NCBI RefSeq assembly: GCF_000426365.1
Contig: NZ_AUFF01000012.1
Span: 1 to 63,900 of the forward strand
Origin: Arenimonas composti TR7-09 = DSM 18010
GTDB lineage: Bacteria > Pseudomonadota > Gammaproteobacteria > Xanthomonadales > Xanthomonadaceae
Direction of reading: 5' to 3'
Length of the DNA stretch: 63,900 nucleotides
Shown here: in pieces, positions 1 to 63,900 of the stretch
Position numbering within the stretch: the stretch's first letter is position 1
Layout of the letters: the number at the start of each line of letters is the position of its first letter
The notes under the pieces: generated by a model
Told to the model about the DNA's origin: nothing
What the model saw: only the letters and a program-made list of their open reading frames with translations
Databases searched by the model: none
Translations under genes and position numbers: made by a program

Positions 1-150
1 GCGCGCTCGGGCCATCATGAATATCCGCGGGTCGGGGCCTATCGTTCAAAGCGGCTTCGCGAGCCGGAATTGTTATCGGCCTTGCCCGACCCGGGGACCG
101 AACCCTTCGTCATGACTCGGATCGTGGTGCACTCCTGGCGGTGAACCGGT

Positions 151-608
151 TCAGGGCTTGCGGCTGATGTGCTTCGGATCGAACGCGGCGCCGTGTCGAT
201 CGATCGCCCACAGGCGTCGTGCCAGCTTGTTGGCGACCGCCACGGCGGCCTTGTTGTGTCCCTGGCGCTGCTGCACATCGAGTGCCCAGGCCTGCAGCGG
301 TTCGAGTTCGCGACCGGCCCGTCGTCGCATCGCTGCCGATCTCAGGATGGCGCGGCCACCGTGGATCAGCAGCGTGCGTAGATAGCCGTCGCCGCGTTTG
401 GTGATCTTTCCGAGCCTTCTGTGCTGGCCGGACGAATGCTCGCGCGGCACCAGTCCGAGCCAGGCAGCCAGATGACGTCCGCTGCGGAAACGGCTCCTCG
501 TTCTCGCCGTCCTCCAACGCATCGCGGGCGGCCGGCGCCACTTTCGCCGCGCCGTTGGGAATGACGACGCCATAGTCGCGCAGCAGGCCGCGCACCAGAT
601 TGATCACT
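151..608 (-). pseudogene. IS110-family transposase remnant
   Basis: The frame starting near 608 reads like the middle of an IS110 transposase (VRGLLRDYGVVIP, then DALEDGENE). From about 483 a second frame reads the C-terminal Transposase_20 region (GRHLAAWLGLVPREHSSG, ITKRGDGYLRTLLIHG, NKAAVAVANKLARRLWAI) to a stop at 151. Family members carry roughly 70 residues between these two blocks, including the helix-hairpin-helix PGIG region; these are missing here. The N-terminal catalytic DEDD region is also absent, because the remnant ends where the neighbouring peptidase stop codon begins. It therefore carries a 5' truncation plus an internal frame-shifting deletion and cannot be active. Bases 1-150 hold no gene I can recognise. 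Confidence 0.8.
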
Positions 609-1905
609 CGCCCATGCGCTGATAGTCCAGCACCACCTGCAGCATCGCCCGCGTACCGACCTTGAGCGCCTCCTCGTCGAGGAAGAACTCCGGCGAGTGA
701 TTCGACGGCGCGGTGACCGGATCGGTGCCGCGTGGCGTGGCGCCGACGAAGAAGAAGAACCCGGGCACTTCGCGCGCGTAGAACGAGAAGTCCTCGGCGC
801 CCATGTTGAGGTCCATCTCGACGACGTTCGCGGCGCCGACGGCGCGTTCCAGGCTCGGCACCGCGCGCGCGGTCAGCGCCGGGTGGTTGACGGTGACCGG
901 ATTGCCCTTGGTGTCGGGGATGTTCGCGACCACCGACGCGCCGTGCGCCGCCGCCACGTGCTCGGCGACGTTGCGCAGGTCGGCGAACACCGCCGCGCGC
1001 ATGTCCTCGTCGAACGTGCGGATCGTGCCGACCAGCTCCACTTCGTCGGGGATGATGTTGTAGCGGATGCCGCCCTTGATCGCGCCGAAGCTCACGACCA
1101 CCGGCTGCTTGGAGATGTTCTGCCGCCGCGACACGATCGTCTGCGCGCTGCCGATCAGGTCCGCCGCCGCGACGATCGGATCGACGCCGCCCCACGGCCG
1201 CGAGCCGTGCGTCTGCCGCCCCTTCACGACGATGTTGAAGCGGTCGCTCGCCGCCATCGCCGGGCCGCTGCGCCAGCCCACCTGGCCGGCGTTCAAGGTG
1301 CTGAACACGTGCAGCCCGAACACCGCCTCCGGCCGGAAGCGCTCGAAGATGCCCTGCGCGAGCATCTCCTCGGCGCCGCCTTCCTCGCCGTCCGGCGGGC
1401 CTTCCTCGGCGGGCTGGAAGATGAAGAGGATCTCGCCCGGCAGTTCGGCCTTCATCGACGCGAGCGCCTCGGCGACGCCCATCAGGATGCCGGTGTGGGC
1501 GTCGTGGCCGCAGGCGTGCATCACGCCGACGGTCTCGCCGCGGAACTCGGCGGTCGCCCGCGACGCGAACGGCAGCCCGCTGCGTTCGGTGACCGGCAGC
1601 GCGTCCATGTCGGCGCGGATGGCGATGCGCGGGCCGGGCTTGCCGCCGCGCAGCACCGCGGTGACGCCGGTGGTGGCGATGCCGGTGCGCACGTCCTCGA
1701 GCCCGAGCGCGCGCAGGTGCTCGGCGACGAGCGCTGCCGTGCGGATCTCCCGGTTGCCGAGCTCCGGATGCTGGTGGATATCACGCCGCCATGCCTGGAC
1801 CTTCGCGTCGACCGCCGCCGCCAGCGCCTCCACGTCGGCATCGGCCGCCTGCACGGACATCGGCAACAGCGCCGCCAACACGGCAGCCAGCATCGTCTTG
1901 CGCAT
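604..1905 (-). CDS. Secreted M20D family amidohydrolase (copy 1)
   Basis: Metal-dependent amidohydrolase of the hippurate/IAA-amino-acid hydrolase group (peptidase family M20D), 433 aa. The start at 1905 is chosen because AGGGGAG lies just upstream and because it begins a signal peptide (MRKTMLAAVLAALLPMSVQA). Metal-site motifs are visible: GVMHACGHDAH with the ligand Cys, PAEEGPPDGEEGG, and MGAEDFSFYA near the end. HGSRPWGGVDPI marks the dimerisation/substrate region. The true substrate (N-acyl amino acid or small peptide) cannot be read from sequence. A close paralogue follows in the same orientation 127 bp away, so this is a tandem duplication. A longer start at 1974 is possible but would bury the signal peptide. 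Confidence 0.88.
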   Translation of the reverse strand: MRKTMLAAVLAALLPMSVQAADADVEALAAAVDAKVQAWRRDIHQHPELGNREIRTAALVAEHLRALGLEDVRTGIATTGVTAVLRGGKPGPRIAIRADMDALPVTERSGLPFASRATAEFRGETVGVMHACGHDAHTGILMGVAEALASMKAELPGEILFIFQPAEEGPPDGEEGGAEEMLAQGIFERFRPEAVFGLHVFSTLNAGQVGWRSGPAMAASDRFNIVVKGRQTHGSRPWGGVDPIVAAADLIGSAQTIVSRRQNISKQPVVVSFGAIKGGIRYNIIPDEVELVGTIRTFDEDMRAAVFADLRNVAEHVAAAHGASVVANIPDTKGNPVTVNHPALTARAVPSLERAVGAANVVEMDLNMGAEDFSFYAREVPGFFFFVGATPRGTDPVTAPSNHSPEFFLDEEALKVGTRAMLQVVLDYQRMGE

Positions 1906-1995
1906 CACGGCACTCCCCTGGGTCATCGCCGCACCGATCCTACACCGCGGACTGGGGCCCGAACTCTTTGCCACGGTCGCGCACGAAGAAGTTGA

Positions 1996-2070
1996 TCACA
2001 ACGGATCAAAGCCGAAACAGCGGATCAAGCCAATTGAAGATCGGCTCTTATCGGCCTTGATCCGTTGTGA
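1996..2070. repeat. 20-bp inverted repeat with 35-bp loop
   Basis: The arms at 1996-2015 and 2051-2070 (TCACAACGGATCAAAGCCGA and its complement) match at 19 of 20 positions. The repeat lies between the two amidohydrolase genes. It has no T-tract, so it is not a standard terminator; it may be a small mobile palindrome or an mRNA-stabilising hairpin. Confidence 0.6.
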
Positions 2071-2101
2071 ATGCTCCTGCCCTGTCGTGGCAGCAATGAG
2101 G

Positions 2102-3397
2102 TCAGGGCGAAGCGAGGTGGTCGGTGGCGAGCTGGAGCATCGCGCGCACGCCGGTGTGCAGCGCGGCTTCGTCGAGCAGGAACTGCGGGGAGTGGTTGGC
2201 CGGCGCGGTCGCGGGGTCGACGCCGCCCCCGGTGCTGCCGACGAAGAAGAAGAAGGTCGGCGCCACCGTGGCGTACTGCGAGAAATCCTCGGCGACCGTG
2301 AGCAACGGCATCTCGACCACCGCATCGTCGCCGAGCCCGCGGCGCAGCGAGGCGATCGCGCGCGCCGCCAGCGCGGGGTCGTTCGCGGTGACCGGCGCGT
2401 TCTCGACGACGCGCAGCTCGGCCTCGGCGCCCGACGCGGCCGCGAAGTGGTCGGCGATGCGCTGCATGCGTGCGATCACGTCGGCCCGCACCTGCGGGTC
2501 GAACGTGCGCAGCGTACCGGTCATGTCGACGCGGTCGGGGATGATGTTGAAGCGCACGCCACCGTCGATCGCGCCGGTGGTCAGCACGACCGGCGAGCGG
2601 GTGATGTCGACCTGGCGCGCGAGGATGCCCTGCCAGCCGAGCTGCACCTGCGCCGCGACGCTGATCGGGTCGACGCCGTCCCAGGGCTTCGAGCCATGCG
2701 TCTGCTTGCCGCGCAGCACCAGCGTCCACTCGTCGGCGGCGGCCATCGCCGGGCCGCTGCGCACGCCGACCTGGCCGGCCGGCAGCGACGACCACACGTG
2801 CAGGCCGTAGACCGCGTGGGGTTCGAACCGCGCGAACAGGCCCTCGTCGAGCATGCGGCGGGCGCCGAAGACCTCGCCGACCTGCGGCGGTCCTTCCTCC
2901 GCCGGCTGGAAGACGAACATCACCTCGCCGCGCAGTTCGTCCTTCACCGCCGCCAGCGCCTGCGCGACGCCCATCAGCATCGCCACATGCGCATCGTGGC
3001 CGCAGGCGTGCATCACCCCGACCGGCTGGCCGCGGTAGTCGGCGCGCACGGTCGAGGCGAAAGGCAGGCCGGTGGTCTCGGTGACCGGCAGCGCGTCCAT
3101 GTCGGCGCGGATCGCGATGCGCGGGCCGGCGCGGCGGCCACGCAGGATCGCGCTGACGCCGGTCGGGCCGAGGCCGGTGCGCACGTCCTCGAGCCCGAGC
3201 GCGCGCAGATGCGCGGCGATCTTCGCGGCGGTGCGGGTTTCCTGGTTGCCGAGCTCCGGATTCCGGTGGAAATCGCGGCGCCAGCTGACGACGTCGGCGC
3301 GCACCGCTTCGGCGAGCTGGTCCAGACGTTCCGGAGGAAGTGCGGCGGCGGGCAGGGAGATCAGCGCGGCGAGGCTGGCGGCGAGGAACGGGCGCAT
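2102..3397 (-). CDS. Secreted M20D family amidohydrolase (copy 2)
   Basis: Paralogue of the downstream copy, 431 aa, with a signal peptide (MRPFLAASLAALISLPAAA). It shares the family motifs: RRDFHRNPELGNQE, IAIRADMDALPV, GVMHACGHDAH (metal-binding Cys/His/Asp), PAEEGPP, QTHGSKPWDGVDPI and FFFFVGSTGGG. The conserved Cys-Gly-His-Asp and Glu-Glu positions suggest an intact two-metal centre. It probably hydrolyses N-acylated amino acids or related amides in the periplasm; substrate specificity is unknown. It is co-directional with the first copy and could be co-transcribed. There is a strong family match; a more exact name would be guesswork. Confidence 0.88.
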   Translation of the reverse strand: MRPFLAASLAALISLPAAALPPERLDQLAEAVRADVVSWRRDFHRNPELGNQETRTAAKIAAHLRALGLEDVRTGLGPTGVSAILRGRRAGPRIAIRADMDALPVTETTGLPFASTVRADYRGQPVGVMHACGHDAHVAMLMGVAQALAAVKDELRGEVMFVFQPAEEGPPQVGEVFGARRMLDEGLFARFEPHAVYGLHVWSSLPAGQVGVRSGPAMAAADEWTLVLRGKQTHGSKPWDGVDPISVAAQVQLGWQGILARQVDITRSPVVLTTGAIDGGVRFNIIPDRVDMTGTLRTFDPQVRADVIARMQRIADHFAAASGAEAELRVVENAPVTANDPALAARAIASLRRGLGDDAVVEMPLLTVAEDFSQYATVAPTFFFFVGSTGGGVDPATAPANHSPQFLLDEAALHTGVRAMLQLATDHLASP

Positions 3398-3431
3398 CGC
3401 GTGGCTCCTGGATGACGGCGGAATCTTAACC

Positions 3432-3480
3432 AGTTCGTAGTTCGTACCTCGTACGAACTACGCACTACGAACTACGAACT
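3432..3480. repeat. Family C repeat (GTTCGTACGAGGTACGAG type)
   Basis: AT-richer palindromic repeat containing TTCGTAGTTCGTACCTCGTACGAAC followed by two further ACTACGAA units. The core folds as TCGTAC-3 nt-GTACGA. The last two residues and stop codon (AGT TCG TAG) of the minus-strand membrane protein lie inside it. Confidence 0.75.
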
Positions 3481-4839
3481 CTTCCCGGCGGTCAGCGCGA
3501 GCGCGAACAGGCTCGCCGCGACGCTCCACATCAGATAGCGGAAGTCGGAACTGGGCGCCGCCAGCACGAGCGGCGCCGCCAGCGCCAACGACGACAGCGC
3601 GGTGATGCCGGACAGCGCGCCGAAACCGCCGTCGCGCCGCCACAGCCAGCGCAGCACCAGCCCCGCCGCCAGCAGCAGGTAGACCCAGCCGGCGAACACC
3701 GGCGTGTCGACCAGCGCTGACAGCTTCGGCTGCAGCCAGCGGTTCAGCGCGCCGTCGTTGCGCTGCAGCGGCGGGTTGTCGGCGAAGGCGGTGATGTCCG
3801 GCGACAGCACCAGGCCGTCGGCGTGTTCCGCCTGGCGCAGCCCGAACAGGAAGGCCGACACGCGTGCGCGGTGGGCGAAATAGGCGCGGGGATGTTCGCG
3901 CGGCAGCGCCAGCCAGGCGTCGCGGAGTTCGGCGTACTGCGCGGGCGTGTAGTCGTAGTAGAAGTTCAGGCGCAGCTGGCCGCCGACGAAGCTCGGCACG
4001 TTCACCGACGGGTCGAAGTCGCGGCGCAGGTCGGCGACGGTCAGGGTCGGCTCGATCCAGTCGGACGGGAACAGCAGTTCGTCGGCCTCGATCGACACCG
4101 CGGCCATGTCCCACAGCGCGATCGCCGGCCACACCGGCATCGGTTTCGCGGTGCTGAAGTTCGCGAGCGCGGCGCCGCCGACCGCGACGATGCCGGCGAC
4201 CATGGTCGCGGCACCGGCACGCAGCAGATGCTGCCGCGTCGCGCGGCGGCGCGAGTTGCCGCTGCTCAGCGCCGACGGCGTGCTGCGGCCGTCACCGGTG
4301 GCGCGCCAGCCGATCCACGCCAGCAGCGGCAAGGCCGCGGTGATCGCGTTCGAACGGAAGGCGATGCCGGCGGCGAGCGCCAGCAGCGCCGCCGCCAGCC
4401 AGGCGATCCGGCGGCCGCCGCGCAGCTCCATCGCCAAACAGGCCAGCGCGAGCGCGAACAGCGCCGTCATCCAGACGTCCTTCCACAGGTGCGGCAGCAG
4501 CGCCAGCAGCGGCGGCCAGGCGCCGAGCAGCAGCACCGTGAACCCGCGCCGCCACGCGCTGCCGCCGAGCGCGTGCGCGAACAGCGCCACCGCCGCCCAC
4601 CACAGCGTCGCCTGCACGGCGAACACCCCGCCCGGATCCGGCAGCAGCGCGCGCAGCGCGATCCACGTGCGCACCATCACCGGCGGATGCGCCGGGTCCA
4701 GCGGCACCGCGCCGCGCGCCTGCGCCCACTGGTAGGCGGAATCCCAGCTCAGGTAGCCGGGCCAGAACGCCGCGAGGGTCAGCGCGAACGCCGCGAGCGC
4801 GAGCCAGAAACCGGGGTCGGAGTACTTTTCCTTCGGCAT
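3472..4839 (-). CDS. Polytopic membrane protein, glycosyltransferase-like
   Basis: Predicted 455-aa integral membrane protein with many hydrophobic segments: FWLALAAFALTLAAFWPG near the start, several between about residues 60 and 220, and three at the C-terminus. An early Asp-containing loop (YLSWDSAYQWAQ) and large periplasmic loops recall GT-C glycosyltransferase-type membrane proteins, but no diagnostic motif proves that. It starts only 17 nt after the zapE stop, so it is probably co-transcribed. Residues KYSDPGF near the N-terminus are encoded by a family A repeat, and the final Ser-Ser-stop comes from a family C repeat, so both ends overlap mobile-looking repeats. No good ribosome-binding site is visible at 4839. 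Confidence 0.6.
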   Translation of the reverse strand: MPKEKYSDPGFWLALAAFALTLAAFWPGYLSWDSAYQWAQARGAVPLDPAHPPVMVRTWIALRALLPDPGGVFAVQATLWWAAVALFAHALGGSAWRRGFTVLLLGAWPPLLALLPHLWKDVWMTALFALALACLAMELRGGRRIAWLAAALLALAAGIAFRSNAITAALPLLAWIGWRATGDGRSTPSALSSGNSRRRATRQHLLRAGAATMVAGIVAVGGAALANFSTAKPMPVWPAIALWDMAAVSIEADELLFPSDWIEPTLTVADLRRDFDPSVNVPSFVGGQLRLNFYYDYTPAQYAELRDAWLALPREHPRAYFAHRARVSAFLFGLRQAEHADGLVLSPDITAFADNPPLQRNDGALNRWLQPKLSALVDTPVFAGWVYLLLAAGLVLRWLWRRDGGFGALSGITALSSLALAAPLVLAAPSSDFRYLMWSVAASLFALALTAGKSS

Positions 4840-4934
4840 GGGGGGAGACACCGGGGTCAGGCTACGTTTCCGCCGGATGCGCCTTCGCCGGCATCGTGAT
4901 CGGGGGCGGAAAAGTACTCCGACCCCGGTTTTCG
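4808..4934. repeat. Family A inverted repeat pair spanning two gene ends
   Basis: AAACCGGGGTCGGAGTAC at 4808-4825 and its complement at 4916-4933 are arms of a perfect inverted repeat of about 22 bp. A third partial copy (CCGGGGTCAG) lies at 4851-4860 and contains the zapE stop codon. The pair covers the first codons of the membrane-protein gene and the last 24 codons of zapE. Confidence 0.85.
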
Positions 4935-6035
4935 CACGTGCCCACCCGCCAGGTAGTCGTGGCTGCGCATCTCGATCAGGCGCGAGGCGGTGCGCTCGAA
5001 CTCCTGCACCAGCTTGCCGTCGGTGTAGAGCCATTCCGGTTCGGCGGCGGCGCTGAGCAGCAGGTTCACGCCGCGGTCGTAGAGCTCGTCGACCAGGTGC
5101 ACGAAGCGGCGTGCGGCGTTGTCGTTGCGGCCGTCGAACAGCGGCACGCCCGACACCAGCACCGTGTGGAAGTCGGTCGCCAGTTCGATGTAATCGGCCG
5201 CCGCGCGCGGGCCCTCGCAGATCGGCCCGAAATCGAACCACACCAGGCCTTCCGCCAGCCCGCGCACCGGCACCGGCCGGCCGTTGAGCAGCAGCGGTCC
5301 CGGCTCGGAAGGTACGTCCGCGCTCAGCCGCTGCCAGTGCGCGGCCATCGCCGCCTCGGCGGCGGACCCGAGCGGGCTGACGTAGGTCGCCGCGCGCGTC
5401 AGCTGGCGCAGCCGGTAATCGGTGCTGCTGACCAGCTCGTGCACCGCGCAGTGCCGCTGCAGCAGCGCGATCGCCGGCAGGAAGCGGGCGCGCTGCAGGC
5501 CGTCGCGGTAGAGGTTCTCCGGCGCGGTGTTCGAGGTCGTCGCCAGGGTCACGCCGCGCGCGAACAGGCGCTCGAGCAGGCGGCCGAGGATCATCGCGTC
5601 GGCGATGTCGGCGACCAGGAATTCGTCGAGCACCAGCAGCCGCAGCTCGTCGGCCCAGGCGTCGGCGACCACCGCGACGGTGTCGGCGGTGCCGGCCGGC
5701 AGCGCCCGCAGGCGCTCGTGCGTCGCCGCCATGAAGCGGTGGAAATGCCAGCGCTGGTGCGGCACGCCGGCCACCGATTCGACCAGCAGGTCCTCGAGCA
5801 GGGTCTTGCCGCGGCCGACCCCGCCCCAGAGGTACAGACCGCGCACCGGCGTGGGCGCGCCGCCGCCGAACCAGCGCCGCCAGCCGCCGGCGCGGGCCGT
5901 CCCCGCGCGCAGTTCGCGGGCGATGCGGTCGAGTTCCTGCAGCGCCGCGCGCTGCGCCGGATCGTCCTGCCAGCGCCCGGCGGCGACACCGGCGGCATAG
6001 CGGCCGGAAGGCAGCGTGTGGGCGGCGGCCGTCAC
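4857..6035 (-). CDS. zapE: Cell division protein ZapE (AFG1-like ATPase)
   Basis: AFG1/ZapE family P-loop ATPase, 392 aa, GTG start. Walker A GGVGRGKT lies near residue 70 and Walker B LLVLDEFLV near 135. ATTSNTAPENLY and RRFVHLVDELYDRGVNLL are typical of the family. In E. coli ZapE acts at the Z-ring under stress or oxygen limitation; the same role is inferred here. The C-terminal tail from about residue 369 (RKPGSEYFSAP onward) is read from a family A repeat and is therefore unlikely to be ancestral. The alpha/beta hydrolase gene upstream ends 7 nt before this start, suggesting an operon. Confidence 0.93.
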   Translation of the reverse strand: MTAAAHTLPSGRYAAGVAAGRWQDDPAQRAALQELDRIARELRAGTARAGGWRRWFGGGAPTPVRGLYLWGGVGRGKTLLEDLLVESVAGVPHQRWHFHRFMAATHERLRALPAGTADTVAVVADAWADELRLLVLDEFLVADIADAMILGRLLERLFARGVTLATTSNTAPENLYRDGLQRARFLPAIALLQRHCAVHELVSSTDYRLRQLTRAATYVSPLGSAAEAAMAAHWQRLSADVPSEPGPLLLNGRPVPVRGLAEGLVWFDFGPICEGPRAAADYIELATDFHTVLVSGVPLFDGRNDNAARRFVHLVDELYDRGVNLLLSAAAEPEWLYTDGKLVQEFERTASRLIEMRSHDYLAGGHVRKPGSEYFSAPDHDAGEGASGGNVA

Positions 6036-6042
6036 TCCGGAC

Positions 6043-6711
6043 TCAGGACTTACGCGGCGGTGGCAGATTCCGGCGGACGCCGTTCTTGATCGCCCCGCGC
6101 AGGTCCATCAACCGGCGGTGGAAGAAGTGGCCGGTGTCGGGCATGCGCACCAGCGCGGGCTTCTGCGGCAGCGAATCGATCCAGTCGTAGACCTTCTGCG
6201 GGTCGACGATGTCGTCGGCCTCGCCCATCACCACCAGCCACGGGCAGGGCGGCGGCAGCACGCCGTCGAAGGCGCGCAGGCCGACCGGCGGCGCGATCGA
6301 GATCATCTGCTTCACCGGCACCTGGCGTGCGCCCTGCAACGCGACCCAGCTGCCGAACGAGAACCCGGCCAGCCAGAGCTGGTCGTCGGGGCGTTGCCTG
6401 CGCACCCAGTCGGTGACCGCGAGCAGGTCGAGCACCTCGCCGCGGCCCTGGTCGAAGCTGCCCTCCGACTGGCCGACGCCGCGGAAGTTGAAGCGCACCA
6501 CCGCCAGCCCGAGCTCGTTGAGCGCGCGCCCGGTCATCGTCACGACCTTGTTGTGCAGGGTGCCGCCATCCGGCGGATTCGGATGGCAGATCACGGCCAC
6601 GCCGGCACGCTCGGTGCCCGGCTCGGGCAGGTCGACCATCAGCTCGAGGCGACCCGCCGGACCGGCGAGGTACAGCGGGCCGGATTCGTCCGGGAACGCG
6701 GGAATGCTCAT
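6043..6711 (-). CDS. Alpha/beta hydrolase
   Basis: Compact 222-aa alpha/beta hydrolase of the CocE/NonD-like group. The nucleophile elbow is GFSFGS (Ser near residue 117), the oxyanion region is HPNPPDGGTLHNK, the acid is probably Asp in GEADDIVDP, and the His is in DTGHFFHRR. There is no signal peptide, so it is cytosolic. The gene sits directly before zapE, an association common in Xanthomonadaceae-like genomes. Its substrate is unknown. Confidence 0.85.
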   Translation of the reverse strand: MSIPAFPDESGPLYLAGPAGRLELMVDLPEPGTERAGVAVICHPNPPDGGTLHNKVVTMTGRALNELGLAVVRFNFRGVGQSEGSFDQGRGEVLDLLAVTDWVRRQRPDDQLWLAGFSFGSWVALQGARQVPVKQMISIAPPVGLRAFDGVLPPPCPWLVVMGEADDIVDPQKVYDWIDSLPQKPALVRMPDTGHFFHRRLMDLRGAIKNGVRRNLPPPRKS

Positions 6712-6720
6712 GCGCGGATC

Positions 6721-8535
<1,815 letters not shown>

Positions 8536-8662
8536 CACGGCCTCCGTTCGGGCGCTCATCGGGGTTCGGGCAGGGCCCGGAAAGGACGACGCCGCCCGGA
8601 GGCGGCGTCGTGGGCCGGGCAGTGCCCAGCATAGTGCGTTCGCGCCCGGCGGGCGCCGAAGC

Positions 8663-9175
8663 TCACTGCAGGTTGTCGAGCATCCAGTCGACCGTGGCGA
8701 TCACCTGCTCGTCGGTCAGGGCCGGGTTGCCGCCCTTGGCCGGCATCAGGCCGGCGTTGCCCTGGAAGCCTTCGATCGCGTGCTTGTGCAGGGTGTCCAC
8801 GCCCTGGGCGATGCGCGCGGCCCACTCGCCACGGACCAGCTTCGGCGCGCCGGCGGCGCCCGAGGTATGGCAGGCGCTGCAGAGGGCGCTGTAGATCACC
8901 GAGCCGTCGAGGGTGCCGTCGTAGGCGACCTGGCCGGCCGCCGCCTCGCGCGCCGCGGCCTGGGCGGCCGCCTGCGCGGCGGCACCGGTGGCACCGGCGA
9001 AGACGTCGCCGACCGGGCGCAGGCGCGCGGCGGTCGCGGCCTCGCGGGCCGGGTTCGGCTCGGCCGGCGTGTCGTTCAGGAACCACGCCAGCACGATCAG
9101 CGCGATGGTGAGGGCGACCAGAAAGCCGATCACCTGCGAGAAGTGCTTGAGGAATACCAGATCGTGATTACGCAC
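8663..9175 (-). CDS. Membrane-anchored cytochrome c5
   Basis: Monoheme c-type cytochrome, about 170 aa. It has one N-terminal membrane anchor (VIGFLVALTIALIVLAWFL), an Ala-rich linker and a class I haem-binding motif CSACH followed by TSGAAGAPKL. The likely distal methionine lies in GLMPAKGG, and TDEQVIATVDWML closes the fold, all typical of cytochrome c5. It probably carries electrons between membrane complexes and terminal oxidases. I chose GTG at 9175 because GGGGAG lies six bases upstream; a GTG at 9193 would add six residues. Confidence 0.88.
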   Translation of the reverse strand: MRNHDLVFLKHFSQVIGFLVALTIALIVLAWFLNDTPAEPNPAREAATAARLRPVGDVFAGATGAAAQAAAQAAAREAAAGQVAYDGTLDGSVIYSALCSACHTSGAAGAPKLVRGEWAARIAQGVDTLHKHAIEGFQGNAGLMPAKGGNPALTDEQVIATVDWMLDNLQ

Positions 9176-9330
9176 AGTTTGCTCCCCGGCCACGGGCCAG
9201 GGCCCTGGAAACGAAAGCCGGGATTATATCGGCCCCGTCCCGGGCAAGGAAGGCGCGTGCGCAGCACTTCACGCGCGGGAGTCCGGAGGGGCATGCTGGC
9301 CGGACACGGGGACGTCGGGATCGGGACCGG

Positions 9331-10896
9331 ATGGCGCGGGATGCGCTGATGAAGTTGCAGGTGGCGGCGACGGGCGACTGGCGGCGCTGGCTCCTGGTTG
9401 CGGGCGTCGTGCTGCTGGCCTGGCTGGTGCTCGAGCGCCTGTCCGGGCAACTCTGGTTCCTGCCGGCCGGGCTGCGCCTGGCCCTGCTGTGGCTGGTGCC
9501 GACCCGGCGCTGGGGCTGGCTCGCCGCGGCCGAGGTCGGCGGCCAGCTGATCAAGACCCTGGTGCTCGGCTACTCGCCGTCGACGTGGACCTTCGTCGCG
9601 GTCTGCGTGCTGCCGTGGTTCGTCTACGCGACCGCGGTGCGGGTGATGCGCGGCCCGGAGCCGGCGCCGGCGATCGACGGCCCGGGGCGGATGATCGTGC
9701 TGCTGCTGACCGGCCTGATCGCCGCGGCCGCGGTGTCGCCGCTGCTGTGGACCTTCCTGGTCACGGTGCCGATGAACGCCGCCGACACCCTGGTCAGCAT
9801 GTTCGCCTTCCTCTACGGCGACCTGATCGGCCAGCTCGTGCTGGCGCCGCTGGTGCTGGTGCTGGTGCACGGGCTGCCGGAGCGGCGGCGCCCCGGCTTC
9901 TGGCGCGACATCGCCGCGACCGTGCTCGGCGGCCTGACGGTCTGCCTGCTGCTGCAGGCCTATGGGCGGCTCGCCGATTACGTGCTGCTGCTGGCCTTCG
10001 CGCCGCTGTTCTTCCTCGGCTTCCGGCACGGCTGGGAGGGCGCGGCGATCGGCACGTCCCTGCTCGGCGGCGTCGTGCAGGTGGTCGCCGGCACCGCGGT
10101 GCTGACGATCAGCGTGTCGATGCTGCAGCTGGTGCTGATCGTGGTCGGCGCCGGCGCGCTGGTGCTCGGCGCCGCCAGCACGGCGCTGCGCGAGAGCCAC
10201 GCGATCCTCGCGGAACGTCATCGCGAGCTGGCGACCAAGAACGACGAACTGGCCGGCCTGGCCGAGGAATTGCGGCAGATCAGCCAGCGCCTGGTGCGCG
10301 TCGAGGAGCAGGGCCAGCGCGAACTCGCGGCCGAACTCGATTACGAGCTCGGGCATGCGATCCACGCGCTCGGCACCCGCATCAGCCTGGCCTTCCGCGA
10401 CACCCGCGACGAGCAGGTCACGCGCCTGCTGGAGTCGCTGCGCGAGCAGGTGCGCGAGATCCAGGACAGCCTGCGCCGCGCGCTGCGCCAGCTGCGGCCA
10501 CCGATGCTCGACAGCCACGGCCTGCGCCACGCGCTCGAGAACGGCCCGCTGCGCGACATGCTCGACGATGCCGGCGTCGGTTTCGAAACCCGCTTCGAAG
10601 GCCCCCTCGACGCGCTCGACGACGACACCCGCACCACCGTCTACCGCATCTGCCAGGCGGTCGTGCGCGAAGCGGTGCGGCTGGAGACGGTGCACCAGGT
10701 CGCGCTGCACGTCGCGCTCGGGGCGTCGCGGCTGCACGTGGCGGTCGACATCGACTATTCGCCCTACGCCCGCGACCTGCCGCCGCTGCAGGCGCTGCCG
10801 GCGATCCGCGACCGCGTGCTCGCCGAGCGCGGCCAGTACCTGGTCGAGCCGCTGGTGCACGGACAGCGGCATTGCGTCGATCTCGCGGTGAACTGA
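9331..10896 (+). CDS. MASE1 membrane protein with degenerate histidine-kinase core
   Basis: 521 aa. The first 280 residues form about eight membrane segments resembling the MASE1 sensory domain. A coiled coil (about 285-325) follows, then a dimerisation segment of HisKA_3 type reading QRELAAELDYELGHAIHAL. In active NarL-type kinases this site reads ELHDELG; the phospho-accepting His is Asp-Tyr here. The ATPase-like tail lacks the N-box Asn (VVREAVRLETVHQ instead of an Asn-rich helix) and shows no glycine-rich G-box. It is therefore probably a signalling pseudokinase or a regulator by protein contact. No response regulator lies next to it. It is transcribed divergently from cytochrome c5. Confidence 0.75.
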   Translation: MARDALMKLQVAATGDWRRWLLVAGVVLLAWLVLERLSGQLWFLPAGLRLALLWLVPTRRWGWLAAAEVGGQLIKTLVLGYSPSTWTFVAVCVLPWFVYATAVRVMRGPEPAPAIDGPGRMIVLLLTGLIAAAAVSPLLWTFLVTVPMNAADTLVSMFAFLYGDLIGQLVLAPLVLVLVHGLPERRRPGFWRDIAATVLGGLTVCLLLQAYGRLADYVLLLAFAPLFFLGFRHGWEGAAIGTSLLGGVVQVVAGTAVLTISVSMLQLVLIVVGAGALVLGAASTALRESHAILAERHRELATKNDELAGLAEELRQISQRLVRVEEQGQRELAAELDYELGHAIHALGTRISLAFRDTRDEQVTRLLESLREQVREIQDSLRRALRQLRPPMLDSHGLRHALENGPLRDMLDDAGVGFETRFEGPLDALDDDTRTTVYRICQAVVREAVRLETVHQVALHVALGASRLHVAVDIDYSPYARDLPPLQALPAIRDRVLAERGQYLVEPLVHGQRHCVDLAVN

Positions 10897-10965
10897 GCAA
10901 CCCCGGCGGGCGTCGTCGTGCGTTCAGCCATCCACCCGCGGCTCGCCGCCTGCCAGGAACCTTCG

Positions 10966-11907
10966 ATGCCGACGTCCCGGATCCGCACCGCCCTGATCGC
11001 CGGCCTGCTCGCGGCGGCGTCCCTCGTCCCGGCGCACGCCGGTGAGCCGGAGCGCCCTTTCATCGAGCGCAGCCTGGTGCTGGCCCCCGCGCGGGTGGCC
11101 GGCTGGCGTCTCACCAAGGCGCAGGACTTCGAGGGTCGGCCGGAGCTGGGCGTCGGCTTCAGCTACCGGCACGGCGACCATCCGGACGTGCTGGTGTCGG
11201 TCTTCGTCTATCCGCACGGCCGCCAGGAAGGCGTCGACGTGGTCGGCCAGCTCGCGCTGGCGATGCGCCGGGAACTCGAGGATGTCGCGGCCGGAGGTAC
11301 CTACGAGGACCTGGTGTTCGGCGAGGAGACCGATTTCCATGTCGTGACGCCGGTGAAGCAGGCCGAAGCAGCGAACGAGGCGGCGAACGACGCAGGGAAC
11401 GACGCAGGGAACGACGCGGTGGAACCGCGTGACGGCGCGGAGTCCGGGGACATCGCGATCGCCGCGATCGAGGAGGTCGAGGCCGAGCTGGCGGTCAACG
11501 ACCCCGACCGCGGTCGCCGGCAGCCGGTGACGATGACGCGCGCGGGCGAGCCGATCCTCTCGGTGTCCTACCTGTTCCACCGCCAGCTCTACGCCTTCAA
11601 GCTGCGCATCAGCGCGCGGCAGGAACACATCGACGCCGCCACCTTCGCGGCCTTCGCCGACATGGCGGTGCACGCGATCGCGCCGCTGATCGACGTGCGC
11701 AATACCGGCGGCTGTGCGTCCGCGACGATCCACGTGGACGGATCCGCCGGCGAAGCGTCCGAGGGCTTCGCCGATTTCGTGCGCCAACTCGCGCGCGCCA
11801 AGGCCCGCGGCGAGCGCGAGGGCTGCGCGCCGACGCTCGACACGGCCGTGCCGGCGGGCTTCGAAGGCATCGAGCTGGACGTCAGCGGCCTCTGGGGCCG
11901 GCGCTGA
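10966..11907 (+). CDS. Secreted protein of unknown function
   Basis: 313-aa predicted exported protein. The start at 10966 opens a signal peptide (SRIRTALIAGLLAAASLVPAHA). The mature part looks alpha/beta with no family I recognise. Around residue 135 a short tandem repeat (12-nt units giving NDAGNDAGNDA) and acidic stretch interrupt it, probably as a disordered loop. Two Cys residues (GGCAS and EGCAP) near the C-terminus could form a disulfide. The gene follows the MASE1 gene by about 70 bp and may share its transcript. Confidence 0.65.
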   Translation: MPTSRIRTALIAGLLAAASLVPAHAGEPERPFIERSLVLAPARVAGWRLTKAQDFEGRPELGVGFSYRHGDHPDVLVSVFVYPHGRQEGVDVVGQLALAMRRELEDVAAGGTYEDLVFGEETDFHVVTPVKQAEAANEAANDAGNDAGNDAVEPRDGAESGDIAIAAIEEVEAELAVNDPDRGRRQPVTMTRAGEPILSVSYLFHRQLYAFKLRISARQEHIDAATFAAFADMAVHAIAPLIDVRNTGGCASATIHVDGSAGEASEGFADFVRQLARAKARGEREGCAPTLDTAVPAGFEGIELDVSGLWGRR

Positions 11908-11940
11908 GCCTCGCAGCGGCAGCGCACGTGCCGCCTTCCT

Positions 11941-11964
11941 GAATGTACTCCGACCCCGGTTTTT
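11941..11964. repeat. Solo family A repeat
   Basis: A single GAATGTACTCCGACCCCGG unit with a T-run lies in the gap before the BON-domain gene. It has no inverted partner nearby, and its ATG is not in frame with the downstream gene. Confidence 0.8.
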
Positions 11965-12105
11965 CCTTGCCGGGCGCGGGTTTGCGGGCCGTCGTCACGC
12001 GCGGCCGACAAGGACTTCACGGCGTCTCGCAGGCGGATGCGGAGGCTGGCGCCCAGGTTCGCGGGCCCGGCCTGCCGACCCATCCCCCACGAAAGGAGTA
12101 ACGCC

Positions 12106-12801
12106 ATGAACCGCATGACCCTGAAGGCTTCGATGCTCGCCACCGCCCTGGCCCTCGGCTTCGGCGCCCCGTCGGCGTTCGCGCAGGACGACAACGTGAC
12201 CGATCGCGCCGAGCGCAGCGCCAGCCAGGTCGCCACCGATGCCGCGATCACCGCCGCGCTGAAGGCCAAGCTGCTCGCCGACAGCCGCACCGAGGGCTTC
12301 GACATCAACGTCGACACCTACAACGGCATCGTCACGATGACCGGTGGCGCCGACACCCAGGCCGCGAAGGACGCCGCGACCGAACTGGCGAACACCGTCG
12401 ACAACGTCGTGCTGATCAAGAACGAGCTGGTCGTGGCCGCCGACGGCAGCGCCGAGCGCATCGCCGCGAACTCCGCCACCGCCTCGGGCGCCGTACGCGA
12501 GGCCGTCGCCGATGCCACCGACGGCGTCGACGAGGAAGGCAACAACCCGGACCTCGATGTCGACGGTGACGTCGACGGTACCCCGCCGGGTGGCGACGCC
12601 TGGATCACCAGCAAGGTGAAGGCGCAGCTGCTGGCCGATGCGCGCGTCAAGGGCCTGGACATCGACGTCGACACCGAGAACCAGGTCGTGACCCTGACCG
12701 GTACCGTCGAGACCGCCGAGGCCCGCACCGCCGCGATCGAGATCGCCCGCACCACCTCGGGCGTCAAGAACGTCGTCGCCGACGCCCTCGTCGTCCAGTA
12801 A
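12106..12801 (+). CDS. Periplasmic BON-domain protein (OsmY-like)
   Basis: 231-aa exported protein with a signal peptide ending in SAFAQ and two BON domains. The first covers about residues 40-115 (DAAITAALKAKLLADSRTEGFDINVDTYNGIVTMTG), the second about 165-231 (WITSKVKAQLLADARVKGLDIDVD). They are separated by an acidic Asp/Gly-rich linker. BON domains bind phospholipid surfaces, and OsmY-type proteins are osmotic or envelope-stress chaperones; that role is inferred. GAAAGGAGTAACGCC before ATG 12106 is a strong ribosome-binding site and decides the start. Confidence 0.88.
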   Translation: MNRMTLKASMLATALALGFGAPSAFAQDDNVTDRAERSASQVATDAAITAALKAKLLADSRTEGFDINVDTYNGIVTMTGGADTQAAKDAATELANTVDNVVLIKNELVVAADGSAERIAANSATASGAVREAVADATDGVDEEGNNPDLDVDGDVDGTPPGGDAWITSKVKAQLLADARVKGLDIDVDTENQVVTLTGTVETAEARTAAIEIARTTSGVKNVVADALVVQ

Positions 12802-12810
12802 CCACGACCG

Positions 12811-12890
12811 TAACGGTGCCGCGCACGGTTATCGCGGGATAACGGTGCCCGGCACCGTTAAGCTCGGGATAACGGTGCCCGGCACCGTCA
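12811..12890. repeat. Three family E palindromes
   Basis: Three copies of a TAACGGTGC..GCACCGTTA-type palindrome at 12811-12831, 12840-12860 and 12870-12890 are separated by CGGGA spacers. They fill the gap after the BON gene and could act as transcript-end hairpins. Confidence 0.75.
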
Positions 12891-12914
12891 CGCTGTCTGC
12901 GCAGGGGGGGAGCC

Positions 12915-13349
12915 ATGAAGAATCGCCACGTCTACGTGCTGCCGTCGGCGGCGATGCTGGAAACCGCGCTGGAGGTCGCGCGCCGGGTCGGTGTCGACGA
13001 TGCCGATCTCGCGGTCGTCGCCCGCCACGACATCGAACTGCAGCTCGATCCCGAGCCGCTGATGCAGGAAACCAGCCGCCTCAGCGGCGTGCTCAACGGC
13101 CTGAGCGCGGTCACCGTGCCTACCCTCGGCGTCAGCGTCGCCGGCGCCGGCTTGCTGGCCCAGCTCGGCGACAACCTGGCGAACTGGTTCCCCGCGCTCG
13201 CCGGCCACGACGAGGCCGACGTCCGCCGCGCCTACCACGACCGCGTCGAGGCCGGGCAGATCCTGCTGGTCATCGATGCCGGCCAGGAGCTGTGGAATGC
13301 CGTCGTCGCGGCGCTCACGGTCGAGGTCGGCGGCGAGGCGCTCGCCTAG
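12915..13349 (+). CDS. Conserved hypothetical protein with glycine-rich hydrophobic segment
   Basis: 144-aa protein, start supported by GGGGGGAG upstream. The N-terminal half (VYVLPSAAMLETALEVARRVGVDDADLAVVARHD) looks like an alpha/beta fold similar to general-stress YflT/17M-type proteins. A central hydrophobic Gly-rich stretch (TLGVSVAGAGLLAQLGDNLANWF) could insert in a membrane or form a glycine zipper. The end (VEAGQILLVIDA) returns to alpha/beta. No enzymatic motif is visible, and the function is unknown. Confidence 0.65.
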   Translation: MKNRHVYVLPSAAMLETALEVARRVGVDDADLAVVARHDIELQLDPEPLMQETSRLSGVLNGLSAVTVPTLGVSVAGAGLLAQLGDNLANWFPALAGHDEADVRRAYHDRVEAGQILLVIDAGQELWNAVVAALTVEVGGEALA

Positions 13350-13383
13350 GGTTTTGAAGGCTCCACAAGCGGAACACGGATGA

Positions 13384-13460
13384 ACACGGACGAGCACGGA
13401 TCGCACGAATAGGGCGGATCCGCGGCAACAATCGACAGCTTTGTCCGTGCTCGTCCGTGT
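13384..13460. repeat. 17-bp perfect inverted repeat
   Basis: ACACGGACGAGCACGGA at 13384-13400 and its exact complement at 13444-13460 flank a 43-bp loop in the gap before the M64 peptidase gene. The sequence resembles the ACGGATGAACACGG-type repeats seen in other proteobacterial intergenic regions. Confidence 0.75.
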
Positions 13461-13521
13461 CACTCCGCGCTCGTCCGCCGATTTATGCTCCTGGTTCGGA
13501 CCAGACCGAACCAGAGCCGCC

Positions 13522-14928
13522 ATGCGCCTTGCCCTGCTGATTTTCCTGCTCGCCCTGCCGTGCCTAGCATCGGGCGCGGCGCCGGCGACGCTGCGCGTCG
13601 ACCTGCAGCACGGCGGCGACGCCACCCGCGAGCACTATGCGCTCGAACGGGTGGTGATCGAGCCGCTGCCCTGGCCGGGCAATCCCGACCGGCCGATCGA
13701 CGACAGCAACCGCGGCATGAACCTGTTCGAGGTCGTCGACCCCGACAGCGGCGCGGTGCTGTATTCGCGCGGCTACAGCACGATCTTCGGCGAGTGGCAG
13801 TCGACCGACGAGGCTAAGGCCACCGCGCGCAGCTTCCAGGAATCGCTGCGCTTCCCGCGCCCCGACGGCCCGGTGGAACTGCGCGTCCACGCCCGCGACG
13901 AGACCAACGGCTGGAAACAGGTCTGGAGCCTGCGCGTCGACCCCGACGCCCCCGACGTCGAGCGCGTGCTCGCGCCGGCCCCGGCACGGCCGATCGCGAT
14001 CCACCACAGCGGCGATTCCGCGCACAAGGTCGACCTGCTGATCCTCGGTGACGGCTATGCGGCCGACGAGCTCGACGCGTTCGAGGCCGACGCGCGGCGC
14101 ATGGTCGCCCACCTGTTCACGGTCTCGCCGTTCCGCGAGCGCCGCGACGACTTCAACGTCTGGGCACTGACCGTGCCGGTGCCCGAGAGCGGCGTCAGCC
14201 GGCCGTCCACCGGCCTGCACCGCGCCAGCGCCACCGGCCTGCGCTACGACATCTTCGGCAGCGAACGCTACGCGCTGAGCGTCGACAACCGCGCGTGGCG
14301 CGAGCTGGCGCAGTACGCGCCGTACGAGTTCGTCGAGATCATCTTCAACAGCGAGACCTACGGCGGCGGCGGCATCTTCGGCATGTTCAGCACCGCCGCA
14401 GCCGACAGCGACTGGGCCGACTACCTGTTCGTGCACGAGTTCGGCCACCACTTCGCCGGCCTCGCCGACGAGTACTACACTTCGCCGGTCGCCTACGACC
14501 ACGCGGCGCCCGGCGAACGGCCCGAACCCTGGGAACCGAACGCCACCGCGAACACCGACCCGGCGACGCTGAAATGGCGGGAACTGCTGACGCCGGGCAC
14601 GGCGTTGCCGACGGACTGGCCGAAGGCCGAATTCGAGGCCTTCCAGCGCGAGAACCAGGCCGAACGCGCGCGCATCCGCGCCGAGCGCCGGCCGGAAGCG
14701 GAAATGAGCGAACTGTTCCGCCGCGAGCAGGCCTTCATCGACGCGCTGTTCGACCCGCATGCCAACCGCAGCGTCGTCGGTGCCTTCGAAGGCGCGAACT
14801 ACCAGGCCACCGGCTATTTCCGGCCGCAGCTACAATGCCTTATGTTCACCCGCCACGACGCGTTCTGCGATGTTTGCCGGGATGGGGTCGAGGAGATCAT
14901 CGACCTTTATTCAGGAGGTAGGAGGTAG
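13522..14928 (+). CDS. Secreted M64 family metallopeptidase
   Basis: 468-aa exported zinc peptidase of family M64 (IgA peptidase M64). It has a signal peptide (MRLALLIFLLALPCLASG), an N-terminal beta-rich M64_N-like domain (to about residue 160) and a catalytic domain with LLILGDGYAADELDAF and the zinc motif HEFGHHFAGLADEYY. In that motif two His, the catalytic Glu and a downstream Asp are visible. The terminal Cys pair CDVC may form a disulfide. The last residues (GGRR and stop TAG) lie within an inverted repeat shared with the neighbouring pyrR end. The protein substrate is unknown; IgA cleavage should not be assumed. Confidence 0.88.
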   Translation: MRLALLIFLLALPCLASGAAPATLRVDLQHGGDATREHYALERVVIEPLPWPGNPDRPIDDSNRGMNLFEVVDPDSGAVLYSRGYSTIFGEWQSTDEAKATARSFQESLRFPRPDGPVELRVHARDETNGWKQVWSLRVDPDAPDVERVLAPAPARPIAIHHSGDSAHKVDLLILGDGYAADELDAFEADARRMVAHLFTVSPFRERRDDFNVWALTVPVPESGVSRPSTGLHRASATGLRYDIFGSERYALSVDNRAWRELAQYAPYEFVEIIFNSETYGGGGIFGMFSTAAADSDWADYLFVHEFGHHFAGLADEYYTSPVAYDHAAPGERPEPWEPNATANTDPATLKWRELLTPGTALPTDWPKAEFEAFQRENQAERARIRAERRPEAEMSELFRREQAFIDALFDPHANRSVVGAFEGANYQATGYFRPQLQCLMFTRHDAFCDVCRDGVEEIIDLYSGGRR

Positions 14929-15038
14929 GAGGTAAGAGGTATTGGGCGGTACGACGCGCTGCCGGGCATGCGCTTTCCCGACGAGACTCCCCGCTCGCAC
15001 GGCTGGACTACCTCTTACCTCCTACCTACTACCTCCTG
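14912..15038. repeat. 30-bp inverted repeat overlapping two convergent gene ends
   Basis: Purine-rich arm 14912-14941 (CAGGAGGTAGGAGGTAGGAG..) and its complement at 15009-15038 match at 29 of 30 positions. The left arm encodes the end and stop of the M64 peptidase; the right arm encodes the last residues and stop of pyrR. It is related in design to the family C repeats. Confidence 0.85.
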
Positions 15039-15573
15039 TTGGTCGCCATAGATCCACCGCGAAGTCCCCCTCGTACGGCGGCACATTGCATTCGATCACG
15101 TCGCCCGGCGCGATCTTCAGGGTGATGCCGACGATGTCGGCATGCACCGGCAGGCGGTGGCGCTGGCGGTCGACCAGCACGGCGGCGTGCACCGCGGCGG
15201 GCTTCTGGGTGGCCAGCCATTCGAAAACGCGGAACAGCGAATAGCCCTGGTAGAGGACGTCGTCGACGACGATCACGCGGCGGCCGAGCAGGTTGCACTC
15301 GGCCGGCGCCTCGAGCGCGGTTTCCGGGTGCAGCAGTTCGAGGTTGTCGGCGTAGCGCTTCACCTTCAGGTCGAGGCGGGTGATCTCGGCCCAGGGGGCG
15401 TGCACGCGCACCCGCGCCAGCAGCCGGTCGGCGAGCGGGGCACCGCGGCGCAGCATGCCGAGCAGCACGGTCGGGGTCGGGTCGAGCAGGGCGACGGTCT
15501 GCCGCGCCATGTCGTCGATCACCGCATCCAGATCGGCGTCGGAATACAGGCGGTAGCGGTCGGGTGCGGTCAT
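15022..15573 (-). CDS. pyrR: PyrR: pyr regulator / uracil phosphoribosyltransferase
   Basis: 183-aa phosphoribosyltransferase of the PyrR family. The PRPP-binding loop VIVVDDVLYQGYS lies near residue 100; GMLRRGAPLADRLLARV and LVDRQRHRLPVHADIVG are family blocks. It probably converts uracil and PRPP to UMP and may regulate pyrimidine genes. The start at 15573 follows a GGGAGGAG ribosome-binding site. No pyrimidine biosynthesis gene is adjacent in this window. The C-terminal TGGSR and its stop come from the inverted repeat at 15009-15038. Confidence 0.9.
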   Translation of the reverse strand: MTAPDRYRLYSDADLDAVIDDMARQTVALLDPTPTVLLGMLRRGAPLADRLLARVRVHAPWAEITRLDLKVKRYADNLELLHPETALEAPAECNLLGRRVIVVDDVLYQGYSLFRVFEWLATQKPAAVHAAVLVDRQRHRLPVHADIVGITLKIAPGDVIECNVPPYEGDFAVDLWRPTGGSR

Positions 15574-15650
15574 CGGGCTCCTCCCTCGAAGGCGGCCCAG
15601 CCTACCTGACGCCCCGCGGAGGCGTCTCCGGCCGGGGGCCGGGGAGCGGG

Positions 15651-15713
15651 ATAACCTGACAATCCATCGCCGATAACCTGTCAATCACGACGCACGGGCA
15701 TACAATCCGCGCA
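15651..15713 (+). promoter_or_regulatory. Candidate leaderless promoter with paired operator
   Basis: TACAAT at 15701-15706 (5 of 6 matches to the -10 box) lies 17 bp after CTGTCA at 15678-15683. The expected transcription start falls on or next to the ATG at 15713, so the mRNA would be leaderless. Two direct copies of ATAACCTG(A/T)CAATC start 22 bp apart (15651 and 15673) across the -35 region, as expected of an operator read by a dimer. Confidence 0.4.
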
Positions 15714-16798
15714 TGGCCCGCCCCAGCCGCCGCCACGAAATCGACAGCGCCCTGCTGGCCGCGGTCGGCGCGCATCCGCGCGACCTGGTGCGGGTCGTCA
15801 TGAATGCGTTGGGGCTGAGCCGCCCGCAGGTGCTGGCACGCGTCGATGCGCTGATCGACGCCGGCTTCCTGGCGCGCGACGACAACCCCACCCGGCCGTC
15901 GTACCGCCATGGCCCGCGCCGGCGGCATTCGTTCACGCGCGCGGTCGCCGGCGCCGAGGAACACGTGCTCTGGGAGCATCAGCTGGCACCGCTGCTCGCC
16001 GGGCTTCCGCGCAACGTCTACGACATCTGCCATTACGGCTTCACCGAAATGGTCAACAACGTGGTCGACCATTCCGGGGGCCGCCGGCTGGTGACGAGCG
16101 TCGACCTCGAGCCGGGACGCGTGGCGATCACCGTGCAGGACGACGGCGTCGGCATCTTCCGCAAGATCAGCCGCCACCTCGCCCTGCCCGACGAGCGGCT
16201 CGCCCTGCTCGAGCTCGCCAAGGGCAAGCTCACGACCGACCCGCGCCGCCATTCCGGCGAGGGCGTGTTCTTCACCTCGCGGGTGTTCGACCACTTCATG
16301 ATCCTGTCGGGCGGGCTGAGCTTCGACCACGACCACCGCCATCCCGAGGACGTGTTGTTCGACGATGACGACGGCAGCGAAGGCACCACCGTGGTGATGG
16401 AGATCGCGGACGACAGCCGGCGCACCTGCGCCGGGGTCTTCGCGCGCTTCTCGAGCGGGCCCGAAGACTATTCGTTCGCGCGCACGATCGTGCCGGTGCG
16501 CATGGCCGGTCTTGGCGACGGGAACCTGGTGTCGCGCTCGCAGGCCCGGCGCGTGCTGCAGCGGGTGGACCGCTTCCGCATCGTCGTGTTCGACTTCGCG
16601 GCGGTGACGGCGATCGGCCAGGGATTCGCCGACGAGATCTTCCGCGTCTTCGCCGCCGGACATCCAGAAGTCGAGCTGGAGTTCATCAATGCCGATGCGG
16701 CGGTCGTCGCGATGATCCGCCGCGCGCAAGCCGCCGCCGCCGAGTCCTGGCGCATCGAGGAAGCGCAGGGCGACCTTTTCGAGGAGCCGAAACCATGA
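15713..16798 (+). CDS. HTH / GHKL ATPase / STAS-like (DUF4325) regulator
   Basis: 361 aa in three parts. Residues 1-65 resemble a winged helix (LVRVVMNALGLSRPQVLARVDALIDAGFL). Residues about 85-230 form a GHKL ATPase with N-box FTEMVNNVVDHSGG, G1 box DDGVGIFRKI and lid SGEGVFFTSRVFD. Residues about 275-345 match the STAS-like DUF4325 fold (VVFDFAAVTAIGQGFADEIFRVF). The layout recalls anti-sigma kinase/STAS partner modules fused into one chain with DNA-binding capacity. The stop overlaps the next start (ATGA), so translation is coupled to the NYN-LOTUS gene. No RBS is obvious, consistent with a leaderless transcript. Confidence 0.8.
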   Translation: MARPSRRHEIDSALLAAVGAHPRDLVRVVMNALGLSRPQVLARVDALIDAGFLARDDNPTRPSYRHGPRRRHSFTRAVAGAEEHVLWEHQLAPLLAGLPRNVYDICHYGFTEMVNNVVDHSGGRRLVTSVDLEPGRVAITVQDDGVGIFRKISRHLALPDERLALLELAKGKLTTDPRRHSGEGVFFTSRVFDHFMILSGGLSFDHDHRHPEDVLFDDDDGSEGTTVVMEIADDSRRTCAGVFARFSSGPEDYSFARTIVPVRMAGLGDGNLVSRSQARRVLQRVDRFRIVVFDFAAVTAIGQGFADEIFRVFAAGHPEVELEFINADAAVVAMIRRAQAAAAESWRIEEAQGDLFEEPKP

Positions 16799-17751
16799 AG
16801 AACCGCAACGAATCCGACGACGACGCCTGCCGCCTGGCCGTGCTGATCGACGCCGACAACGCCCAGCCGGCGGTGATCGACGGCCTGCTCGCCGAAGTCG
16901 CGCGCTACGGCGTCGCCTCGGTGAAGCGGATCTACGGCGACTTCACCTCGCAGCGCCTGCAGGGCTGGAAATCGGTGCTGCTCGACCACTCGATCCAGCC
17001 GATGCAGCAGTTCGCCTACACCAGCGGCAAGAACGCCACCGACTCGTCGCTGATCATCGACGCGATGGACCTGATGTACACCCGCCGTTTCGACGGCTTC
17101 TGCCTGGTCAGCAGCGACAGCGACTTCACCCGCCTCGCCCAGCGCCTGCGCGAGGAAGGCCTGAAGGTCTACGGCTTCGGCGAGCGCAAGACGCCGGATG
17201 CCTTCGTGCAGGCCTGCGACAAGTTCATTTACACAGAAGTCCTGCGCCCGCGCGCGGCTTCCGGCGCCGCCGCGAAGCCGAAGGGCGACGGCGGCAGGCC
17301 CGAGCCCGCGAAGCAGGACGCCAGAGCGGAGGCGAAGCCGGCCGGCAAGCCCGCGAAGGCGAGCAAGGCGGCGAAGAAGCCGGCACAGAAGACCCAGCCC
17401 CAGGGCGGCCCGGTGAAGCCCGGCAGCGTCGGCGACATCGCGGCGGCCGCGGCGAAACCGGCGGCGCTCAGCGAGCAGACCGTGCTCGACGCGCCGTCGC
17501 CGGAGCCGTCGGCGCCGCTGCCGATCCCGCGCGCGCTGCTCGAACAGGCGATCGACGAATGCGGCGACGACCAGGGCTGGGCCCACCTCGGCGCGGTCGG
17601 CAGCTACCTCAACAAGCTGCGGCCGGACTTCGACACCCGCCTCTACGGCCACCGCAAGCTCAGCGACCTGATCCGCGCCCGCCCCGACTGGTTCGAGGTG
17701 CAGGAACGCGGCGACGGCCAGAACAAGTCGCTGCACGTGCGCGTGCGCTGA
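16795..17751 (+). CDS. NYN-domain ribonuclease-like protein with OST-HTH/LOTUS domain
   Basis: 318 aa. The N-terminal NYN (PIN-like) nuclease domain shows acidic motifs VLIDADNAQP, KNATDSSLIIDAMDL and LVSSDSDFTRLAQRL, so all expected Asp positions are present. A Lys/Ala/Pro-rich linker (about 150-235) leads to a C-terminal OST-HTH/LOTUS domain (IDECGDDQGWAHLGAVGSYL, YGHRKLSDLI). LOTUS domains bind RNA, so this is probably an RNA-processing or RNA-targeting enzyme. It overlaps the STAS/ATPase gene by 4 nt, which suggests one functional unit. Similar NYN-LOTUS proteins are common in bacteria, mostly uncharacterised. Confidence 0.88.
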   Translation: MKNRNESDDDACRLAVLIDADNAQPAVIDGLLAEVARYGVASVKRIYGDFTSQRLQGWKSVLLDHSIQPMQQFAYTSGKNATDSSLIIDAMDLMYTRRFDGFCLVSSDSDFTRLAQRLREEGLKVYGFGERKTPDAFVQACDKFIYTEVLRPRAASGAAAKPKGDGGRPEPAKQDARAEAKPAGKPAKASKAAKKPAQKTQPQGGPVKPGSVGDIAAAAAKPAALSEQTVLDAPSPEPSAPLPIPRALLEQAIDECGDDQGWAHLGAVGSYLNKLRPDFDTRLYGHRKLSDLIRARPDWFEVQERGDGQNKSLHVRVR

Positions 17752-17774
17752 ACCGGACTTGCGGACGGTGCGCC

Positions 17775-17931
17775 GGGAGGAACGCGGATTTCGCGGATCA
17801 GAGCGGATGGACGCAGATCGAAAGCCGACGACGATCCGTACGCCGACCCGACGGATTGCCGACCCCGCCCGAGCCCACCAGAGTGACGCCTGATCCGCAG
17901 TGATCCCCTGAATCTGCGGAATCTGCGTGCA
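17775..17931. repeat. Diverged inverted GCGGATTTCGCGGATC-type repeats
   Basis: The gap after the NYN gene holds GCGGATTTCGCGGATCAGAG and, in reverse sense, TGATCCGCAGTGATC and AATCTGCGGAATCTGCG. The arms are similar but imperfect. They look like another class of intergenic palindrome. Confidence 0.5.
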
Positions 17932-17963
17932 ATGACTTCGCCTCACTTCGAGAGGAACACCCC

Positions 17964-18476
17964 ATGCTGCGACGCCTGACCCTGCTGTCCTGGCTCACGC
18001 TGCCGCTGGCTGCGCAGGCTGCGATCAATCCCGCGGAGTTCACGAAGGGCGCACCGGTGCAGGTGCAGCTGCGGCCGGTGGTGCAGATCGTCGAGCACTT
18101 CCAGCGCGACGGCGACACGCACCGGCGCACGACGATCGTCGCCACCGTCGTCGCCGAACACCGCGACGACCCGGAGATCGAGGTCGGTGACACCGTCACG
18201 ATCGACTGGACGGTCAACACGGACGCCCTGAAGCGCGCCGCCGCCGACTACAACGAGCGCATGGCCGGCATGGTCGGCCCACAGTTCATGTACGCGCCGA
18301 ACCCGCCGCAGCCCGATGCCGACGGCCTGATCTGGGCCAACCTCGAGCGCGACCCGGCCGCGACCGCCGAACTGCCGCCGGCCGCGCTCGACCGCGAGAC
18401 CGCGCACGACGCCGACCGCCGGGTGGGCGAGGTGTTCGTGCCGGCGGCCTCGCAGCACTCCTTCGACCATCCCTGA
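17964..18476 (+). CDS. Exported protein of unknown function
   Basis: 170-aa protein with a signal peptide (MLRRLTLLSWLTLPLAAQA) and start supported by GAGAGGA. The mature region is beta-rich at first (VQVQLRPVVQIVEHF, TTIVATVVAE, DTVTIDWTVN), suggesting an immunoglobulin- or OB-like fold, followed by a Pro-rich half. No catalytic motif is evident. The gene stands alone between repeats, and its function is unknown. Confidence 0.65.
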   Translation: MLRRLTLLSWLTLPLAAQAAINPAEFTKGAPVQVQLRPVVQIVEHFQRDGDTHRRTTIVATVVAEHRDDPEIEVGDTVTIDWTVNTDALKRAAADYNERMAGMVGPQFMYAPNPPQPDADGLIWANLERDPAATAELPPAALDRETAHDADRRVGEVFVPAASQHSFDHP

Positions 18477-18495
18477 CCACCCAAGGCGCTCCGCT

Positions 18496-18518
18496 GTAGG
18501 AGCGGCTTCAGCCGCGAT
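18496..18518. repeat. Solo family B REP-like element
   Basis: A single GTAGGAGCGGCTTCAGCCGC hairpin unit lies in the gap before the SDR gene. It begins with the GTAGG tetranucleotide typical of REP sequences handled by REP-associated tyrosine transposases. Confidence 0.75.
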
Positions 18519-18608
18519 TCTCCCTGCCCGCGCAAAGCGCGGCCTCCCCCACCGCCTACCCCCACCCCGTCCTGTAGCATTCGCGCCCCCTCCCGCGCCC
18601 CGCCCGCC

Positions 18609-20174
18609 GTGTCCGCAGACCCGAACGACCTCACCGCCCGCCTCGCCGCCGCCGCCGATCTGCTGAACGAGATTGCCGCCGACCGCAGCGCCTTCGAAGC
18701 CCTGCCGCGCGAGGTGCAGAAGCAGCTGCAGGCGGCGGTCGGGCGTTTCCACAACCCGGATCCCGAGGCCTACCGGAAGAACCGCAAGGCGAGGGCGCGC
18801 GAGGCGGCGGCGGCGAAGATCGCGGCCGAGGAGGCGATCCTCGATCGAACCGGCATCCGCGAACTGCGCCGGCGGCCGGTGTTCACGACACCGAACTACC
18901 TGCCGCCGGGCGGTTTCACCGCGGCCGGCTCGGGCGAGTTCGTCGGCGGCGACGTGCACATCGCCGGCGACGAACCGGCGCCTCGCGAGGCGCTCGAGCC
19001 GCGCCACTGCTACGTCTGCAAGCGCAAGTACACGCGCCTGCATCCCTTCTACGACCAGATGTGCGTGGAGTGCGGTGACTTCAACTTCATCAAGCGCACC
19101 GAAACCGCCGACCTGCGTGGCCGCGTCGCGCTGCTGACCGGCGGCCGGGTGAAGATCGGCTACCAGGCCGGCATCAAGCTGCTGCGCGCCGGCTGCCGGC
19201 TGATCGTCACCACCCGTTTCCCGCGCGACAGCGCCCAGCGCTACGCCGAGGAACCCGACTTCGCCGAATGGGGCCACCGGCTCGAGATCCACGGCCTCGA
19301 CCTCCGCCACACGCCGAGCGTCGAGGCCTTCTGCGAGCTGCTGCTGGCGAAGGAATCGCGGCTCGACTACATCGTCAACAACGCCTGCCAGACCGTGCGC
19401 CGCCCGCCGCAGTTCTATGCGCACATGATGGCGCTCGAGCGCGCGGCCCAGGCCGACATGCCCGAACACGTGCGCGGCCTGCTCGGTGCCTACGAGGGCC
19501 TGCGTGCGGTCGAGATGCTGCCCGGCGTCGACCCGACCGCGCTGGCGAACCTCGCCGCCGCGCCCGGCATCACCCGCGCCGCCGAACTCTCGCAGGTGCC
19601 GCTGCTGGCCGAGGAACTGCTCGGCCAGGCGCATCTGTTCCCGGAAGGCCGGCTCGACCAGGACCGCCAGCAGGTCGACCTGCGCGGCCGCAATTCCTGG
19701 CGCCTGCTGATGCACGAGGTGTCGAGCGTCGAGCTGCTGGAAGTGCAGCTGGTGAACGCGGTCGCGCCCTTCATCCTCAACGCGCGCCTGAAGCCGCTGA
19801 TGCTGCGCACGCCCGAGCGCGACAAGCACATCGTCAACGTGTCCGCGATGGAGGGGCAGTTCTACCGCAACTTCAAGACGACGCGGCACCCGCACACCAA
19901 CATGGCGAAGGCGGCGCTGAACATGATGACGCGCACGTCCGCCGCCGATTACTTCAACGACGGCATCCACATGAATGCCGTCGACACCGGCTGGATCACC
20001 GACGAGGACCCCGTCGAGATCGCCGAGCGCAAGCAGCGCGAGGAACGCTTCCACCCGCCGCTCGACATCGTCGACGGCGCGGCGCGGATCGTCGATCCGA
20101 TCATCGATGGCGCCAATACGGGGCGGCATGTTTGGGGGCAGTTTCTGAAGGACTATAGGCCGACGGACTGGTGA
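18609..20174 (+). CDS. Atypical SDR oxidoreductase with N-terminal zinc-ribbon
   Basis: 521 aa, GTG start, about twice the length of ordinary SDRs. The N-terminal 125 residues are charged and helical. A Cys4 knuckle follows (CYVCKRKY ... CVECG, about residues 137-158), then a Rossmann fold (RVALLTGGRVKIGYQAGIKLL). The dinucleotide loop is GGRVKIGYQ, not a classical GxxxGxG. Around the active site the sequence is HTNMAKAALN: Lys is present, but the usual Tyr four residues before it is Thr. Either catalysis is altered or the protein is non-catalytic. Such long SDRs recur in proteobacteria; the substrate is unknown. Confidence 0.8.
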   Translation: MSADPNDLTARLAAAADLLNEIAADRSAFEALPREVQKQLQAAVGRFHNPDPEAYRKNRKARAREAAAAKIAAEEAILDRTGIRELRRRPVFTTPNYLPPGGFTAAGSGEFVGGDVHIAGDEPAPREALEPRHCYVCKRKYTRLHPFYDQMCVECGDFNFIKRTETADLRGRVALLTGGRVKIGYQAGIKLLRAGCRLIVTTRFPRDSAQRYAEEPDFAEWGHRLEIHGLDLRHTPSVEAFCELLLAKESRLDYIVNNACQTVRRPPQFYAHMMALERAAQADMPEHVRGLLGAYEGLRAVEMLPGVDPTALANLAAAPGITRAAELSQVPLLAEELLGQAHLFPEGRLDQDRQQVDLRGRNSWRLLMHEVSSVELLEVQLVNAVAPFILNARLKPLMLRTPERDKHIVNVSAMEGQFYRNFKTTRHPHTNMAKAALNMMTRTSAADYFNDGIHMNAVDTGWITDEDPVEIAERKQREERFHPPLDIVDGAARIVDPIIDGANTGRHVWGQFLKDYRPTDW

Positions 20175-20178
20175 TGCT

Positions 20179-20210
20179 TAGTTCGTAGTTCGTACGAGGT
20201 ACGAGGTAGG
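20179..20210. repeat. Family C repeat
   Basis: TAGTTCGTAGTTCGTACGAGG and a following TACGAGG lie just after the SDR stop codon. The core TCGTAC-GAG-GTACGA can form a small hairpin. Confidence 0.8.
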
Positions 20211-20228
20211 CGGCGTGGGTGGGGTGGC

Positions 20229-20660
20229 TCACTCGTCCGTGGAGGCCGGCAAGCGGGTAGATGGAGGCGGAGGGTCGGGCTCGGTGCCGGCCTTCTCTGA
20301 GGTGCTCCATTTGCGGCGGAGGGCGGTGAGCATCCGTCCGATTTCGTCGGCGAGGGCGAAGGCGGGTTCCGTCTCCTGCGGATCGAGCCACTGGATGCGG
20401 CAGCAGAGCAGCAGCTGGGTGTGCAGTTCGGCCAGCGAGCCGTGGGCGATCGCGAGGAACTGCACCTTCTCGCGCCGGGACTCGCGAACCCAGCCCTCGG
20501 CGATGTTGCTCGGCACCGACGTCGCCGCGCGCGTCAGCTGACTGCGGATCCCGAACCGCTCGTCGCGCGGCAACCGCCGCGAAAGCAGCAGCACGAGCTG
20601 CGCGAGCCGCATCGACTTCGCCCAGACGACAGATTTCGCATAAACGAGCGACCGTTCCAT
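20229..20660 (-). CDS. Four-helix-bundle (23S rRNA IVS-type) protein
   Basis: 143-aa protein of the four-helix-bundle family (often called 23S rRNA intervening sequence protein, S23). Typical blocks are VVWAKSMRLAQLVLLLSRRLP, SQLTRAATSVPSNIAEGWVR and EKVQFLAIAHGSLAELHTQLLL. The family forms pentamers and is often found in variable chromosomal spots; its function is unclear. The gene is framed by two family C repeats in opposite orientation (20179-20210 and 20730-20759), which looks like a small mobile or horizontally acquired unit. The Pro-rich tail is low complexity. Confidence 0.85.
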   Translation of the reverse strand: MERSLVYAKSVVWAKSMRLAQLVLLLSRRLPRDERFGIRSQLTRAATSVPSNIAEGWVRESRREKVQFLAIAHGSLAELHTQLLLCCRIQWLDPQETEPAFALADEIGRMLTALRRKWSTSEKAGTEPDPPPPSTRLPASTDE

Positions 20661-20729
20661 ACCCTGCAGCCTGCCAGCACGCGGCCGCGCACGCCTGCGA
20701 AACCACCCCGAAGCCCGGTCCGCCTTCCC

Positions 20730-20759
20730 TACCTCGTACCTCGTACGAACTACGAACTC
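20730..20759. repeat. Family C repeat (inverted relative to 20179)
   Basis: CTACCTCGTACCTCGTACGA followed by ACTACGAACT. It overlaps the end of the minus-strand AlkD-like gene, providing its last Ser-Ser and stop (AGT TCG TAG). Confidence 0.8.
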
Positions 20760-21892
20760 AGGATCAGGAATCCGCCTTCCGCCACGACGTCCCCATTCAC
20801 TTGCACTTCGACGCTGGCCGCCCCCGCATGCATCCTCCGCGTCGTGACCGGCCGCAGCGACAGCTTCCGCCGCAGCGTGCGCGCGTCGCGGCCGGCGAGG
20901 CGGAACGTCCAGCCCTTGAAGACCTTTCGGGTCGCGCCGCCGGGGCGCGGAAAGTGCACGATCAGGTCGATCGCGAGGACCTGGCTGCGGGTCGCTTTCG
21001 CGCGGAGGTGCAGTTCGAGTTCGACGGCATCGCCGATCGCGACTTCGGCCGGCGTGATCGCCAGCGTCGCGGCGCCGGTGTAGCGGCCGCCGAGTCCCCA
21101 CGCGGCGAGCGTCGGGCGGTGGCCGTGCTTGAGCAGGGTGCGGCTGGCGTGTTTCAGCAGCGCGCGGCGCGGCGGCTGGGCGTCGGGGAGGAACTCGGCG
21201 AGCCAGTCGACGACGCGCTGCGGGTGGTCTCGGGCGATGTCGTTGAGGTGGTTGGCGACGCTGCGGCGCACGTAGGCGCTGGGGTCGTCGACCAGCGCGC
21301 GCAGGATCGGCTCCGTCGGCGTCGGGTCGGCGATCAGCGCCTTCAGCTGCAGGCCCCACGGCAGGCGCGGGCGGCTGCCTTCGCTGGCGAGGCGGCGCAC
21401 GTGCGCCGACGGGTCCACCGTCCAGCGCTGCAGCGTCGCGAAGACCAGGTCCGGGTACGCGACGATCAGCGGGCGGATCGCGAACTCGCCGCTGAAGCGC
21501 TGCGTCAGCGCGTGCAGCGCCACGAGGGCGCGGCGCGCGTGCGCCTCCGACGCCACGCCGCGGCGGGCGATGAACTCGCCGAGCGGCCAGCCGATCCAGC
21601 CGGCGAGGCCGGCGTCGGTGGTGCGGAAGCCGAGGCTGTCGTCATCCGGCGCCGGCGCGGGCGCGAGGCTGGCTTCGATGACCGTCGCCGCGTGGTCGAA
21701 GTCGTCCGGCAGCGTCGCCTCGAACGCGTCGGCGATGTGCATCGCCCGCGCCTTCATCTCGAGCGCCTCGAGCCCGTCGAGGGCATGCGCCTCGAAGCGC
21801 GCGCGGTCGAACCCCGGCCACGCGCGGGAAAGATGCGCACCCGCGACGCGCACGAGTTCGGGACTCAGCAGGTTCTTGAACGGCTCCGCCAT
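20750..21892 (-). CDS. AlkD-like DNA alkylation repair protein (HEAT repeats)
   Basis: 380 aa. The N-terminal 240 residues look like AlkD/AlkC HEAT-repeat DNA glycosylases, with helical pairs such as DPSAHVRRLASEGSRPRLPWG and DPSAYVRRSVANHLNDIARDHP. The C-terminal 130 residues are beta-rich (AAWGLGGRYTGAATLAITPAEVAIGDAVELELHL) and may be a separate DNA- or protein-contact domain, as in some AlkC-type proteins. It probably removes or recognises alkylated bases. It lies just downstream of mrfA-mrfB on the same strand, so the three could form a DNA-damage unit. The end of the gene comes from a family C repeat. Confidence 0.8.
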   Translation of the reverse strand: MAEPFKNLLSPELVRVAGAHLSRAWPGFDRARFEAHALDGLEALEMKARAMHIADAFEATLPDDFDHAATVIEASLAPAPAPDDDSLGFRTTDAGLAGWIGWPLGEFIARRGVASEAHARRALVALHALTQRFSGEFAIRPLIVAYPDLVFATLQRWTVDPSAHVRRLASEGSRPRLPWGLQLKALIADPTPTEPILRALVDDPSAYVRRSVANHLNDIARDHPQRVVDWLAEFLPDAQPPRRALLKHASRTLLKHGHRPTLAAWGLGGRYTGAATLAITPAEVAIGDAVELELHLRAKATRSQVLAIDLIVHFPRPGGATRKVFKGWTFRLAGRDARTLRRKLSLRPVTTRRMHAGAASVEVQVNGDVVAEGGFLILSS

Positions 21893-21920
21893 CGCGCAAG
21901 TGTGGCAGAACCGCGCCCCA

Positions 21921-21951
21921 CTACCTCGTACCTCGTACGAACTACGAACTC
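21921..21951. repeat. Family C repeat between mrfB and the AlkD-like gene
   Basis: CTACCTCGTACCTCGTACGA plus ACTACGAACT lies just downstream of the mrfB stop codon. It is nearly identical to the copy at 20730, in the same orientation. Confidence 0.8.
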
Positions 21952-21955
21952 GCGA

Positions 21956-23101
21956 TCAGTTGTCCACGCCCGGCACCGTCGGCGCCTGGTTCACATCGAT
22001 CGCGTGCCGTCCGGCCGGCGTCAGCGCGCCGTCGGGGCCGAGCATGCCCTTCGCGGCCAGCGTCTCGAACACCGCGTGCGGCACCGCCGCCTCGTCGCCA
22101 CGCGACAGCGCGCGCAGCGCCGCGAGTTCGGCGACGTCGAGGACGCAGGGCTGGTCGCTGGTGGTCATGGCGGCATCGTCGCGCGGGCCGCGTCGGGCGG
22201 GTGTGAGCGCGGCGAGGTGCGCGAGCAGCGCCACCAGCGACCGCACGTCGGTGTGGTTGTGCTGCAGCACGCGGCGCAGGTCGGTGGCGTCGCCGCCCTG
22301 CAGGTACTCGCGCCAGGCGCGCGGGGCCTCGCTGCCGGGCAGGTCGTCCTCGCGCAGCACCTGCAGCACGCGGCGTTCGATCGTCGCCAGCCGGCAGTTC
22401 TCCCAGACGCCGCGCCAGCGCCGGCGCGCCGGGTGCAGCAGGTCGAGGTGGGCCAGTGGCGTGATCGGGCACGGCAGTCGCGCCAGCCGGTAGCGGGTCT
22501 TCAGCAGCGGCGCGTCGTAGCAGCGGCCGTTGTAGCTCAGCAGCACGGTCGATTCCTGCAGCCAGCCGGCGAAGGTGCGCAGCATCGCGGGCTCGGCGGC
22601 GAGCGTGGTGGTCAGCAGCTGGCGCACGCGCAGGCGGCCGTCGACCACGTCGGCGGCGCCGATCATGAACGCGCGGGTGCCGGTGCCGCCGGCGAGGCCG
22701 GTGGTCTCGGTGTCGAACGCGAGCACGTGTGCCGCCTCGATTTCGGCGAAGTCCTTCGCGAACGAGCAGTCCAGGCGCGGCGGCAGCGGCGGCGGCGCGT
22801 GGTGCGATTCGAGGTAGCGCAGGCCGGGCGCGATCTCGTCGCCGGGGAGCGTGCGGTCCGGCGGGCGGCGGGGGCGCGCCGGCAGCGCGTTCGGCAGGTT
22901 CGCGCGCAGGCGGATGCCGAGCAGGCGCCGGATCTCGTCCGGTACCGCCGGTCTTGCCCCTGTAGGAGCGCCTTCAGGCGCGAAGCTCTTCCCGCTTTCC
23001 GCCGGATCCGGCAAGGGCTTCGCGCCTGAAGGCGCTCCCACAGGGGGCGCGGTCCCGGCCTGCGCGCGCAGGCGGGCGAGGCGTTGGGCGAGGGCGCTCA
23101 T
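21956..23101 (-). CDS. mrfB: MrfB/YprB-like RNase H-fold exonuclease
   Basis: 381-aa DEDD-type exonuclease. Motif I is AFDTETTGLAGG (about residue 127), a motif II block is STVLLSYNGRCYDAPLLKTR, and HNHTDVRSLVALLAHL holds the motif III acidic residue. It matches B. subtilis YprB (MrfB), which repairs mitomycin-type DNA lesions with helicase MrfA. Its start overlaps the mrfA stop (ATGA), so translation is coupled. Residues about 20-48 ([11 protein letters not shown] ... [10 protein letters not shown]) are encoded by a pair of REP-like elements inserted in frame in the N-terminal linker. The C-terminal 60 residues resemble a small helical module. Confidence 0.85.
   Translation of the reverse strand: MSALAQRLARLRAQAGTAPPVGAPSGAKPLPDPAESGKSFAPEGAPTGARPAVPDEIRRLLGIRLRANLPNALPARPRRPPDRTLPGDEIAPGLRYLESHHAPPPLPPRLDCSFAKDFAEIEAAHVLAFDTETTGLAGGTGTRAFMIGAADVVDGRLRVRQLLTTTLAAEPAMLRTFAGWLQESTVLLSYNGRCYDAPLLKTRYRLARLPCPITPLAHLDLLHPARRRWRGVWENCRLATIERRVLQVLREDDLPGSEAPRAWREYLQGGDATDLRRVLQHNHTDVRSLVALLAHLAALTPARRGPRDDAAMTTSDQPCVLDVAELAALRALSRGDEAAVPHAVFETLAAKGMLGPDGALTPAGRHAIDVNQAPTVPGVDN
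22961..23044. repeat. Family B REP pair (REPIN) inside mrfB
   Basis: TGTAGGAGCGCCTTCAGGCG at 22961-22980 and its inverted counterpart at 23018-23044 form a REP doublet. The whole doublet lies within the coding sequence and keeps the frame open, adding about 28 residues. Confidence 0.85.
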
Positions 23102-25623
23102 GCGTCGGCGGTGGAGAGGAGGGCGAGGACCTGGAGGGCGAGGGATTTGGGGGAGGGGCGGGCTCGGGCGTCGCCGATGGAAAGCTTCGCGCCTGAAGGC
23201 GCTCCTACAGGGGTGGGGGCCGGAGCGTCGGCTTCATCGGCTGCCAGCACCGGGCCGACGCAGGCGGGGCAGCCGGCCTTGCAGTCGCAGGCTTCCACGA
23301 GCTCGCGCGCGCGCAGCACGATCTCGGCCTGGCGCCGCCACAGCGGCTCGCTCTGGCCGATGCCGCCGGGGTAGTTGTCGTACAGGTACACGGTGGGCGT
23401 GAAGCGCTCGGCGACCAGCGGGTTCTCCGCTTCGGCGCCGGCACCGCGCAGCTGCCCGCGGCCGCGGCCGTCGGTGTGCGCGGTCCACGCCCCGTCGCCG
23501 GAACCGACCGATTTCTGCAGGTCGCGCCCCTCCGCCATCACCGCCAGTGTCGCCACCAGGTGCAGCACGTGCGCCGCGCCGAGGAAACCGTCCAGCGCGT
23601 CCTGCCGCGACACGAACGCGCCCTCGAGCACCCCCTGCGGCAACTGCCACCACACCGCGGTCGTGTGCAGTTCCTGGTCCGGCAGGTTCACCGGCCCGTA
23701 GCCGATGTTCTCGTGCGTGTAGTAGCGGATCTTCTTGTAGCCGCTCACCCGCCGCACCACATGCACCTCGCCGTGATGCGCGGTGCCGGCGCCGGCCACG
23801 CAGCCGTCGAACTTCTCCAGCACCTTCAGCTTGGTGTAGTCGATCGCGTCGGTGTAGTAGTCGACATGCGTGCGCGTCACGTAGGCCTTGCGGCCCTCCC
23901 AGTCCAGCCGCTCCACCTGGAACGGCGTGCTCTGCACCATGTGGATCGCGCCCTCGTACAGCGTCAGTGCGGCGGCGGAGTAGTCGACCTCGGCGATGAT
24001 CTTCTGCTGCCCGTCGCTGCGGTCGACGACGACGAAATTGCCGTCGGCCACCGAACGCAGCGACACCGCATTGGCCGGATACGAATCGGCGATCCAGTCC
24101 CAGCGCCCGCCCTCGCCGTGCAGCACGCCGCTCTCGCCGAGTACTTCCAGGAACGGCGACGGATCCACCGGCCCGAAGGTGTCGCCGGCGATGAACGGCA
24201 GCTCGAAGGCCGCGCAGCGGATGTGGTCGAGCAGGATCAACGGCTGGTCGGCGTGCAGGCGCGCGTGTTCGGGCGGCGCGCCCTCGAAGGACTCCGGATG
24301 CCGCACCAGGTACTGGTCCAGCGGATCCGACGACGCCACCACCACGCCCAGCGCCGGTTGCTGCCGCCGCCCGGCGCGGCCGAGCCGCTGCCAGGTCGCG
24401 GCGATCGAGCCCGGATAGCCGTTGAGCACGACCACATCGAGCGCGCCGATGTCGACGCCCAGCTCCAGCGCCGAGGTCGAGACGATGCCGTCGATGTTGC
24501 CCGCGCGCATCGCCTTCTCGACCTCGCGCCGCTCGGTCGGCAGGTAGCCGCCGCGGTAGGCGCGGATGCGCGGCGGCTTGCGCGGGTCGTGGTCGAACAC
24601 GTCCTTCAGGTATTTGGTCAGCACCTCGACCATCGTCCGCGACTGCGCGAACACCAGCGTCTTCAGCCCCGCCTTGATCGCCAGCCGGGCGATGCGGTTG
24701 CTCTGCGAGCGCGCCGACGCGCGCAGCCCGAGGTCCGGGTTCACCACCGGCGGGTTCCACAGCAGCACCGTCTTGTCGCCGGATGGAGCTCCTGACCGAG
24801 TAATCGCCGTCACCGGCGCCTCGATCACCGCCTCGGCGTGCTGCTGCGGGTTGCCGATCGTCGCGCTGCACAGGATGAACTGCGGCTGCGCGCCGTAGAA
24901 CGCGGCGACGCGCTTCAGCCGCCGCAGCACGTTCACCAGGTGCGAGCCGAACACGCCGCGGTAGGTGTGGATCTCGTCGATGACGACGTACTTCAGGTTC
25001 TCGAAGAACTGCGCCCACTTCGTGTGGTGCGGCAGGATGCCCTGGTGCAGCATGTCCGGGTTGCTGACGACGATGTCGCCGTGCAGCCGCACCGCCTGCC
25101 GCGCGTCGCCGGGGGTGTCGCCGTCGAAGGTGCAGGCGCGCAGGCCGAGGTCGCCGGCGCGGTTGAGTTCGAGGAGTTCGGCGACCTGGTCCTGCGCCAG
25201 CGCCTTCGTCGGGAACAGGTACAGGGCCTTTGCGTTCGCCTCCATCGCGCCGGCGACGACCGGCAGCGTGTAGCAGAGCGTCTTGCCCGACGCGGTCGGC
25301 GTGACGACGCAGACGTGCTCCCCGCGCCGCGCCGCGGTCCAGGCCTCGGCCTGGTGGCTGTACAGCTGGGACACCCCGCGGGCGCGCAGCGCGTCGGCCA
25401 GCTTCGGGGGGAGGTCGGCCGGGAAGGGCGCGTACACGCCCTCCCTCCCCGGCACGTGGAGGGCGCCGGTGATGCGGTCGCCGTATTTGGACTGCAGCCG
25501 CGTCGTCAGCTGCCGCGAGCCGCGCGCCAGCACAGTGCCGGGGGCGAGGGGATCGGCGGACGGCACCATCGCGAGGGTGCGGGCGTCGAGGCGGGCGAGG
25601 GAACTGGCGGGCGGCGGAGTCAT
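23098..25623 (-). CDS. mrfA: MrfA/YprA-like DEAH helicase with DUF1998
   Basis: 841-aa superfamily 2 helicase. The Q-like motif is LYSHQAEAW, Walker A TPTASGKT (about 105-112), motif II VIDEIH (about 213), motif III CSATIGNP and motif VI QRLGRAGRR. The C-terminal DUF1998 region carries the four-Cys cluster CDCKAGCPAC (about 777). The set matches YprA (MrfA) of B. subtilis, which with YprB (MrfB) excises interstrand-crosslink and monoadduct damage. The start at 25623 begins MTPPPASSLARL. Near the C-terminus [13 protein letters not shown] is encoded by an in-frame REP element (23184-23211). Interpretation as a repair helicase is firm at family level, inferred for this organism. Confidence 0.9.
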   Translation of the reverse strand: MTPPPASSLARLDARTLAMVPSADPLAPGTVLARGSRQLTTRLQSKYGDRITGALHVPGREGVYAPFPADLPPKLADALRARGVSQLYSHQAEAWTAARRGEHVCVVTPTASGKTLCYTLPVVAGAMEANAKALYLFPTKALAQDQVAELLELNRAGDLGLRACTFDGDTPGDARQAVRLHGDIVVSNPDMLHQGILPHHTKWAQFFENLKYVVIDEIHTYRGVFGSHLVNVLRRLKRVAAFYGAQPQFILCSATIGNPQQHAEAVIEAPVTAITRSGAPSGDKTVLLWNPPVVNPDLGLRASARSQSNRIARLAIKAGLKTLVFAQSRTMVEVLTKYLKDVFDHDPRKPPRIRAYRGGYLPTERREVEKAMRAGNIDGIVSTSALELGVDIGALDVVVLNGYPGSIAATWQRLGRAGRRQQPALGVVVASSDPLDQYLVRHPESFEGAPPEHARLHADQPLILLDHIRCAAFELPFIAGDTFGPVDPSPFLEVLGESGVLHGEGGRWDWIADSYPANAVSLRSVADGNFVVVDRSDGQQKIIAEVDYSAAALTLYEGAIHMVQSTPFQVERLDWEGRKAYVTRTHVDYYTDAIDYTKLKVLEKFDGCVAGAGTAHHGEVHVVRRVSGYKKIRYYTHENIGYGPVNLPDQELHTTAVWWQLPQGVLEGAFVSRQDALDGFLGAAHVLHLVATLAVMAEGRDLQKSVGSGDGAWTAHTDGRGRGQLRGAGAEAENPLVAERFTPTVYLYDNYPGGIGQSEPLWRRQAEIVLRARELVEACDCKAGCPACVGPVLAADEADAPAPTPVGAPSGAKLSIGDARARPSPKSLALQVLALLSTADA
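23184..23211. repeat. Solo family B REP element inside mrfA
   Basis: CTTCGCGCCTGAAGGCGCTC plus CTACAG lies near the 3' end of mrfA, translated as VGAPSGAK between the Cys cluster and the C-terminus. Confidence 0.85.
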
Positions 25624-25794
25624 GCCGTGATTGCAACGCGCGAACGTCTCACGCCGTGAGACGCCGGTAGGGTTGGATCCCGTCCTGGGCAACCCGCACG
25701 CGCGTCCGCCGCCGTCATCTCTCCGGCCGCGCTCCGGAGGGTCCATAGTGGCCGCCAGGCCCGCTTCCCGACGGCGCCCCGGGGACCCTCACGC

Positions 25795-26910
25795 ATGCGC
25801 CTGGCCGACTTCATCCACCACGACATGGAACGCATCCTCGTCCGCTGGGAGGCGTTCGCCACGACGCGGCTGCACGCGAAAGGCATGACGTCGCTGGCGC
25901 TCCGCGACCACGCCAGGGAGATCCTGCTGGCCATCGCCCGCGACCTGCGGACCCCGCAGACACGCGAGGAACAGAGCGAGAAATCGATGGGCCGGGCCCC
26001 GGCCGATCCCGCCGCGCCGGAGACGGCCGCGCAGACGCACGCGACCCTGCGCGCCGGCAGCGCCTTCGACATCGAGGAACTGGCGTCCGAATACCGCGCG
26101 TTGCGCGCGAGCGTGCTGCGGCTCTGGGCCGACCACGGCGGCGGCGAGGCGCTGCACGTGGAGGACATGGTCCGCTTCAACGAGGCGGTCGACCAGGCGC
26201 TGGCCGAGTCGATCCAGTTCTTCGACGCCCAGGTCGAACGCTCGCGGAACCTGCTGCTGGGCATGCTCGGGCACGACATGCGCGGGCCGCTGCAGGCGAT
26301 CCTGATGACCGCCCGGACCCTCGACGCGATCGATGCCGGCGGGGCCGTCGCCGTCGCGTCGTCACGGCTGCTCCGCAGCGGCGAGCGGATGCGCGTGCTG
26401 CTGGACGACCTGGTCGACTTCAACCGCAGCAACTTCGGCCTGGGCATCGCGATCCGGCCGGCACCGGCCGACCTCGCGGTCGTGTTCTCCGACGAAGTGG
26501 AGGTGCAGCGCGCCGCCCATCCGGGCCGCCGTTTCGAACTGGCGACGTCGGGGTCGACGCAGGGCACATGGGACGCGCCGCGGCTGCAGCAGTTGCTCGG
26601 CAACCTGCTGGAGAACGCCGCGAAGTACGGCGACCCGGGGTCGACGATCCGCGTCGCGGTCGTCGACGACGCCGAAGGGGTCCGCTTCGAGGTGGCCAAC
26701 GACGGGCCGGCGATCGCGACGGACAACCTCGATGCGCTGTTCAGTCCGCTCCGGCGCGGGCCTGGCGCGCACGCGCGTGGCCCCGACGGCAGCCTGGGGC
26801 TCGGCCTGTTCATCGCCCGCGAGATCGCCCGCGCGCACGGGGGCGAGATCGGGGCCACGTCGGCGGACGGGGAAACGGTCTTTTCGGTGCGGCTGCCCCA
26901 CGCCGCATGA
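25795..26910 (+). CDS. Soluble sensor histidine kinase (RsbRD-like N-domain)
   Basis: 371 aa with no membrane segment. The N-terminal 150 residues match the RsbRD-type helical sensor (LADFIHHDMERILVRWEAFA; DIEELASEYRALRASVLRLW). HisKA follows with phosphorylation site LLGMLGHDMRGPLQAI (His near 160). The HATPase shows N-box LGNLLENAAKYGD, G1 VANDGPAI and G2 GSLGLGLFIAREIARAHGG. All catalytic motifs are intact, in contrast to the MASE1 protein at 9331. No response regulator gene is adjacent, so it is an orphan kinase; the signal is unknown. A bidirectional terminator follows at 26914. Confidence 0.9.
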   Translation: MRLADFIHHDMERILVRWEAFATTRLHAKGMTSLALRDHAREILLAIARDLRTPQTREEQSEKSMGRAPADPAAPETAAQTHATLRAGSAFDIEELASEYRALRASVLRLWADHGGGEALHVEDMVRFNEAVDQALAESIQFFDAQVERSRNLLLGMLGHDMRGPLQAILMTARTLDAIDAGGAVAVASSRLLRSGERMRVLLDDLVDFNRSNFGLGIAIRPAPADLAVVFSDEVEVQRAAHPGRRFELATSGSTQGTWDAPRLQQLLGNLLENAAKYGDPGSTIRVAVVDDAEGVRFEVANDGPAIATDNLDALFSPLRRGPGAHARGPDGSLGLGLFIAREIARAHGGEIGATSADGETVFSVRLPHAA

Positions 26911-26913
26911 CGA

Positions 26914-26940
26914 AACGGCGGCGCCCGAGGCGCCGCCGTT
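26914..26940. terminator. Bidirectional hairpin terminator
   Basis: A perfect 12-bp stem (AACGGCGGCGCC / GGCGCCGCCGTT) with a 3-nt loop lies between the convergent histidine-kinase and fasciclin genes. The A/T-rich ends are short, but the position suits both transcripts. Confidence 0.7.
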
Positions 26941-26964
26941 CCGGTACCGCACGCGCGGGAACGA

Positions 26965-27453
26965 TTACTGCCTGGTCGGCAGATTGACCTTGTCGATGCC
27001 GTGCAGGTAGCCGTTGCTCGAGTCGATGTCGGCGACCGTGATCCGTGCGCGGCCGACGGCGAGCTTGCCGTCCACCGTCGTGACCGGCGTGGTGCCGCCA
27101 CCGATCATCTTCGCCGACGGCCACTTGCCGATTTCGGCGACGCCCTTGCGGCCGCGCAGCAGGTGGCCGTTGATCAGCGCCGCCAGCTCCGGCTTGTTCT
27201 CCGGCTGGAACAGGAACTCGAGCTTGCCGGCAGGCAGCTGCTCGAAGGCCGCGTCGGTCGGCGCGAACACGGTGAACGGGCCGGGCGCGGAGAGCGTCTC
27301 GGTGAGGCCGGCCTGCTCGACGGCGCGGCCGAAGGTCTTGAACGAGCCGTTCGATGCCGCGTTCTGCAGCAGGGTCGGCACACCCGGGTTCGCGGCGGGT
27401 GCGACCGGCGGGGTGACGGCGTTCGGAACGGAAGTGCTGGACGGGTTCTTCAT
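26965..27453 (-). CDS. Fasciclin (FAS1) domain protein
   Basis: 162 aa, single FAS1 domain. Blocks are SFKTFGRAVEQAGLTETL, GPFTVFAPTDAAFEQLP, LINGHLLRGRK and the final VADIDSSNGYLHGIDKV. FAS1 domains mediate adhesion or surface contacts. Unusually for such a protein no signal peptide is visible: the N-terminus is MKNPSSTSVPNAVTPPVAPAA, so it may be cytosolic or exported by another route. GAGG lies upstream of the start. Confidence 0.9.
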   Translation of the reverse strand: MKNPSSTSVPNAVTPPVAPAANPGVPTLLQNAASNGSFKTFGRAVEQAGLTETLSAPGPFTVFAPTDAAFEQLPAGKLEFLFQPENKPELAALINGHLLRGRKGVAEIGKWPSAKMIGGGTTPVTTVDGKLAVGRARITVADIDSSNGYLHGIDKVNLPTRQ

Positions 27454-27792
27454 GGGTTGCCTCAGGGTGCGGTGCCGCGGAACGCGCGGACCGGAGCGGC
27501 CGTAGCCGTGGTCCTGCCGCGAGGCAGGACAGCGAGGCTCAGTGCGGGGTGGGTGGGCGGAAGCGTGGCGCGGCTGAGTGGCCGTTACGACATGGCGTCG
27601 TAGTGCCGGCGGACAGTGCGCGCGGAGATGTCGGCGGGGCGTGAGCGCCGCGTGCGCCGCCCCTCGCGCGGCGCGACGTCCGTGTCATCGACGGCGCCGC
27701 CGCCGACATCCCAGCTTCCGGAGTTCGCCGGGCCGTCGATTCCCGGGCACCATGGCGGCATCGCGGTGCGCCGCTGATTCGTGGGAACCCCG
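27454..27792. other. 339-bp gap with no convincing gene
   Basis: I see no credible gene here. The segment CACCATGGCGGCATCGCGG at 27748-27766 is almost identical to the segment in front of the paralogous gene at 31498, so the duplicated unit includes upstream sequence and possibly the promoter. Confidence 0.5.
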
Positions 27793-28182
27793 ATGTCGAT
27801 CCACTCCAAATCCCGCCGCGACGCCCGCCGGAAGAACGCGAAGTCCGCGCCCGCCCAGCGTCCGCCCACCGAACACGCGCACCTCGTCGACGGCCGTGGC
27901 GCGGTCTTCGGCGGTGCCGTGTGCCGCGCCGGCGCGTGGGTGCTGGTGCTCGGCGGCAAGCCCGCGGCGCGCACCGACAGCGCGGCGATGGTGCTGGCGA
28001 TGCTGAAGCACGTCGCGAGCCTGCGCGAAGGCGCCGGCGACGCGGTGCGGCTGACGCTGTCGACGCAGCTGCGCGACGCCGCCACCACCGAAGCCGCGGA
28101 AGACGGCAAGACGCTCGACGAGTACCTGGCGCAGCTCGCGGCCGAGCGCGAGGAACGCCTCGCCGAACGGCGCCCGTCCTAG
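27793..28182 (+). CDS. Conserved hypothetical protein (paralogue 1)
   Basis: 129 aa, about two-thirds identical to the product at 31498-31914. Conserved blocks are EHAHLVDGRGAVFGGAV, GKPAARTDSAAMVLAML and GDAVRLTLSTQLRDAAT. The N-terminus is strongly basic (SKSRRDARRKN). No known domain is recognised. Its stop codon overlaps that of the convergent serine hydrolase in a CTAG palindrome. The same pair (this gene plus a serine hydrolase facing it) recurs at 31498-33483, so the two may be functionally tied. Confidence 0.75.
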   Translation: MSIHSKSRRDARRKNAKSAPAQRPPTEHAHLVDGRGAVFGGAVCRAGAWVLVLGGKPAARTDSAAMVLAMLKHVASLREGAGDAVRLTLSTQLRDAATTEAAEDGKTLDEYLAQLAAEREERLAERRPS

Positions 28183-29726
28183 TCGTCGATTCGCGGCGCC
28201 GGCTGGTCGCGGCCGCCCTGGTGCAGCACCAGTCCGGTCACCCGGCCGGACGCGTCGGCGACGAAGCTGATCTGCGCGTCGACGGCTTCGAGGAAGAACT
28301 TCGACGGCGTCTCGGCGAACAGCGGGAATCGCGGCTGGTCGCCGAGGCGCAGGTGCAGCTGGCCGTCGACGAGCGTGATGTCGAACACCAGCGCCGGCGT
28401 CAGCCGGTAGCGACCGACGTAGTGGGCCAGCGCCTCCGGCGCCAGTTCGATCGCGACGCGCCGGTTCGCCAGCAGGTCGTAGCGCGCGAACACCCGTTCG
28501 GCGCGCGCGCCGGCGACCTCGCGGCGATCGCACAGCGGCCAGTCGTACTCGTTCGCCACCGCGGCGATCAGCAGGGGCACGAGCGCGTGCCCGCCGTCCG
28601 CGTTGGTCATGACGACGATGCCGTCGCCGGTATCGGCCAGCATCTCGAAATGCGCGAAGTAGCCGGCGTTGCCGCCGGAGTGGGCGAAGTAGCCGTGGGC
28701 GTCGCCGTCGCGGACGACGAAGCCCAGTCCGGTTCCGTCGTTCTGCGGCGCCAGCGCCGCGTGCGCGGTGGCCGGCGCCAGCAGGTGGCCGCTGTCGCCG
28801 CGTCGTGCTTTCGCGATGTCGATGACCAGCGTCGCCAGGTCGGTCGGTGTCGTCCACAGGCCGGCGGCCGCCAGTTCCGGATGCCGGCGCCAGCCGCCTT
28901 CGAGCGGTGTGCCGGTACCGGTGTGCCCGTGCGCGGCGCGGGCGCGCATTCCCTCCGGCAGCGGCAGCGCGAACGTGCTGTCGTGCAGGCCCAGCGGCGC
29001 CAGCACGGTGTCGTGCACGATGTCGGCGAAGGGGCGTCGCAGCTCGTCTTCCAGCGCGAGCTGCAGCAGCGTGTAGCCCAGACCGCTGTACGCGACCTCC
29101 GTGCCCGGCGGCGTCAGCACCCGCGCCGGCGGGTTGTTGGCCGGCGCCGTGCCGGCGAGCACGTCGACGAGCGTGGGCAGCGCTTCGTCCGGCCCGTAGC
29201 CGGCGAAACCGCCGGGCGTGATGCCGCCGGCGTGCGCGAGCAGCCGGCGCAGCGTCACGTCGCCCCCGGCACCGGCCCCCGGCTCCGGCGCCGGAAGCGT
29301 CCACGACCGCAGGTAGTCGCCGATGCCGGCGTCGAGGTCCATGCGCCCGGCGTCGACTTCGCGCAGCACCGCCAGCGCCGTCACCGGCTTGGCGATCGAG
29401 GCGGCCTGGAAGAGCGTGCGCGACGTCACCGGCGATTCCTCCGGGCCGGTGCGGCCGACGCCGTAGCTCCGGATCCAGGCGATGCGGTAGTCGTCGATCA
29501 CCGCGATGCCGACGCCGGGCACGCCGAGCGCCTGCATCCATTGTTCGAGCGACAGCTGCAGGCGGCGTTCGCCGTCGGTGACCGCGGGCAGCGCGGACGC
29601 GATGCGCTGGATGCGTGCATCGGCCGCGGGATCGGGCCGCGGCGGGGTCGCCACCGCCTGGCCGAGCGTCGTCGCCAGCAGGAAGAAGATCGCCAGGCCA
29701 TCGAAAGGCCGCGCTGCACGTGTCAT
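28179..29726 (-). CDS. Beta-lactamase-family serine hydrolase (copy 1)
   Basis: 515-aa exported protein of the class C beta-lactamase / penicillin-binding-protein-like family. Signal peptide FDGLAIFFLLATTLGQAVA; start at 29726 follows GGGGGA. The active-site motif SIAKPV (Ser-x-x-Lys) lies near residue 108. The second motif is YSGLGY where Tyr-x-Asn is usual, and the third is HSGGNAGYF. The C-terminal 120 residues form a lipocalin-like or DUF3471-like beta domain. It probably acts as a peptidase or esterase; antibiotic resistance should not be inferred. Confidence 0.85.
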   Translation of the reverse strand: MTRAARPFDGLAIFFLLATTLGQAVATPPRPDPAADARIQRIASALPAVTDGERRLQLSLEQWMQALGVPGVGIAVIDDYRIAWIRSYGVGRTGPEESPVTSRTLFQAASIAKPVTALAVLREVDAGRMDLDAGIGDYLRSWTLPAPEPGAGAGGDVTLRRLLAHAGGITPGGFAGYGPDEALPTLVDVLAGTAPANNPPARVLTPPGTEVAYSGLGYTLLQLALEDELRRPFADIVHDTVLAPLGLHDSTFALPLPEGMRARAAHGHTGTGTPLEGGWRRHPELAAAGLWTTPTDLATLVIDIAKARRGDSGHLLAPATAHAALAPQNDGTGLGFVVRDGDAHGYFAHSGGNAGYFAHFEMLADTGDGIVVMTNADGGHALVPLLIAAVANEYDWPLCDRREVAGARAERVFARYDLLANRRVAIELAPEALAHYVGRYRLTPALVFDITLVDGQLHLRLGDQPRFPLFAETPSKFFLEAVDAQISFVADASGRVTGLVLHQGGRDQPAPRIDD

Positions 29727-30031
29727 CGGTTCCCCCGTCGCGTGGCCGCCCGGCCGGCGGCCGCGTCGGACCCGGGCGGGCCTCGACCGTTGCACACGCG
29801 TTCGAGCGGGGTCAACACGCACCGCGCGACGGCTCTCCCGACCCGCGTGTCCGCGCGGAACCGGTGGGAGTACAGTCCCGGGCGAGCCCCGACGTACGCG
29901 GCGCTCGCAGCTCGCGGCGCGGATGCCCGAGCACGCGCTGTGGAACCGCCGTCGTCGTCGCGCATACAGTGCCGGCGAACGGGTCCGCACCGGGAAACGC
30001 CCGGTTCACGCGCGGCGTGGAGGATTCCGCC
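29727..30031. other. Divergent intergenic region
   Basis: 305 bp separate the start of the serine hydrolase (minus) and that of the VOC lipoprotein (plus). No gene, clear promoter box or repeat could be recognised; a short GC-rich palindrome (CGGCCGGCGGCCG) lies near 29752. Confidence 0.4.
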
Positions 30032-30634
30032 ATGCGCCTGATTCCGCCATTCCTCGCGTTCGCGACGCTTTCCGCCGGCGGGTGCGCGGCGCCGGTGCCC
30101 TCCGCGTCCGCGCCACCCGCCGATCGCCCGCGCCCCGCGGAACCCGCCGCGCCCACGGAACCTGCGCCACCCGCGGAACCCGCCGCGCCCGTCGCCGGCG
30201 CGAAGCCCGCGGCCGTCTCGACCCTCCCGCCCGCGGGCCGGGACACCTGCCGCGCCGGCGACTACCGCGCGCTGATCGGCGTCGACCACCGCGACGTGCC
30301 CGCGGCGCCCGACGACCTCGTCCTCGGCCAGCCGTTCCTGCTGCTGCGCGGCGGGCCGCAGTTCCCGTTCACCGAAGCCGTGAGTTTCCAGGTCGCCATC
30401 GACGACCAGGCGGAAACGGACCGGCTGTGGAGCGCGATCGTCGACACCGGCGGCCAGGAATCCGACTGCGGCTGGTGCAAGGACCGCTACGGCCTGAGCT
30501 GGCAGATCACGCCGCGCCGCCTCACCGAACTGATCAATGCCGGCGGCGAGACGGCCGCGCGCGCGTTCGGCGCGATGATGACGATGCGGAAGATCGACAT
30601 CGCCGCGCTCGACCGCGCCGTCGCCGCCGGCTGA
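30032..30634 (+). CDS. Lipoprotein-like protein fused to the C-terminal half of a PhnB-type VOC domain
   Basis: 200 aa. The N-terminus is a likely lipoprotein signal (LSAGGC) followed by a Pro/Ala/Glu repeat linker. From about residue 100 it matches the second half of a PhnB/3-demethylubiquinone-methyltransferase-like VOC protein (FLLLRGGPQFPFTEAVSFQV, CGWCKDRYGLSWQITPRRL). The first beta-alpha-beta half of the fold is absent. A near copy of this half-domain occurs at 40566-40916. A complete metal site is unlikely, so it may be a binding or degenerate protein. GTGGAGGA upstream supports the start. Confidence 0.7.
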   Translation: MRLIPPFLAFATLSAGGCAAPVPSASAPPADRPRPAEPAAPTEPAPPAEPAAPVAGAKPAAVSTLPPAGRDTCRAGDYRALIGVDHRDVPAAPDDLVLGQPFLLLRGGPQFPFTEAVSFQVAIDDQAETDRLWSAIVDTGGQESDCGWCKDRYGLSWQITPRRLTELINAGGETAARAFGAMMTMRKIDIAALDRAVAAG

Positions 30635-30644
30635 TCCGCCACGG

Positions 30645-30760
30645 TTGACCTTTCCACGGTGACCTGGCGGGCGCGTCCAGGCACCTGGAACGCGCGCGCA
30701 TCCTGGGCCATCGCTTCGTGATCCCGCATGTGCGCAGCCACGTCGCGACGCAGCGCGTGT
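30645..30760 (+). pseudogene. DUF3703 gene remnant with MerR-type promoter fragment
   Basis: TTGACCTTTCCACGGT at 30645-30660 matches the promoter region of the Cys-rich/DUF3703 operon at 42537. From 30661 the sequence jumps to the middle of DUF3703 (SRHLERARILGHRFVIPHVRSHV, compare FRHLERAHIIGQRWTIPHVRSHL). Compared with the intact locus about 246 bp are missing at this junction, removing the Cys-rich gene and the DUF3703 start. Downstream to 31037 no further gene is recognised. Confidence 0.7.
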
Positions 30761-31037
30761 TCGCCGTTGCGCTGCCGCATGCGGCGGCGGTGGTGAGAAA
30801 GGCCGCAGTTCACCGGCCGCGCGCCAGGGTATCGGGTTCCCCTCGCAGAACGCGCACGGGGGCGTGGGAACGATCCGCGACCGCCGGTGGATGCCTCCGG
30901 ATGCGCTCCCTGGACCTCACCATTGGCCGGTTCACCGGAACGTCATCGACCTCGACGGCGATCCCCACGTTACCCGCGTCCCTGGCGGCGGCGTGTTATT
31001 CATCCGGTCGTGACCGGACGTTGCCCGAGATGAGCCG

Positions 31038-31448
31038 ATGCCGACCCGCCCCTGCGTCGCGGCGCTGACCACCCTCGTCCTGCTCGCGCTGCCGTCCATC
31101 GCGCTCGCCAGCGATCCGCGGGGAGCCTTCTACGCGCTCGTCGCCTGGCCGATGCTGGCCCTGCAGGCGCTGTTCCTGGGGCTCGCGCTGCGCTTCCCGA
31201 AGACGACCCTGGTGCTGGAGGCGATCTGGCTGGTGCCGGTGCTGCTGCTGCTCGCCGCCGCGCTGCAGGCCGGCGGCGTCGACGGGCTGATGCGCGACAT
31301 GGGGCCGCTACCGGAATTCATCTTCGGCGGCCTTTTCGCCGCGCTCGTGGTCTGCGGCTTCGCCTGGGCGCGGCTGCCGGTCGCCGCTGCGAAGGCCGGC
31401 CGCGCTGGCGATGTTCACGCAGGTGATCGCCGCGACGGCGAATCCTAG
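31038..31448 (+). CDS. Small membrane protein of unknown function
   Basis: 136 aa. Signal-like first segment (VAALTTLVLLALPSIALA) and three further hydrophobic stretches (FYALVAWPMLALQALFLGLAL, LEAIWLVPVLLLLAAALQA, FIFGGLFAALVVCGFAW). The C-terminal tail is polar. No domain is recognised. The gene ends 49 nt before the second hypothetical paralogue on the same strand. Confidence 0.6.
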   Translation: MPTRPCVAALTTLVLLALPSIALASDPRGAFYALVAWPMLALQALFLGLALRFPKTTLVLEAIWLVPVLLLLAAALQAGGVDGLMRDMGPLPEFIFGGLFAALVVCGFAWARLPVAAAKAGRAGDVHAGDRRDGES

Positions 31449-31497
31449 CCACCATGGCGGCCATCGCGGCCCGCCGCACCGCATCGAGGAAACGCCC

Positions 31498-31914
31498 ATG
31501 TCGATCACTTCCAAGGCCCGCCGCGACGCCCGCAAGCGGAGAGAGAAGGCCGCGCCGCGCGGACGGCCGCTGGTCGAACACGCGCACATCGCCGACGGCA
31601 GCGGCGCGGTCTTCGGCGGCGCGGTGCGCAAGGGCGACGAGTGGGTGCTCGTGCTCAACGGCAAGCCGGCCGCGCGCACCGACAGCGCGGCGATGGTGCT
31701 GGCGATGCTCCGCCACATCGCCGCGCTGCGCGACGGCGCCGGCGATGCCGTGCGGCTGACGATGTCGACCCAGCTGCGCGACGCCGCCACCGCCGAGGCC
31801 GAGGCCGAGGGCAAGACCCTCGACGCGTACCTGGACCAGCTCGAGGCGGAGCGGGAAGAGCGGGCGGCGGAGAAGGCGGCGGGTGGTGCGGTCGCGCCCG
31901 GGGCGATGCACTGA
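31498..31914 (+). CDS. Conserved hypothetical protein (paralogue 2)
   Basis: 138 aa, paralogue of 27793-28182 with the same blocks (EHAHIADGSGAVFGGAV, GKPAARTDSAAMVLAML, VRLTMSTQLRDAAT) and a basic N-terminus. GAGGAAACGCCC before the ATG supports the start at 31498. It faces a beta-lactamase-family gene as in the first locus. Function unknown; the predicted fold is small alpha/beta with a charged C-terminal helix. Confidence 0.75.
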   Translation: MSITSKARRDARKRREKAAPRGRPLVEHAHIADGSGAVFGGAVRKGDEWVLVLNGKPAARTDSAAMVLAMLRHIAALRDGAGDAVRLTMSTQLRDAATAEAEAEGKTLDAYLDQLEAEREERAAEKAAGGAVAPGAMH

Positions 31915-31983
31915 CCCGCCATTGCGACCGGGTGAAGACCCTGCGCGGCGAACCTGCTCCGCGAAGCGCGACAAGACTTCCGG

Positions 31984-33483
31984 CTAATCGTCGCGGCGCA
32001 GCACGATCGCGAACGGCAGCAGGTGGTCCAGCCGCGCCGGCGACGCATACGCCACCACCGCCCCGTCGAGCCGATCGCCGCTGCGCACCAGCTTGAGCAG
32101 CAGCAGCGGCGTTTCGCCCGCGGCAAGATCGCGCGCGGGCAGCCGCCCGGGCAGGGCGGCGATGAAGATGTCGCCATTGACCATCGCGCCGAATTCGGCG
32201 GTGAAGTCCTCGCCGTCGGCACCGGGCAGGGCCAGCGCACCGCTGCCGTCGGCGCGCAGCTCGAGCGAGGCCGGCAGCGCGCGGCCGTCGACGTGGACCT
32301 CGCCGCGCCAGCGGCCCGGGAAGCCGTCCTGGCCGGTGAACGGCGCATACGCCGCCACCGGCACCAGCGCCTCCGCCTGCGCCGCCGGCAGCAGCGCGAC
32401 CAGCGCCGCATCGGCGAGCGCCTGCGTGAGTGCGTTGACGTCGCTGCGGTTGGCGAGCACGACGATCGCGATGCCGTGCTCCGGATCCAGCCGCAGCAGG
32501 CTGCTGGCGCCGGGCATGCCGCCTTCGTGCCAGACCTCGCGGCGGCCGTCGCCGGTGCGGCGCAGGTACCAGCCGAGGCCGTAGGCGGCGTCGCCATAGA
32601 CGTGCTGGAAGGCGCCGGGGTCGGCGACCTGCTGCATGCGCGCGACCGTCGCGCGATCGAGCCGGGGACCCTCGCCGCCGCGCAGGTGGAAGTCGGCGAA
32701 GCGCAGCAGGTCGCGGGCGCTGGCCCAGCCGTTGCCGGCGCCGGGGGTGTCGTTGTGCAGCGGCGGCAGGCGGGCGCCGTCGCTGCCGTAGCGCACGGCG
32801 GCGTCGCGGCCGGGTTCCGGTTCGCCGATGAAGCTGTTCGTCATCGCGAGTGGCGCGAACACTTCGGCCGCCATCGCGTCGGCGAAGTCGCGGCGGGCGT
32901 GGATCGCCACGAATTCGCCGAGCAGGCCGTAGCCGAGGTTCGCGTACTCGGCGACGCGGCCCGGCGTCGCCACCAGGGTGCCGTAACGCGCGAACTGCGC
33001 CATCAACGGCGGCCCGGGGCGCGCGTCGCCGTAGTGGATGCGCGCATAGGTGGCGAGGCCGGCGGTGTGCCCCAGCAGTTGGCGCAGGCTGACGTCGCGC
33101 GCGTGGCCGGCGGCGTCGCGGAACACGAAGACCGGCGCGTGCGCGTGTTCCGGCATGTTCGCCATCACGGGGGTGTCGAGATCCAGGCCCTTGCGCTGCA
33201 CGACCGCCATCACCGCGGTCGCGGTCAGCGGCTTGGTCAGCGAGGCCAGCGGGAAGGCGGTGTCCGGCGTCGCCGGTGTTCCTGCCTCGACGTCGGCGAA
33301 CCCGAAGCCGCGGGCGTACAGCACCTCGCCGTCGCGCGCCACCGCGACGACCAGCGAGGGCGTGCTGCCGTCGGCGACCGCGCGTTCCGCGAGCGCATCG
33401 ACGCCGCCGAAATCCGGCGCCTGCGCCGTCGCCTGCGTTCCGGCCGCGAGCGACAGCACGAAGACCAACAGGCGCAGGGACAT
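31984..33483 (-). CDS. Beta-lactamase-family serine hydrolase (copy 2)
   Basis: 499-aa exported hydrolase. Signal peptide MSLRLLVFVLSLAAGTQATA, start supported by GAGGAG. Active-site motifs SLTKPL (Ser-x-x-Lys), YANLGYG (Tyr-x-Asn) and HEGGMPG are all present, unlike copy 1 where the Asn is Gly. The C-terminal part (about 370-499) is a beta-rich accessory domain. It is probably co-transcribed with the GlxA-type regulator 15 nt upstream, which may control it. Confidence 0.87.
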   Translation of the reverse strand: MSLRLLVFVLSLAAGTQATAQAPDFGGVDALAERAVADGSTPSLVVAVARDGEVLYARGFGFADVEAGTPATPDTAFPLASLTKPLTATAVMAVVQRKGLDLDTPVMANMPEHAHAPVFVFRDAAGHARDVSLRQLLGHTAGLATYARIHYGDARPGPPLMAQFARYGTLVATPGRVAEYANLGYGLLGEFVAIHARRDFADAMAAEVFAPLAMTNSFIGEPEPGRDAAVRYGSDGARLPPLHNDTPGAGNGWASARDLLRFADFHLRGGEGPRLDRATVARMQQVADPGAFQHVYGDAAYGLGWYLRRTGDGRREVWHEGGMPGASSLLRLDPEHGIAIVVLANRSDVNALTQALADAALVALLPAAQAEALVPVAAYAPFTGQDGFPGRWRGEVHVDGRALPASLELRADGSGALALPGADGEDFTAEFGAMVNGDIFIAALPGRLPARDLAAGETPLLLLKLVRSGDRLDGAVVAYASPARLDHLLPFAIVLRRDD

Positions 33484-33498
33484 CGCGATCTCCTCGGA

Positions 33499-34503
33499 TC
33501 AGGGCGGCGTGGTCGCCGCGAAGCGGGCACGGAACGACGACGGCGGCACGCCATAGTGGCGTTCGAAGGCGCGGCGGAACACGTCGGTGCTGCGAAAGCC
33601 CACCGCGGCGGCGACCGCGTCGATGCCGGCGCCGGCGAGCAGGCGTTCGCCGGCCTCCTCGACCCGCAGCCGTTCGACGCAGGCGGCGGGCGTGATCCCG
33701 AGCGCATCGCGGAAACGCCGCGTCAGTTGCCGCGGGCTCACATGGCAGCGTTCGGCGAGCCGTTCCACCGACAGGTCGCCGGCGAGGTTCGTGAGCATCC
33801 ACTCGCGCAGTTCGGCCAGCCGGCCGGCGCTGCCGCCCTGGAACGCCAGGCGTTCGGAGTACTGGCGCTGGCCGCCGGCGCGGCGCACGTGCACGACCAG
33901 CTCGCGCGCGACCGCCAGCGCCAGGCGCGGGCCGTGGTCCTGCTCGATCAGCGCCAGCGCGAGGTCGATGCCGGCGGTGACGCCGGCGGACGTGTAGCAG
34001 CGGCCGGCGCGGATCCAGATCGCGTCGGCGTCGACGTCGACAGCCGGATAGCGCGCCGCCAGTTCGGCCGCGAAGCGCCAGTGCGTCGTCGCGCGCCGGC
34101 CGTCGAGCAGGCCGGCCTCGGCCAGCGCCCAGGCACCGGTGCACACCGAAGCGATGCGGCGGGTCGCGCGCTGCCGCGTACGCAGCCAGCCGGCGGCGGC
34201 GCGCAGCCGGCGCGGCTCGCGCAGGCCGGCACCGCCGGGCACGATCACGGTGTCGAGCGCCGGTGCTGCCGCCATCGCGCAATCGGGCTGCAGGCGCAGG
34301 CCCGGCTCCGAGGCGAAGGCGGACTTTCCATCGACTCCCAGCACGAGCAGCCGGTACGGCCGCGGTGTCGCGCCGCCTTCCCGGCCTTCGCCGGGCAGCA
34401 GCGCGTTCGCGGTCGCGAAGGCCTCCAGCGGCCCGGTCAGGTCGAGCGCGGTGATGCCCGGATAACCGAGGAAACCGATGCTGCGCGGGCGGGGAGCGGC
34501 CAT
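33499..34503 (-). CDS. GlxA-family transcriptional regulator (DJ-1/PfpI + AraC HTH)
   Basis: 334 aa. Residues 1-200 form a class I glutamine-amidotransferase-like (DJ-1/PfpI) domain with VIVPGGAGL and the nucleophile elbow SVCTGAWALAEAGLL (Cys present). Residues 220-325 form an AraC-type double helix-turn-helix (DLSVERLAERCHVSPRQLTRRF; IDAVAAAVGFRSTDVFRRAF). Typical members sense small metabolites and activate nearby genes. The adjacent co-directional serine hydrolase is the likely target. Confidence 0.9.
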   Translation of the reverse strand: MAAPRPRSIGFLGYPGITALDLTGPLEAFATANALLPGEGREGGATPRPYRLLVLGVDGKSAFASEPGLRLQPDCAMAAAPALDTVIVPGGAGLREPRRLRAAAGWLRTRQRATRRIASVCTGAWALAEAGLLDGRRATTHWRFAAELAARYPAVDVDADAIWIRAGRCYTSAGVTAGIDLALALIEQDHGPRLALAVARELVVHVRRAGGQRQYSERLAFQGGSAGRLAELREWMLTNLAGDLSVERLAERCHVSPRQLTRRFRDALGITPAACVERLRVEEAGERLLAGAGIDAVAAAVGFRSTDVFRRAFERHYGVPPSSFRARFAATTPP

Positions 34504-34655
34504 GTGGCGATGCTGGTCCGGCGCGGGCGTGGCCGCAAGGACGGGGTTCCGACGAATCCGGACGCCGGATCGGGTCAGTGCGGCGCTGGCCGGCGGGCCT
34601 CGACCGGTGCGGTACCGGCGCCTACAGTTCCCGCATCCCCGACGGAAAACCCCGA

Positions 34656-35081
34656 ATGTGCCTCGCCGTCTACCTGGCCAGCACCATCGCCGTTCCGCGC
34701 GAACGGCACGGCGACCCCGCGCTGCCGTCGGTGCACCTGCGCCGGGTCGGCGACGACGATCCCATTCGCCGGCAGGTGTTGCTGCCGCACGTGTACTACG
34801 TCGCCTCGCATCAAGGCTGCGGCTGCGGATTCCTGAAGGAGCCCGGCGACGACATCGCGTCGAAGCAGGCGAATCGAGTCCAGCTCGCGCAGCTGATCCG
34901 CGACATGCAGGATGCGGGCGCCCGGCTCGAGGTGTTCGCATGCTGGGAGGGCGAGCAGGGCGAGCCGGCCGAGGTCACCGAAACGCGCACGGCCGACGAG
35001 ATCGCAGCGGAGGATTTCAGGATTCTCGAGTCGCACCACATCACGCTGGCCACGGAGCTCGTGTCATGCCGACCCCGGTAA
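34656..35081 (+). CDS. Conserved hypothetical protein with HQGCGCGF motif
   Basis: 141 aa, cytosolic. Conserved-looking features are MCLAVYLAST at the start and HVYYVASHQGCGCGFLKE near residue 50, which has two closely spaced Cys. The second half predicts an alpha/beta fold (LIRDMQDAGARLEVFACWEGEQ). It may bind a metal or iron-sulfur cofactor through the Cys pair, but that is only suggestive. The next gene overlaps its end by 16 bp, so they are probably co-expressed. Confidence 0.65.
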   Translation: MCLAVYLASTIAVPRERHGDPALPSVHLRRVGDDDPIRRQVLLPHVYYVASHQGCGCGFLKEPGDDIASKQANRVQLAQLIRDMQDAGARLEVFACWEGEQGEPAEVTETRTADEIAAEDFRILESHHITLATELVSCRPR

Positions 35082-35710
35082 CGCCGGCCCTTTCGCGCGC
35101 CCGCCAGATCGCGATCACCGTCGCCGACGTCGAAGCGACTTGCGCCGCGCCGCTGTCCGGCCACGCACTGTGGATCGGCTTCCTGCGGGCGATTCCGCTC
35201 GCGCTGCTGCTCTCTGCCAGCCCGGTCACGGCGCATGCGGGCAGCGAACCGCCACCGACGCCGCTGCCCGAACGCGTTCCGGCGGACGAATGCCCGGTTC
35301 TCGAAGGCCGCTGGCAGTCCGACCGCGAGCGCACGATGGCCTGGATCGACCGCCACCTGCAGATGAATGCCGAGCTCAAGGGGATGGTGCGGGAAATGAG
35401 CGGCCGCGCCGTGCTGGAGATCGGCGCCGACACCATCACCGCCCGCATCGATGCGTGGACGCTGGCGATCGGGGAGGTGCAGGTGCCGATGGAGGCCACC
35501 GAACTCGCCTGGCGCTACGAGCTCGTGCACTGCACCCGCAGGGTCGTGGTCACCCGGCAGCCGCAGGCGCAGACGGGTGAGGAGCAGGTCGTCGTCTACC
35601 ACTTCGAGGCCCCGGACCTGATGTGGACGTACAGTGGCGGCGCCGACTCCGAATCCCCCGACTCCGCGCAGCGCGAGTACTACACCCGGATCCGGGACGT
35701 ACACCGTTAA
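35066..35710 (+). CDS. Exported hypothetical protein
   Basis: 214 aa with an N-terminal hydrophobic segment (IGFLRAIPLALLLSASPVTAHA) after a 34-residue lead. The mature part has ECPVLEGRWQSDRERTMAWIDRH and beta strands later (AVLEIGADTITARI), resembling small lipocalin-like proteins; no family is named. The final residues RDVHR and the stop TAA are encoded by a family D repeat (GGGACGTACACCGTTAA), so the ancestral C-terminus may have been different. Confidence 0.6.
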   Translation: MPTPVTPALSRARQIAITVADVEATCAAPLSGHALWIGFLRAIPLALLLSASPVTAHAGSEPPPTPLPERVPADECPVLEGRWQSDRERTMAWIDRHLQMNAELKGMVREMSGRAVLEIGADTITARIDAWTLAIGEVQVPMEATELAWRYELVHCTRRVVVTRQPQAQTGEEQVVVYHFEAPDLMWTYSGGADSESPDSAQREYYTRIRDVHR

Positions 35711-35729
35711 TCGGGACGTACACCGTCAA
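35693..35729. repeat. Two direct family D repeats
   Basis: Two copies of CGGGACGTACACCGTTAA / CGGGACGTACACCGTCAA in direct orientation at 35693-35710 and 35712-35729. The first contains a stop codon used by the gene at 35066. Confidence 0.8.
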
Positions 35730-35789
35730 GAAGCCATGCCGAGGATCCTGCCGTCGCCTCCGGCGCGGCCCGGGCATTCGGAGATCGCG

Positions 35790-36455
35790 ATGAAGGCAGT
35801 CCTGATCCTGGCGGCCCTGATGACGCTACCGGCGCAGGCACACGACGCCGCCACCACGGTGCCCGCGGCTTTCGTCGGCCGCTGGGCCGGCAGCCCCGCG
35901 GCCTGCGCGGACCCGGGCGCCGACGACCTTCGGCTCGACATTGCGCCCGACCGCATCGCCTTCTGGGAAAGCGCCGGGCCGCTCCGCGCGGTGGTCGTCC
36001 GAGGCGATCAACTCGCGCTGATCGCCGAGCTCTCCGGCGAGGGCGAAACCTGGCTGGCGGCGAGGTCCTTCGAGCTCGCCCACGACGGCCGCCGGCTGAT
36101 CGATCGTGCCAGCGTTCCTGGCGAGGAGATCGTGCGTCATCGCTGCGGCGATCCACCGCCACCCCTCGCCTCCGGCACCCACGACTTCGAACACCGCTAC
36201 GCCGAACACCCCGACATGCCCAGCCTCCGCCTGCGCGTGCGCATCGACGGTAGTCACGTGATCGTCGATAACCCGCAGGCCGCGAACCCGTTCCCTGCCG
36301 GCGTGATCGACGAGGGCAGGCTGATGTGGCACCCCGTCGCGAAGCGGTGGATCATCGGCCACGAGGACAGCGACCGCCTTCGCCGCGATGTCGGCGGCTG
36401 CAGCGACGGCGCGCACGTCATCGAACTGGAGAAGCGGGTGTTCTGGACGTGCTGA
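35790..36455 (+). CDS. Exported hypothetical protein
   Basis: 221 aa, with signal peptide MKAVLILAALMTLPAQA. AFVGRWAGSPAACADPGADDLRLDIAPDRI suggests a lipocalin-like beta-barrel start, followed by a second beta-rich half (LRLRVRIDGSHVIVDN). It may be a distant relative of the product at 35066 (both contain a GRW motif). No enzymatic motif is present. Confidence 0.65.
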   Translation: MKAVLILAALMTLPAQAHDAATTVPAAFVGRWAGSPAACADPGADDLRLDIAPDRIAFWESAGPLRAVVVRGDQLALIAELSGEGETWLAARSFELAHDGRRLIDRASVPGEEIVRHRCGDPPPPLASGTHDFEHRYAEHPDMPSLRLRVRIDGSHVIVDNPQAANPFPAGVIDEGRLMWHPVAKRWIIGHEDSDRLRRDVGGCSDGAHVIELEKRVFWTC

Positions 36456-36555
36456 TGGGCGCCGCGCCCTGCCGCGTCGATATACAGTTGACCGCCGAGC
36501 CGTGAACGCCGCTGCGCGTTCCGCTCCCGTCGACCGACAGAAGGGGATCACGGCA

Positions 36556-36987
36556 ATGGGGAACATCCGGACACTCATCGGAACACTGCCGCTGCTGCTC
36601 GCCGGCTCGCTCGCCGGCGCCGCCACGGTCTGGGCACCGATCGCCTGCGGCTGCGCAGCGCCCTGGCAGGCGATCGCCTGGCAGCTCGGCCGCAATGACC
36701 TGCGCAGCGCCGATGAGCTCGACCCGAAGGTGATCGCCGACGGCATCATCGCGACCTGGCGCGGCAAGCCGGTGCGCGCGTGGGATCTGCCGGTCGCGAC
36801 CTCCAGCGAGGACTGCGTCGACGCGGCGTCGCGGCAGGCGATCACCTGCACCTGGTGGATCTGGGAGTCGCCGGTCGGCAAGCGTGGCTTCGGGGTGGTC
36901 GTGTTCGCCGATGCCGATGGGGTGTTCGAGGACGTGCACGTCGAGCGGATCGAGTGGCTGGCGCCGGTGCCGGGCGACGGTTCCTGA
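36556..36987 (+). CDS. Exported hypothetical protein
   Basis: 143 aa. The N-terminus has a hydrophobic signal (IGTLPLLLAGSLAGAATVWA), followed by CGCAAPWQAIAW and a compact domain. Four Cys in the mature part (CGC, EDC, ITC) suggest disulfides. No family is recognised. AAGGGGATC upstream is a plausible ribosome-binding site. Confidence 0.6.
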   Translation: MGNIRTLIGTLPLLLAGSLAGAATVWAPIACGCAAPWQAIAWQLGRNDLRSADELDPKVIADGIIATWRGKPVRAWDLPVATSSEDCVDAASRQAITCTWWIWESPVGKRGFGVVVFADADGVFEDVHVERIEWLAPVPGDGS

Positions 36988-37042
36988 GGCGCTGACCGCG
37001 CTCTGCCGACCGGCGCTGGCTGCGGGAACGGCGGCAACCTTT

Positions 37043-37360
37043 CTAGACGCTGCCCTTGCGCTCCACGACGAGCACCCGTGCCGCGCCGATCGGATGCGCG
37101 ACGTGCTCGGTGCCGACATCGGCGTGGAAGAGGTCGCCGGGCTCGAGGATGCGGCAGTGTTCGCCGTCGCCATCGGCATCGCGCCAGCGCATCTCGACGC
37201 GGCCGTCGAGCACGACGAACACTTCCTCGCCGTCGTTGACGTGCCAGCGGTAGGGCTGGTCGGTCCAGTGCAGGCGCACGCTGGCGCCGTCGATCTCTGC
37301 GATGTCGAGCGCGCCCCAGGCGCGGTCGGCGGTGAAGTCGCGGCTGCGGATGAACTTCAT
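37043..37360 (-). CDS. Cupin-domain protein
   Basis: 105-aa single-domain cupin. Motif 1 is YRWHVNDGEEVFVVLDGRVEMRW and motif 2 EPGDLFHADVGTEHVAHP, with several His/Glu likely to bind a metal. Such small cupins often serve as sugar or metal-binding stress proteins. The start at 37360 (MKFIRSRDF) is conservative; a family A repeat 39 bp upstream offers an in-frame ATG (MYSDPGF) at 37399 that could extend the protein. Confidence 0.85.
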   Translation of the reverse strand: MKFIRSRDFTADRAWGALDIAEIDGASVRLHWTDQPYRWHVNDGEEVFVVLDGRVEMRWRDADGDGEHCRILEPGDLFHADVGTEHVAHPIGAARVLVVERKGSV

Positions 37361-37378
37361 GGCGGGGCGAAGTTGGTC

Positions 37379-37453
37379 AAAACCGGGGTCGGAGTACATT
37401 CCCGGCGGCCGGGGTCGGAGTAAATTGCCCGGGAATGTACTCCGACCCCGGTT
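37379..37453. repeat. Triple family A repeat between divergent genes
   Basis: Two direct copies (37379-37405, 37407-37432) and one inverted copy (37428-37453) of CCGGGGTCGGAGTAC fill the whole gap between the cupin and the persulfide dioxygenase genes. Any promoter for either gene must lie in or across the repeats. Confidence 0.85.
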
Positions 37454-37461
37454 CTGCGCCC

Positions 37462-38322
37462 ATGACGCCACTGGTACACAGCTTCCACGACCCGGCGACT
37501 TTCACCTTCACCCACGTGGTCTACGACCGGATCTGCGGCCGCGCGGCGGTGGTCGACCCGGTGCTGGATTTCGATGTCGCGTCCGGGCGCACCTCGACCG
37601 CCTCGGCCGAGCAGGTGCTGGCCTTCCTCGGCGAACACCGGCTGAGCCTGGACTGGGTGCTGGAGACGCATGCCCACGCCGACCACCTCAGCGCCGCCGC
37701 CTTCCTGAAGCGGCGTACCGGCGCGAAGGTGGCGATCGGCCGCGGCATCACCGCGGTGCAGGAACGCTTCAAGACGCTGTTCGGGCTCGAAGACGACTTC
37801 GCGACCGACGGCCGCCAGTTCGACCGGTTGTTCGACGACGGCGACACTTTCGCGATCGGCGCGCTGCGGGCGCGGGTGCTGGGCACGCCGGGGCATACCT
37901 CGGACGGCGTCAGCTACCAGGTCGGCGATGCGGTCTTCGTCGGCGACACCCTGTTCGCGCCCGAGACCGGCACCGCCCGCGCCGATTTCCCCGGCGCCGA
38001 TGCGCGCACGCTGTACACCTCGCTGCGCCGGCTGCTGGAACTGCCGCCGGAGACGCGACTGTTCCTGTGCCACGACTACCCGTCGCAGACGCACACCGTG
38101 CAGGCGATGACGACGGTGGCCGAGCAGCGCGCGCGCAACATCCACGTCGGTGGCGGCGCCGGCGAGGACGCCTACGTCGCGCTACGCACCACCCGCGATG
38201 CCGCGCTGCCGGTGCCGAAGCTGATCCTGCCGGCGCTGCAGGCGAACATCCGCGCTGGCGAACTGCCGCCCCCTGTTGCCAATGGCGTCAGGTACCTGCG
38301 GCTGCCGCTGGACCAGATTTAG
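37462..38322 (+). CDS. Blh/ETHE1-like MBL-fold persulfide dioxygenase
   Basis: 286 aa from ATG 37462, or 295 aa from the in-frame ATG at 37435 inside a family A repeat. Metallo-beta-lactamase motif HAHADHLSAA, GTPGHTSDGVSY, VGDTLFAPETGTARADFPG and LFLCHDY give the mono-iron site of ETHE1-type enzymes. The TARADFPG block resembles bacterial Blh proteins that oxidise persulfides in sulfide detoxification. No BigR-type regulator or sulfurtransferase is nearby, so its physiological role is inferred. Confidence 0.85.
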   Translation: MTPLVHSFHDPATFTFTHVVYDRICGRAAVVDPVLDFDVASGRTSTASAEQVLAFLGEHRLSLDWVLETHAHADHLSAAAFLKRRTGAKVAIGRGITAVQERFKTLFGLEDDFATDGRQFDRLFDDGDTFAIGALRARVLGTPGHTSDGVSYQVGDAVFVGDTLFAPETGTARADFPGADARTLYTSLRRLLELPPETRLFLCHDYPSQTHTVQAMTTVAEQRARNIHVGGGAGEDAYVALRTTRDAALPVPKLILPALQANIRAGELPPPVANGVRYLRLPLDQI

Positions 38323-38331
38323 CAAGTGGGG

Positions 38332-38408
38332 TTAACAACTGGGGTCGGATTCCTTCGTTAAGACGGGCGCCGCCCGTCTTAACGAAGGAATCCGACCCCG
38401 GTTGTTAA
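38332..38408. repeat. 77-nt near-perfect palindrome
   Basis: The segment is symmetric around 38370. A 29-bp perfect stem (starting GGGGTCGGATTCCTTCGTTA) extends outward through one G-T wobble by eight more pairs. It is related to family A (GGGGTCGGA) with a different body. It sits between the persulfide dioxygenase and csaA and could act as a terminator or cruciform. Confidence 0.9.
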
Positions 38409-38430
38409 GCCCAGTTGTCAAGGAGCCACC

Positions 38431-38772
38431 ATGACCAACACCATCACCTGGGACGACTTCACCCGGGTCGAACTGCGCGTCGGCCGCGTGCTCGAGGCGC
38501 GCGTTTTCCCGGATGCGCGCAAGCCCGCCTACATCCTGCACGTCGACTTCGGCCCGGAGATCGGCATGCGCAAGTCGAGCGCGCAGATCACCGACCACTA
38601 CACGCCGGAATCGCTGGTCGGGCGGCTGGTCGTCGGCGTCGTGAACTTCCCGCCGAAGCAGATCGGGCCGCTGCGCTCGGAATGCCTGGTCACCGGCTTC
38701 CACGATGCCGACGGGCACGTGTGGCTGTGCGTGCCCGACGGCGAGGTGGCGCCCGGAACGCGGCTGCTCTGA
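38431..38772 (+). CDS. csaA: CsaA-like tRNA-binding domain protein
   Basis: 113-aa single tRNA-binding (OB-fold) domain. FTRVELRVGRVLEARVFPDARKPAY, RKSSAQITDHYTPESLVG and NFPPKQIGPLRSECLVTGF match CsaA. The family binds tRNA and has been described as an export-related chaperone in Bacillus. AAGGAGCCACC before the ATG supports the start. It is probably transcribed with the downstream reductase. Confidence 0.92.
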   Translation: MTNTITWDDFTRVELRVGRVLEARVFPDARKPAYILHVDFGPEIGMRKSSAQITDHYTPESLVGRLVVGVVNFPPKQIGPLRSECLVTGFHDADGHVWLCVPDGEVAPGTRLL

Positions 38773-38833
38773 CGGCCTGCGCCATCCGACCAAGATCGAT
38801 ACCCTCGCGGAATCGCCCAACGAGGAGTTGCCC

Positions 38834-39439
38834 ATGCGCCGCCTGATCGCCTCCACCTTCGTGTCCCTCGACGGCGTGATGCAGGCCCCCGGCGGGCCCG
38901 ACGAAGACCGCGACGGCGGCTTCGCGCACGGCGGCTGGACCTTCCCGCACTGGGACGAAACGATGGATGCGGGCGCCGCCGGTTTCGACGCCGCCGGCCG
39001 CGAACTGCTGCTGGGCCGGCGCACCTACGACATCTTCGCCGGCTACTGGCCGAACCAGCCCGCCGACGACCCGACGGCGCGCACGCTCAACGCGGTACGC
39101 AAGCACGTGGCGTCGCGCACGCTGGCGTCGGTGGCCTGGAACAACGCGACGCTGCTGCGCGGCGAGCTGGTGGAGGCGGTGCGGGCGCTGAAGGCCGCCG
39201 ATGGCCCCGACCTGCAGATCATCGGCAGCGGCACGATCATCCAGCCGCTGCAGCGCGCCGGCTTGATCGACGAGTTCAACGTGTGGACGTTCCCGGTCGT
39301 GCTCGGCGGCGGCAAGCGGCTGTTCGAGCCGGGGGCGACGGCGACGGAACTGCGGCTGGTGTCGTCGGCGGTGTCGAACACCGGGGTGGTGATGAGCCGC
39401 TACGAGACCGATGGCGCCGTGCGGACGGGCTCATTCTGA
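38834..39439 (+). CDS. DHFR/RibD-C-like reductase
   Basis: 201-aa protein of the dihydrofolate-reductase-like RibD C-terminal family. Motifs: RRLIASTFVSLDGVMQAPGG, LLLGRRTYDIFAGYWP, LQIIGSGTIIQPL and FPVVLGGGKRLFEPG. It probably binds NADPH; the substrate is unknown. Many relatives are found as small stress-associated reductases. ATG 38834 follows GAGGAG; a longer reading to 38705 would overlap csaA and is unlikely. Confidence 0.88.
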   Translation: MRRLIASTFVSLDGVMQAPGGPDEDRDGGFAHGGWTFPHWDETMDAGAAGFDAAGRELLLGRRTYDIFAGYWPNQPADDPTARTLNAVRKHVASRTLASVAWNNATLLRGELVEAVRALKAADGPDLQIIGSGTIIQPLQRAGLIDEFNVWTFPVVLGGGKRLFEPGATATELRLVSSAVSNTGVVMSRYETDGAVRTGSF

Positions 39440-39441
39440 CG

Positions 39442-39527
39442 GGAATAACGGTGTCAGAGACAGTTACCGCCGACGGCCTTGGCCGACGCGACACCGCCGG
39501 AGTAACTGTCTCTGACACCGTTATTCC
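39442..39527. repeat. 25-bp perfect inverted repeat (family E)
   Basis: Arms 39442-39466 and 39503-39527 (core AACGGTGTCAGAGACAGTTA) are exact complements. The right arm contains the crcB stop codon; the left arm begins just after the reductase stop. It lies between two convergent genes. Confidence 0.9.
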
Positions 39528-39883
39528 GCGAGCCGGCTGCCGAGCCACACCGCGAACAGGCACACCCCCACGCTGCCGAGCACATACACCGCCGCCAGCG
39601 CGGCGTCGCCGCGGCGCATCAGCGTCAGCGTCTCCAGCCCGAAGGCCGAGAAGGTCGTGAATCCGCCCAGCACGCCGGTGACCACGAACAGCCGCAAGGT
39701 GTCGCCGTCGGGCGCCCGCGCCAGCACGCCGGCGACCAGGCCGATCAGCAGGCAGCCGAGCACGTTCACCGCGAAGGTCGGCCACGGGAAGCGCGCGGCG
39801 CTGCCGGCCAGCGCCAGCGACACGCCGTAGCGCGCGATCGCGCCGAGCGCGCCGCCGAGACCGACCCAGAGCCAGCCGGGCAT
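39521..39883 (-). CDS. crcB: Fluoride efflux channel CrcB
   Basis: 120-aa four-segment membrane protein of the CrcB/Fluc family. GGALGAIARYGVSL, WPTFAVNVLGCLLIGLVAG and GFTTFSAFGLETL are family signatures, with the pore-lining Asn in VNVLG. It exports fluoride as a dual-topology dimer. Its start overlaps the lipoprotein stop by one base (TGATG), so it is translated from the same mRNA. No fluoride-riboswitch motif was found upstream. The stop TAA belongs to the family E repeat. Confidence 0.93.
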   Translation of the reverse strand: MPGWLWVGLGGALGAIARYGVSLALAGSAARFPWPTFAVNVLGCLLIGLVAGVLARAPDGDTLRLFVVTGVLGGFTTFSAFGLETLTLMRRGDAALAAVYVLGSVGVCLFAVWLGSRLAE

Positions 39884-40479
39884 CAGCGCGTCTCCGGATG
39901 CACGCCGGGGATCAGCTCGCGCAGGCGGTCGTCGATCGCCACGAAGACGTTCGCGGACAGGTCGTTGCGCAGTCGGTCGTCGGCGCCGACGGCGTTGCCG
40001 CCGGCGTCGGTGGGAATCTGCACCCGGTCGCTGCTGGCGGCGGTCACCCGGAAGCCGCCGAGCAGGGCAGCGTCGGCGAGGCGGAACAGCAGCACGTCGC
40101 CGTCGAACGCGCCCGGGCTGAAGTCGCGGTCGGCGCCGACCGACGGCGCCAGCTCGCGATGCACGCGCAGCACGAACACGTACTCGGCACGCGCGCATTC
40201 GCCCATGATCAGCGGCGCGCCGCGGTGCAGGGTGCCCGCGTCGGCCGGCAGGTACTCCGCGCAGCTCTGCACGGTCCGCGCGTGCGTCGTGCCGAAGCCG
40301 TCGCTGCGCACCGGCGCGGCGGCGCGCACCGCCGGTTCCAGCGCGGCGATGCGCTCGAACACCTGCTGCACCTGCGGGCGCAGTTCCGCGACCTGATCGG
40401 CGACCGTTTCGCCGCAGCCGGCGAGCACCAGCGCCGACGCGAGCACCGTCGCCAGCACCGGGGAAAGGATCCTGGCCAT
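39883..40479 (-). CDS. Lipoprotein of unknown function upstream of crcB
   Basis: 198 aa, with lipobox LVLAGC and start supported by GGAGG. The mature protein contains a short coiled coil (VADQVAELRPQVQQVFERIAAL) and an alpha/beta domain with no recognised family. It is translationally coupled to crcB. A family A repeat upstream holds an in-frame ATG (MYSDPGF) at 40530 that could add 17 residues ahead of the signal peptide; the SD favours 40479. Confidence 0.75.
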   Translation of the reverse strand: MARILSPVLATVLASALVLAGCGETVADQVAELRPQVQQVFERIAALEPAVRAAAPVRSDGFGTTHARTVQSCAEYLPADAGTLHRGAPLIMGECARAEYVFVLRVHRELAPSVGADRDFSPGAFDGDVLLFRLADAALLGGFRVTAASSDRVQIPTDAGGNAVGADDRLRNDLSANVFVAIDDRLRELIPGVHPETR

Positions 40480-40510
40480 CGACACCTCCACGCACAGAAA
40501 CCGCGGTCGG

Positions 40511-40582
40511 AAACCGGGGTCGGAGTACATTCCGGGGGCCGTTACTCCGGGTCACGGCAGCGCAAATGTACTCCGACCCCGG
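40511..40582. repeat. Family A inverted repeat pair
   Basis: AAACCGGGGTCGGAGTACAT at 40511-40530 and its complement at 40564-40582 are separated by about 30 bp. The right arm holds the ATG that opens the VOC-like gene. Confidence 0.85.
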
Positions 40583-40916
40583 CTTGCTCACCGTTGACGT
40601 CGAGATCCTCGGCACGCGCTTCATCCTGCTGCGCGGCGGCCCGCAGTTCCGCTTCAGCGAGGCGGTCAGCTTCCAGGTCGCCACCGACGACCAGGCCGAA
40701 ACCGACCGCATCTGGCATGCGCTCGTCGACGCCGGCGGCGAAGAATCGATGTGCGGCTGGTGCAAGGACCGCTACGGCCTGTCCTGGCAGATCACCCCGA
40801 AGCGCCTGATCGAGTTCACCACCGCCGGCGGCGAGACGGCCGCGAAGGCCTTCGCCGCGATGATGACGATGCGGAAGATCGACATCGCGGCGCTGGAGCA
40901 GGCGGTCGTGGCCTAG
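40566..40916 (+). CDS. 5'-truncated VOC (PhnB-like) gene with repeat-borne start codon
   Basis: 116 aa. The product begins MYSDPG, encoded by a family A repeat, and continues directly into the second half of a PhnB-type VOC domain (RFILLRGGPQFRFSEAVSFQV, CGWCKDRYGLSWQITPKRL, MTMRKIDIAALEQ). Normal family members have about 50 residues more at the N-terminus. The repeat appears to have replaced or cut off the 5' end of the gene. It is a close relative of the C-terminal part of 30032-30634. No ribosome-binding site is evident, so expression is uncertain; it may be a pseudogene. Confidence 0.65.
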   Translation: MYSDPGLLTVDVEILGTRFILLRGGPQFRFSEAVSFQVATDDQAETDRIWHALVDAGGEESMCGWCKDRYGLSWQITPKRLIEFTTAGGETAAKAFAAMMTMRKIDIAALEQAVVA

Positions 40917-40944
40917 TTCGTAGTTCGTACGAGGTACGAGATAG
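40914..40944. repeat. Family C repeat
   Basis: CTAGTTCGTAGTTCGTACGA followed by GGTACGAGATAG, beginning at the stop codon of the truncated VOC gene. Confidence 0.8.
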
Positions 40945-41025
40945 TGTAGGAGCGGCTTCAGCCGCGATCCCTTGCTTCCCTCCCGACCTGCAGGAAGGGC
41001 ATCGCGGCTGAAGCCGCTCCCACAG
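40945..41025. repeat. Family B REP doublet (REPIN)
   Basis: GTAGGAGCGGCTTCAGCCGC near 40946-40965 and its inverted partner at 41001-41025 are separated by about 35 bp. It abuts the family C repeat and lies 10 bp from the end of the alpha/beta hydrolase gene. Confidence 0.85.
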
Positions 41026-41035
41026 GGGCGACTGA

Positions 41036-42406
41036 TTACTCGTCGGAAAGCGTCGCCCCGCGCATCCACTCGGTCATCAGTTCCAGCGCGGACCGCGAGA
41101 AGGTCTCCTCGATCGCGAAGTACTCCGCCGGCGAGCCGGTGTTCGCGGTCTGGAAGTTGTGGTTCAGGCCGGGCAGCTCGCGCACCTCGGCGCGCGGATT
41201 GCCGGCGAGTACGCGCCGCAGCTCCGCCAGGTTCTCGGCCGGCGGCACCTGCAGGTCCTTGCTGCCGATCAGCGCCAGCACCGGCACCTTCACTTCGCGC
41301 AGGTAGGCGCGCGGGTCGAGTGCGAGGAAGCGGCGGTACCACGGCGACAGCATCCACTCGAAGGCCTCGTCCGGCAGCCCGTCGGCGGGCAGTTCCAGCG
41401 TCGTGCGCACGTCCTCGGGCAACGCGGCGGTGGCCGCGTGCATCGCCGCGAGCGCGGCATCGTGGTCGAGCGGGCCGGCGGCGATCTCCAGCAGCTCGCG
41501 CTCCTGGTCGCGGTTCATCGCGATCAGCGCCTCGTCCATGCCCTCGGCGCGGCGCAGCGCGGCATCCTGCAGGCTCTTGTTGTCGATACCGGGCAGGCCG
41601 GTGCCGCCGAGCAACACGATGAAGGCGACGTCTTCCGGCGCGTCCGCCGCGACCATCGCCGCGATGATGCCGCCCTCGCTGTGACCGGCGAGGCCGACCC
41701 GGCCGCCGTCGACGAACGGCTGCATCCGCAGGAACCGCACCGCTGCCAGCGCGTCACTGGCGTAGTCGTCGGTGGTCGAGCCGGGGTGTACCTCGCCGCC
41801 GGTGAGACCGACGCCGCGCGTGTGCGGGCCGGTGCCGGCGACCAGCACCACCGCCGGGAACGGGCCGGGGCCCATCGGATACGTCAGCGTGCCGACCGGG
41901 GCGACGCCCGGCGTCGGGGTCGCGAACACCACTTCCTGTTCGCGGTAGGGCAGCGCGACCACCGGGTGCTGCGGACGCAGGCGCACGGCGTAGGCGTGCA
42001 GCTTGCCGTCGCCGTCCTGTTCGAGCGCGAAGCGGTTCACGTTGCCGCTGCGGCCGGTGATCGTGAAGAAACGGGTGCCACCGCTTGGCGGCGCCTCCAC
42101 CGCGAAGTCCGCCGCGGCGCCCATCGCCACGAAGCGTGCCTGTACCGCGGCGAGGTCGTCGGCCGAGAACATGTAGCGCTTGATCGCGTTCGCCGGCCAG
42201 GCGGTGAGGGGCGCGGCGGCCGGCGAGGCAGCGGCTGCGGAGGCGACGGCCACGTGGTCGGCGGAAGCGGCGGCATCGGCCGCGACCGCGGCCGCCGATG
42301 CGGCGAGCCCCAGGGCGATCGCCAGCCCGAGCGCCAGCCCGCGCGAGCGCGACGCGCGCGCGCCGGGCGCCGTGCTGCCGAAGTCGTCGAAAGCGGAAAC
42401 GTTCAT
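41036..42406 (-). CDS. Exported alpha/beta hydrolase
   Basis: 456-aa secreted or periplasmic hydrolase, start supported by GGAGGA. After a long Ala-rich signal (LALGLAIALGLAASAAAVAAD) comes a small N-terminal domain (about 65-135; VQARFVAMGAAADFAV). The hydrolase core then shows PAVVLVAGTGPHTRG, nucleophile elbow GLAGHSEGGIIAAM, Asp in LIGSKDLQVP and His in PGLNHNFQTA. The triad is complete. Substrate unknown; the family includes peptidases and esterases such as YtaP-type dienelactone hydrolase-like enzymes. Confidence 0.87.
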   Translation of the reverse strand: MNVSAFDDFGSTAPGARASRSRGLALGLAIALGLAASAAAVAADAAASADHVAVASAAAASPAAAPLTAWPANAIKRYMFSADDLAAVQARFVAMGAAADFAVEAPPSGGTRFFTITGRSGNVNRFALEQDGDGKLHAYAVRLRPQHPVVALPYREQEVVFATPTPGVAPVGTLTYPMGPGPFPAVVLVAGTGPHTRGVGLTGGEVHPGSTTDDYASDALAAVRFLRMQPFVDGGRVGLAGHSEGGIIAAMVAADAPEDVAFIVLLGGTGLPGIDNKSLQDAALRRAEGMDEALIAMNRDQERELLEIAAGPLDHDAALAAMHAATAALPEDVRTTLELPADGLPDEAFEWMLSPWYRRFLALDPRAYLREVKVPVLALIGSKDLQVPPAENLAELRRVLAGNPRAEVRELPGLNHNFQTANTGSPAEYFAIEETFSRSALELMTEWMRGATLSDE

Positions 42407-42499
42407 GGGTCCTCCGAGGCGCGTGGGGTCCCGGTGAGGCTAGGCAGCGCCGGCAGCCGCGCCCAGTGCTTTTCGTCCGTCCCCGGATTCCGGCGTCGC

Positions 42500-42536
42500 G
42501 ACTACGAACCACCTCTTACGGACTACGAACTACGTC
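42500..42536. repeat. Family C repeat (diverged)
   Basis: GACTACGAACCACCTCTTAC followed by GGACTACGAACTACG immediately precedes the promoter of the Cys-rich gene. Confidence 0.65.
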
Positions 42537-42595
42537 TTGACCTTGCCACGGTGTCAGCCCCGAGCCTCACGCCACGGCATTCCGCCGTCCAGGAG
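42537..42595 (+). promoter_or_regulatory. Candidate MerR/CueR-type promoter and RBS
   Basis: TTGACC (42537-42542) and GAGCCT (42562-42567) are separated by 19 bp, the spacing typical of MerR-family promoters. The spacer begins TTGCCACGGTG, like the left half of metal-responsive operators; the right half (TCAGCCCC) is degenerate. AGGAG at 42591 is the ribosome-binding site for the GTG start at 42602. CueR is encoded 5 kb away (47062). Confidence 0.4.
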
Positions 42596-42601
42596 AACCC
42601 C

Positions 42602-42721
42602 GTGAGCACGATCGAAGACACCGCCACCACGCCCTGCCCCTGCTGCGCCTGTGGCGACTGCACCTGCGGCGACTGCCGCTGCTGCGACTGCGCCCCGTGC
42701 GGCTGCGGCGGCGACGAGTGA
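42602..42721 (+). CDS. Cysteine-rich 39-residue protein, metallothionein-like
   Basis: A tiny GTG-started gene preceded by AGGAG. The product has 12 Cys in 39 residues, arranged as CPCCACGDCTCGDC and on to the end with CxC and CxxC spacing, plus acidic residues. No known metallothionein family can be assigned from sequence, but the composition implies soft-metal binding (Cu, Zn or Cd). The stop overlaps the GTG of the DUF3703 gene (GTGA), so the two are translationally coupled. The promoter resembles a metal-responsive MerR-type site. Confidence 0.6.
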   Translation: MSTIEDTATTPCPCCACGDCTCGDCRCCDCAPCGCGGDE

Positions 42722-43056
42722 GCCTGCGCATGCCGTCCGCGCGCCGCGCCGCGTTCGCCGCCGAGTGGCAGGCGGCGGCGGACGCGCGGGCGGCCGGCGA
42801 CCTGGCGCGCGCGTTCCGGCATCTGGAACGCGCGCACATCATCGGCCAGCGCTGGACGATTCCGCACGTGCGCAGCCACCTCGGGATGCTGGCGATCGGC
42901 TGGTCGCGCCGCGATCGCCGCGAGGTCCTCGGCCAACTCGCGCGCATCGTCGCCGCGGCGCTGTTCTCGCGGGTGTGGGTGCCGGAAGGCAACACCGGCG
43001 GCGCCGACGTGCCGGCGATGCGGAGGATGGAGGTGCCGCGGGATCTGAGGCTCTGA
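42718..43056 (+). CDS. DUF3703 family protein
   Basis: 112 aa from GTG 42718, or 108 aa from ATG 42730. It matches DUF3703: FAAEWQAAADARAAGDLARAFRHLERAHIIGQRW, HVRSHLGMLAIGWSRRDRREV and WVPEGNTGGADV. The family is uncharacterised but is often found near metal-resistance genes, which suits its coupling with the Cys-rich miniprotein. His and Arg residues in HLERAH and HVRSH are strictly patterned and may bind a ligand. A deleted duplicate lies at 30645-30760. Confidence 0.85.
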   Translation: MSLRMPSARRAAFAAEWQAAADARAAGDLARAFRHLERAHIIGQRWTIPHVRSHLGMLAIGWSRRDRREVLGQLARIVAAALFSRVWVPEGNTGGADVPAMRRMEVPRDLRL

Positions 43057-43057
43057 C

Positions 43058-44899
43058 TCACTCGCCCAGCGCGGCGTAGTGGTACAGGGCGTAGCGGTAA
43101 GGCAGGGCCGCGCGCACCGCCTGCGACACCGGTTCGTGCAGGGCCGGATCCCAGGTCGTCCACGTCCTGATGAAGGCTTCGGCGCGCTGGCGGTCGCCGG
43201 CGGCCTGCACTTCGAGCACCTCGCGCAGCAGCGATTCCACCGCCGCCGGGTACTTCGCGTAATCGATGCGCATGTGCTGGGTCGCCGGGTCGAAGGCGAG
43301 CACGCCGCGGTCGAGGAACCAGTTCCACTGCATCAGCTGCATCGTCTGGTAGGGCTGGTCGCGGCGCGGCTTGTTCCGCTGCAGCACGCGCAGGATGCCG
43401 GAGGCATAGACCGCGCGCGCATCGTCCGCGCTGTAATAGCCGTCGGCCTGCAGGCGCGGGATCGCATGCAGCGACACCAGGTCCGCCTTCATCTCCTCGA
43501 GCAGGTCGGCGGCGTCCTGCAGCGAATCGCCGAGCACGCGGCCGTCGCGACTGCGGTCGACGCCGAGGTAGTGGCCGATCTCGTGCCACAGCGTGCGCTG
43601 CACCGAACCTTCGGGCTGCAGGTCATCGGCATGCGCCGGATCGATCGCCGCCGCCCAGGTCGCCGCCGCGATGTCCTGCACTTCCGGGTGCCTCATGATG
43701 TTGTCGCGCATCAGGATCGTGCGGCCGTAGCGCGCCGCGTGCAGCGGATCGTTCGGCAGGATGCTGGCGGTGTTGCCGCCGCGCGACTGGCCGAAGTCGG
43801 CGACGACGTCGTAGACGCCGACCGGGATCTTCGCGCGCACCTCGCGTTCGTAGTCGACCGGCAGCGCATCGTGGATCGTCTGCAGGCCGCCGAGGGCGCC
43901 GGCCACCGCATCGGATTCGGCGTCGCGGCGGACCAGGATCGACATCGACCACGAGGCACGCACGCCGAGCAGCTCGTCGTCGTAGGTCTCGTAGGCGCCG
44001 ATCTGGGCGTTGAGGTGGCGGAAGCGCGCGGTGACCCAGATCGCGTCGCCGGCTTCGTAATCGTCGGCGAGCAGGTCGCGGGCGCGGGCGCGCAGGTAGC
44101 CGGCGAATTCGCGGTCGTCGGCCTGCACCGCCTCGGCGGCGCGCATCAGGTGGTCATGGATCGCCATCGTCTCCGCCGGCCAGGCCAGCGAATACGGCAG
44201 GCCGTAGAGGCTGCCGCGGCCGCCATCGCGCGCGGAAGCCGCCGCCGCGCGCAGGGCCTCGAGACGCGTGCGCAGGCCCGGGTGCAGCACGTCGAGCGCC
44301 GGATACTTCGCCAGCGTCGCCAGGTCGGTGTCGAGCTGGGCAGCGGTCGCGCGACGGATCACCGTGCGCTCGCCGAGCAGTTCGTCGCGGCGCTGCGGAT
44401 TCGCGGCGATGAAGGCGTCGAGTTCGGCGCGGCCGAGGTCGGCCGGGTAGAAACCTTTCGCCGGGGTGTTCGCCGGCACGTCGACGAAGCGCATCCGGGT
44501 GTTGTCGAGCGTCGTCGCCACCGGACCCTTGAACAGGCGGTAGAGGGTTTCGGCCTGCTCGCGCCCGGGGCCCGCCGGCAACGCCGCGATCCGCGCCCGT
44601 GCGGCGGCGGCATGCGGGTGCACCTGCAGCTCGTAGAGCTGCTGCACGATCTCGCCGGCGGCGAGCAGGTGCGGCAGCGCCGCCTGCTCCCCCGGGCCCA
44701 GCGTCGCCAGGTCGGGCGCCAGCCGCAGCATGCGCGTCTGCGCCAGGATCGCCTCGCGCTGGTCGGCGTCGAGCGGTCCGGACGGCGCCGCGGCGGCGTG
44801 GTCGTGGGCGACGGCGACGACGGTGCTGGCAGTGAAGGCCGGAACGGCGAGCAGCAGTGCGACGGCGAGCGCACGCAGGCGCGGGGTGCGGATGGTCAT
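43058..44899 (-). CDS. Secreted M49 (dipeptidyl peptidase III-like) metallopeptidase
   Basis: 613-aa exported protein (signal RALAVALLLAVPAFTASTVVA). Zinc motif LWHEIGHYLGV (HExxH, near residue 440) with a downstream acidic helix EEMKADLVSLHA that supplies the third ligand, the arrangement of M49/DPP-III-like enzymes. The N-terminal half holds FKGPVATTLDNTRMRFVDVPANTPAKGFYP, typical of the family. It probably processes peptides in the periplasm. The gene is divergent from nothing; it follows the phytochrome operon on the same strand by 41 nt. Confidence 0.82.
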   Translation of the reverse strand: MTIRTPRLRALAVALLLAVPAFTASTVVAVAHDHAAAAPSGPLDADQREAILAQTRMLRLAPDLATLGPGEQAALPHLLAAGEIVQQLYELQVHPHAAAARARIAALPAGPGREQAETLYRLFKGPVATTLDNTRMRFVDVPANTPAKGFYPADLGRAELDAFIAANPQRRDELLGERTVIRRATAAQLDTDLATLAKYPALDVLHPGLRTRLEALRAAAASARDGGRGSLYGLPYSLAWPAETMAIHDHLMRAAEAVQADDREFAGYLRARARDLLADDYEAGDAIWVTARFRHLNAQIGAYETYDDELLGVRASWSMSILVRRDAESDAVAGALGGLQTIHDALPVDYEREVRAKIPVGVYDVVADFGQSRGGNTASILPNDPLHAARYGRTILMRDNIMRHPEVQDIAAATWAAAIDPAHADDLQPEGSVQRTLWHEIGHYLGVDRSRDGRVLGDSLQDAADLLEEMKADLVSLHAIPRLQADGYYSADDARAVYASGILRVLQRNKPRRDQPYQTMQLMQWNWFLDRGVLAFDPATQHMRIDYAKYPAAVESLLREVLEVQAAGDRQRAEAFIRTWTTWDPALHEPVSQAVRAALPYRYALYHYAALGE

Positions 44900-44940
44900 G
44901 CGGAACCTCGGCGGTGAACGATCCGCCCGAGGATAGCGGC

Positions 44941-46449
44941 TCAGGCGTCGGCTTCGCGCTGGCGCGCGACGTCGGCGAGCAGGCGCTGCACGCGGGCGGC
45001 GGCATCGCGGTCGTCGCCGCTCCAGGCCAGGCAGCGGCCGCGCACGGTCTCGCGCCAAGTGCGGAAACTGCGGCGCGGCGCCAGTCGGGTGCCGTCGTCG
45101 GTCGCGATCAGGGCCTTGTGCGGCTCGCCGGCCCAGCTGACGTCCTCGACCTGCTCGCGGCGGAACACGTGCAGCGCATCACCGCGTTCGCCGAGCGGGA
45201 TCGTCAGCACGCCGGCGATCCCGGCCGCAGCCGCGGGTTCCGCCAGCCAGGCCTCGGCGGCGTCATCGGCGACCACCCCGCCGGCCGTCGCGGCGCGCGC
45301 GCTCAGCGCCGGCAGCAGCGCTTCGGGTGGCGTGGTGCCGGCGGCCGTCATGCCGTCACCGTGCACCAGCAGGGCGCCATCGCCGCGCAGCAGTTCGACG
45401 ACGGCCGGCAGTTCGGCGGTGATCGCGGCGTGCGGCGTTCCGCCTTCGCCCAGGCGTGCGCGCAGGCGGTCGGCGAGGCGGTTCGCGGCCTCGCTGCGCT
45501 GCAGCGCCAGGTCCTGCAGGCGGCCGGTGACGCGCATCGACACGTACATGCCGAACAGGTCGGCGATCGCGCGCAGCGCCGCCGGTACCCGCCGCGGATT
45601 GCGGTGATGGCAGGCGAACAGGCCCCATAGCCGGGCGCCGGTGATGATCGAAATCGACATCGACGCGGTGACGCCCATGTTCGCCAGGTATTCCAGATGC
45701 ACCGGCGACACGCTGCGCAGCACGTGCTGGCTCAGGTCCAGCGGCGGCTTCGCCGCCGGCAGGATCGGCACCGGCCGGTAGCTGCCGTCGGGGATCACCC
45801 GCACGCGGTTGTAGAGGTACAGCCGGCGCGCCTGCGCCGGGATGTCGGTCGCCGGGAAGCGCAGGCCGAGGTAGGGCTCGACGTCGTCGGCACGCGCCTC
45901 GGCGACCACCTCGCCGGCGTCGTCGTCGCGGAAGCGGTAGACCATCACCCGGTCGTAGCCGGTGAGTTCGCGCACCAGCGCGGCGGCGCGTTCGAACAGC
46001 GCCTCGCCGACCTCGAGCTGGGCGATGCCGGCGATCATCCGCTGGGCGTCGATCACCGGCGGCGCGTGGCTGCGCGCCGGCGCGTTCGCCTCGATCTCGA
46101 CGTGCACCAGGCCCTGCTGCACGTGCGCGGTCAGGTCGCAGTAGCGGCCGGTCGGGCCGAGGTTGCCGGCGGCGACGAAGCGCGCGGCCAGGCCCGGCTC
46201 CATCGTCGGCAGTGCCGTGGCGAGGGCGTCGACCAGTTCGCCGTCGATGTGTTCGCGCAGCGAGCTGCCGAGCAGTTCGTCGGGCTCGAGTTCGAACAGG
46301 TCGGCGACGTTCGCGGAGAGGTGGCGGATGGTCCAGTCGGCCGGATCGCAGCTCAGCAGCCAGCCATGCGGCTGGATCGCGCCGGAGAGGTGGATCGGCT
46401 CGTCGGCGCAGTCGACCGGCGGCTTCTTCGGGCGGGGGCTTCGGCTCAT
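44941..46449 (-). CDS. bphP: Bacteriophytochrome without output domain
   Basis: 502 aa. The PAS domain contains the biliverdin-attachment Cys (DCADEPIHLSGAIQPHG, Cys14). The GAF domain has FPATDIPAQARRLYLYNRV and ACHHRNPRRVP. The PHY domain has tongue residues WAGEPHKAL and PRRSFRTWRETV. All chromophore-pocket signatures of a red/far-red photoreceptor are present. The chain stops about 25 residues after the PHY domain, with no histidine kinase, GGDEF or PAS9 output. It may signal through protein partners. It overlaps bphO by 4 nt (ATGA). Confidence 0.92.
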   Translation of the reverse strand: MSRSPRPKKPPVDCADEPIHLSGAIQPHGWLLSCDPADWTIRHLSANVADLFELEPDELLGSSLREHIDGELVDALATALPTMEPGLAARFVAAGNLGPTGRYCDLTAHVQQGLVHVEIEANAPARSHAPPVIDAQRMIAGIAQLEVGEALFERAAALVRELTGYDRVMVYRFRDDDAGEVVAEARADDVEPYLGLRFPATDIPAQARRLYLYNRVRVIPDGSYRPVPILPAAKPPLDLSQHVLRSVSPVHLEYLANMGVTASMSISIITGARLWGLFACHHRNPRRVPAALRAIADLFGMYVSMRVTGRLQDLALQRSEAANRLADRLRARLGEGGTPHAAITAELPAVVELLRGDGALLVHGDGMTAAGTTPPEALLPALSARAATAGGVVADDAAEAWLAEPAAAAGIAGVLTIPLGERGDALHVFRREQVEDVSWAGEPHKALIATDDGTRLAPRRSFRTWRETVRGRCLAWSGDDRDAAARVQRLLADVARQREADA

Positions 46450-47024
46450 GCCGGGACTCCTCGGGACATGGCCGCAATGGCGCGGCGAAAAGCGGCTTCG
46501 GCCGCGGCGAAGGCCGCGTCGGCGGCGGCGAGCACCGCCGCGACCTCGGCAGGCGGCGCGGTGGAACCGGTCAAGGCGGCGAAGAGCGCCCGCCAGCCAT
46601 CGCCCTGTGCGTGCGCGGCGAGGAAACGGGCGCCGTGGTCCGGACTGGCGCCGAGCGCGGCGGCCTGGCGCTGCAGTACGCGGGCGCCGAGCGAGGAGCC
46701 GTGGATCACGTAACGCCAGCCCAGGCGCTGGGCCTCGCTGTCCGGCAGGGTCGGCGCCGTCGTCTCGATCGCATCGGCGGCGAAGGTCTCGGTATCGACC
46801 ACGGAATCCGCCGCGATGCTCCGCAGATCGTCCTCGAGCAGCGGCAGCAGCGGGGCCAGTTCCGGCAGCCGAGGAAGCAGCAGGCTCAGCAGCGCCCGCA
46901 TCCCGAGCAGATAGGCGGCGTAACCTTCACGACCCGTGAAGCCCTCCCCGAACAGCGCATCGACACGGGCGTGCCGCGCCCGCGTGCTTTCCCGCAGCAA
47001 TGTCCGGAGATCGGAATCGGGCAA
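46446..47024 (-). CDS. bphO: Heme oxygenase BphO
   Basis: 192-aa bacterial heme oxygenase (biliverdin-producing). TRARHARVDALFGEGF carries the proximal His; YVIHGSSLGARVLQR matches the distal helix. It supplies biliverdin to the phytochrome encoded by the overlapping downstream gene, a common bphO-bphP pairing. The best reading begins at an unusual TTG at 47024; no ATG or GTG in frame gives a full N-terminus, and the ribosome-binding site is weak. Translation of the pair may therefore be low or regulated. Confidence 0.88.
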   Translation of the reverse strand: MPDSDLRTLLRESTRARHARVDALFGEGFTGREGYAAYLLGMRALLSLLLPRLPELAPLLPLLEDDLRSIAADSVVDTETFAADAIETTAPTLPDSEAQRLGWRYVIHGSSLGARVLQRQAAALGASPDHGARFLAAHAQGDGWRALFAALTGSTAPPAEVAAVLAAADAAFAAAEAAFRRAIAAMSRGVPA

Positions 47025-47061
47025 CTTGCACGGTCCGGGGGTGATGGGGGGCCATTAGACA

Positions 47062-47589
47062 CTACTTGCGCCGCGAGCGAGTGGAGGCGCTTCCGGCCAG
47101 GTCATCGAGGATCGGGCAGTCGGGTCGCGCGTCGCCGCCGCATCGTTCCGCCAGTTCGACCAGGGTGCGCTGCATCGACTGCAGTTCGGCGATGCGTCCG
47201 GCGAGTTCGGCGGCGTGCTGCTCGGCGAGTCGCTTGACGTCGCAACTGGCGCGGCCGGTGTCGTTCCACAGCGCGAGCAGGGTGGCGATCTGCGCGATCG
47301 GGAAGCCGAGGCGGCGGGCGCGCTGGATGAAGCGCAGGCGGTGCACGTCGGCATCGCTGTAGAGGCGGTAGTTGGCGAAGCTGCGCGCGGCCGGCGGGAT
47401 CAGCCCGGTCGCCTCGTAGTGGCGGATCATGCGCGCGCTGACTCCGCTGGCGGCGGCCGCCTCGCCGATGTCGTGCAGGCCCTCGCGACGGGCATCGGCG
47501 AGTTCCGGGCGGGGCGCGTGGCGGCGGCTTGGCGTCGGCCGGGATGAGGTCGGGCGGGTCGGCGTCGGGCGTGGCGGGACGGGGTTCAT
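47062..47589 (-). CDS. cueR: CueR-like copper-responsive MerR regulator
   Basis: 175 aa. The MerR helix-turn-helix is IGEAAAASGVSARMIRHYEATGLI, with a dimerisation helix and the Cu(I)-binding loop CGGDARPDCPIL (two Cys spaced as in CueR). CueR normally activates copper exporters and oxidases; none is present in the window. The N-terminus has an unusual 40-residue Pro/Arg/Thr-rich extension, but the start at 47589 has a strong AGGAGG site. A possible target is the MerR-type promoter at 42537. Confidence 0.88.
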   Translation of the reverse strand: MNPVPPRPTPTRPTSSRPTPSRRHAPRPELADARREGLHDIGEAAAASGVSARMIRHYEATGLIPPAARSFANYRLYSDADVHRLRFIQRARRLGFPIAQIATLLALWNDTGRASCDVKRLAEQHAAELAGRIAELQSMQRTLVELAERCGGDARPDCPILDDLAGSASTRSRRK

Positions 47590-47646
47590 GCGGGCCTCCT
47601 GCGGGATGGCGGGAGCGTGGGCCCCGACATCATGGCAAGGTCCAGC

Positions 47647-48114
47647 CTAGCGCCTTAGTTTCAGCGTGAGTCCGCGCAGGAAGTTGCGCAGCATCTGGTC
47701 GCCGCAGGGCCGGTAGTTCTTGTGGCCCGGGGCGCGGAAGAGCGCCGACAGCTCGGGCTTGGTGACCGGGAAACCGGCGTCCGCGAAGCAGCGGGCGACG
47801 TCGACGTCCTGCATCGCGAAGGCGACGCGCAGCTTCTTCAGCACCAGGTTGTTGTCCACGCGCGGCTCGACCGGGCGCGGCGGCCGGCTGTCGTCGCGGC
47901 CGCGCAGGTGCACGATCAGGCCGTCGAGGAAATGCGCGAGCACACGGTCCGGCATCGGCGCGTAGCCGGGCTCGTCCTCCTTCTTCAGCCAGGCCTGCAC
48001 GTCCTCGCGCGAGATCGCGAGCGCCGGGTCCGAGAGGTGGGCGATGTCGGCGACGTGGGCATCGCCGAGGTCGAGCATGAAGCGCAGGCTGCGCAGGATG
48101 TCGTTCGGAATCAT
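47647..48114 (-). CDS. DUF1456 family protein (YehS-like)
   Basis: 155 aa with the two repeats of DUF1456: MIPNDILRSLRFMLDLGDAHVADI and NNLVLKKLRVAFAMQDVDVARCFADAGF. FRAPGHKNYRPCGDQMLRNFLRGL closes it. E. coli YehS belongs here; its function is unknown, though the helical repeats suggest nucleic-acid or protein binding. A family D repeat lies 18 bp upstream. Confidence 0.92.
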   Translation of the reverse strand: MIPNDILRSLRFMLDLGDAHVADIAHLSDPALAISREDVQAWLKKEDEPGYAPMPDRVLAHFLDGLIVHLRGRDDSRPPRPVEPRVDNNLVLKKLRVAFAMQDVDVARCFADAGFPVTKPELSALFRAPGHKNYRPCGDQMLRNFLRGLTLKLRR

Positions 48115-48131
48115 CGCCGCAGTGTACCCGT

Positions 48132-48148
48132 GGGACGTACACCGTTAA
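48132..48148. repeat. Solo family D repeat
   Basis: GGGACGTACACCGTTAA lies upstream of the DUF1456 gene, between divergent genes. Confidence 0.8.
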
Positions 48149-48227
48149 GCGAAGGCATAGCCGCCATCACGTGATTTGCATCGCCGCTGCGTAGGCTGCG
48201 CGCCGGACCGAACGGCAGGAGGCGGCG

Positions 48228-48470
48228 ATGGCGGCACAGGGACGTGACAACGACGACATCGTGCGGGTGCTCTCGCGGCTGATCGCGATCGAGCGCGGCG
48301 CCGCGCCGTGGCCGAGTGCGGCGAACGACGATCCCGCGAATCCGCTCGCCGTGGTCGAAGCCCAGGTCGCGCCGGCGGCGGCGCCGACGCTCGCCGACTT
48401 CCTGCGTGACCACGCCCACAACGCCGCCGAGCTGCCGCGGGTGCTGGCGGAGCTGCAGCGCGGCGCCTGA
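48228..48470 (+). CDS. Small hypothetical protein
   Basis: 80 aa, start well supported by GGCAGGAGG upstream. Helical and acidic at both ends (DDIVRVLSRLIAIERGA; LADFLRDHAHNAAELPRVLAEL) with a Pro/Ala linker. No family is recognised. Codon use and the ribosome-binding site argue for a real gene. Confidence 0.6.
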   Translation: MAAQGRDNDDIVRVLSRLIAIERGAAPWPSAANDDPANPLAVVEAQVAPAAAPTLADFLRDHAHNAAELPRVLAELQRGA

Positions 48471-48491
48471 GGCGTGCCGCCTGCCTGAAGT

Positions 48492-48531
48492 GTGCCGCGC
48501 ACCGTTAATCCGGGTTAACGGTGCGTGGCAC
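48492..48531. repeat. Family E inverted repeat
   Basis: GTGCCGCGCACCGTTAA (48492-48508) and TTAACGGTGCGTGGCAC (48515-48531) pair with one mismatch between two convergent genes; a likely bidirectional transcript-end hairpin. Confidence 0.75.
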
Positions 48532-48548
48532 GGTTAAGCCGTCGATCT

Positions 48549-48935
48549 TCAGCCGCAGCGCACGCGCAGCACGCGGTCGTCGCCGTCGACGTCGATGTTC
48601 ACCCGATCCTCGCGGTAATCCATCGTCGCCATCATTCCCGGCTTCAGCACGCGCACGCCTTCGCTGCCGGTCGCGACGCGGATGCGTTCGATCAGGTTGG
48701 TATCCAGCAACAGGCCGACGGCCCAGGCCGCCGGGCCGGAATCGCAGACCGACGGGGTGGCGGGGGCGGGTTCGGGTTTGTCTTCGGCGCGGGGCATCGG
48801 CGTCGGCTCCGGTTCGGGGACGGGGGCGGGGGCGGGGGCGGAATCGGCGGGCGGCGGCTCGGCCGGGCCCGAGGCACAGGCGCCGAGGCTCATTGCGGTG
48901 GCGAGCAGCAGCAGGGGCAGGCGCAGCGGGGTCAT
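48549..48935 (-). CDS. I78-family peptidase inhibitor lipoprotein
   Basis: 128-aa lipoprotein (lipobox SLGAC). After a Pro/Glu-rich linker, the C-terminal 65 residues match peptidase inhibitor I78: LDTNLIERIRVATGSEGVRVLKPG, TMDYREDRVNIDVD and terminal VRCG, with the disulfide Cys pair (VCDSG, VRCG). It probably guards the envelope against serine proteases. Confidence 0.87.
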   Translation of the reverse strand: MTPLRLPLLLLATAMSLGACASGPAEPPPADSAPAPAPVPEPEPTPMPRAEDKPEPAPATPSVCDSGPAAWAVGLLLDTNLIERIRVATGSEGVRVLKPGMMATMDYREDRVNIDVDGDDRVLRVRCG

Positions 48936-49101
48936 CGTGAAGGCTCCGGAAGTCGGGTTGGTAGGCAGCCTAACCCGGCGCCCGTGAGCCCCGGCTAATC
49001 ATCCGGCGTTCCACCACGACAACGATGGATTGCCGGCGGCGCAGCTTGTTGCAGAAGCGCCCAGGGGCCAAGACTGGTCCACCCTCCCCGGAGCCCCGTC
49101 C

Positions 49102-50175
<1,074 letters not shown>

Positions 50176-50196
50176 GCGGGGGAATCGGGGACGCGT

Positions 50197-50296
50197 CCTC
50201 GGGGACGTACCCCTTCGGTCCGAAGCTACGGTGTCAGCCGTCGGGCGTCCTGTCATGGAGGACGGGGTACGTCCCCGAGGACGGGGTACGTCCCCT
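50197..50296. repeat. Family D-like inverted repeat (GGGGACGTACCCC)
   Basis: CCTCGGGGACGTACCCC at 50197-50213 and its exact complement at 50264-50280 flank the end of the hypothetical gene on the minus strand; a third partial copy follows at 50283-50296. Confidence 0.8.
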
Positions 50297-50683
50297 ACCC
50301 CCGTCCCCTACCCCGACGCAGTGCAGGGGCAGGGCGAAGCCGTCGGCGTGCAGCAGGGCCACCGAGGTCTCCCGGTCGAGCAGCACGGCCACGTCCGCCG
50401 GCCGCGGCGCGTCTTCGGGCGCGGTCGAGAATGGCAGTCCGCGGGCGCTGACGGTGAGGTAGCGGTCGTCGCCGTCGGCGCGGCCGCGGCCGTCCCAGCA
50501 GCCGGTGTAGGCGCAGACGCTGATCGCGCCGTCGTCGGCGAAGGCCACGCTAAGCGGGGTGGATTCGCCTTCGCCGGCCACCGCGCAGCTGCCGCCGCCG
50601 CAGCGGATCTCGAGGTCGTTGCGGCAGTGCCAGGACTCGACCGCGAACGCCGGCATCGCCATGCCGGCCATCAGCGCGGCCAT
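50234..50683 (-). CDS. Exported hypothetical protein with Cys-rich beta domain
   Basis: 149 aa from ATG 50683. A short Ala/Met signal (MAALMAGMAMPAFA) is followed by SWHCRNDLEIRCGGGSC, CAYTGCW and a small beta-rich domain. Six Cys suggest disulfides. An upstream start could lengthen the signal, but none of the ATG codons there is in frame, so the true N-terminus is unclear. The C-terminus (RGRTPSSGTYPVLHDRTPDG) is read from the family D-like repeat block and is probably recent. Confidence 0.5.
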   Translation of the reverse strand: MAALMAGMAMPAFAVESWHCRNDLEIRCGGGSCAVAGEGESTPLSVAFADDGAISVCAYTGCWDGRGRADGDDRYLTVSARGLPFSTAPEDAPRPADVAVLLDRETSVALLHADGFALPLHCVGVGDGGRGRTPSSGTYPVLHDRTPDG

Positions 50684-50900
50684 CAGCGCGGCGAACCGCG
50701 CGGCGAACCGCGCGGCCCGGGTACGGGCAAACGTCGCGCCGCCACCGGGCAGACATGCGCCGCGGCACCGACGCCCCCGGCTCTGCGGATCCGCATGCGA
50801 ACGCCTCCTCTTCGATCCCCACCCGACTCCAGCCCGCGCCGCCCCCGGCGCGACGATCGGCCCATACGGTCCGCGACCCCCGCATGCGAAACTCACCGCC

Positions 50901-52277
50901 ATGACCCGATTCCTCCGCGCGCTGGCCGCCGTGCTGGCGCTGGGCGTGCTTTCGGGGTGCGCGACCACGCCCGCGCGTCCCGACCTCGCCCGCCTCTACG
51001 AAGCCGACGTCGCGAACACCCGGCAGCCGCCGGTGATCCTGATCCACGGCCTGATGGGCTCGACCCTCGTCGAGCGCGATACCGGCCGCGAATTCTGGCC
51101 GGGCTCGCTCGGCGCGCTCGCCTTCAGCGATTATCGCGACCTCGCACGCATGAAGGAAGCCGAGGCCCGCGGCGGCGGCCTCGTGCCCGGCGACCTGTTC
51201 TACGGCATCGGCCTGGCACGGGTGGACTACTACCGGGCGCTCGTGGACACGCTCGAGAAGGCCGGCCGCTTCCGCCGCGCCGAACCCGGGCAGCCGGTGC
51301 AGGGCGATGCCGACCGCCGTCGCTACTACGTGTTGCTGTACGACTGGCGCAAGGAGAACCTGGATGCGGTGCGCCGCCTGCACGCCCTGATCGACGCGAT
51401 CCGCCACGACTACGGCGACCCCGACCTGCCGGTCGACATCATCGCGCACAGCAACGGCGGCCTGATCGCCAACTACTACCTGCGCTACGGCCCGAACGAC
51501 GTGCTGTCGAGCGGCGACTTCAGCAACTGGGACGAAGGCGCCCACCGCGTCCGTCGCGTCGTCATGCTCGGCTCGCCCAGCCTCGGCGCGGTGACCAGCC
51601 TCGAGCGCCTGCAGCGTGGGGTCGCCGTCGGCCTGCGCACGGTGCCGGTCGAGGTGCTGGTGACCTTCGCGACCCCGTTCGAGACCCTGCCGCACCCGCA
51701 GGCGCAGGTGGTGTTCTCGCGCGCGGGCAAGCCGCTCGCGTTCGACTTCTGGTCGGCCGACACCTGGCGCCTGCGCCGCTGGGGCGTGTTCTCGCCGGAG
51801 GTCGAGGCGCGCGTGCTCGCGCAGGCCCCCGACCGCGAGACCGGCGAACTGCGCATGGCCGAGCTGCAGGCGCATTTCGTGCGCAACCTCGAGCGCGCAC
51901 GCCGGTTCCAGGAAGCGATCAATGCGCCGGTGCGCGGCAACGGCGTCGAGGTCGCGGTGTTCGGCGGCGACTGCGCGCCGACGCCGGGACGCGCGGTGCT
52001 CGACATCGGCCCCGACGGCCGCGAGCGCCTGGTGATCCGCCCGAACGAAGTGCACTCCCGGATCGACGGCGTCGACTACGAACGCCTGCTGCTGCTCCCG
52101 GGCGACGGCCTGGTGACCCGCGACTCGATGCTCGGCCGCGACCTGCCGGAAGTGTTCGGGCGCCCGTCCGGCGTTTTTCCGATCGCCCAGAGCCTGTTCC
52201 TCTGCGAACAGCACGACCAGCTGACGGTCAACCCGTGGTTCCAGAACAATCTGCTGAACTTCCTGCTCGCCCGCTGA
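50901..52277 (+). CDS. LCAT-like lipase/acyltransferase lipoprotein
   Basis: 458-aa lipoprotein (lipobox LSGC) of the lecithin:cholesterol acyltransferase/lipase fold. VILIHGLMGSTLV, YDWRKENLDAVRRLHALID, nucleophile elbow IIAHSNGGLIANYY and LPGDGLVTRDSML are visible, with a His near NPWF likely completing the triad. It probably hydrolyses or transfers acyl chains of phospholipids at the envelope. The next gene starts 19 nt downstream on the same strand. Confidence 0.85.
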   Translation: MTRFLRALAAVLALGVLSGCATTPARPDLARLYEADVANTRQPPVILIHGLMGSTLVERDTGREFWPGSLGALAFSDYRDLARMKEAEARGGGLVPGDLFYGIGLARVDYYRALVDTLEKAGRFRRAEPGQPVQGDADRRRYYVLLYDWRKENLDAVRRLHALIDAIRHDYGDPDLPVDIIAHSNGGLIANYYLRYGPNDVLSSGDFSNWDEGAHRVRRVVMLGSPSLGAVTSLERLQRGVAVGLRTVPVEVLVTFATPFETLPHPQAQVVFSRAGKPLAFDFWSADTWRLRRWGVFSPEVEARVLAQAPDRETGELRMAELQAHFVRNLERARRFQEAINAPVRGNGVEVAVFGGDCAPTPGRAVLDIGPDGRERLVIRPNEVHSRIDGVDYERLLLLPGDGLVTRDSMLGRDLPEVFGRPSGVFPIAQSLFLCEQHDQLTVNPWFQNNLLNFLLAR

Positions 52278-52296
52278 GGGCTCCGGAGCCGATTGC

Positions 52297-53340
52297 ATGA
52301 CCCGACGCCTCGCCACGCTGCTCGCCTCCGTGGCGATGCCCCTCGTTCTCGCCGCCACCGCCGCCACCGCCAGCGCCGCCGCTGCCGCCGCACGCGCCGC
52401 CACCGCCGAGCCGGACCCGCCGCCGGTCGAACTGCCCGAGGTCGTCGTCGGCGTGCAGCCCGGCCCGGGCCTCTGGACGGTCGAGGCGGCGAACGGCAAC
52501 CGCATGCTGGTGCTGGCACGGGTGTCGCCGCTGCCGGCGCGGATGGCGTGGAATTCGCTGGCGATCGAACGCCGCATCGCCGAGTCCGGCGTGGTGCTGC
52601 TGCCGCCGCGCGCCGAGGTCAGCGCTGGCGACGCCTGGTTCGGCGGCGTCTTCCTGATCCCGCGGGCGATGCGCGCACGCAACAACCCCGACGGCCGGAG
52701 CCTGCAGGACGTGCTGCCGGCCGCCGACTACGCACGCTGGCAGCGGCTGAAGGCGCAGTGGATCGGCCGCGACCGCGGCATCGAGAAGCGGCGGCCGATC
52801 GTCGCCGGCAGCGAACTGCAGCAGCGCGCGATCGAACGCAGCGGCCTGTCCTACGACGACATCGTCGGCAAGGTCGTCGACCGCGCCGCGCGCCGCCACC
52901 GGGTGCCGGTGCAGCGCTCGACGATCGCGGCGGTGATCCCCGAAGCCAAAAAACTGCTCCGCGAGTTCCAGCAGACGCCGCTGGGCGACGTCGACTGCTT
53001 CCGGCGCATGCTCGACCAGGTCGAGAACGACCTCGGCACATTCGCCGCGCGCGCCAATGCGTGGGCGATCGGCGACATGGCCACCCTGCAGTCGCTGACC
53101 TGGACGCAGACCGGCGAAGCCTGCGGCGCGCTCTTCACCTCCGGCGCCCTGGCCGAACGCGCCGGTCTCGCCGACCTGCCGCAGCGCATCGAGGCCACCT
53201 GGCTCGCCGACGCCGAGAAGGCCCTGCGCGAGCACCCGCAATCCTTCGCGGTGGTGGCGATGGCCGAGGCGGTCGATGCCGACGGCTGGCTGGCCCAGCT
53301 GGCCGCCCGCGGCTACCGGGTGATCCCGCCCGCTCGCTAG
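52297..53340 (+). CDS. TraB/GumN-family protein (divergent)
   Basis: 347 aa with a signal sequence (LASVAMPLVLAATAATASA). The core resembles TraB/GumN: GNRMLVLARVSPLPARMAWNS, then helices with VVLLPP and the end VVAMAEAVDADGWLAQLAARGYRV. The usual His and Glu motifs are weakly kept, so enzymatic function is doubtful. It is co-directional and close to the LCAT-like gene and to the following coiled-coil gene (10 nt). Confidence 0.7.
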   Translation: MTRRLATLLASVAMPLVLAATAATASAAAAAARAATAEPDPPPVELPEVVVGVQPGPGLWTVEAANGNRMLVLARVSPLPARMAWNSLAIERRIAESGVVLLPPRAEVSAGDAWFGGVFLIPRAMRARNNPDGRSLQDVLPAADYARWQRLKAQWIGRDRGIEKRRPIVAGSELQQRAIERSGLSYDDIVGKVVDRAARRHRVPVQRSTIAAVIPEAKKLLREFQQTPLGDVDCFRRMLDQVENDLGTFAARANAWAIGDMATLQSLTWTQTGEACGALFTSGALAERAGLADLPQRIEATWLADAEKALREHPQSFAVVAMAEAVDADGWLAQLAARGYRVIPPAR

Positions 53341-53349
53341 AATCGCCGC

Positions 53350-54141
53350 ATGAAGGATCTCCGCAACCTGCTGATCGACTGCCGTATCGAGCTGCGCAAG
53401 GCGATGCGCGATTTCCAGAAGTCGGAAATCTGCGAGCGCCTCGACCTCGCGATCCAGGCGGTCGCGAATGCGCAGGATCCGCAGGACGTCGAGCTCGAGC
53501 CGCCGGCCGAGGGCGTCGCCCACCTCGGCGACAAGGTGCAGACCGTCAGCCAGGTCGCACTGGCCTGGCAGACCGCCGCGCGCGACCTGAAGTTCAGCGA
53601 TCCGGCGATCCACGCCCGCCTCAGCGACAAGGTGATGCGCCTGCTCGGTGCGAAGACCCTGGTCGACCCGAGCACCGAGATCGTCCAGCTCGAGCAGCAG
53701 GTCGCCCAGCTGCGCGCCCAGTTCGAGGCGCAGGCGAAGCTGCAGCAGCAGCTCGAAACCGAACGGGACGCGATCCTCGGCGCGCTGGCTTCCGCGGTGC
53801 CGGCACTGAAGGACGGCGGCGACCGCCTCGGCGTCGCACTCGCGCGCCTCGAATGGCTGAAGGCCGAGGCCGCGCGGGGCGGCACCGGCGGTGGTGGTAG
53901 CGCTGGCGGCGGCGGTTCGGCTTCGGCGCCGCGCCAGGCGCCGGCGGATCCGATGCCGTCGCCCGAACACCTCGCCGCGGTCGCCACCCGCGCGGCGGCG
54001 CTCACGAAGGAACAGCGCGAGTGGTGCGTCGGCGAGGCGATGGTGCTCAGCGGTTTCCGCTACACGCCGGTCGAACTGATCGAGCAGGGCGACGCGGCGA
54101 TCGCGCAGCTGATCCTCGACGCGCGCAAGGCCGCGGGCTGA
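53350..54141 (+). CDS. Coiled-coil protein of unknown function
   Basis: 263 aa, soluble. It has helical segments with a coiled coil (IVQLEQQVAQLRAQFEAQAKLQQQLETE, about 117-145), a Gly/Ser linker (GGTGGGGSAGGGGSAS) and a C-terminal helical domain (EQREWCVGEAMVLSGFRYTPVELIEQGD). No known domain is evident. It starts 10 nt after the TraB-like stop, suggesting an operon with the LCAT-like gene. Confidence 0.65.
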   Translation: MKDLRNLLIDCRIELRKAMRDFQKSEICERLDLAIQAVANAQDPQDVELEPPAEGVAHLGDKVQTVSQVALAWQTAARDLKFSDPAIHARLSDKVMRLLGAKTLVDPSTEIVQLEQQVAQLRAQFEAQAKLQQQLETERDAILGALASAVPALKDGGDRLGVALARLEWLKAEAARGGTGGGGSAGGGGSASAPRQAPADPMPSPEHLAAVATRAAALTKEQREWCVGEAMVLSGFRYTPVELIEQGDAAIAQLILDARKAAG

Positions 54142-54259
54142 CCGCGAAAAAATTTCCCGCCGGGCCCGCGTCCCTCACGCGCCGTCCAACCCGGCCTTCG
54201 CATCGTGGCGTCCCCGCTGCCGTCGTGGCGCGGGTTACCCCACGAACGAGGACACCCAA

Positions 54260-54721
54260 ATGAAGGACGTCAAGAAGGATCACAGCATCGGTGCAGGCAC
54301 GGGTGCGGTCGGCGGCGCGCTGGCTGGCGCGGCGGTCGGTGCCGCGGCCGGTCCGGTCGGCAGCCTGGTCGGCGCCGCGGTCGGTGGTGTGGTCGGTGCG
54401 AAGGCCGGCGACTCGATCGCCGAGGCGGTCAACCCGACCGAGTACACCGAGCACTGGCGCAACAACTACGCGTCGACCCCGTACTACCGCGCGGACGCCA
54501 CCTGGGACGACTACGAGCCGGCCTACCGCTACGGCTACGACACCTACGGCCAGTACCGCGGCAAGTCGTTCGAGTCGGTCGAGAGCGATCTCGAGCGCGG
54601 CTGGGACAAGACCAAGGCGAACTCGCGCCTGGGCTGGAACGAAGCCAAGGGCGCCGTGCGCGACGGCTGGCACCACATCGAGCGCGCCCTGCCGGGCGAC
54701 TTCGACGGCGACGGCCGCTGA
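54260..54721 (+). CDS. Glycine-zipper protein
   Basis: 153 aa. Residues 10-55 form a glycine zipper (GAGTGAVGGALAGAAVGAAAG) able to insert in or span a membrane. The rest is acidic and Tyr-rich (YEPAYRYGYDTYGQYRGKSF) and then helical (DLERGWDKTKANSRLGWNEAK), like hydrophilin or stress-desiccation proteins. GAGGACACCC upstream supports the start. Function unknown, possibly envelope or osmotic stress related. A terminator hairpin follows. Confidence 0.8.
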   Translation: MKDVKKDHSIGAGTGAVGGALAGAAVGAAAGPVGSLVGAAVGGVVGAKAGDSIAEAVNPTEYTEHWRNNYASTPYYRADATWDDYEPAYRYGYDTYGQYRGKSFESVESDLERGWDKTKANSRLGWNEAKGAVRDGWHHIERALPGDFDGDGR

Positions 54722-54723
54722 AC

Positions 54724-54761
54724 CGGGACGTACCCCGTTAAGCGGGACGTACACCGTTAAG
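54724..54761. repeat. Two direct family D repeats
   Basis: CGGGACGTACCCCGTTAA at 54724-54741 and CGGGACGTACACCGTTAA at 54743-54760, directly after the glycine-zipper stop. Confidence 0.8.
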
Positions 54762-54767
54762 CAGACG

Positions 54768-54815
54768 ACGGTGTCGGGGACGGGAAGGATCCCGTCCCCG
54801 GCACCGTTTTCTTTT
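54768..54815 (+). terminator. Rho-independent terminator built from a family E palindrome
   Basis: An 18-bp stem (ACGGTGTCGGGGACGGGA and complement, one wobble pair) with an AGGA loop is followed by TTTTCTTTT, ending the glycine-zipper transcript. Confidence 0.8.
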
Positions 54816-54820
54816 GCGGT

Positions 54821-55174
54821 TCAGGCCTTGCAGGACCAGCGGAAACCCGGCGTGGTCAGCGTGTACTGGCCGGGGCGGTCGTCCATCGGCACGAACTCGC
54901 CGCCGTCGAGGTAGCCACCGCGCAGGGTGACCGCGCCGTTCGCGCCGGCTTCGATGCGGCCCTCGCTCGGATTCTCGAAGCCGCGGTAGACGTAGCCACC
55001 GCCGCTGAACTCGACATAGCCGCGCGGCTGGAACTGGTACATGCCGCTGCCGCTGTCGTAGACCGATTGCGTGCAGCCGAAGCGGCCCTGCGGACCGGCG
55101 CCGGCAGCGGCGCTGCCCTGGCTGCAGGCGGCGAGGATCGGTAGGAAAACGGCGAGGGCGAAGCGTCGGTTCAT
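54821..55174 (-). CDS. Lipoprotein of unknown function
   Basis: 117-aa lipoprotein (lipobox LAAC). The mature part is beta-rich: FGCTQSVYDSGSGMYQFQPRG, GGGYVYRGF and QYTLTTPGFRWSCKA, with two Cys likely forming a disulfide. No named family. ATG 55174 is preceded by AGGGATGG. Confidence 0.7.
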   Translation of the reverse strand: MNRRFALAVFLPILAACSQGSAAAGAGPQGRFGCTQSVYDSGSGMYQFQPRGYVEFSGGGYVYRGFENPSEGRIEAGANGAVTLRGGYLDGGEFVPMDDRPGQYTLTTPGFRWSCKA

Positions 55175-55193
55175 TGGCCATCCCTGGGTGAGA

Positions 55194-55265
55194 AACGGTG
55201 TCGGGCACCGGGGCGTAACGGTGTCGGGCACCGTTAAGCAAAATTAACCGTGCGCGGCACTGTTA
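55194..55265. repeat. Cluster of family E palindromes
   Basis: AACGGTGTCGGGCACCG (55194-55210), TAACGGTGTCGGGCACCGTT (from 55216) and TTAACCGTGCGCGGCACTG (from 55244) lie between the lipoprotein gene and tRNA-Arg. Confidence 0.8.
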
Positions 55266-55276
55266 CGGAAGGGGGA

Positions 55277-55353
55277 TGGCGCGCCCGGAGGGATTCGAAC
55301 CCCCGACCAATGGCTTCGGAAGCCACTACTCTATCCGGCTGAGCTACGGGCGC
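55277..55353 (-). tRNA. tRNA-Arg (CCG)
   Basis: 77-nt cloverleaf on the minus strand. The acceptor stem is GCGCCCG/CGGGCGC, discriminator G and an encoded CCA end. The anticodon loop TTCCGAA gives anticodon CCG, which reads CGG arginine codons. The T-loop GTTCGAATC is present. It stands alone next to the small membrane protein gene. Confidence 0.95.
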
Positions 55354-55410
55354 TTTGGGAACCGCGGAAACGGCGGGGCCGGATCCGGGCCGGGGAGTAT
55401 ACCCGCAACC

Positions 55411-55644
55411 TCAGCGCCGGTAACGGGCCGCGTCGATGCAGGAAAGGATCGACACGAGCAGCCAGCCGAAGCCGCCGAACAGCCCGAGCGAGAACAGGAA
55501 CACGACCGCTCCGACGACACAGGCCAGCAGGAACCAGAACAGCGCCGACAGCACCCGCCCCTGCACCAGCTGGCCGAGGCCGGGCACGAACAGGCTGCAG
55601 ATCGCGGCGATCACATTGCCGGTGGAACCCTGTGCTGCGGACAT
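55411..55644 (-). CDS. Small two-segment membrane protein
   Basis: 77 aa from ATG 55644, chosen because GCAAGGAG lies six bases upstream. [20 protein letters not shown] resembles the start of TM2/DUF5683-type small membrane proteins, followed by a long hydrophobic stretch. Function unknown. Confidence 0.7.
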
Positions 55645-55658
55645 GCCCATCTCCTTGC

Positions 55659-55713
55659 AAAAACCGGGGTCGGAGTAACATTCCCGGAAATGTATTCCGA
55701 CCCCGGTTTTTCA
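55659..55713. repeat. Family A inverted repeat pair at the ubiA start
   Basis: AAACCGGGGTCGGAGTAACA (from 55662) and its near complement 55688-55712 are separated by a few bases. The right arm carries the ubiA start codon. Confidence 0.85.
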
Positions 55714-56577
55714 ACCCTCACGCTGAAGTCGCGGTTGCCGGTGTGGTGGCGGCTGGTGCGCGGCGACCGCCCGGTCGGCACCCTGCTGCTGCTCTGGCCG
55801 ACGTGGTGGGCGCTGTGGCTGGCCGCCGAAGGCCTGCCGCCGCTGTCGACCCTGGCCATCTTCACTGCCGGCGTCTGGCTCACCCGTTCCGCCGGCTGCG
55901 TGATCAACGACTACGCCGATCGCTGGCTCGACCCGCACGTCGAGCGCACGAAGTCGCGCCCGCTCGCCACCGGCGAGGCCAGCCCGCGCGAGGCGCTGGC
56001 GTTGTTCGCGGCGATGATGGGGGTCGCGTTCGCGCTGGTGCTGCTGACCAACCGCCTCACCGTCTACCTGAGCGTGATCGCGGTGATCCTCGCGGCGAGC
56101 TATCCGTTCCTGAAGCGCTGGACCTACCTGCCGCAGGTCTACCTGGGCCTCGCCTTCGGCTGGGGCATCCCGATGGCCTTCGCGGCGGTGCGCGGCGAGG
56201 TGCCGGCGATCGCCTGGCTGCTGTTCCTCGGCAACCTGCTGTGGACCACCGGCTACGACACCTGGTACGCGATGGTCGACCGCGAGGACGACCTGAAGAT
56301 CGGCGCGAAGTCGACGGCGATCCTGTTCGGCGACGCCGACCTCATCGCCCAGGGCGTGCTGTTCGGCGGCTTCCTGCTGACGATGGGCCTGCTCGCCGGC
56401 CGCGCCGACCTCGGCATCTATTACTGGCTCGCGCTCGGCATCGCCGCGGTGCTGGTGCTGCGGCAGTTCTGGATCGCCCGTGGCCGCGGCCGCGCCGAGT
56501 GCTTCGAGGCCTTCCTGTCGAACCAGTGGGTCGGCATGGCGGTGTTCGCCGGCTTCGCCGCCCACTACGCGCTCTGA
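55690..56577 (+). CDS. ubiA: 4-hydroxybenzoate octaprenyltransferase UbiA
   Basis: 295-aa polytopic prenyltransferase of ubiquinone synthesis. [25 protein letters not shown] is the family start; [21 protein letters not shown] holds the first Asp-rich motif and [14 protein letters not shown] the second. The apparent N-terminus MYSDPGFS is read from a family A repeat; the first conserved residues follow about 17 codons later. No independent ATG precedes them, so the repeat appears to have supplied the start. A GTG inside VWWRLV is an alternative. The 3' end overlaps the convergent comF by 13 bp. Confidence 0.92.
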
Positions 56578-57458
56578 ACCGCGCCTCCCGCGTCTGACGC
56601 GCCTGCCGCGCCCGGCGGCAGCGCCCGCGCCACCACCCACACCTCGACCTGCGCGACCCCGGCCGCGCGCAGGGTCGCCGCGGCCTCGCCGAGCGAGGCG
56701 CCGGTGGTCATCACGTCATCGACCAGCACGACCCGCGGCGGCAGCGGCCCCGGCCGGACCACGAAGGCCCCGGCCAGGTTGCGCCGGCGCTCGCCGGCAT
56801 GCAGGCCGGTCTGCGGAGCGGTGGCGCGGACCCGCCGCAGCAGGTCGGCGCGTAGCAGCAGGCCGAAGCGGCGGGCCAGCGGCCGCGCCAGTTCCAGGGC
56901 CTGGTCGTAGCCGCGCTCGCGCAGGCGGGCGGTGTGCAGCGGCAGCGGCACCAGCACCGGCGGCGGCAGGACCGGTCCGGCCGCGACCGCCCCGACCGCC
57001 TCGAACGCCCCGACGGCGCCGGCGGCATCGGCGGCCGCCACCGCATCGCCGAGCAGCTGCGCCGCGAGCCGCCCGGCGGCCAGATCGGCGTGGAACTTGA
57101 AGCGCGGCAGCAGGCGGTCGAGCGGGAAGCCGTAGCGGCAGGCGGCGACGGTGCGCGCGAACGGTGGCGGCGACTCGCGGCAGTCGGGGCAGAAGCGGGG
57201 GGAAAAACCGGGGTCGGAGTACTTATCCGGCCCGGCCTGTGGCGTCATCGGCAGCGCACAGCGCGGACACGCCCCGATGTTCCACGGCAGCGCCGCCACG
57301 CACTCCGCACACAGGTCGCGCCCACCCGCGCCCGGCCCACCACAGACCACGCAGCAGGGCGGCCAGAGCAGGGCCGGCCAGCCCCGCCGCAGGCGCCCGA
57401 ACAGGGCCGCGAGACCGTCAACCCGGCCCGCCGCAGTTCGGTTGACAGGGTCCGGCAT
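56565..57458 (-). CDS. comF: ComF-family phosphoribosyltransferase-like protein
   Basis: 297 aa. It has an N-terminal Cys4 zinc knuckle (CCVVCGGPG ... [13 protein letters not shown]) and a phosphoribosyltransferase domain with [18 protein letters not shown] and PRPP loop [13 protein letters not shown]. ComF is linked to DNA uptake and recombination. Between CALPM and FCPDC the residues [11 protein letters not shown] come from a family A repeat inserted in frame, lengthening the zinc-finger loop by about ten residues. The gene is divergent from bioB. Confidence 0.9.
57203..57230. repeat. Solo family A repeat inside comF
   Basis: AAAACCGGGGTCGGAGTACT followed by TATCCGG lies within the comF zinc-finger region and is translated as DKYSDPGF. 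Confidence 0.85.
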
Positions 57459-57470
57459 GGCCAACAGACT
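57442..57470 (+). promoter_or_regulatory. Candidate bioB promoter
   Basis: TTGACA at 57442-57447 (perfect -35) followed after 17 bp by CAGACT (3 of 6 to -10), 39 bp ahead of the bioB ATG. It overlaps the comF start. No convincing BirA operator palindrome is present. Confidence 0.3.
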
Positions 57471-57508
57471 GCCGCACTCCGCCGCCCCCGCGCCGTCAGG
57501 ATTCGACG

Positions 57509-58600
57509 ATGCCTGCTGTCAGCCTTTGCGCCACGCCGGCGCCGATCCGCCACGACTGGACCCGCGAGGAAGTGCTCGCGCTGTTCGAGCTGCCGTTCCC
57601 GGAACTGCTGTTCCGCGCCGCCACGGTGCACCGTGAACACTTCGACCCGGCCGAGGTCCAGGTCTCGACCCTGCTCAGCGTGAAGACCGGCGGCTGCCCG
57701 GAGGACTGCAGCTACTGCCCGCAGGCGGCGCGCTACCACACCGGCGTGGAGGCGACGAAGCTGATGAGCACCGAGGCGGTGCTCGAGAAGGCCCGCGCCG
57801 CCAAGGCCGCCGGCGCCTCGCGCTTCTGCATGGGTGCCGCCTGGCGCAGCCCGAAGGACCGCGACATCCCGAAGGTCGCCGCGATGATCCGCGAGGTGAA
57901 GGCGCTCGGCCTGGAGACCTGCGCGACGCTCGGCATGCTCAGCGGCGAACAGGCGAAGGCACTGAAGTCGGCCGGCCTGGACTACTACAACCACAACCTC
58001 GACACCGCGCCGGAGTTCTACGGCGAGATCATCCACACCCGCGAATACCAGGACCGCCTGGACACGTTGGCGGAAGTGCGGGACGCCGGCATGAAGACCT
58101 GCTGCGGCGGCATCGTCGGCATGGGGGAGACGCGCGCGCAGCGCGCCGGCCTGCTGCAGGCGCTGGCGAACCTGCCGGCGCATCCGGATTCGGTGCCGAT
58201 CAACCGCCTCGTGCAGGTCGAGGGCACGCCGCTCGCCGGCACCACGCTGCTGGATCCGTTCGAGTTCGTGCGCACGATCGCGGTGGCGCGGATCATGATG
58301 CCGGCCTCGATGGTGCGGCTGAGCGCCGGCCGCCAGGAGATGAGCGAGGAGCTGCAGGCGATGTGTTTCGTCGCCGGCGCGAATTCCATCTTCTACGGCG
58401 AGAAGCTGCTGACGACGGGGAATCCGGATGTCGCCGCCGATCAGGCCTTGTTCGCGCGGCTCGGCCTGCGGCCGATGGCCTCTCCCCCTGTAGGAGCGCC
58501 TTCAGGCGCGATCAGCCGCACGGTACATGCGGATATCGAGGAGAGCATCGCGCCTGAAGGCGCTCCTACGGGGGCGCGTGTGAGCGGGTGCGTGGCCTGA
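57509..58600 (+). CDS. bioB: Biotin synthase BioB
   Basis: 363-aa radical-SAM enzyme converting dethiobiotin to biotin. The cluster motif CPEDCSYC sits near residue 63; [31 protein letters not shown] and [14 protein letters not shown] are conserved. The C-terminus is extended: after LGLRPM come about 40 residues (PPVGAPSGA ... [16 protein letters not shown]) encoded by a REP doublet at 58489-58571, so the native end was probably near residue 325. First gene of bioBFHC. Confidence 0.96.
58489..58571. repeat. Family B REP doublet at the 3' end of bioB
   Basis: GTAGGAGCGCCTTCAGGCGC (58490-58509) and the inverted partner CGCGCCTGAAGGCGCTCCTA (58549-58568) lie within the bioB reading frame. Confidence 0.88.
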
Positions 58601-58601
58601 C

Positions 58602-59795
58602 ATGGCGCGGGTGCGGATCTCCGATCGCATCGCCGCCGCCCGCGCCGAGCGGGTGGCGAAGTCGGCCGTGCGCGTGCGCCGCGAGATCGAGGCGCGCGAA
58701 GGCGCGCGCGTGCTCGTCGGCGGCCGCCAGCTGGTCTCCTTCTGCGGCAACGACTACCTCGGCCTGAGCCAGCACCTCGACGTCGTCAGCGCGCTGCAGG
58801 AAGCGGCGGCGTGGCATGGCGTCGGCAGCACCGGCTCGCCGGGCGTCAGCGGTTTCCACCGCGAACACGCCGCCTTCGAGCGCGAGATGGCCGAGTGGCT
58901 CGGCTACGAGCGCGCGCTGTATTTCCCCGGCGGCTACCAGGCCAATCTCGCCGTGCTGCCCGCCCTGCTCGGCGACGGCGACGTGTGCGTGCAGGACAAG
59001 CTCAACCACGCCTGCCTGATCGACGGCGCGCGCCTGGCCGGCTGCGAACTCAAGCGCTATCCGCATGCCGATCCGGAAGCGGCGATGCGCCAGCTGCTGG
59101 CGCGCCGAGACGGCGCCGCGGTGCTGGCGACCGACGGCGTGTTCAGCATGGACGGCGACCTCGCGCCGCTCGCCGAGCTGGCCCTGGTCGCGCGCGCCCA
59201 GGACGCACTGCTGTACGTCGACGACGCCCACGGCATCGGCGTGCTCGGCCCGGAAGGGCGCGGCTCGCTGGCGGTCGCCGGGCTCGGCGCGCGCGAGGTG
59301 CCGCTGCTGCTCGTGCCGCTGGGCAAGGCCTTCGGTGGCCAGGGCGCGGTGCTGCTCGGCAGCGCGGCGCTGGTCGGCCACATCGCCGAGAGCGCGCGCC
59401 CGTACCTGTTCTCGACCGCGCCGGCGCCGGCGCTCGCCGCGGCGATGCGCGCGTCGCTGAAGCTGATCCGCGGCGAATCGTGGCGGCGCGCGAAACTGGC
59501 GATGCTGGTCGCGCGTTTCCGTCGTGGCGCCGCCGCGCACGGGCTGCCGCTGCAGGCGTCGACGACGCCGATCCAGCCGCTGATCCTCGGCGCCAATCCG
59601 CGCGCACTGGCGGTGGCGAAGGCGCTGGAACAGGCCGGCTTCCTCGTCGGCGCGATCCGCCCGCCGACGGTGCCGGAAGGCCAGGCGCGGCTGCGCATCA
59701 CGCTCACCTGCGACCACACCGATCGCGATGTCGATGCACTGCTCGCGGCGCTGGTCGAGGCGCTGAAGGCGTCGCCGGATCCGGTGTCCGCATGA
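58602..59795 (+). CDS. bioF: 8-amino-7-oxononanoate synthase BioF
   Basis: 397-aa PLP enzyme of biotin synthesis, joining pimeloyl thioester and alanine. YLGLSQHLDV, GSTGSPGVSGFHREHAAFE, DDAHGIGVLG and the PLP-lysine block LGKAFGGQGA are present. It begins one base after the bioB stop and precedes bioH, consistent with a single operon. Confidence 0.96.
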   Translation: MARVRISDRIAAARAERVAKSAVRVRREIEAREGARVLVGGRQLVSFCGNDYLGLSQHLDVVSALQEAAAWHGVGSTGSPGVSGFHREHAAFEREMAEWLGYERALYFPGGYQANLAVLPALLGDGDVCVQDKLNHACLIDGARLAGCELKRYPHADPEAAMRQLLARRDGAAVLATDGVFSMDGDLAPLAELALVARAQDALLYVDDAHGIGVLGPEGRGSLAVAGLGAREVPLLLVPLGKAFGGQGAVLLGSAALVGHIAESARPYLFSTAPAPALAAAMRASLKLIRGESWRRAKLAMLVARFRRGAAAHGLPLQASTTPIQPLILGANPRALAVAKALEQAGFLVGAIRPPTVPEGQARLRITLTCDHTDRDVDALLAALVEALKASPDPVSA

Positions 59796-59829
59796 GTCCG
59801 GAGCATCACGAGGGCGCGCGTTCCGGCGC

Positions 59830-60627
59830 GTGGCCGATGCGCACGCGCGGTCCGTGAGCCTGCACCACGACATCGTCGGCGCCGGGCCGGACCTGGTGCT
59901 GCTGCACGGCTGGGCGATGCACGCCGGCGTGTTCGCGCCGCTGGTGGACCGGCTGTCGTCGCAGTTCACCCTGCACCTGCTCGACCTGCCGGGACATGGC
60001 CGCAGCGCCGGCGCGGGTGTGCCGCTGGATCTCGACGCCGCCGCGCGGGCCGCCGCCGACGTCGTGCCCGGAGGAGCGATCTGGCTCGGCTGGTCGCTCG
60101 GCGGCCTGGTGGCCCTGCACGCCGTCGCCAGCGGTGCCGCGAACGCGCGCGGGCTGGTGATGCTGGCCGCGAGCCCGCGTTTCGTGCGCGCCGACGACTG
60201 GCCGGCCGGCATGGACCCGGAGGTCTTCGCCGGTTTCGCCCGCCACCTCGCCGCCGACTGGCGCGGCACCGTCGACCGCTTCCTGGCCCTGGAAGTGCAC
60301 GGCAGCGAACACGTGCGCGAGGAACTGCGGATGCTGCGCGCGACCGTGTTCGCGCACGGCGAGCCGGCGCCGGGCGCGCTGTCCGACGGCCTCGCGGTGC
60401 TCGCCGGCAGCGACCTGCGCGCCGAACTGCCGGCGCTCGCCGTGCCCTCGCTGTGGATCGCCGGCCGCCGCGACCGCGTCGTGCACCCGGAGGCGATGCA
60501 CGCCGCCGCGGCGGCGGTGCCGGGCGGCCGTTTCGTCGAGGTCGAACGCGCCGGGCACGCGCCCTTCCTGACCCACGCCGACGTCGTCGCCGACGCGATC
60601 GCCGACTTCGCCGCGGACTGCCGCTGA
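59830..60627 (+). CDS. bioH: Pimeloyl-ACP methyl ester esterase BioH
   Basis: 265-aa alpha/beta hydrolase. VLLHGWAMHAGVF, nucleophile elbow WLGWSLGGLVAL, RRDRVVHPEAM (Asp) and RAGHAPFLTH (His) form the triad. It removes the methyl group from pimeloyl-ACP methyl ester. GTG 59830 or GTG 59854 could be the start. The stop overlaps the bioC start (TGATG). Confidence 0.93.
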   Translation: MADAHARSVSLHHDIVGAGPDLVLLHGWAMHAGVFAPLVDRLSSQFTLHLLDLPGHGRSAGAGVPLDLDAAARAAADVVPGGAIWLGWSLGGLVALHAVASGAANARGLVMLAASPRFVRADDWPAGMDPEVFAGFARHLAADWRGTVDRFLALEVHGSEHVREELRMLRATVFAHGEPAPGALSDGLAVLAGSDLRAELPALAVPSLWIAGRRDRVVHPEAMHAAAAAVPGGRFVEVERAGHAPFLTHADVVADAIADFAADCR

Positions 60628-61523
60628 TGGCCGGCGTGTTCGACCGCCGCCGCCTGCGCCGTGCCTTCGGCCGCGCCGCGCCCGCCTACGCGGCGACCGC
60701 GGCGCTGCAGCGCGAAGTCGAAGCGCGGCTGCTGGACCAGCTGGCGGTGCTCGAGGTCGCGCGCCGGCCGGAACCCCAGCGCGTGCTCGACCTCGGCAGC
60801 GGCCCGGGCCGCGCCGCCGGCGCGATGAAGAAGCGCTGGCCGAAGGCCGAGGTGATCGCCGTCGACGCCGCGCTGCCGATGCTGCGCGAGGTGCCGAAAC
60901 ACACCCGGTTCTGGCGGCCGGTGAAGCGGGTCTGCGCCGACGTCTCGCGGCTGCCCTTCGCCGACCGCAGCGCCGACGTGCTCTTCTCCAGCCTCTGCCT
61001 GCAATGGGTCGACGACCTGCCGTCGGCACTGCGCGAGTTCCGTCGCGCGCTGCGCCCCGACGGCCTGCTGCTGTTCACGACCTTCGGCCCCGACACCCTG
61101 CACGAACTCGGCGATGCCTATCGCGCCGCGGGCGCGGTGCCGCCGCTGTCGCCGTTCGCGCCGATCCAGGCGATCGGCGATGCGCTGGTCGCCGCCGGCT
61201 TCCGCGATCCGGTGCTCGAGCGCGACCACTTCACGCTGACCTATCCCGACCTGCGCGCGCTGATGCAGGAACTGCGCACGATCGGCGCCGCCGATGCCCG
61301 CAGCGACCGCCCGCGCGGCCTCGGCGGCCGCGCACGCCTTCACCGCGTCACCGCCCATTACGAGGCGCTGCGCCGCGACGGCGTGCTGCCCAGCACCTGG
61401 GAAGTGATCACCGCGATGGCCTGGGGCCCGGCCGACGGCGCCCCGCTGCGCGAGGGCGGCAGCGAACTGGCGACCTTCGACGCCGCGCGCATCCCGGTCC
61501 GCCGGCGAACGCCAGGCGCCTGA
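60627..61523 (+). CDS. bioC: Malonyl-ACP O-methyltransferase BioC
   Basis: 298-aa SAM-dependent methyltransferase starting biotin synthesis. FDRRRLRRAFGRAAPAYAATA is the family N-terminus; the SAM motif is VLDLGSGPGRAA, followed by AVDAALPML and SLCLQWVDDLPSAL. Its start overlaps the bioH stop, so bioH and bioC are translationally coupled. It is the last gene of the biotin operon. Confidence 0.95.
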   Translation: MAGVFDRRRLRRAFGRAAPAYAATAALQREVEARLLDQLAVLEVARRPEPQRVLDLGSGPGRAAGAMKKRWPKAEVIAVDAALPMLREVPKHTRFWRPVKRVCADVSRLPFADRSADVLFSSLCLQWVDDLPSALREFRRALRPDGLLLFTTFGPDTLHELGDAYRAAGAVPPLSPFAPIQAIGDALVAAGFRDPVLERDHFTLTYPDLRALMQELRTIGAADARSDRPRGLGGRARLHRVTAHYEALRRDGVLPSTWEVITAMAWGPADGAPLREGGSELATFDAARIPVRRRTPGA

Positions 61524-61548
61524 GCCGGCGCGTCCACCCCTGGGTGAA

Positions 61549-62028
61549 ATGAGCGCACGACGCCACCCGGAACCGACGATGGCCACCGATCCCTCCTTCA
61601 TCGAATACGTCGCCGAGCAGGCCGGTCTCGGCGCCCGCCTGAGCTGGAAGCGCATGTTCGGCGAATACGGCCTGTACATCGACGACACCGTGGTCGCCTT
61701 CGCCTGCGACGACAGCCTGTTCGTGAAACCCACCATCGCGACCGCGGCACTGTGCGCCGGACTGCCGAAGCGGCCGCCGTACCCGGGCGCGAAGGATCAT
61801 CCGGTCGCCGACGAATGGCTTGACGACAGCGAAAGGCTGCGCGGCCTGCTGCTGGCGACGCTGGCGGCGGTGCCGCCGCCGAAGCCGAAGCGGCCGAAGG
61901 CGGCGAAGAAGGTCGCGGCGAAGAAGGCGGCGAAGAAGGTCGCCGCGAAGAAGGTCGCCGCGAAGAAGGTCGCCGCGAAGAAGGCGGCGACATCGGCGAA
62001 GAAACCCGCGGCGCCGGCGAAGCGCTAG
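61549..62028 (+). CDS. TfoX-N domain protein with histone-H1-like tail
   Basis: 159 aa from ATG 61549, or 149 from ATG 61579. Residues 10-105 form a TfoX N-terminal domain ([42 protein letters not shown]). The C-terminus is a Lys/Ala array (AAKKVAAKK repeated) with Pro-Lys stretches, like bacterial histone-H1 tails, able to bind DNA non-specifically. TfoX proteins influence competence. It lies next to the integron integrase, whose gene converges on it and overlaps by 4 bp. Confidence 0.87.
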
Positions 62029-62972
62029 CGCGCGCCATCCAGCGGGCTGCGCACCGCATTCGCGCCGCGGCCGAGCACGTGCGTGTAGATCTGCGTGGTC
62101 GCAACGTCCTTGTGGCCGAGCAGTTCCTGCACCGTGCGGATGTCGTAGCCGGACTCGAGCAGATGGGTCGCGAACGAATGCCTCAGCGCGTGCGCGCTGA
62201 CCGGCTTGGCGATGCCGACACGCACCGCGGCGGCCCTCAGCGCCCGTGCCAGCGCCTCGTCGCCGTAGTGGTGCCGGCGCTCGATGCCGTCGCGCGGATC
62301 CATGGCTCGGCGTTCGGCGGCGAACACGTACTGCCAGCCCGGCGCCGCGTCGGCATTCGGATACTTGCGCGCCAGCGCGTGAGGCAGCCAGACGCGGCCG
62401 AGACCTTCGCGCAGGTCGGCGGCGTGCAGCGCGAGGGTGCGTTCGAGTTCGCGCTGCAGCGGTGCCACCAGCGATGCCGGCAGGATCGTGCGCCGATCAC
62501 GCCCACCCTTGCCGTCGCGCACGGTGATTTCGCCGCGGGCGAAATCCAGGTCCTTCACCCGCAGCCGCAGCGCCTCCATCAAGCGCATGCCGCTGCCGTA
62601 GAGCAGGCTGGCGACCAGCCATGGCCGGCCGTCCATCGCCGCGAGCAATCGCCCCACCTCGTCGCGCGACAGCACCGTCGGCAACCGCGCCGGACGCTTC
62701 GCGCGGATCACGTTCTCCATCCACGGCAGCTCGACCCGCAGCACCTCGCGATAGAGGAAGAGCAGCGCCGACAGCGCCTGGTTCTGCGTGCTCGCCGCGA
62801 CCTTGCCGCGCACCGCCAGCAGCGACAGGAAAGCTTCGACCTCGCGCTGGCCGAGCTCGCGCGGATGGCGGCGGCCGTTGGCGCGGATGAAGCGCAGGAT
62901 CCAGCCGGCGTAGGCCTGCTCGGTGCGCAGGCTGTAGTGCTTCACCCGCAGCACCCGGCGAACTTCGTCCAT
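62025..62972 (-). CDS. intI: Integron integrase IntI
   Basis: 315-aa tyrosine recombinase. Catalytic residues: Arg in [22 protein letters not shown] (His-x-x-Arg), [14 protein letters not shown] with the nucleophilic Tyr. The integron-specific insert ([21 protein letters not shown]) separates it from XerC/D. The N-terminal domain ([22 protein letters not shown]) is complete, although the family usually has about 15-20 residues before the first Met here. It is divergent from the cassette array, as expected, and converges on the TfoX-like gene. Confidence 0.95.
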
Positions 62973-63231
62973 CAGGCGGGGAGCGGGCCGGGAACCGGTT
63001 GGCTTCCGCTCACTGCGCGCGGTGCCGGCGCCGCCGGAATATTCCCCGTCGCTGCTCGAATATCGAACTAGACCTCGCCATCGCGCCATAACGCCGACAC
63101 TGCGCCGCAGCGCACCACGGGCACCATCGGACAAGCGATTGATTCCGGGTAGGACTTCGCTTGACCGGACCCGGACCGGGCGTGACCATACGGCGCAACG
63201 CCTCGTTCTCGAGGCCTACTAGGCGTTAGGC
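62973..63231 (+). other. Integron attI region and first recombination core
   Basis: The region between intI and the first cassette ends in the core GTTAGGC at 63225-63231, the junction point with cassette 1. The preceding AACGCCT ... AGGCGTT pair (about 63198-63228) could be arms of the attI site or a vestigial attC. A cassette promoter is expected here, but no clear -10/-35 pair was identified. Confidence 0.65.
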
Positions 63232-63257
63232 CTCATGTACGCGATTCGGTGCAACCC

Positions 63258-63452
63258 ATGACCAGCGACGCGCGAAAGTCGTGCTCTATCTGCGGCAAGA
63301 GCTTCCCGCTGACCGAGTTCGCCTACGGCGGCAAGGAGAATCGCTCGTACTGCGGCAGTTGCAACAAGGCAGACCATGCAGCTCGGGCCGCGGGCGGAGT
63401 TGAGGCGGCACGTCAGTTTCGGACCGAGCAGCGGGCCAAGTGGAAGCACTGA
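63258..63452 (+). CDS. Integron cassette 1: Cys4 zinc-finger-like protein
   Basis: 64 aa from ATG 63258; GTG 63249 would add three residues. CSICGKSFPLTEFAYGGKENRSYCGSC carries two CxxC pairs, a treble-clef or zinc-ribbon-like motif, followed by a basic helical tail (AARQFRTEQRAKWKH). Such small zinc-binding proteins are known from integron cassettes; function unknown. The stop lies 2 bp before the attC. Confidence 0.75.
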   Translation: MTSDARKSCSICGKSFPLTEFAYGGKENRSYCGSCNKADHAARAAGGVEAARQFRTEQRAKWKH

Positions 63453-63453
63453 G

Positions 63454-63509
63454 GCCTAACTAATCATTCAAGCCGACGCCTTCGGCGCGGCTTAACTCAG
63501 GCGTTAGGC
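63454..63509 (+). repeat. attC site of cassette 1
   Basis: R'' core GCCTAAC at 63454-63460 and R' core GTTAGGC at 63503-63509, with L arms (AAGCCG / CGGCTT) folding around a short loop; 56 nt. This is the canonical single-stranded hairpin recombined by IntI. Confidence 0.93.
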
Positions 63510-63900
63510 CGCTAAGAGCGGATCGCTTGGCGCTCGTTGCCGTTTGATCGTTCGCCGCTTCGCCAGGCATTCGCGCTTCGGGTGAGATCAGGAGCGCGCT
63601 GAGGGTTTTTCGCCCGACGGGCATCGGGTCTTCGGCTAGATGCTTCGGGAAAGAGTTCGTTCGCGCTGGCCGCTGGCCAGCGTAGGCCAGCGCTCTGGCT
63701 TCGGATGGTTCTCTTCGGCAAATTCGCTCGCATCGTCGGGCGCGCCCGGTTGGTTCGGCTTCGGCTGCAGCTTGCTTGGAGTTCGCGGCGATCTGGGGCA
63801 GTCTTTGCGGCGTGGGTGTTCGTTGTTGCGTGGCTCCAGACGGTGCGGCGGCCTAACTAATCGTTCAAGCCGACTCCGCTCGTCGGGCTTCGTTCAAGTG
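63504..63900 (+). other. Integron cassette 2, no clear gene, truncated by the window edge
   Basis: The cassette runs from GTTAGGC at 63503-63509 to its own attC, which starts at 63851 (GCCTAAC, then TCAAGCCGAC and GTCGGGCTT) and runs off the window. No plus-strand gene is visible; a 73-residue minus-strand frame (63512-63733) has no recognisable features. It may be a non-coding cassette, a pseudogene or a carrier of a regulatory RNA or promoter. Confidence 0.75.

Follow-up and report, generated by a model that had tools for sequence, protein, structure and literature searches.

A palindromic repeat read in frame at gene edges in Arenimonas composti and its apparent takeover of the ubiA start

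The window, a 63,900-nt stretch of contig NZ_AUFF01000012.1 of Arenimonas composti TR7-09, contains copies of a short palindromic repeat, family A, in the gaps between divergent genes, at the junction of an AFG1-like ATPase gene and the gene that follows, inside comF and as a solo arm (Table 1). The copy positions given by the first-pass annotation stood, except that the solo arm begins at 11943 and not at 11941.

Table 1. Family A copies and neighbouring genes in the window. Strand is left blank for multi-arm elements.
Feature	Position	Strand	Remarks
Gene downstream of AFG1	3472..4839	-	N-terminus MPKEKYSDPGF = loop + arm
Family A doublet, AFG1 stop / next-gene start junction	4808..4931		AAG arms
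AFG1-like ATPase	4857..6035	-	New C-terminus VRKPGSEYFSAPDHDAGEGASGGNVA, repeat-coded in part
Solo ATG arm	11943..11963	+	Out of frame; next called start 163 nt on
Cupin from probable native ATG	37043..37360	-	Residue 14 of long reading; repeat ATG 37399 adds 13 residues in frame
Family A three-arm element, cupin (-) / persulfide dioxygenase (+)	37380..37454		Hairpin -60.7 kcal/mol, z -6.6
Persulfide dioxygenase from probable native ATG	37462..38322	+	Repeat ATG 37435 adds MYSDPGSAP in frame
Lipoprotein from native ATG	39883..40479	-	GGAGG upstream; signal peptide by eye
Family A doublet, lipoprotein gene (-) / VOC-like remnant (+)	40511..40585		
VOC-like (3-dmu-9_3-mt) remnant	40566..40916	+	Lacks profile positions 1-45; first codons repeat-derived
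Family A doublet, TM2-like gene (-) / ubiA (+)	55660..55713		Fills most of remaining gap; hairpin -39.1 kcal/mol, z -5.5
-10-like TAACAT in left arm	55676..55681	+	8 nt 5' of ATG at 55690; putative function
ubiA	55690..56577	+	Repeat ATG is likely start; Pfam UbiA from residue 34
Solo family A arm (KYSDPGF)	57205..57224	-	In frame, variable loop of ComF zinc ribbon

The family A arm is a REP/TIR-like palindrome with the consensus AAAACCGGGGTCGGAGTAC[A/T]TTTCC. Arms are about 22 nt long and occur mostly in inverted pairs, giving doublets of about 45–125 nt. A genome-wide search gave 68 sites, and the 37 arms mapped are those in the stretches taken from it; the 13 sites outside these stretches all have two mismatches and most resemble chance matches. 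An inverted partner was found close by in 25 of the 37 mapped arms (hand count). The core 15-mer occurs as 24 exact copies in the genome, and CCGGGGTCGGAGTACAT with up to 3 mismatches gave 12 matches in the window compared to 0.18 expected. Family A is a genuine repeat, expanded in this Lysobacter-like host genome. At the loop-side edge of the arm 17 of the mapped arms carry ATG and 18 carry AAG, the latter including those at 4827, 4912 and 57224. Read outwards, the arm mostly translates as xYSDPGF. The consensus arm contains zero stop codons across all six frames, while every typed consensus arm of families B, C and D has a stop in at least one frame. The outer edge is AAAACC, the GTAG foot is absent, and the hairpin pairs two arms rather than a single unit, so that in a transcript covering a whole doublet the ATG would sit paired inside a very stable hairpin.

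The TIR repeats of TIRtrons and TIRYTs are inverted repeats with the motif GGGGWSAS that flank RAYT-like transposase genes and spread as dimers (Di Nocera et al., 2013, PMC3733652). Family A resembles them in being repeated, often as inverted dimers. Its variant GGGGTCAG matches GGGGWSAS and its commonest core, GGGGTCGG, is one base off this motif; it differs in that no flanked transposase gene was found. The genome contains five Y1_Tnp genes, all above the Pfam Y1_Tnp cut-off, and four of them were scored with NCBIfam NF047646 (cut-off 80), giving 110.8 for one and 67.9–74.5 for the other three. None of the five Y1_Tnp matches had a family A arm within 450 nt, an absence that is no proof in a 29-contig assembly. 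Family B, which is related to family A, is like the TIR repeats in flanking a transposase gene, as its copies lie on both sides of the Y1_Tnp gene at C3:459612. Family A is probably mobile. A wide distribution of the family was considered and rejected, as the 14-mer occurred once each in 10 of 394 other genomes, with a chance estimate of about 10 (the reversed control gave 3 matches). A longer degenerate pattern matched 33 times in this genome, and no other among 298 genomes had more than 4 copies or was a family A-rich relative that could extend the frame statistics. Named genomes scanned for an exact 21-mer gave zero matches.

The ubiA-side copy reads ATGTATTCC, and its ATG had been proposed by the first-pass annotation as the real start, which comparison with relatives supports. 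An inverted repeat of at least 18 nt was present in 1 of 30 ubiA loci, the present one, and in 0 of the 29 relatives. Between the TM2 start and codon 13 of ubiA lie 84 nt here, mostly repeat, compared to 126–273 nt in the 19 relatives with a TM2-like neighbour. The UbiA N-termini of the relatives differ and have an in-frame ATG 15–63 nt 5' of codon 13, preceded in 24 of the 29 by TANNNT at -11 to -16 (22 of these at -12 or -13). This promoter and ATG are absent from the present locus, where no native ATG remains; in-frame TTG and GTG codons are found at residues 16 and 18 of the ubiA reading. Leaderless-looking genes do occur in the host genome: of the 201 genes preceded by a gap of at least 60 nt, 12 have TANNNT at -12, compared to zero for the positions from -11 to -6 and from -22 to -17. 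The box at ubiA sits at -14 instead of the usual -12, and a strict sigma-70 scan of this locus detected no promoter. Transcription from the TAACAT of the element, ahead of its own ATG, would yield an mRNA with no leader or almost none, at a position where the relatives have a leaderless promoter and ATG. Family A seems to have exchanged the native start signal of ubiA for its own. The left arm of the doublet is the 55664 variant ATGTTACTCC; by a count made by eye, its ATG lies 37 nt from the TM2-like gene and does not share the frame of that gene, and the arm is tolerated. The solo arm is likewise out of frame, but it is not the only such copy, as had been stated.

The five start-proximal ATGs that had been named, at ubiA, the VOC-like gene, the persulfide dioxygenase, the cupin and the lipoprotein, were confirmed to be in frame. 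Native starts appear to be kept downstream at the persulfide dioxygenase, cupin, lipoprotein and NtrC-like genes. The persulfide dioxygenase has an ATG at residue 10 in both Lysobacter loci, and across 80 loci the alignment begins at residue 1–17. For the cupin, the alignment begins at residue 10–14 in four of five relatives, the fifth being partial. The lipoprotein gave no family in a Pfam search, and the repeat ATG at 40530, although in frame with it, is probably unused. A rival reading is a neutral presence of the repeat, in which the elements are intergenic, the native starts lie downstream and the in-frame ATGs reflect chance together with weak selection against out-of-frame upstream ATGs. 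The GGAGG that precedes the lipoprotein native ATG is consistent with this, as are the published caution that N-terminal REPs are frequently annotation artefacts (PMC3733652, section 15) and the lack of ATG in four close out-of-frame arms (C2:47001, C2:356909, C2:370954 and C3:512304). This reading is unlikely, as the native ATG is gone at ubiA and at the gene after AFG1, the HrpA and ComF copies are necessarily translated if these proteins are made, and the 55664 variant retains an out-of-frame ATG.

A repeat-born start of an intact gene was rejected for the VOC-like gene because the N-terminal 45 positions of the Pfam domain are missing. The arm at C2:356909 adjoins, in a different frame, a hydrolase-like gene that may be truncated and for which no in-frame start was found within 160 nt upstream. 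Both genes would fit copies that mark recombination or deletion junctions beside decaying genes. This is very improbable for the family, as the UbiA, TrpC, HrpA, AFG1 and NtrC-like proteins otherwise align near full length with open frames. Loss of the native start to the repeat is plausible at trpC, where the native ATGAGC is replaced but a GTG remains.

The reading frame was then compared across arms. Ten of the 17 ATG arms face a same-strand gene start and 7 face a gene 3' end. Seven of the ten are in frame, with a native start downstream probable for four of these; the remaining three, at distances of 85, 163 and 260 nt, are not. Including the 55664 variant, 7 of 11 start-facing ATG arms are in frame (binomial P = 0.039 against 1/3), rising to 7 of 8 at up to 60 nt from the facing start (P = 0.0026, with the 60-nt cut chosen afterwards). 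The corresponding non-ATG arms gave 3 of 7 within this distance (Fisher P = 0.10, not significant) and 4 of 11 at all distances (P = 0.20), the latter leaving out 57224 and C2:378581, which lie deep inside genes and are both in frame. The frame bias of ATG arms is modest, and the predicted genome-wide excess holds against one third but not significantly against non-ATG arms.

These counts bear on the original proposal that the element is kept because it provides a start codon together with a short leader peptide, MYSDPG. The in-frame ATG arms close to starts and the loss of the native start at ubiA and plausibly at trpC speak for it. The proposal is only partly right, because about half of the arms carry AAG, ATG arms also face 3' ends, and ATG and non-ATG arms show no significant difference. 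With four native starts probably kept and with internal and C-terminal copies, it is improbable as the general mechanism of survival.

Further copies are read through within coding sequence. The overlap of the AFG1 stop and the following start in 12 relatives is split here by the doublet, and both frames stay open. Alignment of the gene after AFG1 with 12 relatives begins at residue 11–14 and no native ATG is left; the arm there is AAG, and it is plausible that the native start was lost and that the loop ATG is used. The HrpA of this genome has two in-frame family A insertions. The HrpA proteins of relatives have other palindromes in frame at the same loops, and arms of at least 20 nt were present in 15 of 28 HrpA loops and 9 of 14 sequences. 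The insertion sites are linkers that are short in the solved HrpA 9ggr. A repeat origin was considered for the ComF insert of relative G023, but its DNA contains neither GGGGTC nor GACCCC. Reading frames pass through family A at N-termini, at one C-terminus and within loops of ComF and HrpA. The copies in HrpA, in ComF and at the end of AFG1 show that the common factor is the open frame and not the start codon.

The observations are probably best explained by a REP/TIR-type element that is tolerated where frames stay open and whose own start takes over where the native start is lost. Family A would belong to the palindromes that REP-associated tyrosine (HUH) transposases mobilize, with copies landing at a gene edge or permissive loop and some local sequence being lost. 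Such copies could be read through because the consensus arm is stop-free in six frames. Removal of frame-breaking copies would leave in-frame copies in excess. At genes that lost their native start to the insertion, translation would begin at a codon of the element itself, which is the arm ATG for ubiA and probably trpC, and the loop ATG for the gene that follows AFG1.

In short-loop doublets the inward arm half forms a -10-like box (TACATT, TAACAT or TAAATT) and the outward half places an ATG about 8 nt on. The doublets may even be ready-made two-way gene-start cassettes that replace the leaderless promoters and starts of a divergent pair, a tentative and somewhat doubtful extension that is proposed for ubiA and possibly for the persulfide dioxygenase. 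Something similar is seen where a second family lies between an hrpB-like and a tatD-like gene, with TACAAT, 6 nt and ATG at both palindrome ends.

Intragenic REPs are already known, and family A is a new variant. GTAG/CGTC REPs occur within genes as in-frame dimers coding for 20–30 residues, sometimes two per gene; two Xanthomonas species have different REPs near the same recB site, and RNA helicases are also hit (PMC3733652). Family A is similar in being in frame and present twice within HrpA, but has no GTAG/CGTC foot. A further difference is that at ubiA the native promoter and start were lost, as is evident from the relatives. The accessible part of that paper does not describe frame use by TIRs. 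Rickettsia palindromic elements (RPE) are about 150 bp, rickettsial and found in frame in unrelated genes (PMC10969869); they have only the in-frame property in common with family A, as size and host differ. ERIC/YPAL repeat units fused to open reading frames are, like family A, small mobile repeats that contribute N- or C-terminal residues (Delihas, 2007, PMC2759123), but they are longer, have unrelated sequences, and are not described in the available part of that paper as replacing a start or promoter. Searches of open-access papers gave no account of a leaderless promoter and start being provided by a REP-type repeat.

For annotation, N-termini of the MYSDPG type may be genuine or artefact and should be viewed with caution. 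The HrpA loops of the genus provide a natural series for separating repeated hits on one loop from an old insertion that was repeatedly converted. If the proposed explanation is correct, a selfish repeat has become the established 5' end of a gene of core metabolism, which would represent a route by which compact bacterial genomes absorb palindromes into reading frames.

In the window, 12 matches to CCGGGGTCGGAGTACAT of the palindromic repeat family A were found (up to 3 mismatches), compared to 0.18 expected from shuffles. The genome (3.16 Mb, 29 contigs) carries the window as its contig C11, and over all contigs the 15-mer CCGGGGTCGGAGTAC was present in 24 exact copies and at 68 sites with up to 2 mismatches, the reversed pattern giving 10. 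The 14-mer GGGGTCGGAGTACA occurred 13 times in this genome and once each in 10 of the 394 other family genomes, where we estimated about 10 by chance and the reversed control gave 3. A search for an exact 21-mer in named genomes, from which the own or very near records were possibly excluded, gave no match. Family A is expanded in this genome, since it is rich in copies while the others are near chance or without a match.

Arms (single halves of the palindrome) were mapped in 24 stretches around the copies and the transposase genes, 381,523 bases including the window, with genes called by codon usage. These stretches cover every exact and one-mismatch CCGGGGTCGGAGTAC site; 13 of the 68 sites, all two-mismatch, lie outside. 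The arm is AAAACCGGGGTCGGAGTAC[A/T]TTTCC, and its outward reading starts with ATG or AAG followed by TAC TCC GAC CCC GG. The first codon was ATG in 17, AAG in 18, TTG in 1 and ACG in 1 of the 37 mapped arms, variants such as the arms at 55664 and 37410 not matching this pattern. By hand count, 25 of the 37 had an inverted partner nearby. The consensus arm has zero stops in six frames, compared to the consensus arms of families B, C and D, each of which has a stop in some frame. RNA folding of four doublets (two inverted arms) gave −39 to −70 kcal/mol, with z of −4.9 to −6.6. Other repeats of the window are included in the table; copies of the CGGTGCCCGGCACCGTTAAGC family overlap in places, and several copies around TAGTTCGTAGTTCGTACGAGGTACGAGGTAG form inverted pairs.

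Family A arms and other features (C2, C3 and C5, other contigs of the genome; L078 and L084, individual loci)
Position	Feature	Frame	Distance to gene
37399	ATG arm	in	
37435	ATG arm	in	
40530	ATG arm	in	
40566	ATG arm, VOC gene	in	
55690	ATG arm, ubiA	in	
C2:216549	ATG arm	in	
C5:149102	ATG arm	in	
11943	ATG arm	out	163 nt
C2:96333	ATG arm	out	85 nt
C3:512294	ATG arm	out	260 nt
55664	variant arm with ATG	out	37 nt
C2:47001	arm without ATG	out	close
C2:356909 (L078 6110-6750)	arm without ATG, joined to hydrolase-like gene	out	close
C2:370954	arm without ATG	out	close
C3:512304	arm without ATG	out	close
57224	arm without ATG	in	deep in gene
C2:378581	arm without ATG	in	deep in gene
38323-38417	near-perfect palindrome of family B, flanked by the persulfide dioxygenase and tRNA_bind (CsaA-like) genes		
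12816-12893, 48492-48539, 55192-55268	CGGTGCCCGGCACCGTTAAGC family		
3428, 14909, 20176, 20727, 21919, 40911	family around TAGTTCGTAGTTCGTACGAGGTACGAGGTAG		
30311-30628, 40596-40913	VOC/3-dmu-9_3-mt paralogues		
L084 8579-8675 (C5 about 25.9 kb)	TAGGAGCGCCTTCAGGCGCGA-family palindrome		

Ten ATG arms pointed at the start of a gene on the same strand and 7 at 3' ends. Seven of the ten were in frame, a count of limited independence because two doublets supply four of the seven. The first-pass annotation had placed five start-proximal ATGs of the window in frame, and all five are; it had also taken the solo copy as the sole out-of-frame case, to which the 55664 variant in the window, and C2:96333 and C3:512294 elsewhere in the genome, must be added. 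With this variant included, 7 of 11 ATG arms facing a gene start were in frame (P = 0.039 against 1/3), and up to 60 nt from the start, a post hoc cut, 7 of 8 (P = 0.0026). The arms without ATG were not clearly different (3 of 7 in frame within 60 nt and 4 of 11 overall, excluding the two deep in genes; Fisher 0.10 and 0.20). None of the four close out-of-frame arms in the table has the ATG, which is what would be expected if misplaced starts were selected against, although the 55664 variant is a counter-example.

The start of the divergent neighbour of ubiA, which we take to be TM2-like, is 84 nt from ubiA codon 13, mostly doublet, compared to 126–273 nt in 19 relatives with a TM2-like divergent neighbour. 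None of 29 other loci contained an inverted repeat of at least 18 nt in the 150 nt upstream of ubiA. In 24 of 29 relatives an in-frame ubiA ATG is preceded by TANNNT at −11 to −16 (22 of those at −12 or −13, mostly TGnTAnnnT), the box being absent in five, and this arrangement looks like a leaderless promoter. Here both the box and the native ATG are lost, and the repeat ATG, as previously proposed, is likely the present start. TAACAT lies 8 nt upstream of it. Among the 201 genes preceded by a gap of at least 60 nt, with starts as chosen by the gene caller, TANNNT peaked at −12 (12 genes). It stood at −13 in 3 genes, at −14 in 3 including ubiA itself, at −15 in 1 and at −16 in 2, and was absent from −11 to −6. 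A consensus promoter scan at ubiA found nothing. Folding predicted that the AUG would be paired in an mRNA spanning the whole doublet, so that its use as a start favours initiation inside the element. The L084 palindrome fills the gap between divergent genes, presumably hrpB-like and tatD-like, and each of its ends reads TACAAT followed, after 6 nt, by ATG; these two are the cases among 60 edges of its family, compared to 20 of 3463 background TAC sites.

In the gene we take to be trpC, the codon before AGC-GAC is ATG in 17 and GTG in 1 of the 18 relatives shown; the same place here is CCCGTGGATATC. The repeat ATG is in frame with the GTG of this genome, 48 nt upstream of it, and has GAGG at −7. 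In the relative G004 (L217) the native trpC ATG is preceded, at 2 nt, by the end of a different palindrome; read by eye, the inner ATG of that palindrome opens MHSDPGYS*, whose stop overlaps the start of trpC. In the 12 relatives examined, the TGA that ends AFG1 overlaps ATG or GTG (5 ATGA, 7 GTGA, the next start being uncertain in one GTGA). Here the junction is split by a doublet: AFG1 ends with VRKPGSEYFSAPDHDAGEGASGGNVA, while the protein encoded next starts with MPKEKYSDPGFW, its ATG supplied by the loop.

At the VOC gene the repeat ATG does not hold as the real start of an intact gene: residues 7–77 match profile positions 46–116 of 116, and because the match begins at position 46 the gene is truncated. 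Its window paralogue is 76% identical. The alternative starts described for the persulfide dioxygenase, cupin and lipoprotein genes are in frame, but native starts probably remain at these and at a presumably NtrC-like gene. Of the 80 persulfide dioxygenase loci compared, the nearest were those of Lysobacter lacus (70% identity) and L. segetis (73%), which makes the genome probably one of the Lysobacteraceae. Both have ATG at our residue 10, and the 80 align from residue 1 to 17; the start choice is less settled because a Shine-Dalgarno-like motif is missing at the native ATG, whereas TAAATT is present in the repeat at −14 of the repeat ATG. For the cupin, 4 of 5 relatives align from residue 10–14 and one is partial (ATG at 14), and for the NtrC-like gene the alignments of the 13 relatives with loci begin at residue 9–15 (ATG at 13); some alignments of both extend a few residues upstream of the native ATG. 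The native lipoprotein start has GGAGG. The hydrolase-like gene at C2:356909 is joined to its arm just before the HG motif and is perhaps truncated, the closest in-frame ATG upstream being 162 nt off.

Copies were also located inside genes. ComF contains a solo arm, in frame, in a loop variable among eight relatives. A repeat origin of the peptide GSEPDPGS in the ComF loop of G023, a relative, was unsupported, its DNA containing neither GGGGTC nor GACCCC. HrpA, assigned by solved structures, contains two in-frame insertions, each in a linker for which the structure 9ggr has only a short stretch. Of 26 matches in 25 genomes, 14 loci including our own were examined, and all 28 loops were read in a single open frame. 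Fifteen of the loops, from 9 sequences, held inverted repeats whose arms reach at least 20 nt, while 60 mononucleotide shuffles of each reached none; a sixteenth loop has a chance-like 14-nt arm. Among the 13 relatives (L271-L283), in-frame palindromes of differing families occur in the same two loops, varying by species (GGGGTCAGGTTCAC, GTACCAGGTTCAT, GGGGTCAGATCCC and others). GACCCC within the outward arm is in phase 0; GGGGTC is in phase 1 in all sequences but one. These palindromes may have inserted repeatedly, or may descend from a single insertion by conversion.

The genome gave five matches to Y1_Tnp, the Pfam family of REP-associated tyrosine transposases; one of the four transposases scored passed the NF047646 cut-off. 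The gene at C3:459612 is bordered on both sides by copies of family B (TTAACAACCGGGGTCGGATTCC), which is closely related to family A; three others have unrelated flanking repeats and none were seen at C3:198029. Family A was within 450 nt of none of the five. It may be moved by the enzyme of family B, or by another that has been lost or that the assembly lacks.

PMC3733652 describes REPs inside genes and in frame, as well as TIR repeats that carry GGGGWSAS and surround RAYT-like transposases, and warns that REPs at N-termini may reflect wrongly annotated starts. Similar in kind are the RPEs and the ERIC fusions. Because family A was not found flanking a transposase gene, it is not assigned to any one known family. 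What is new compared to these repeats is the comparative evidence that the ubiA start and its leaderless-looking promoter were lost and that the element stands in their place, together with the doublet that splits the AFG1 junction and the palindromes in the loops of HrpA.
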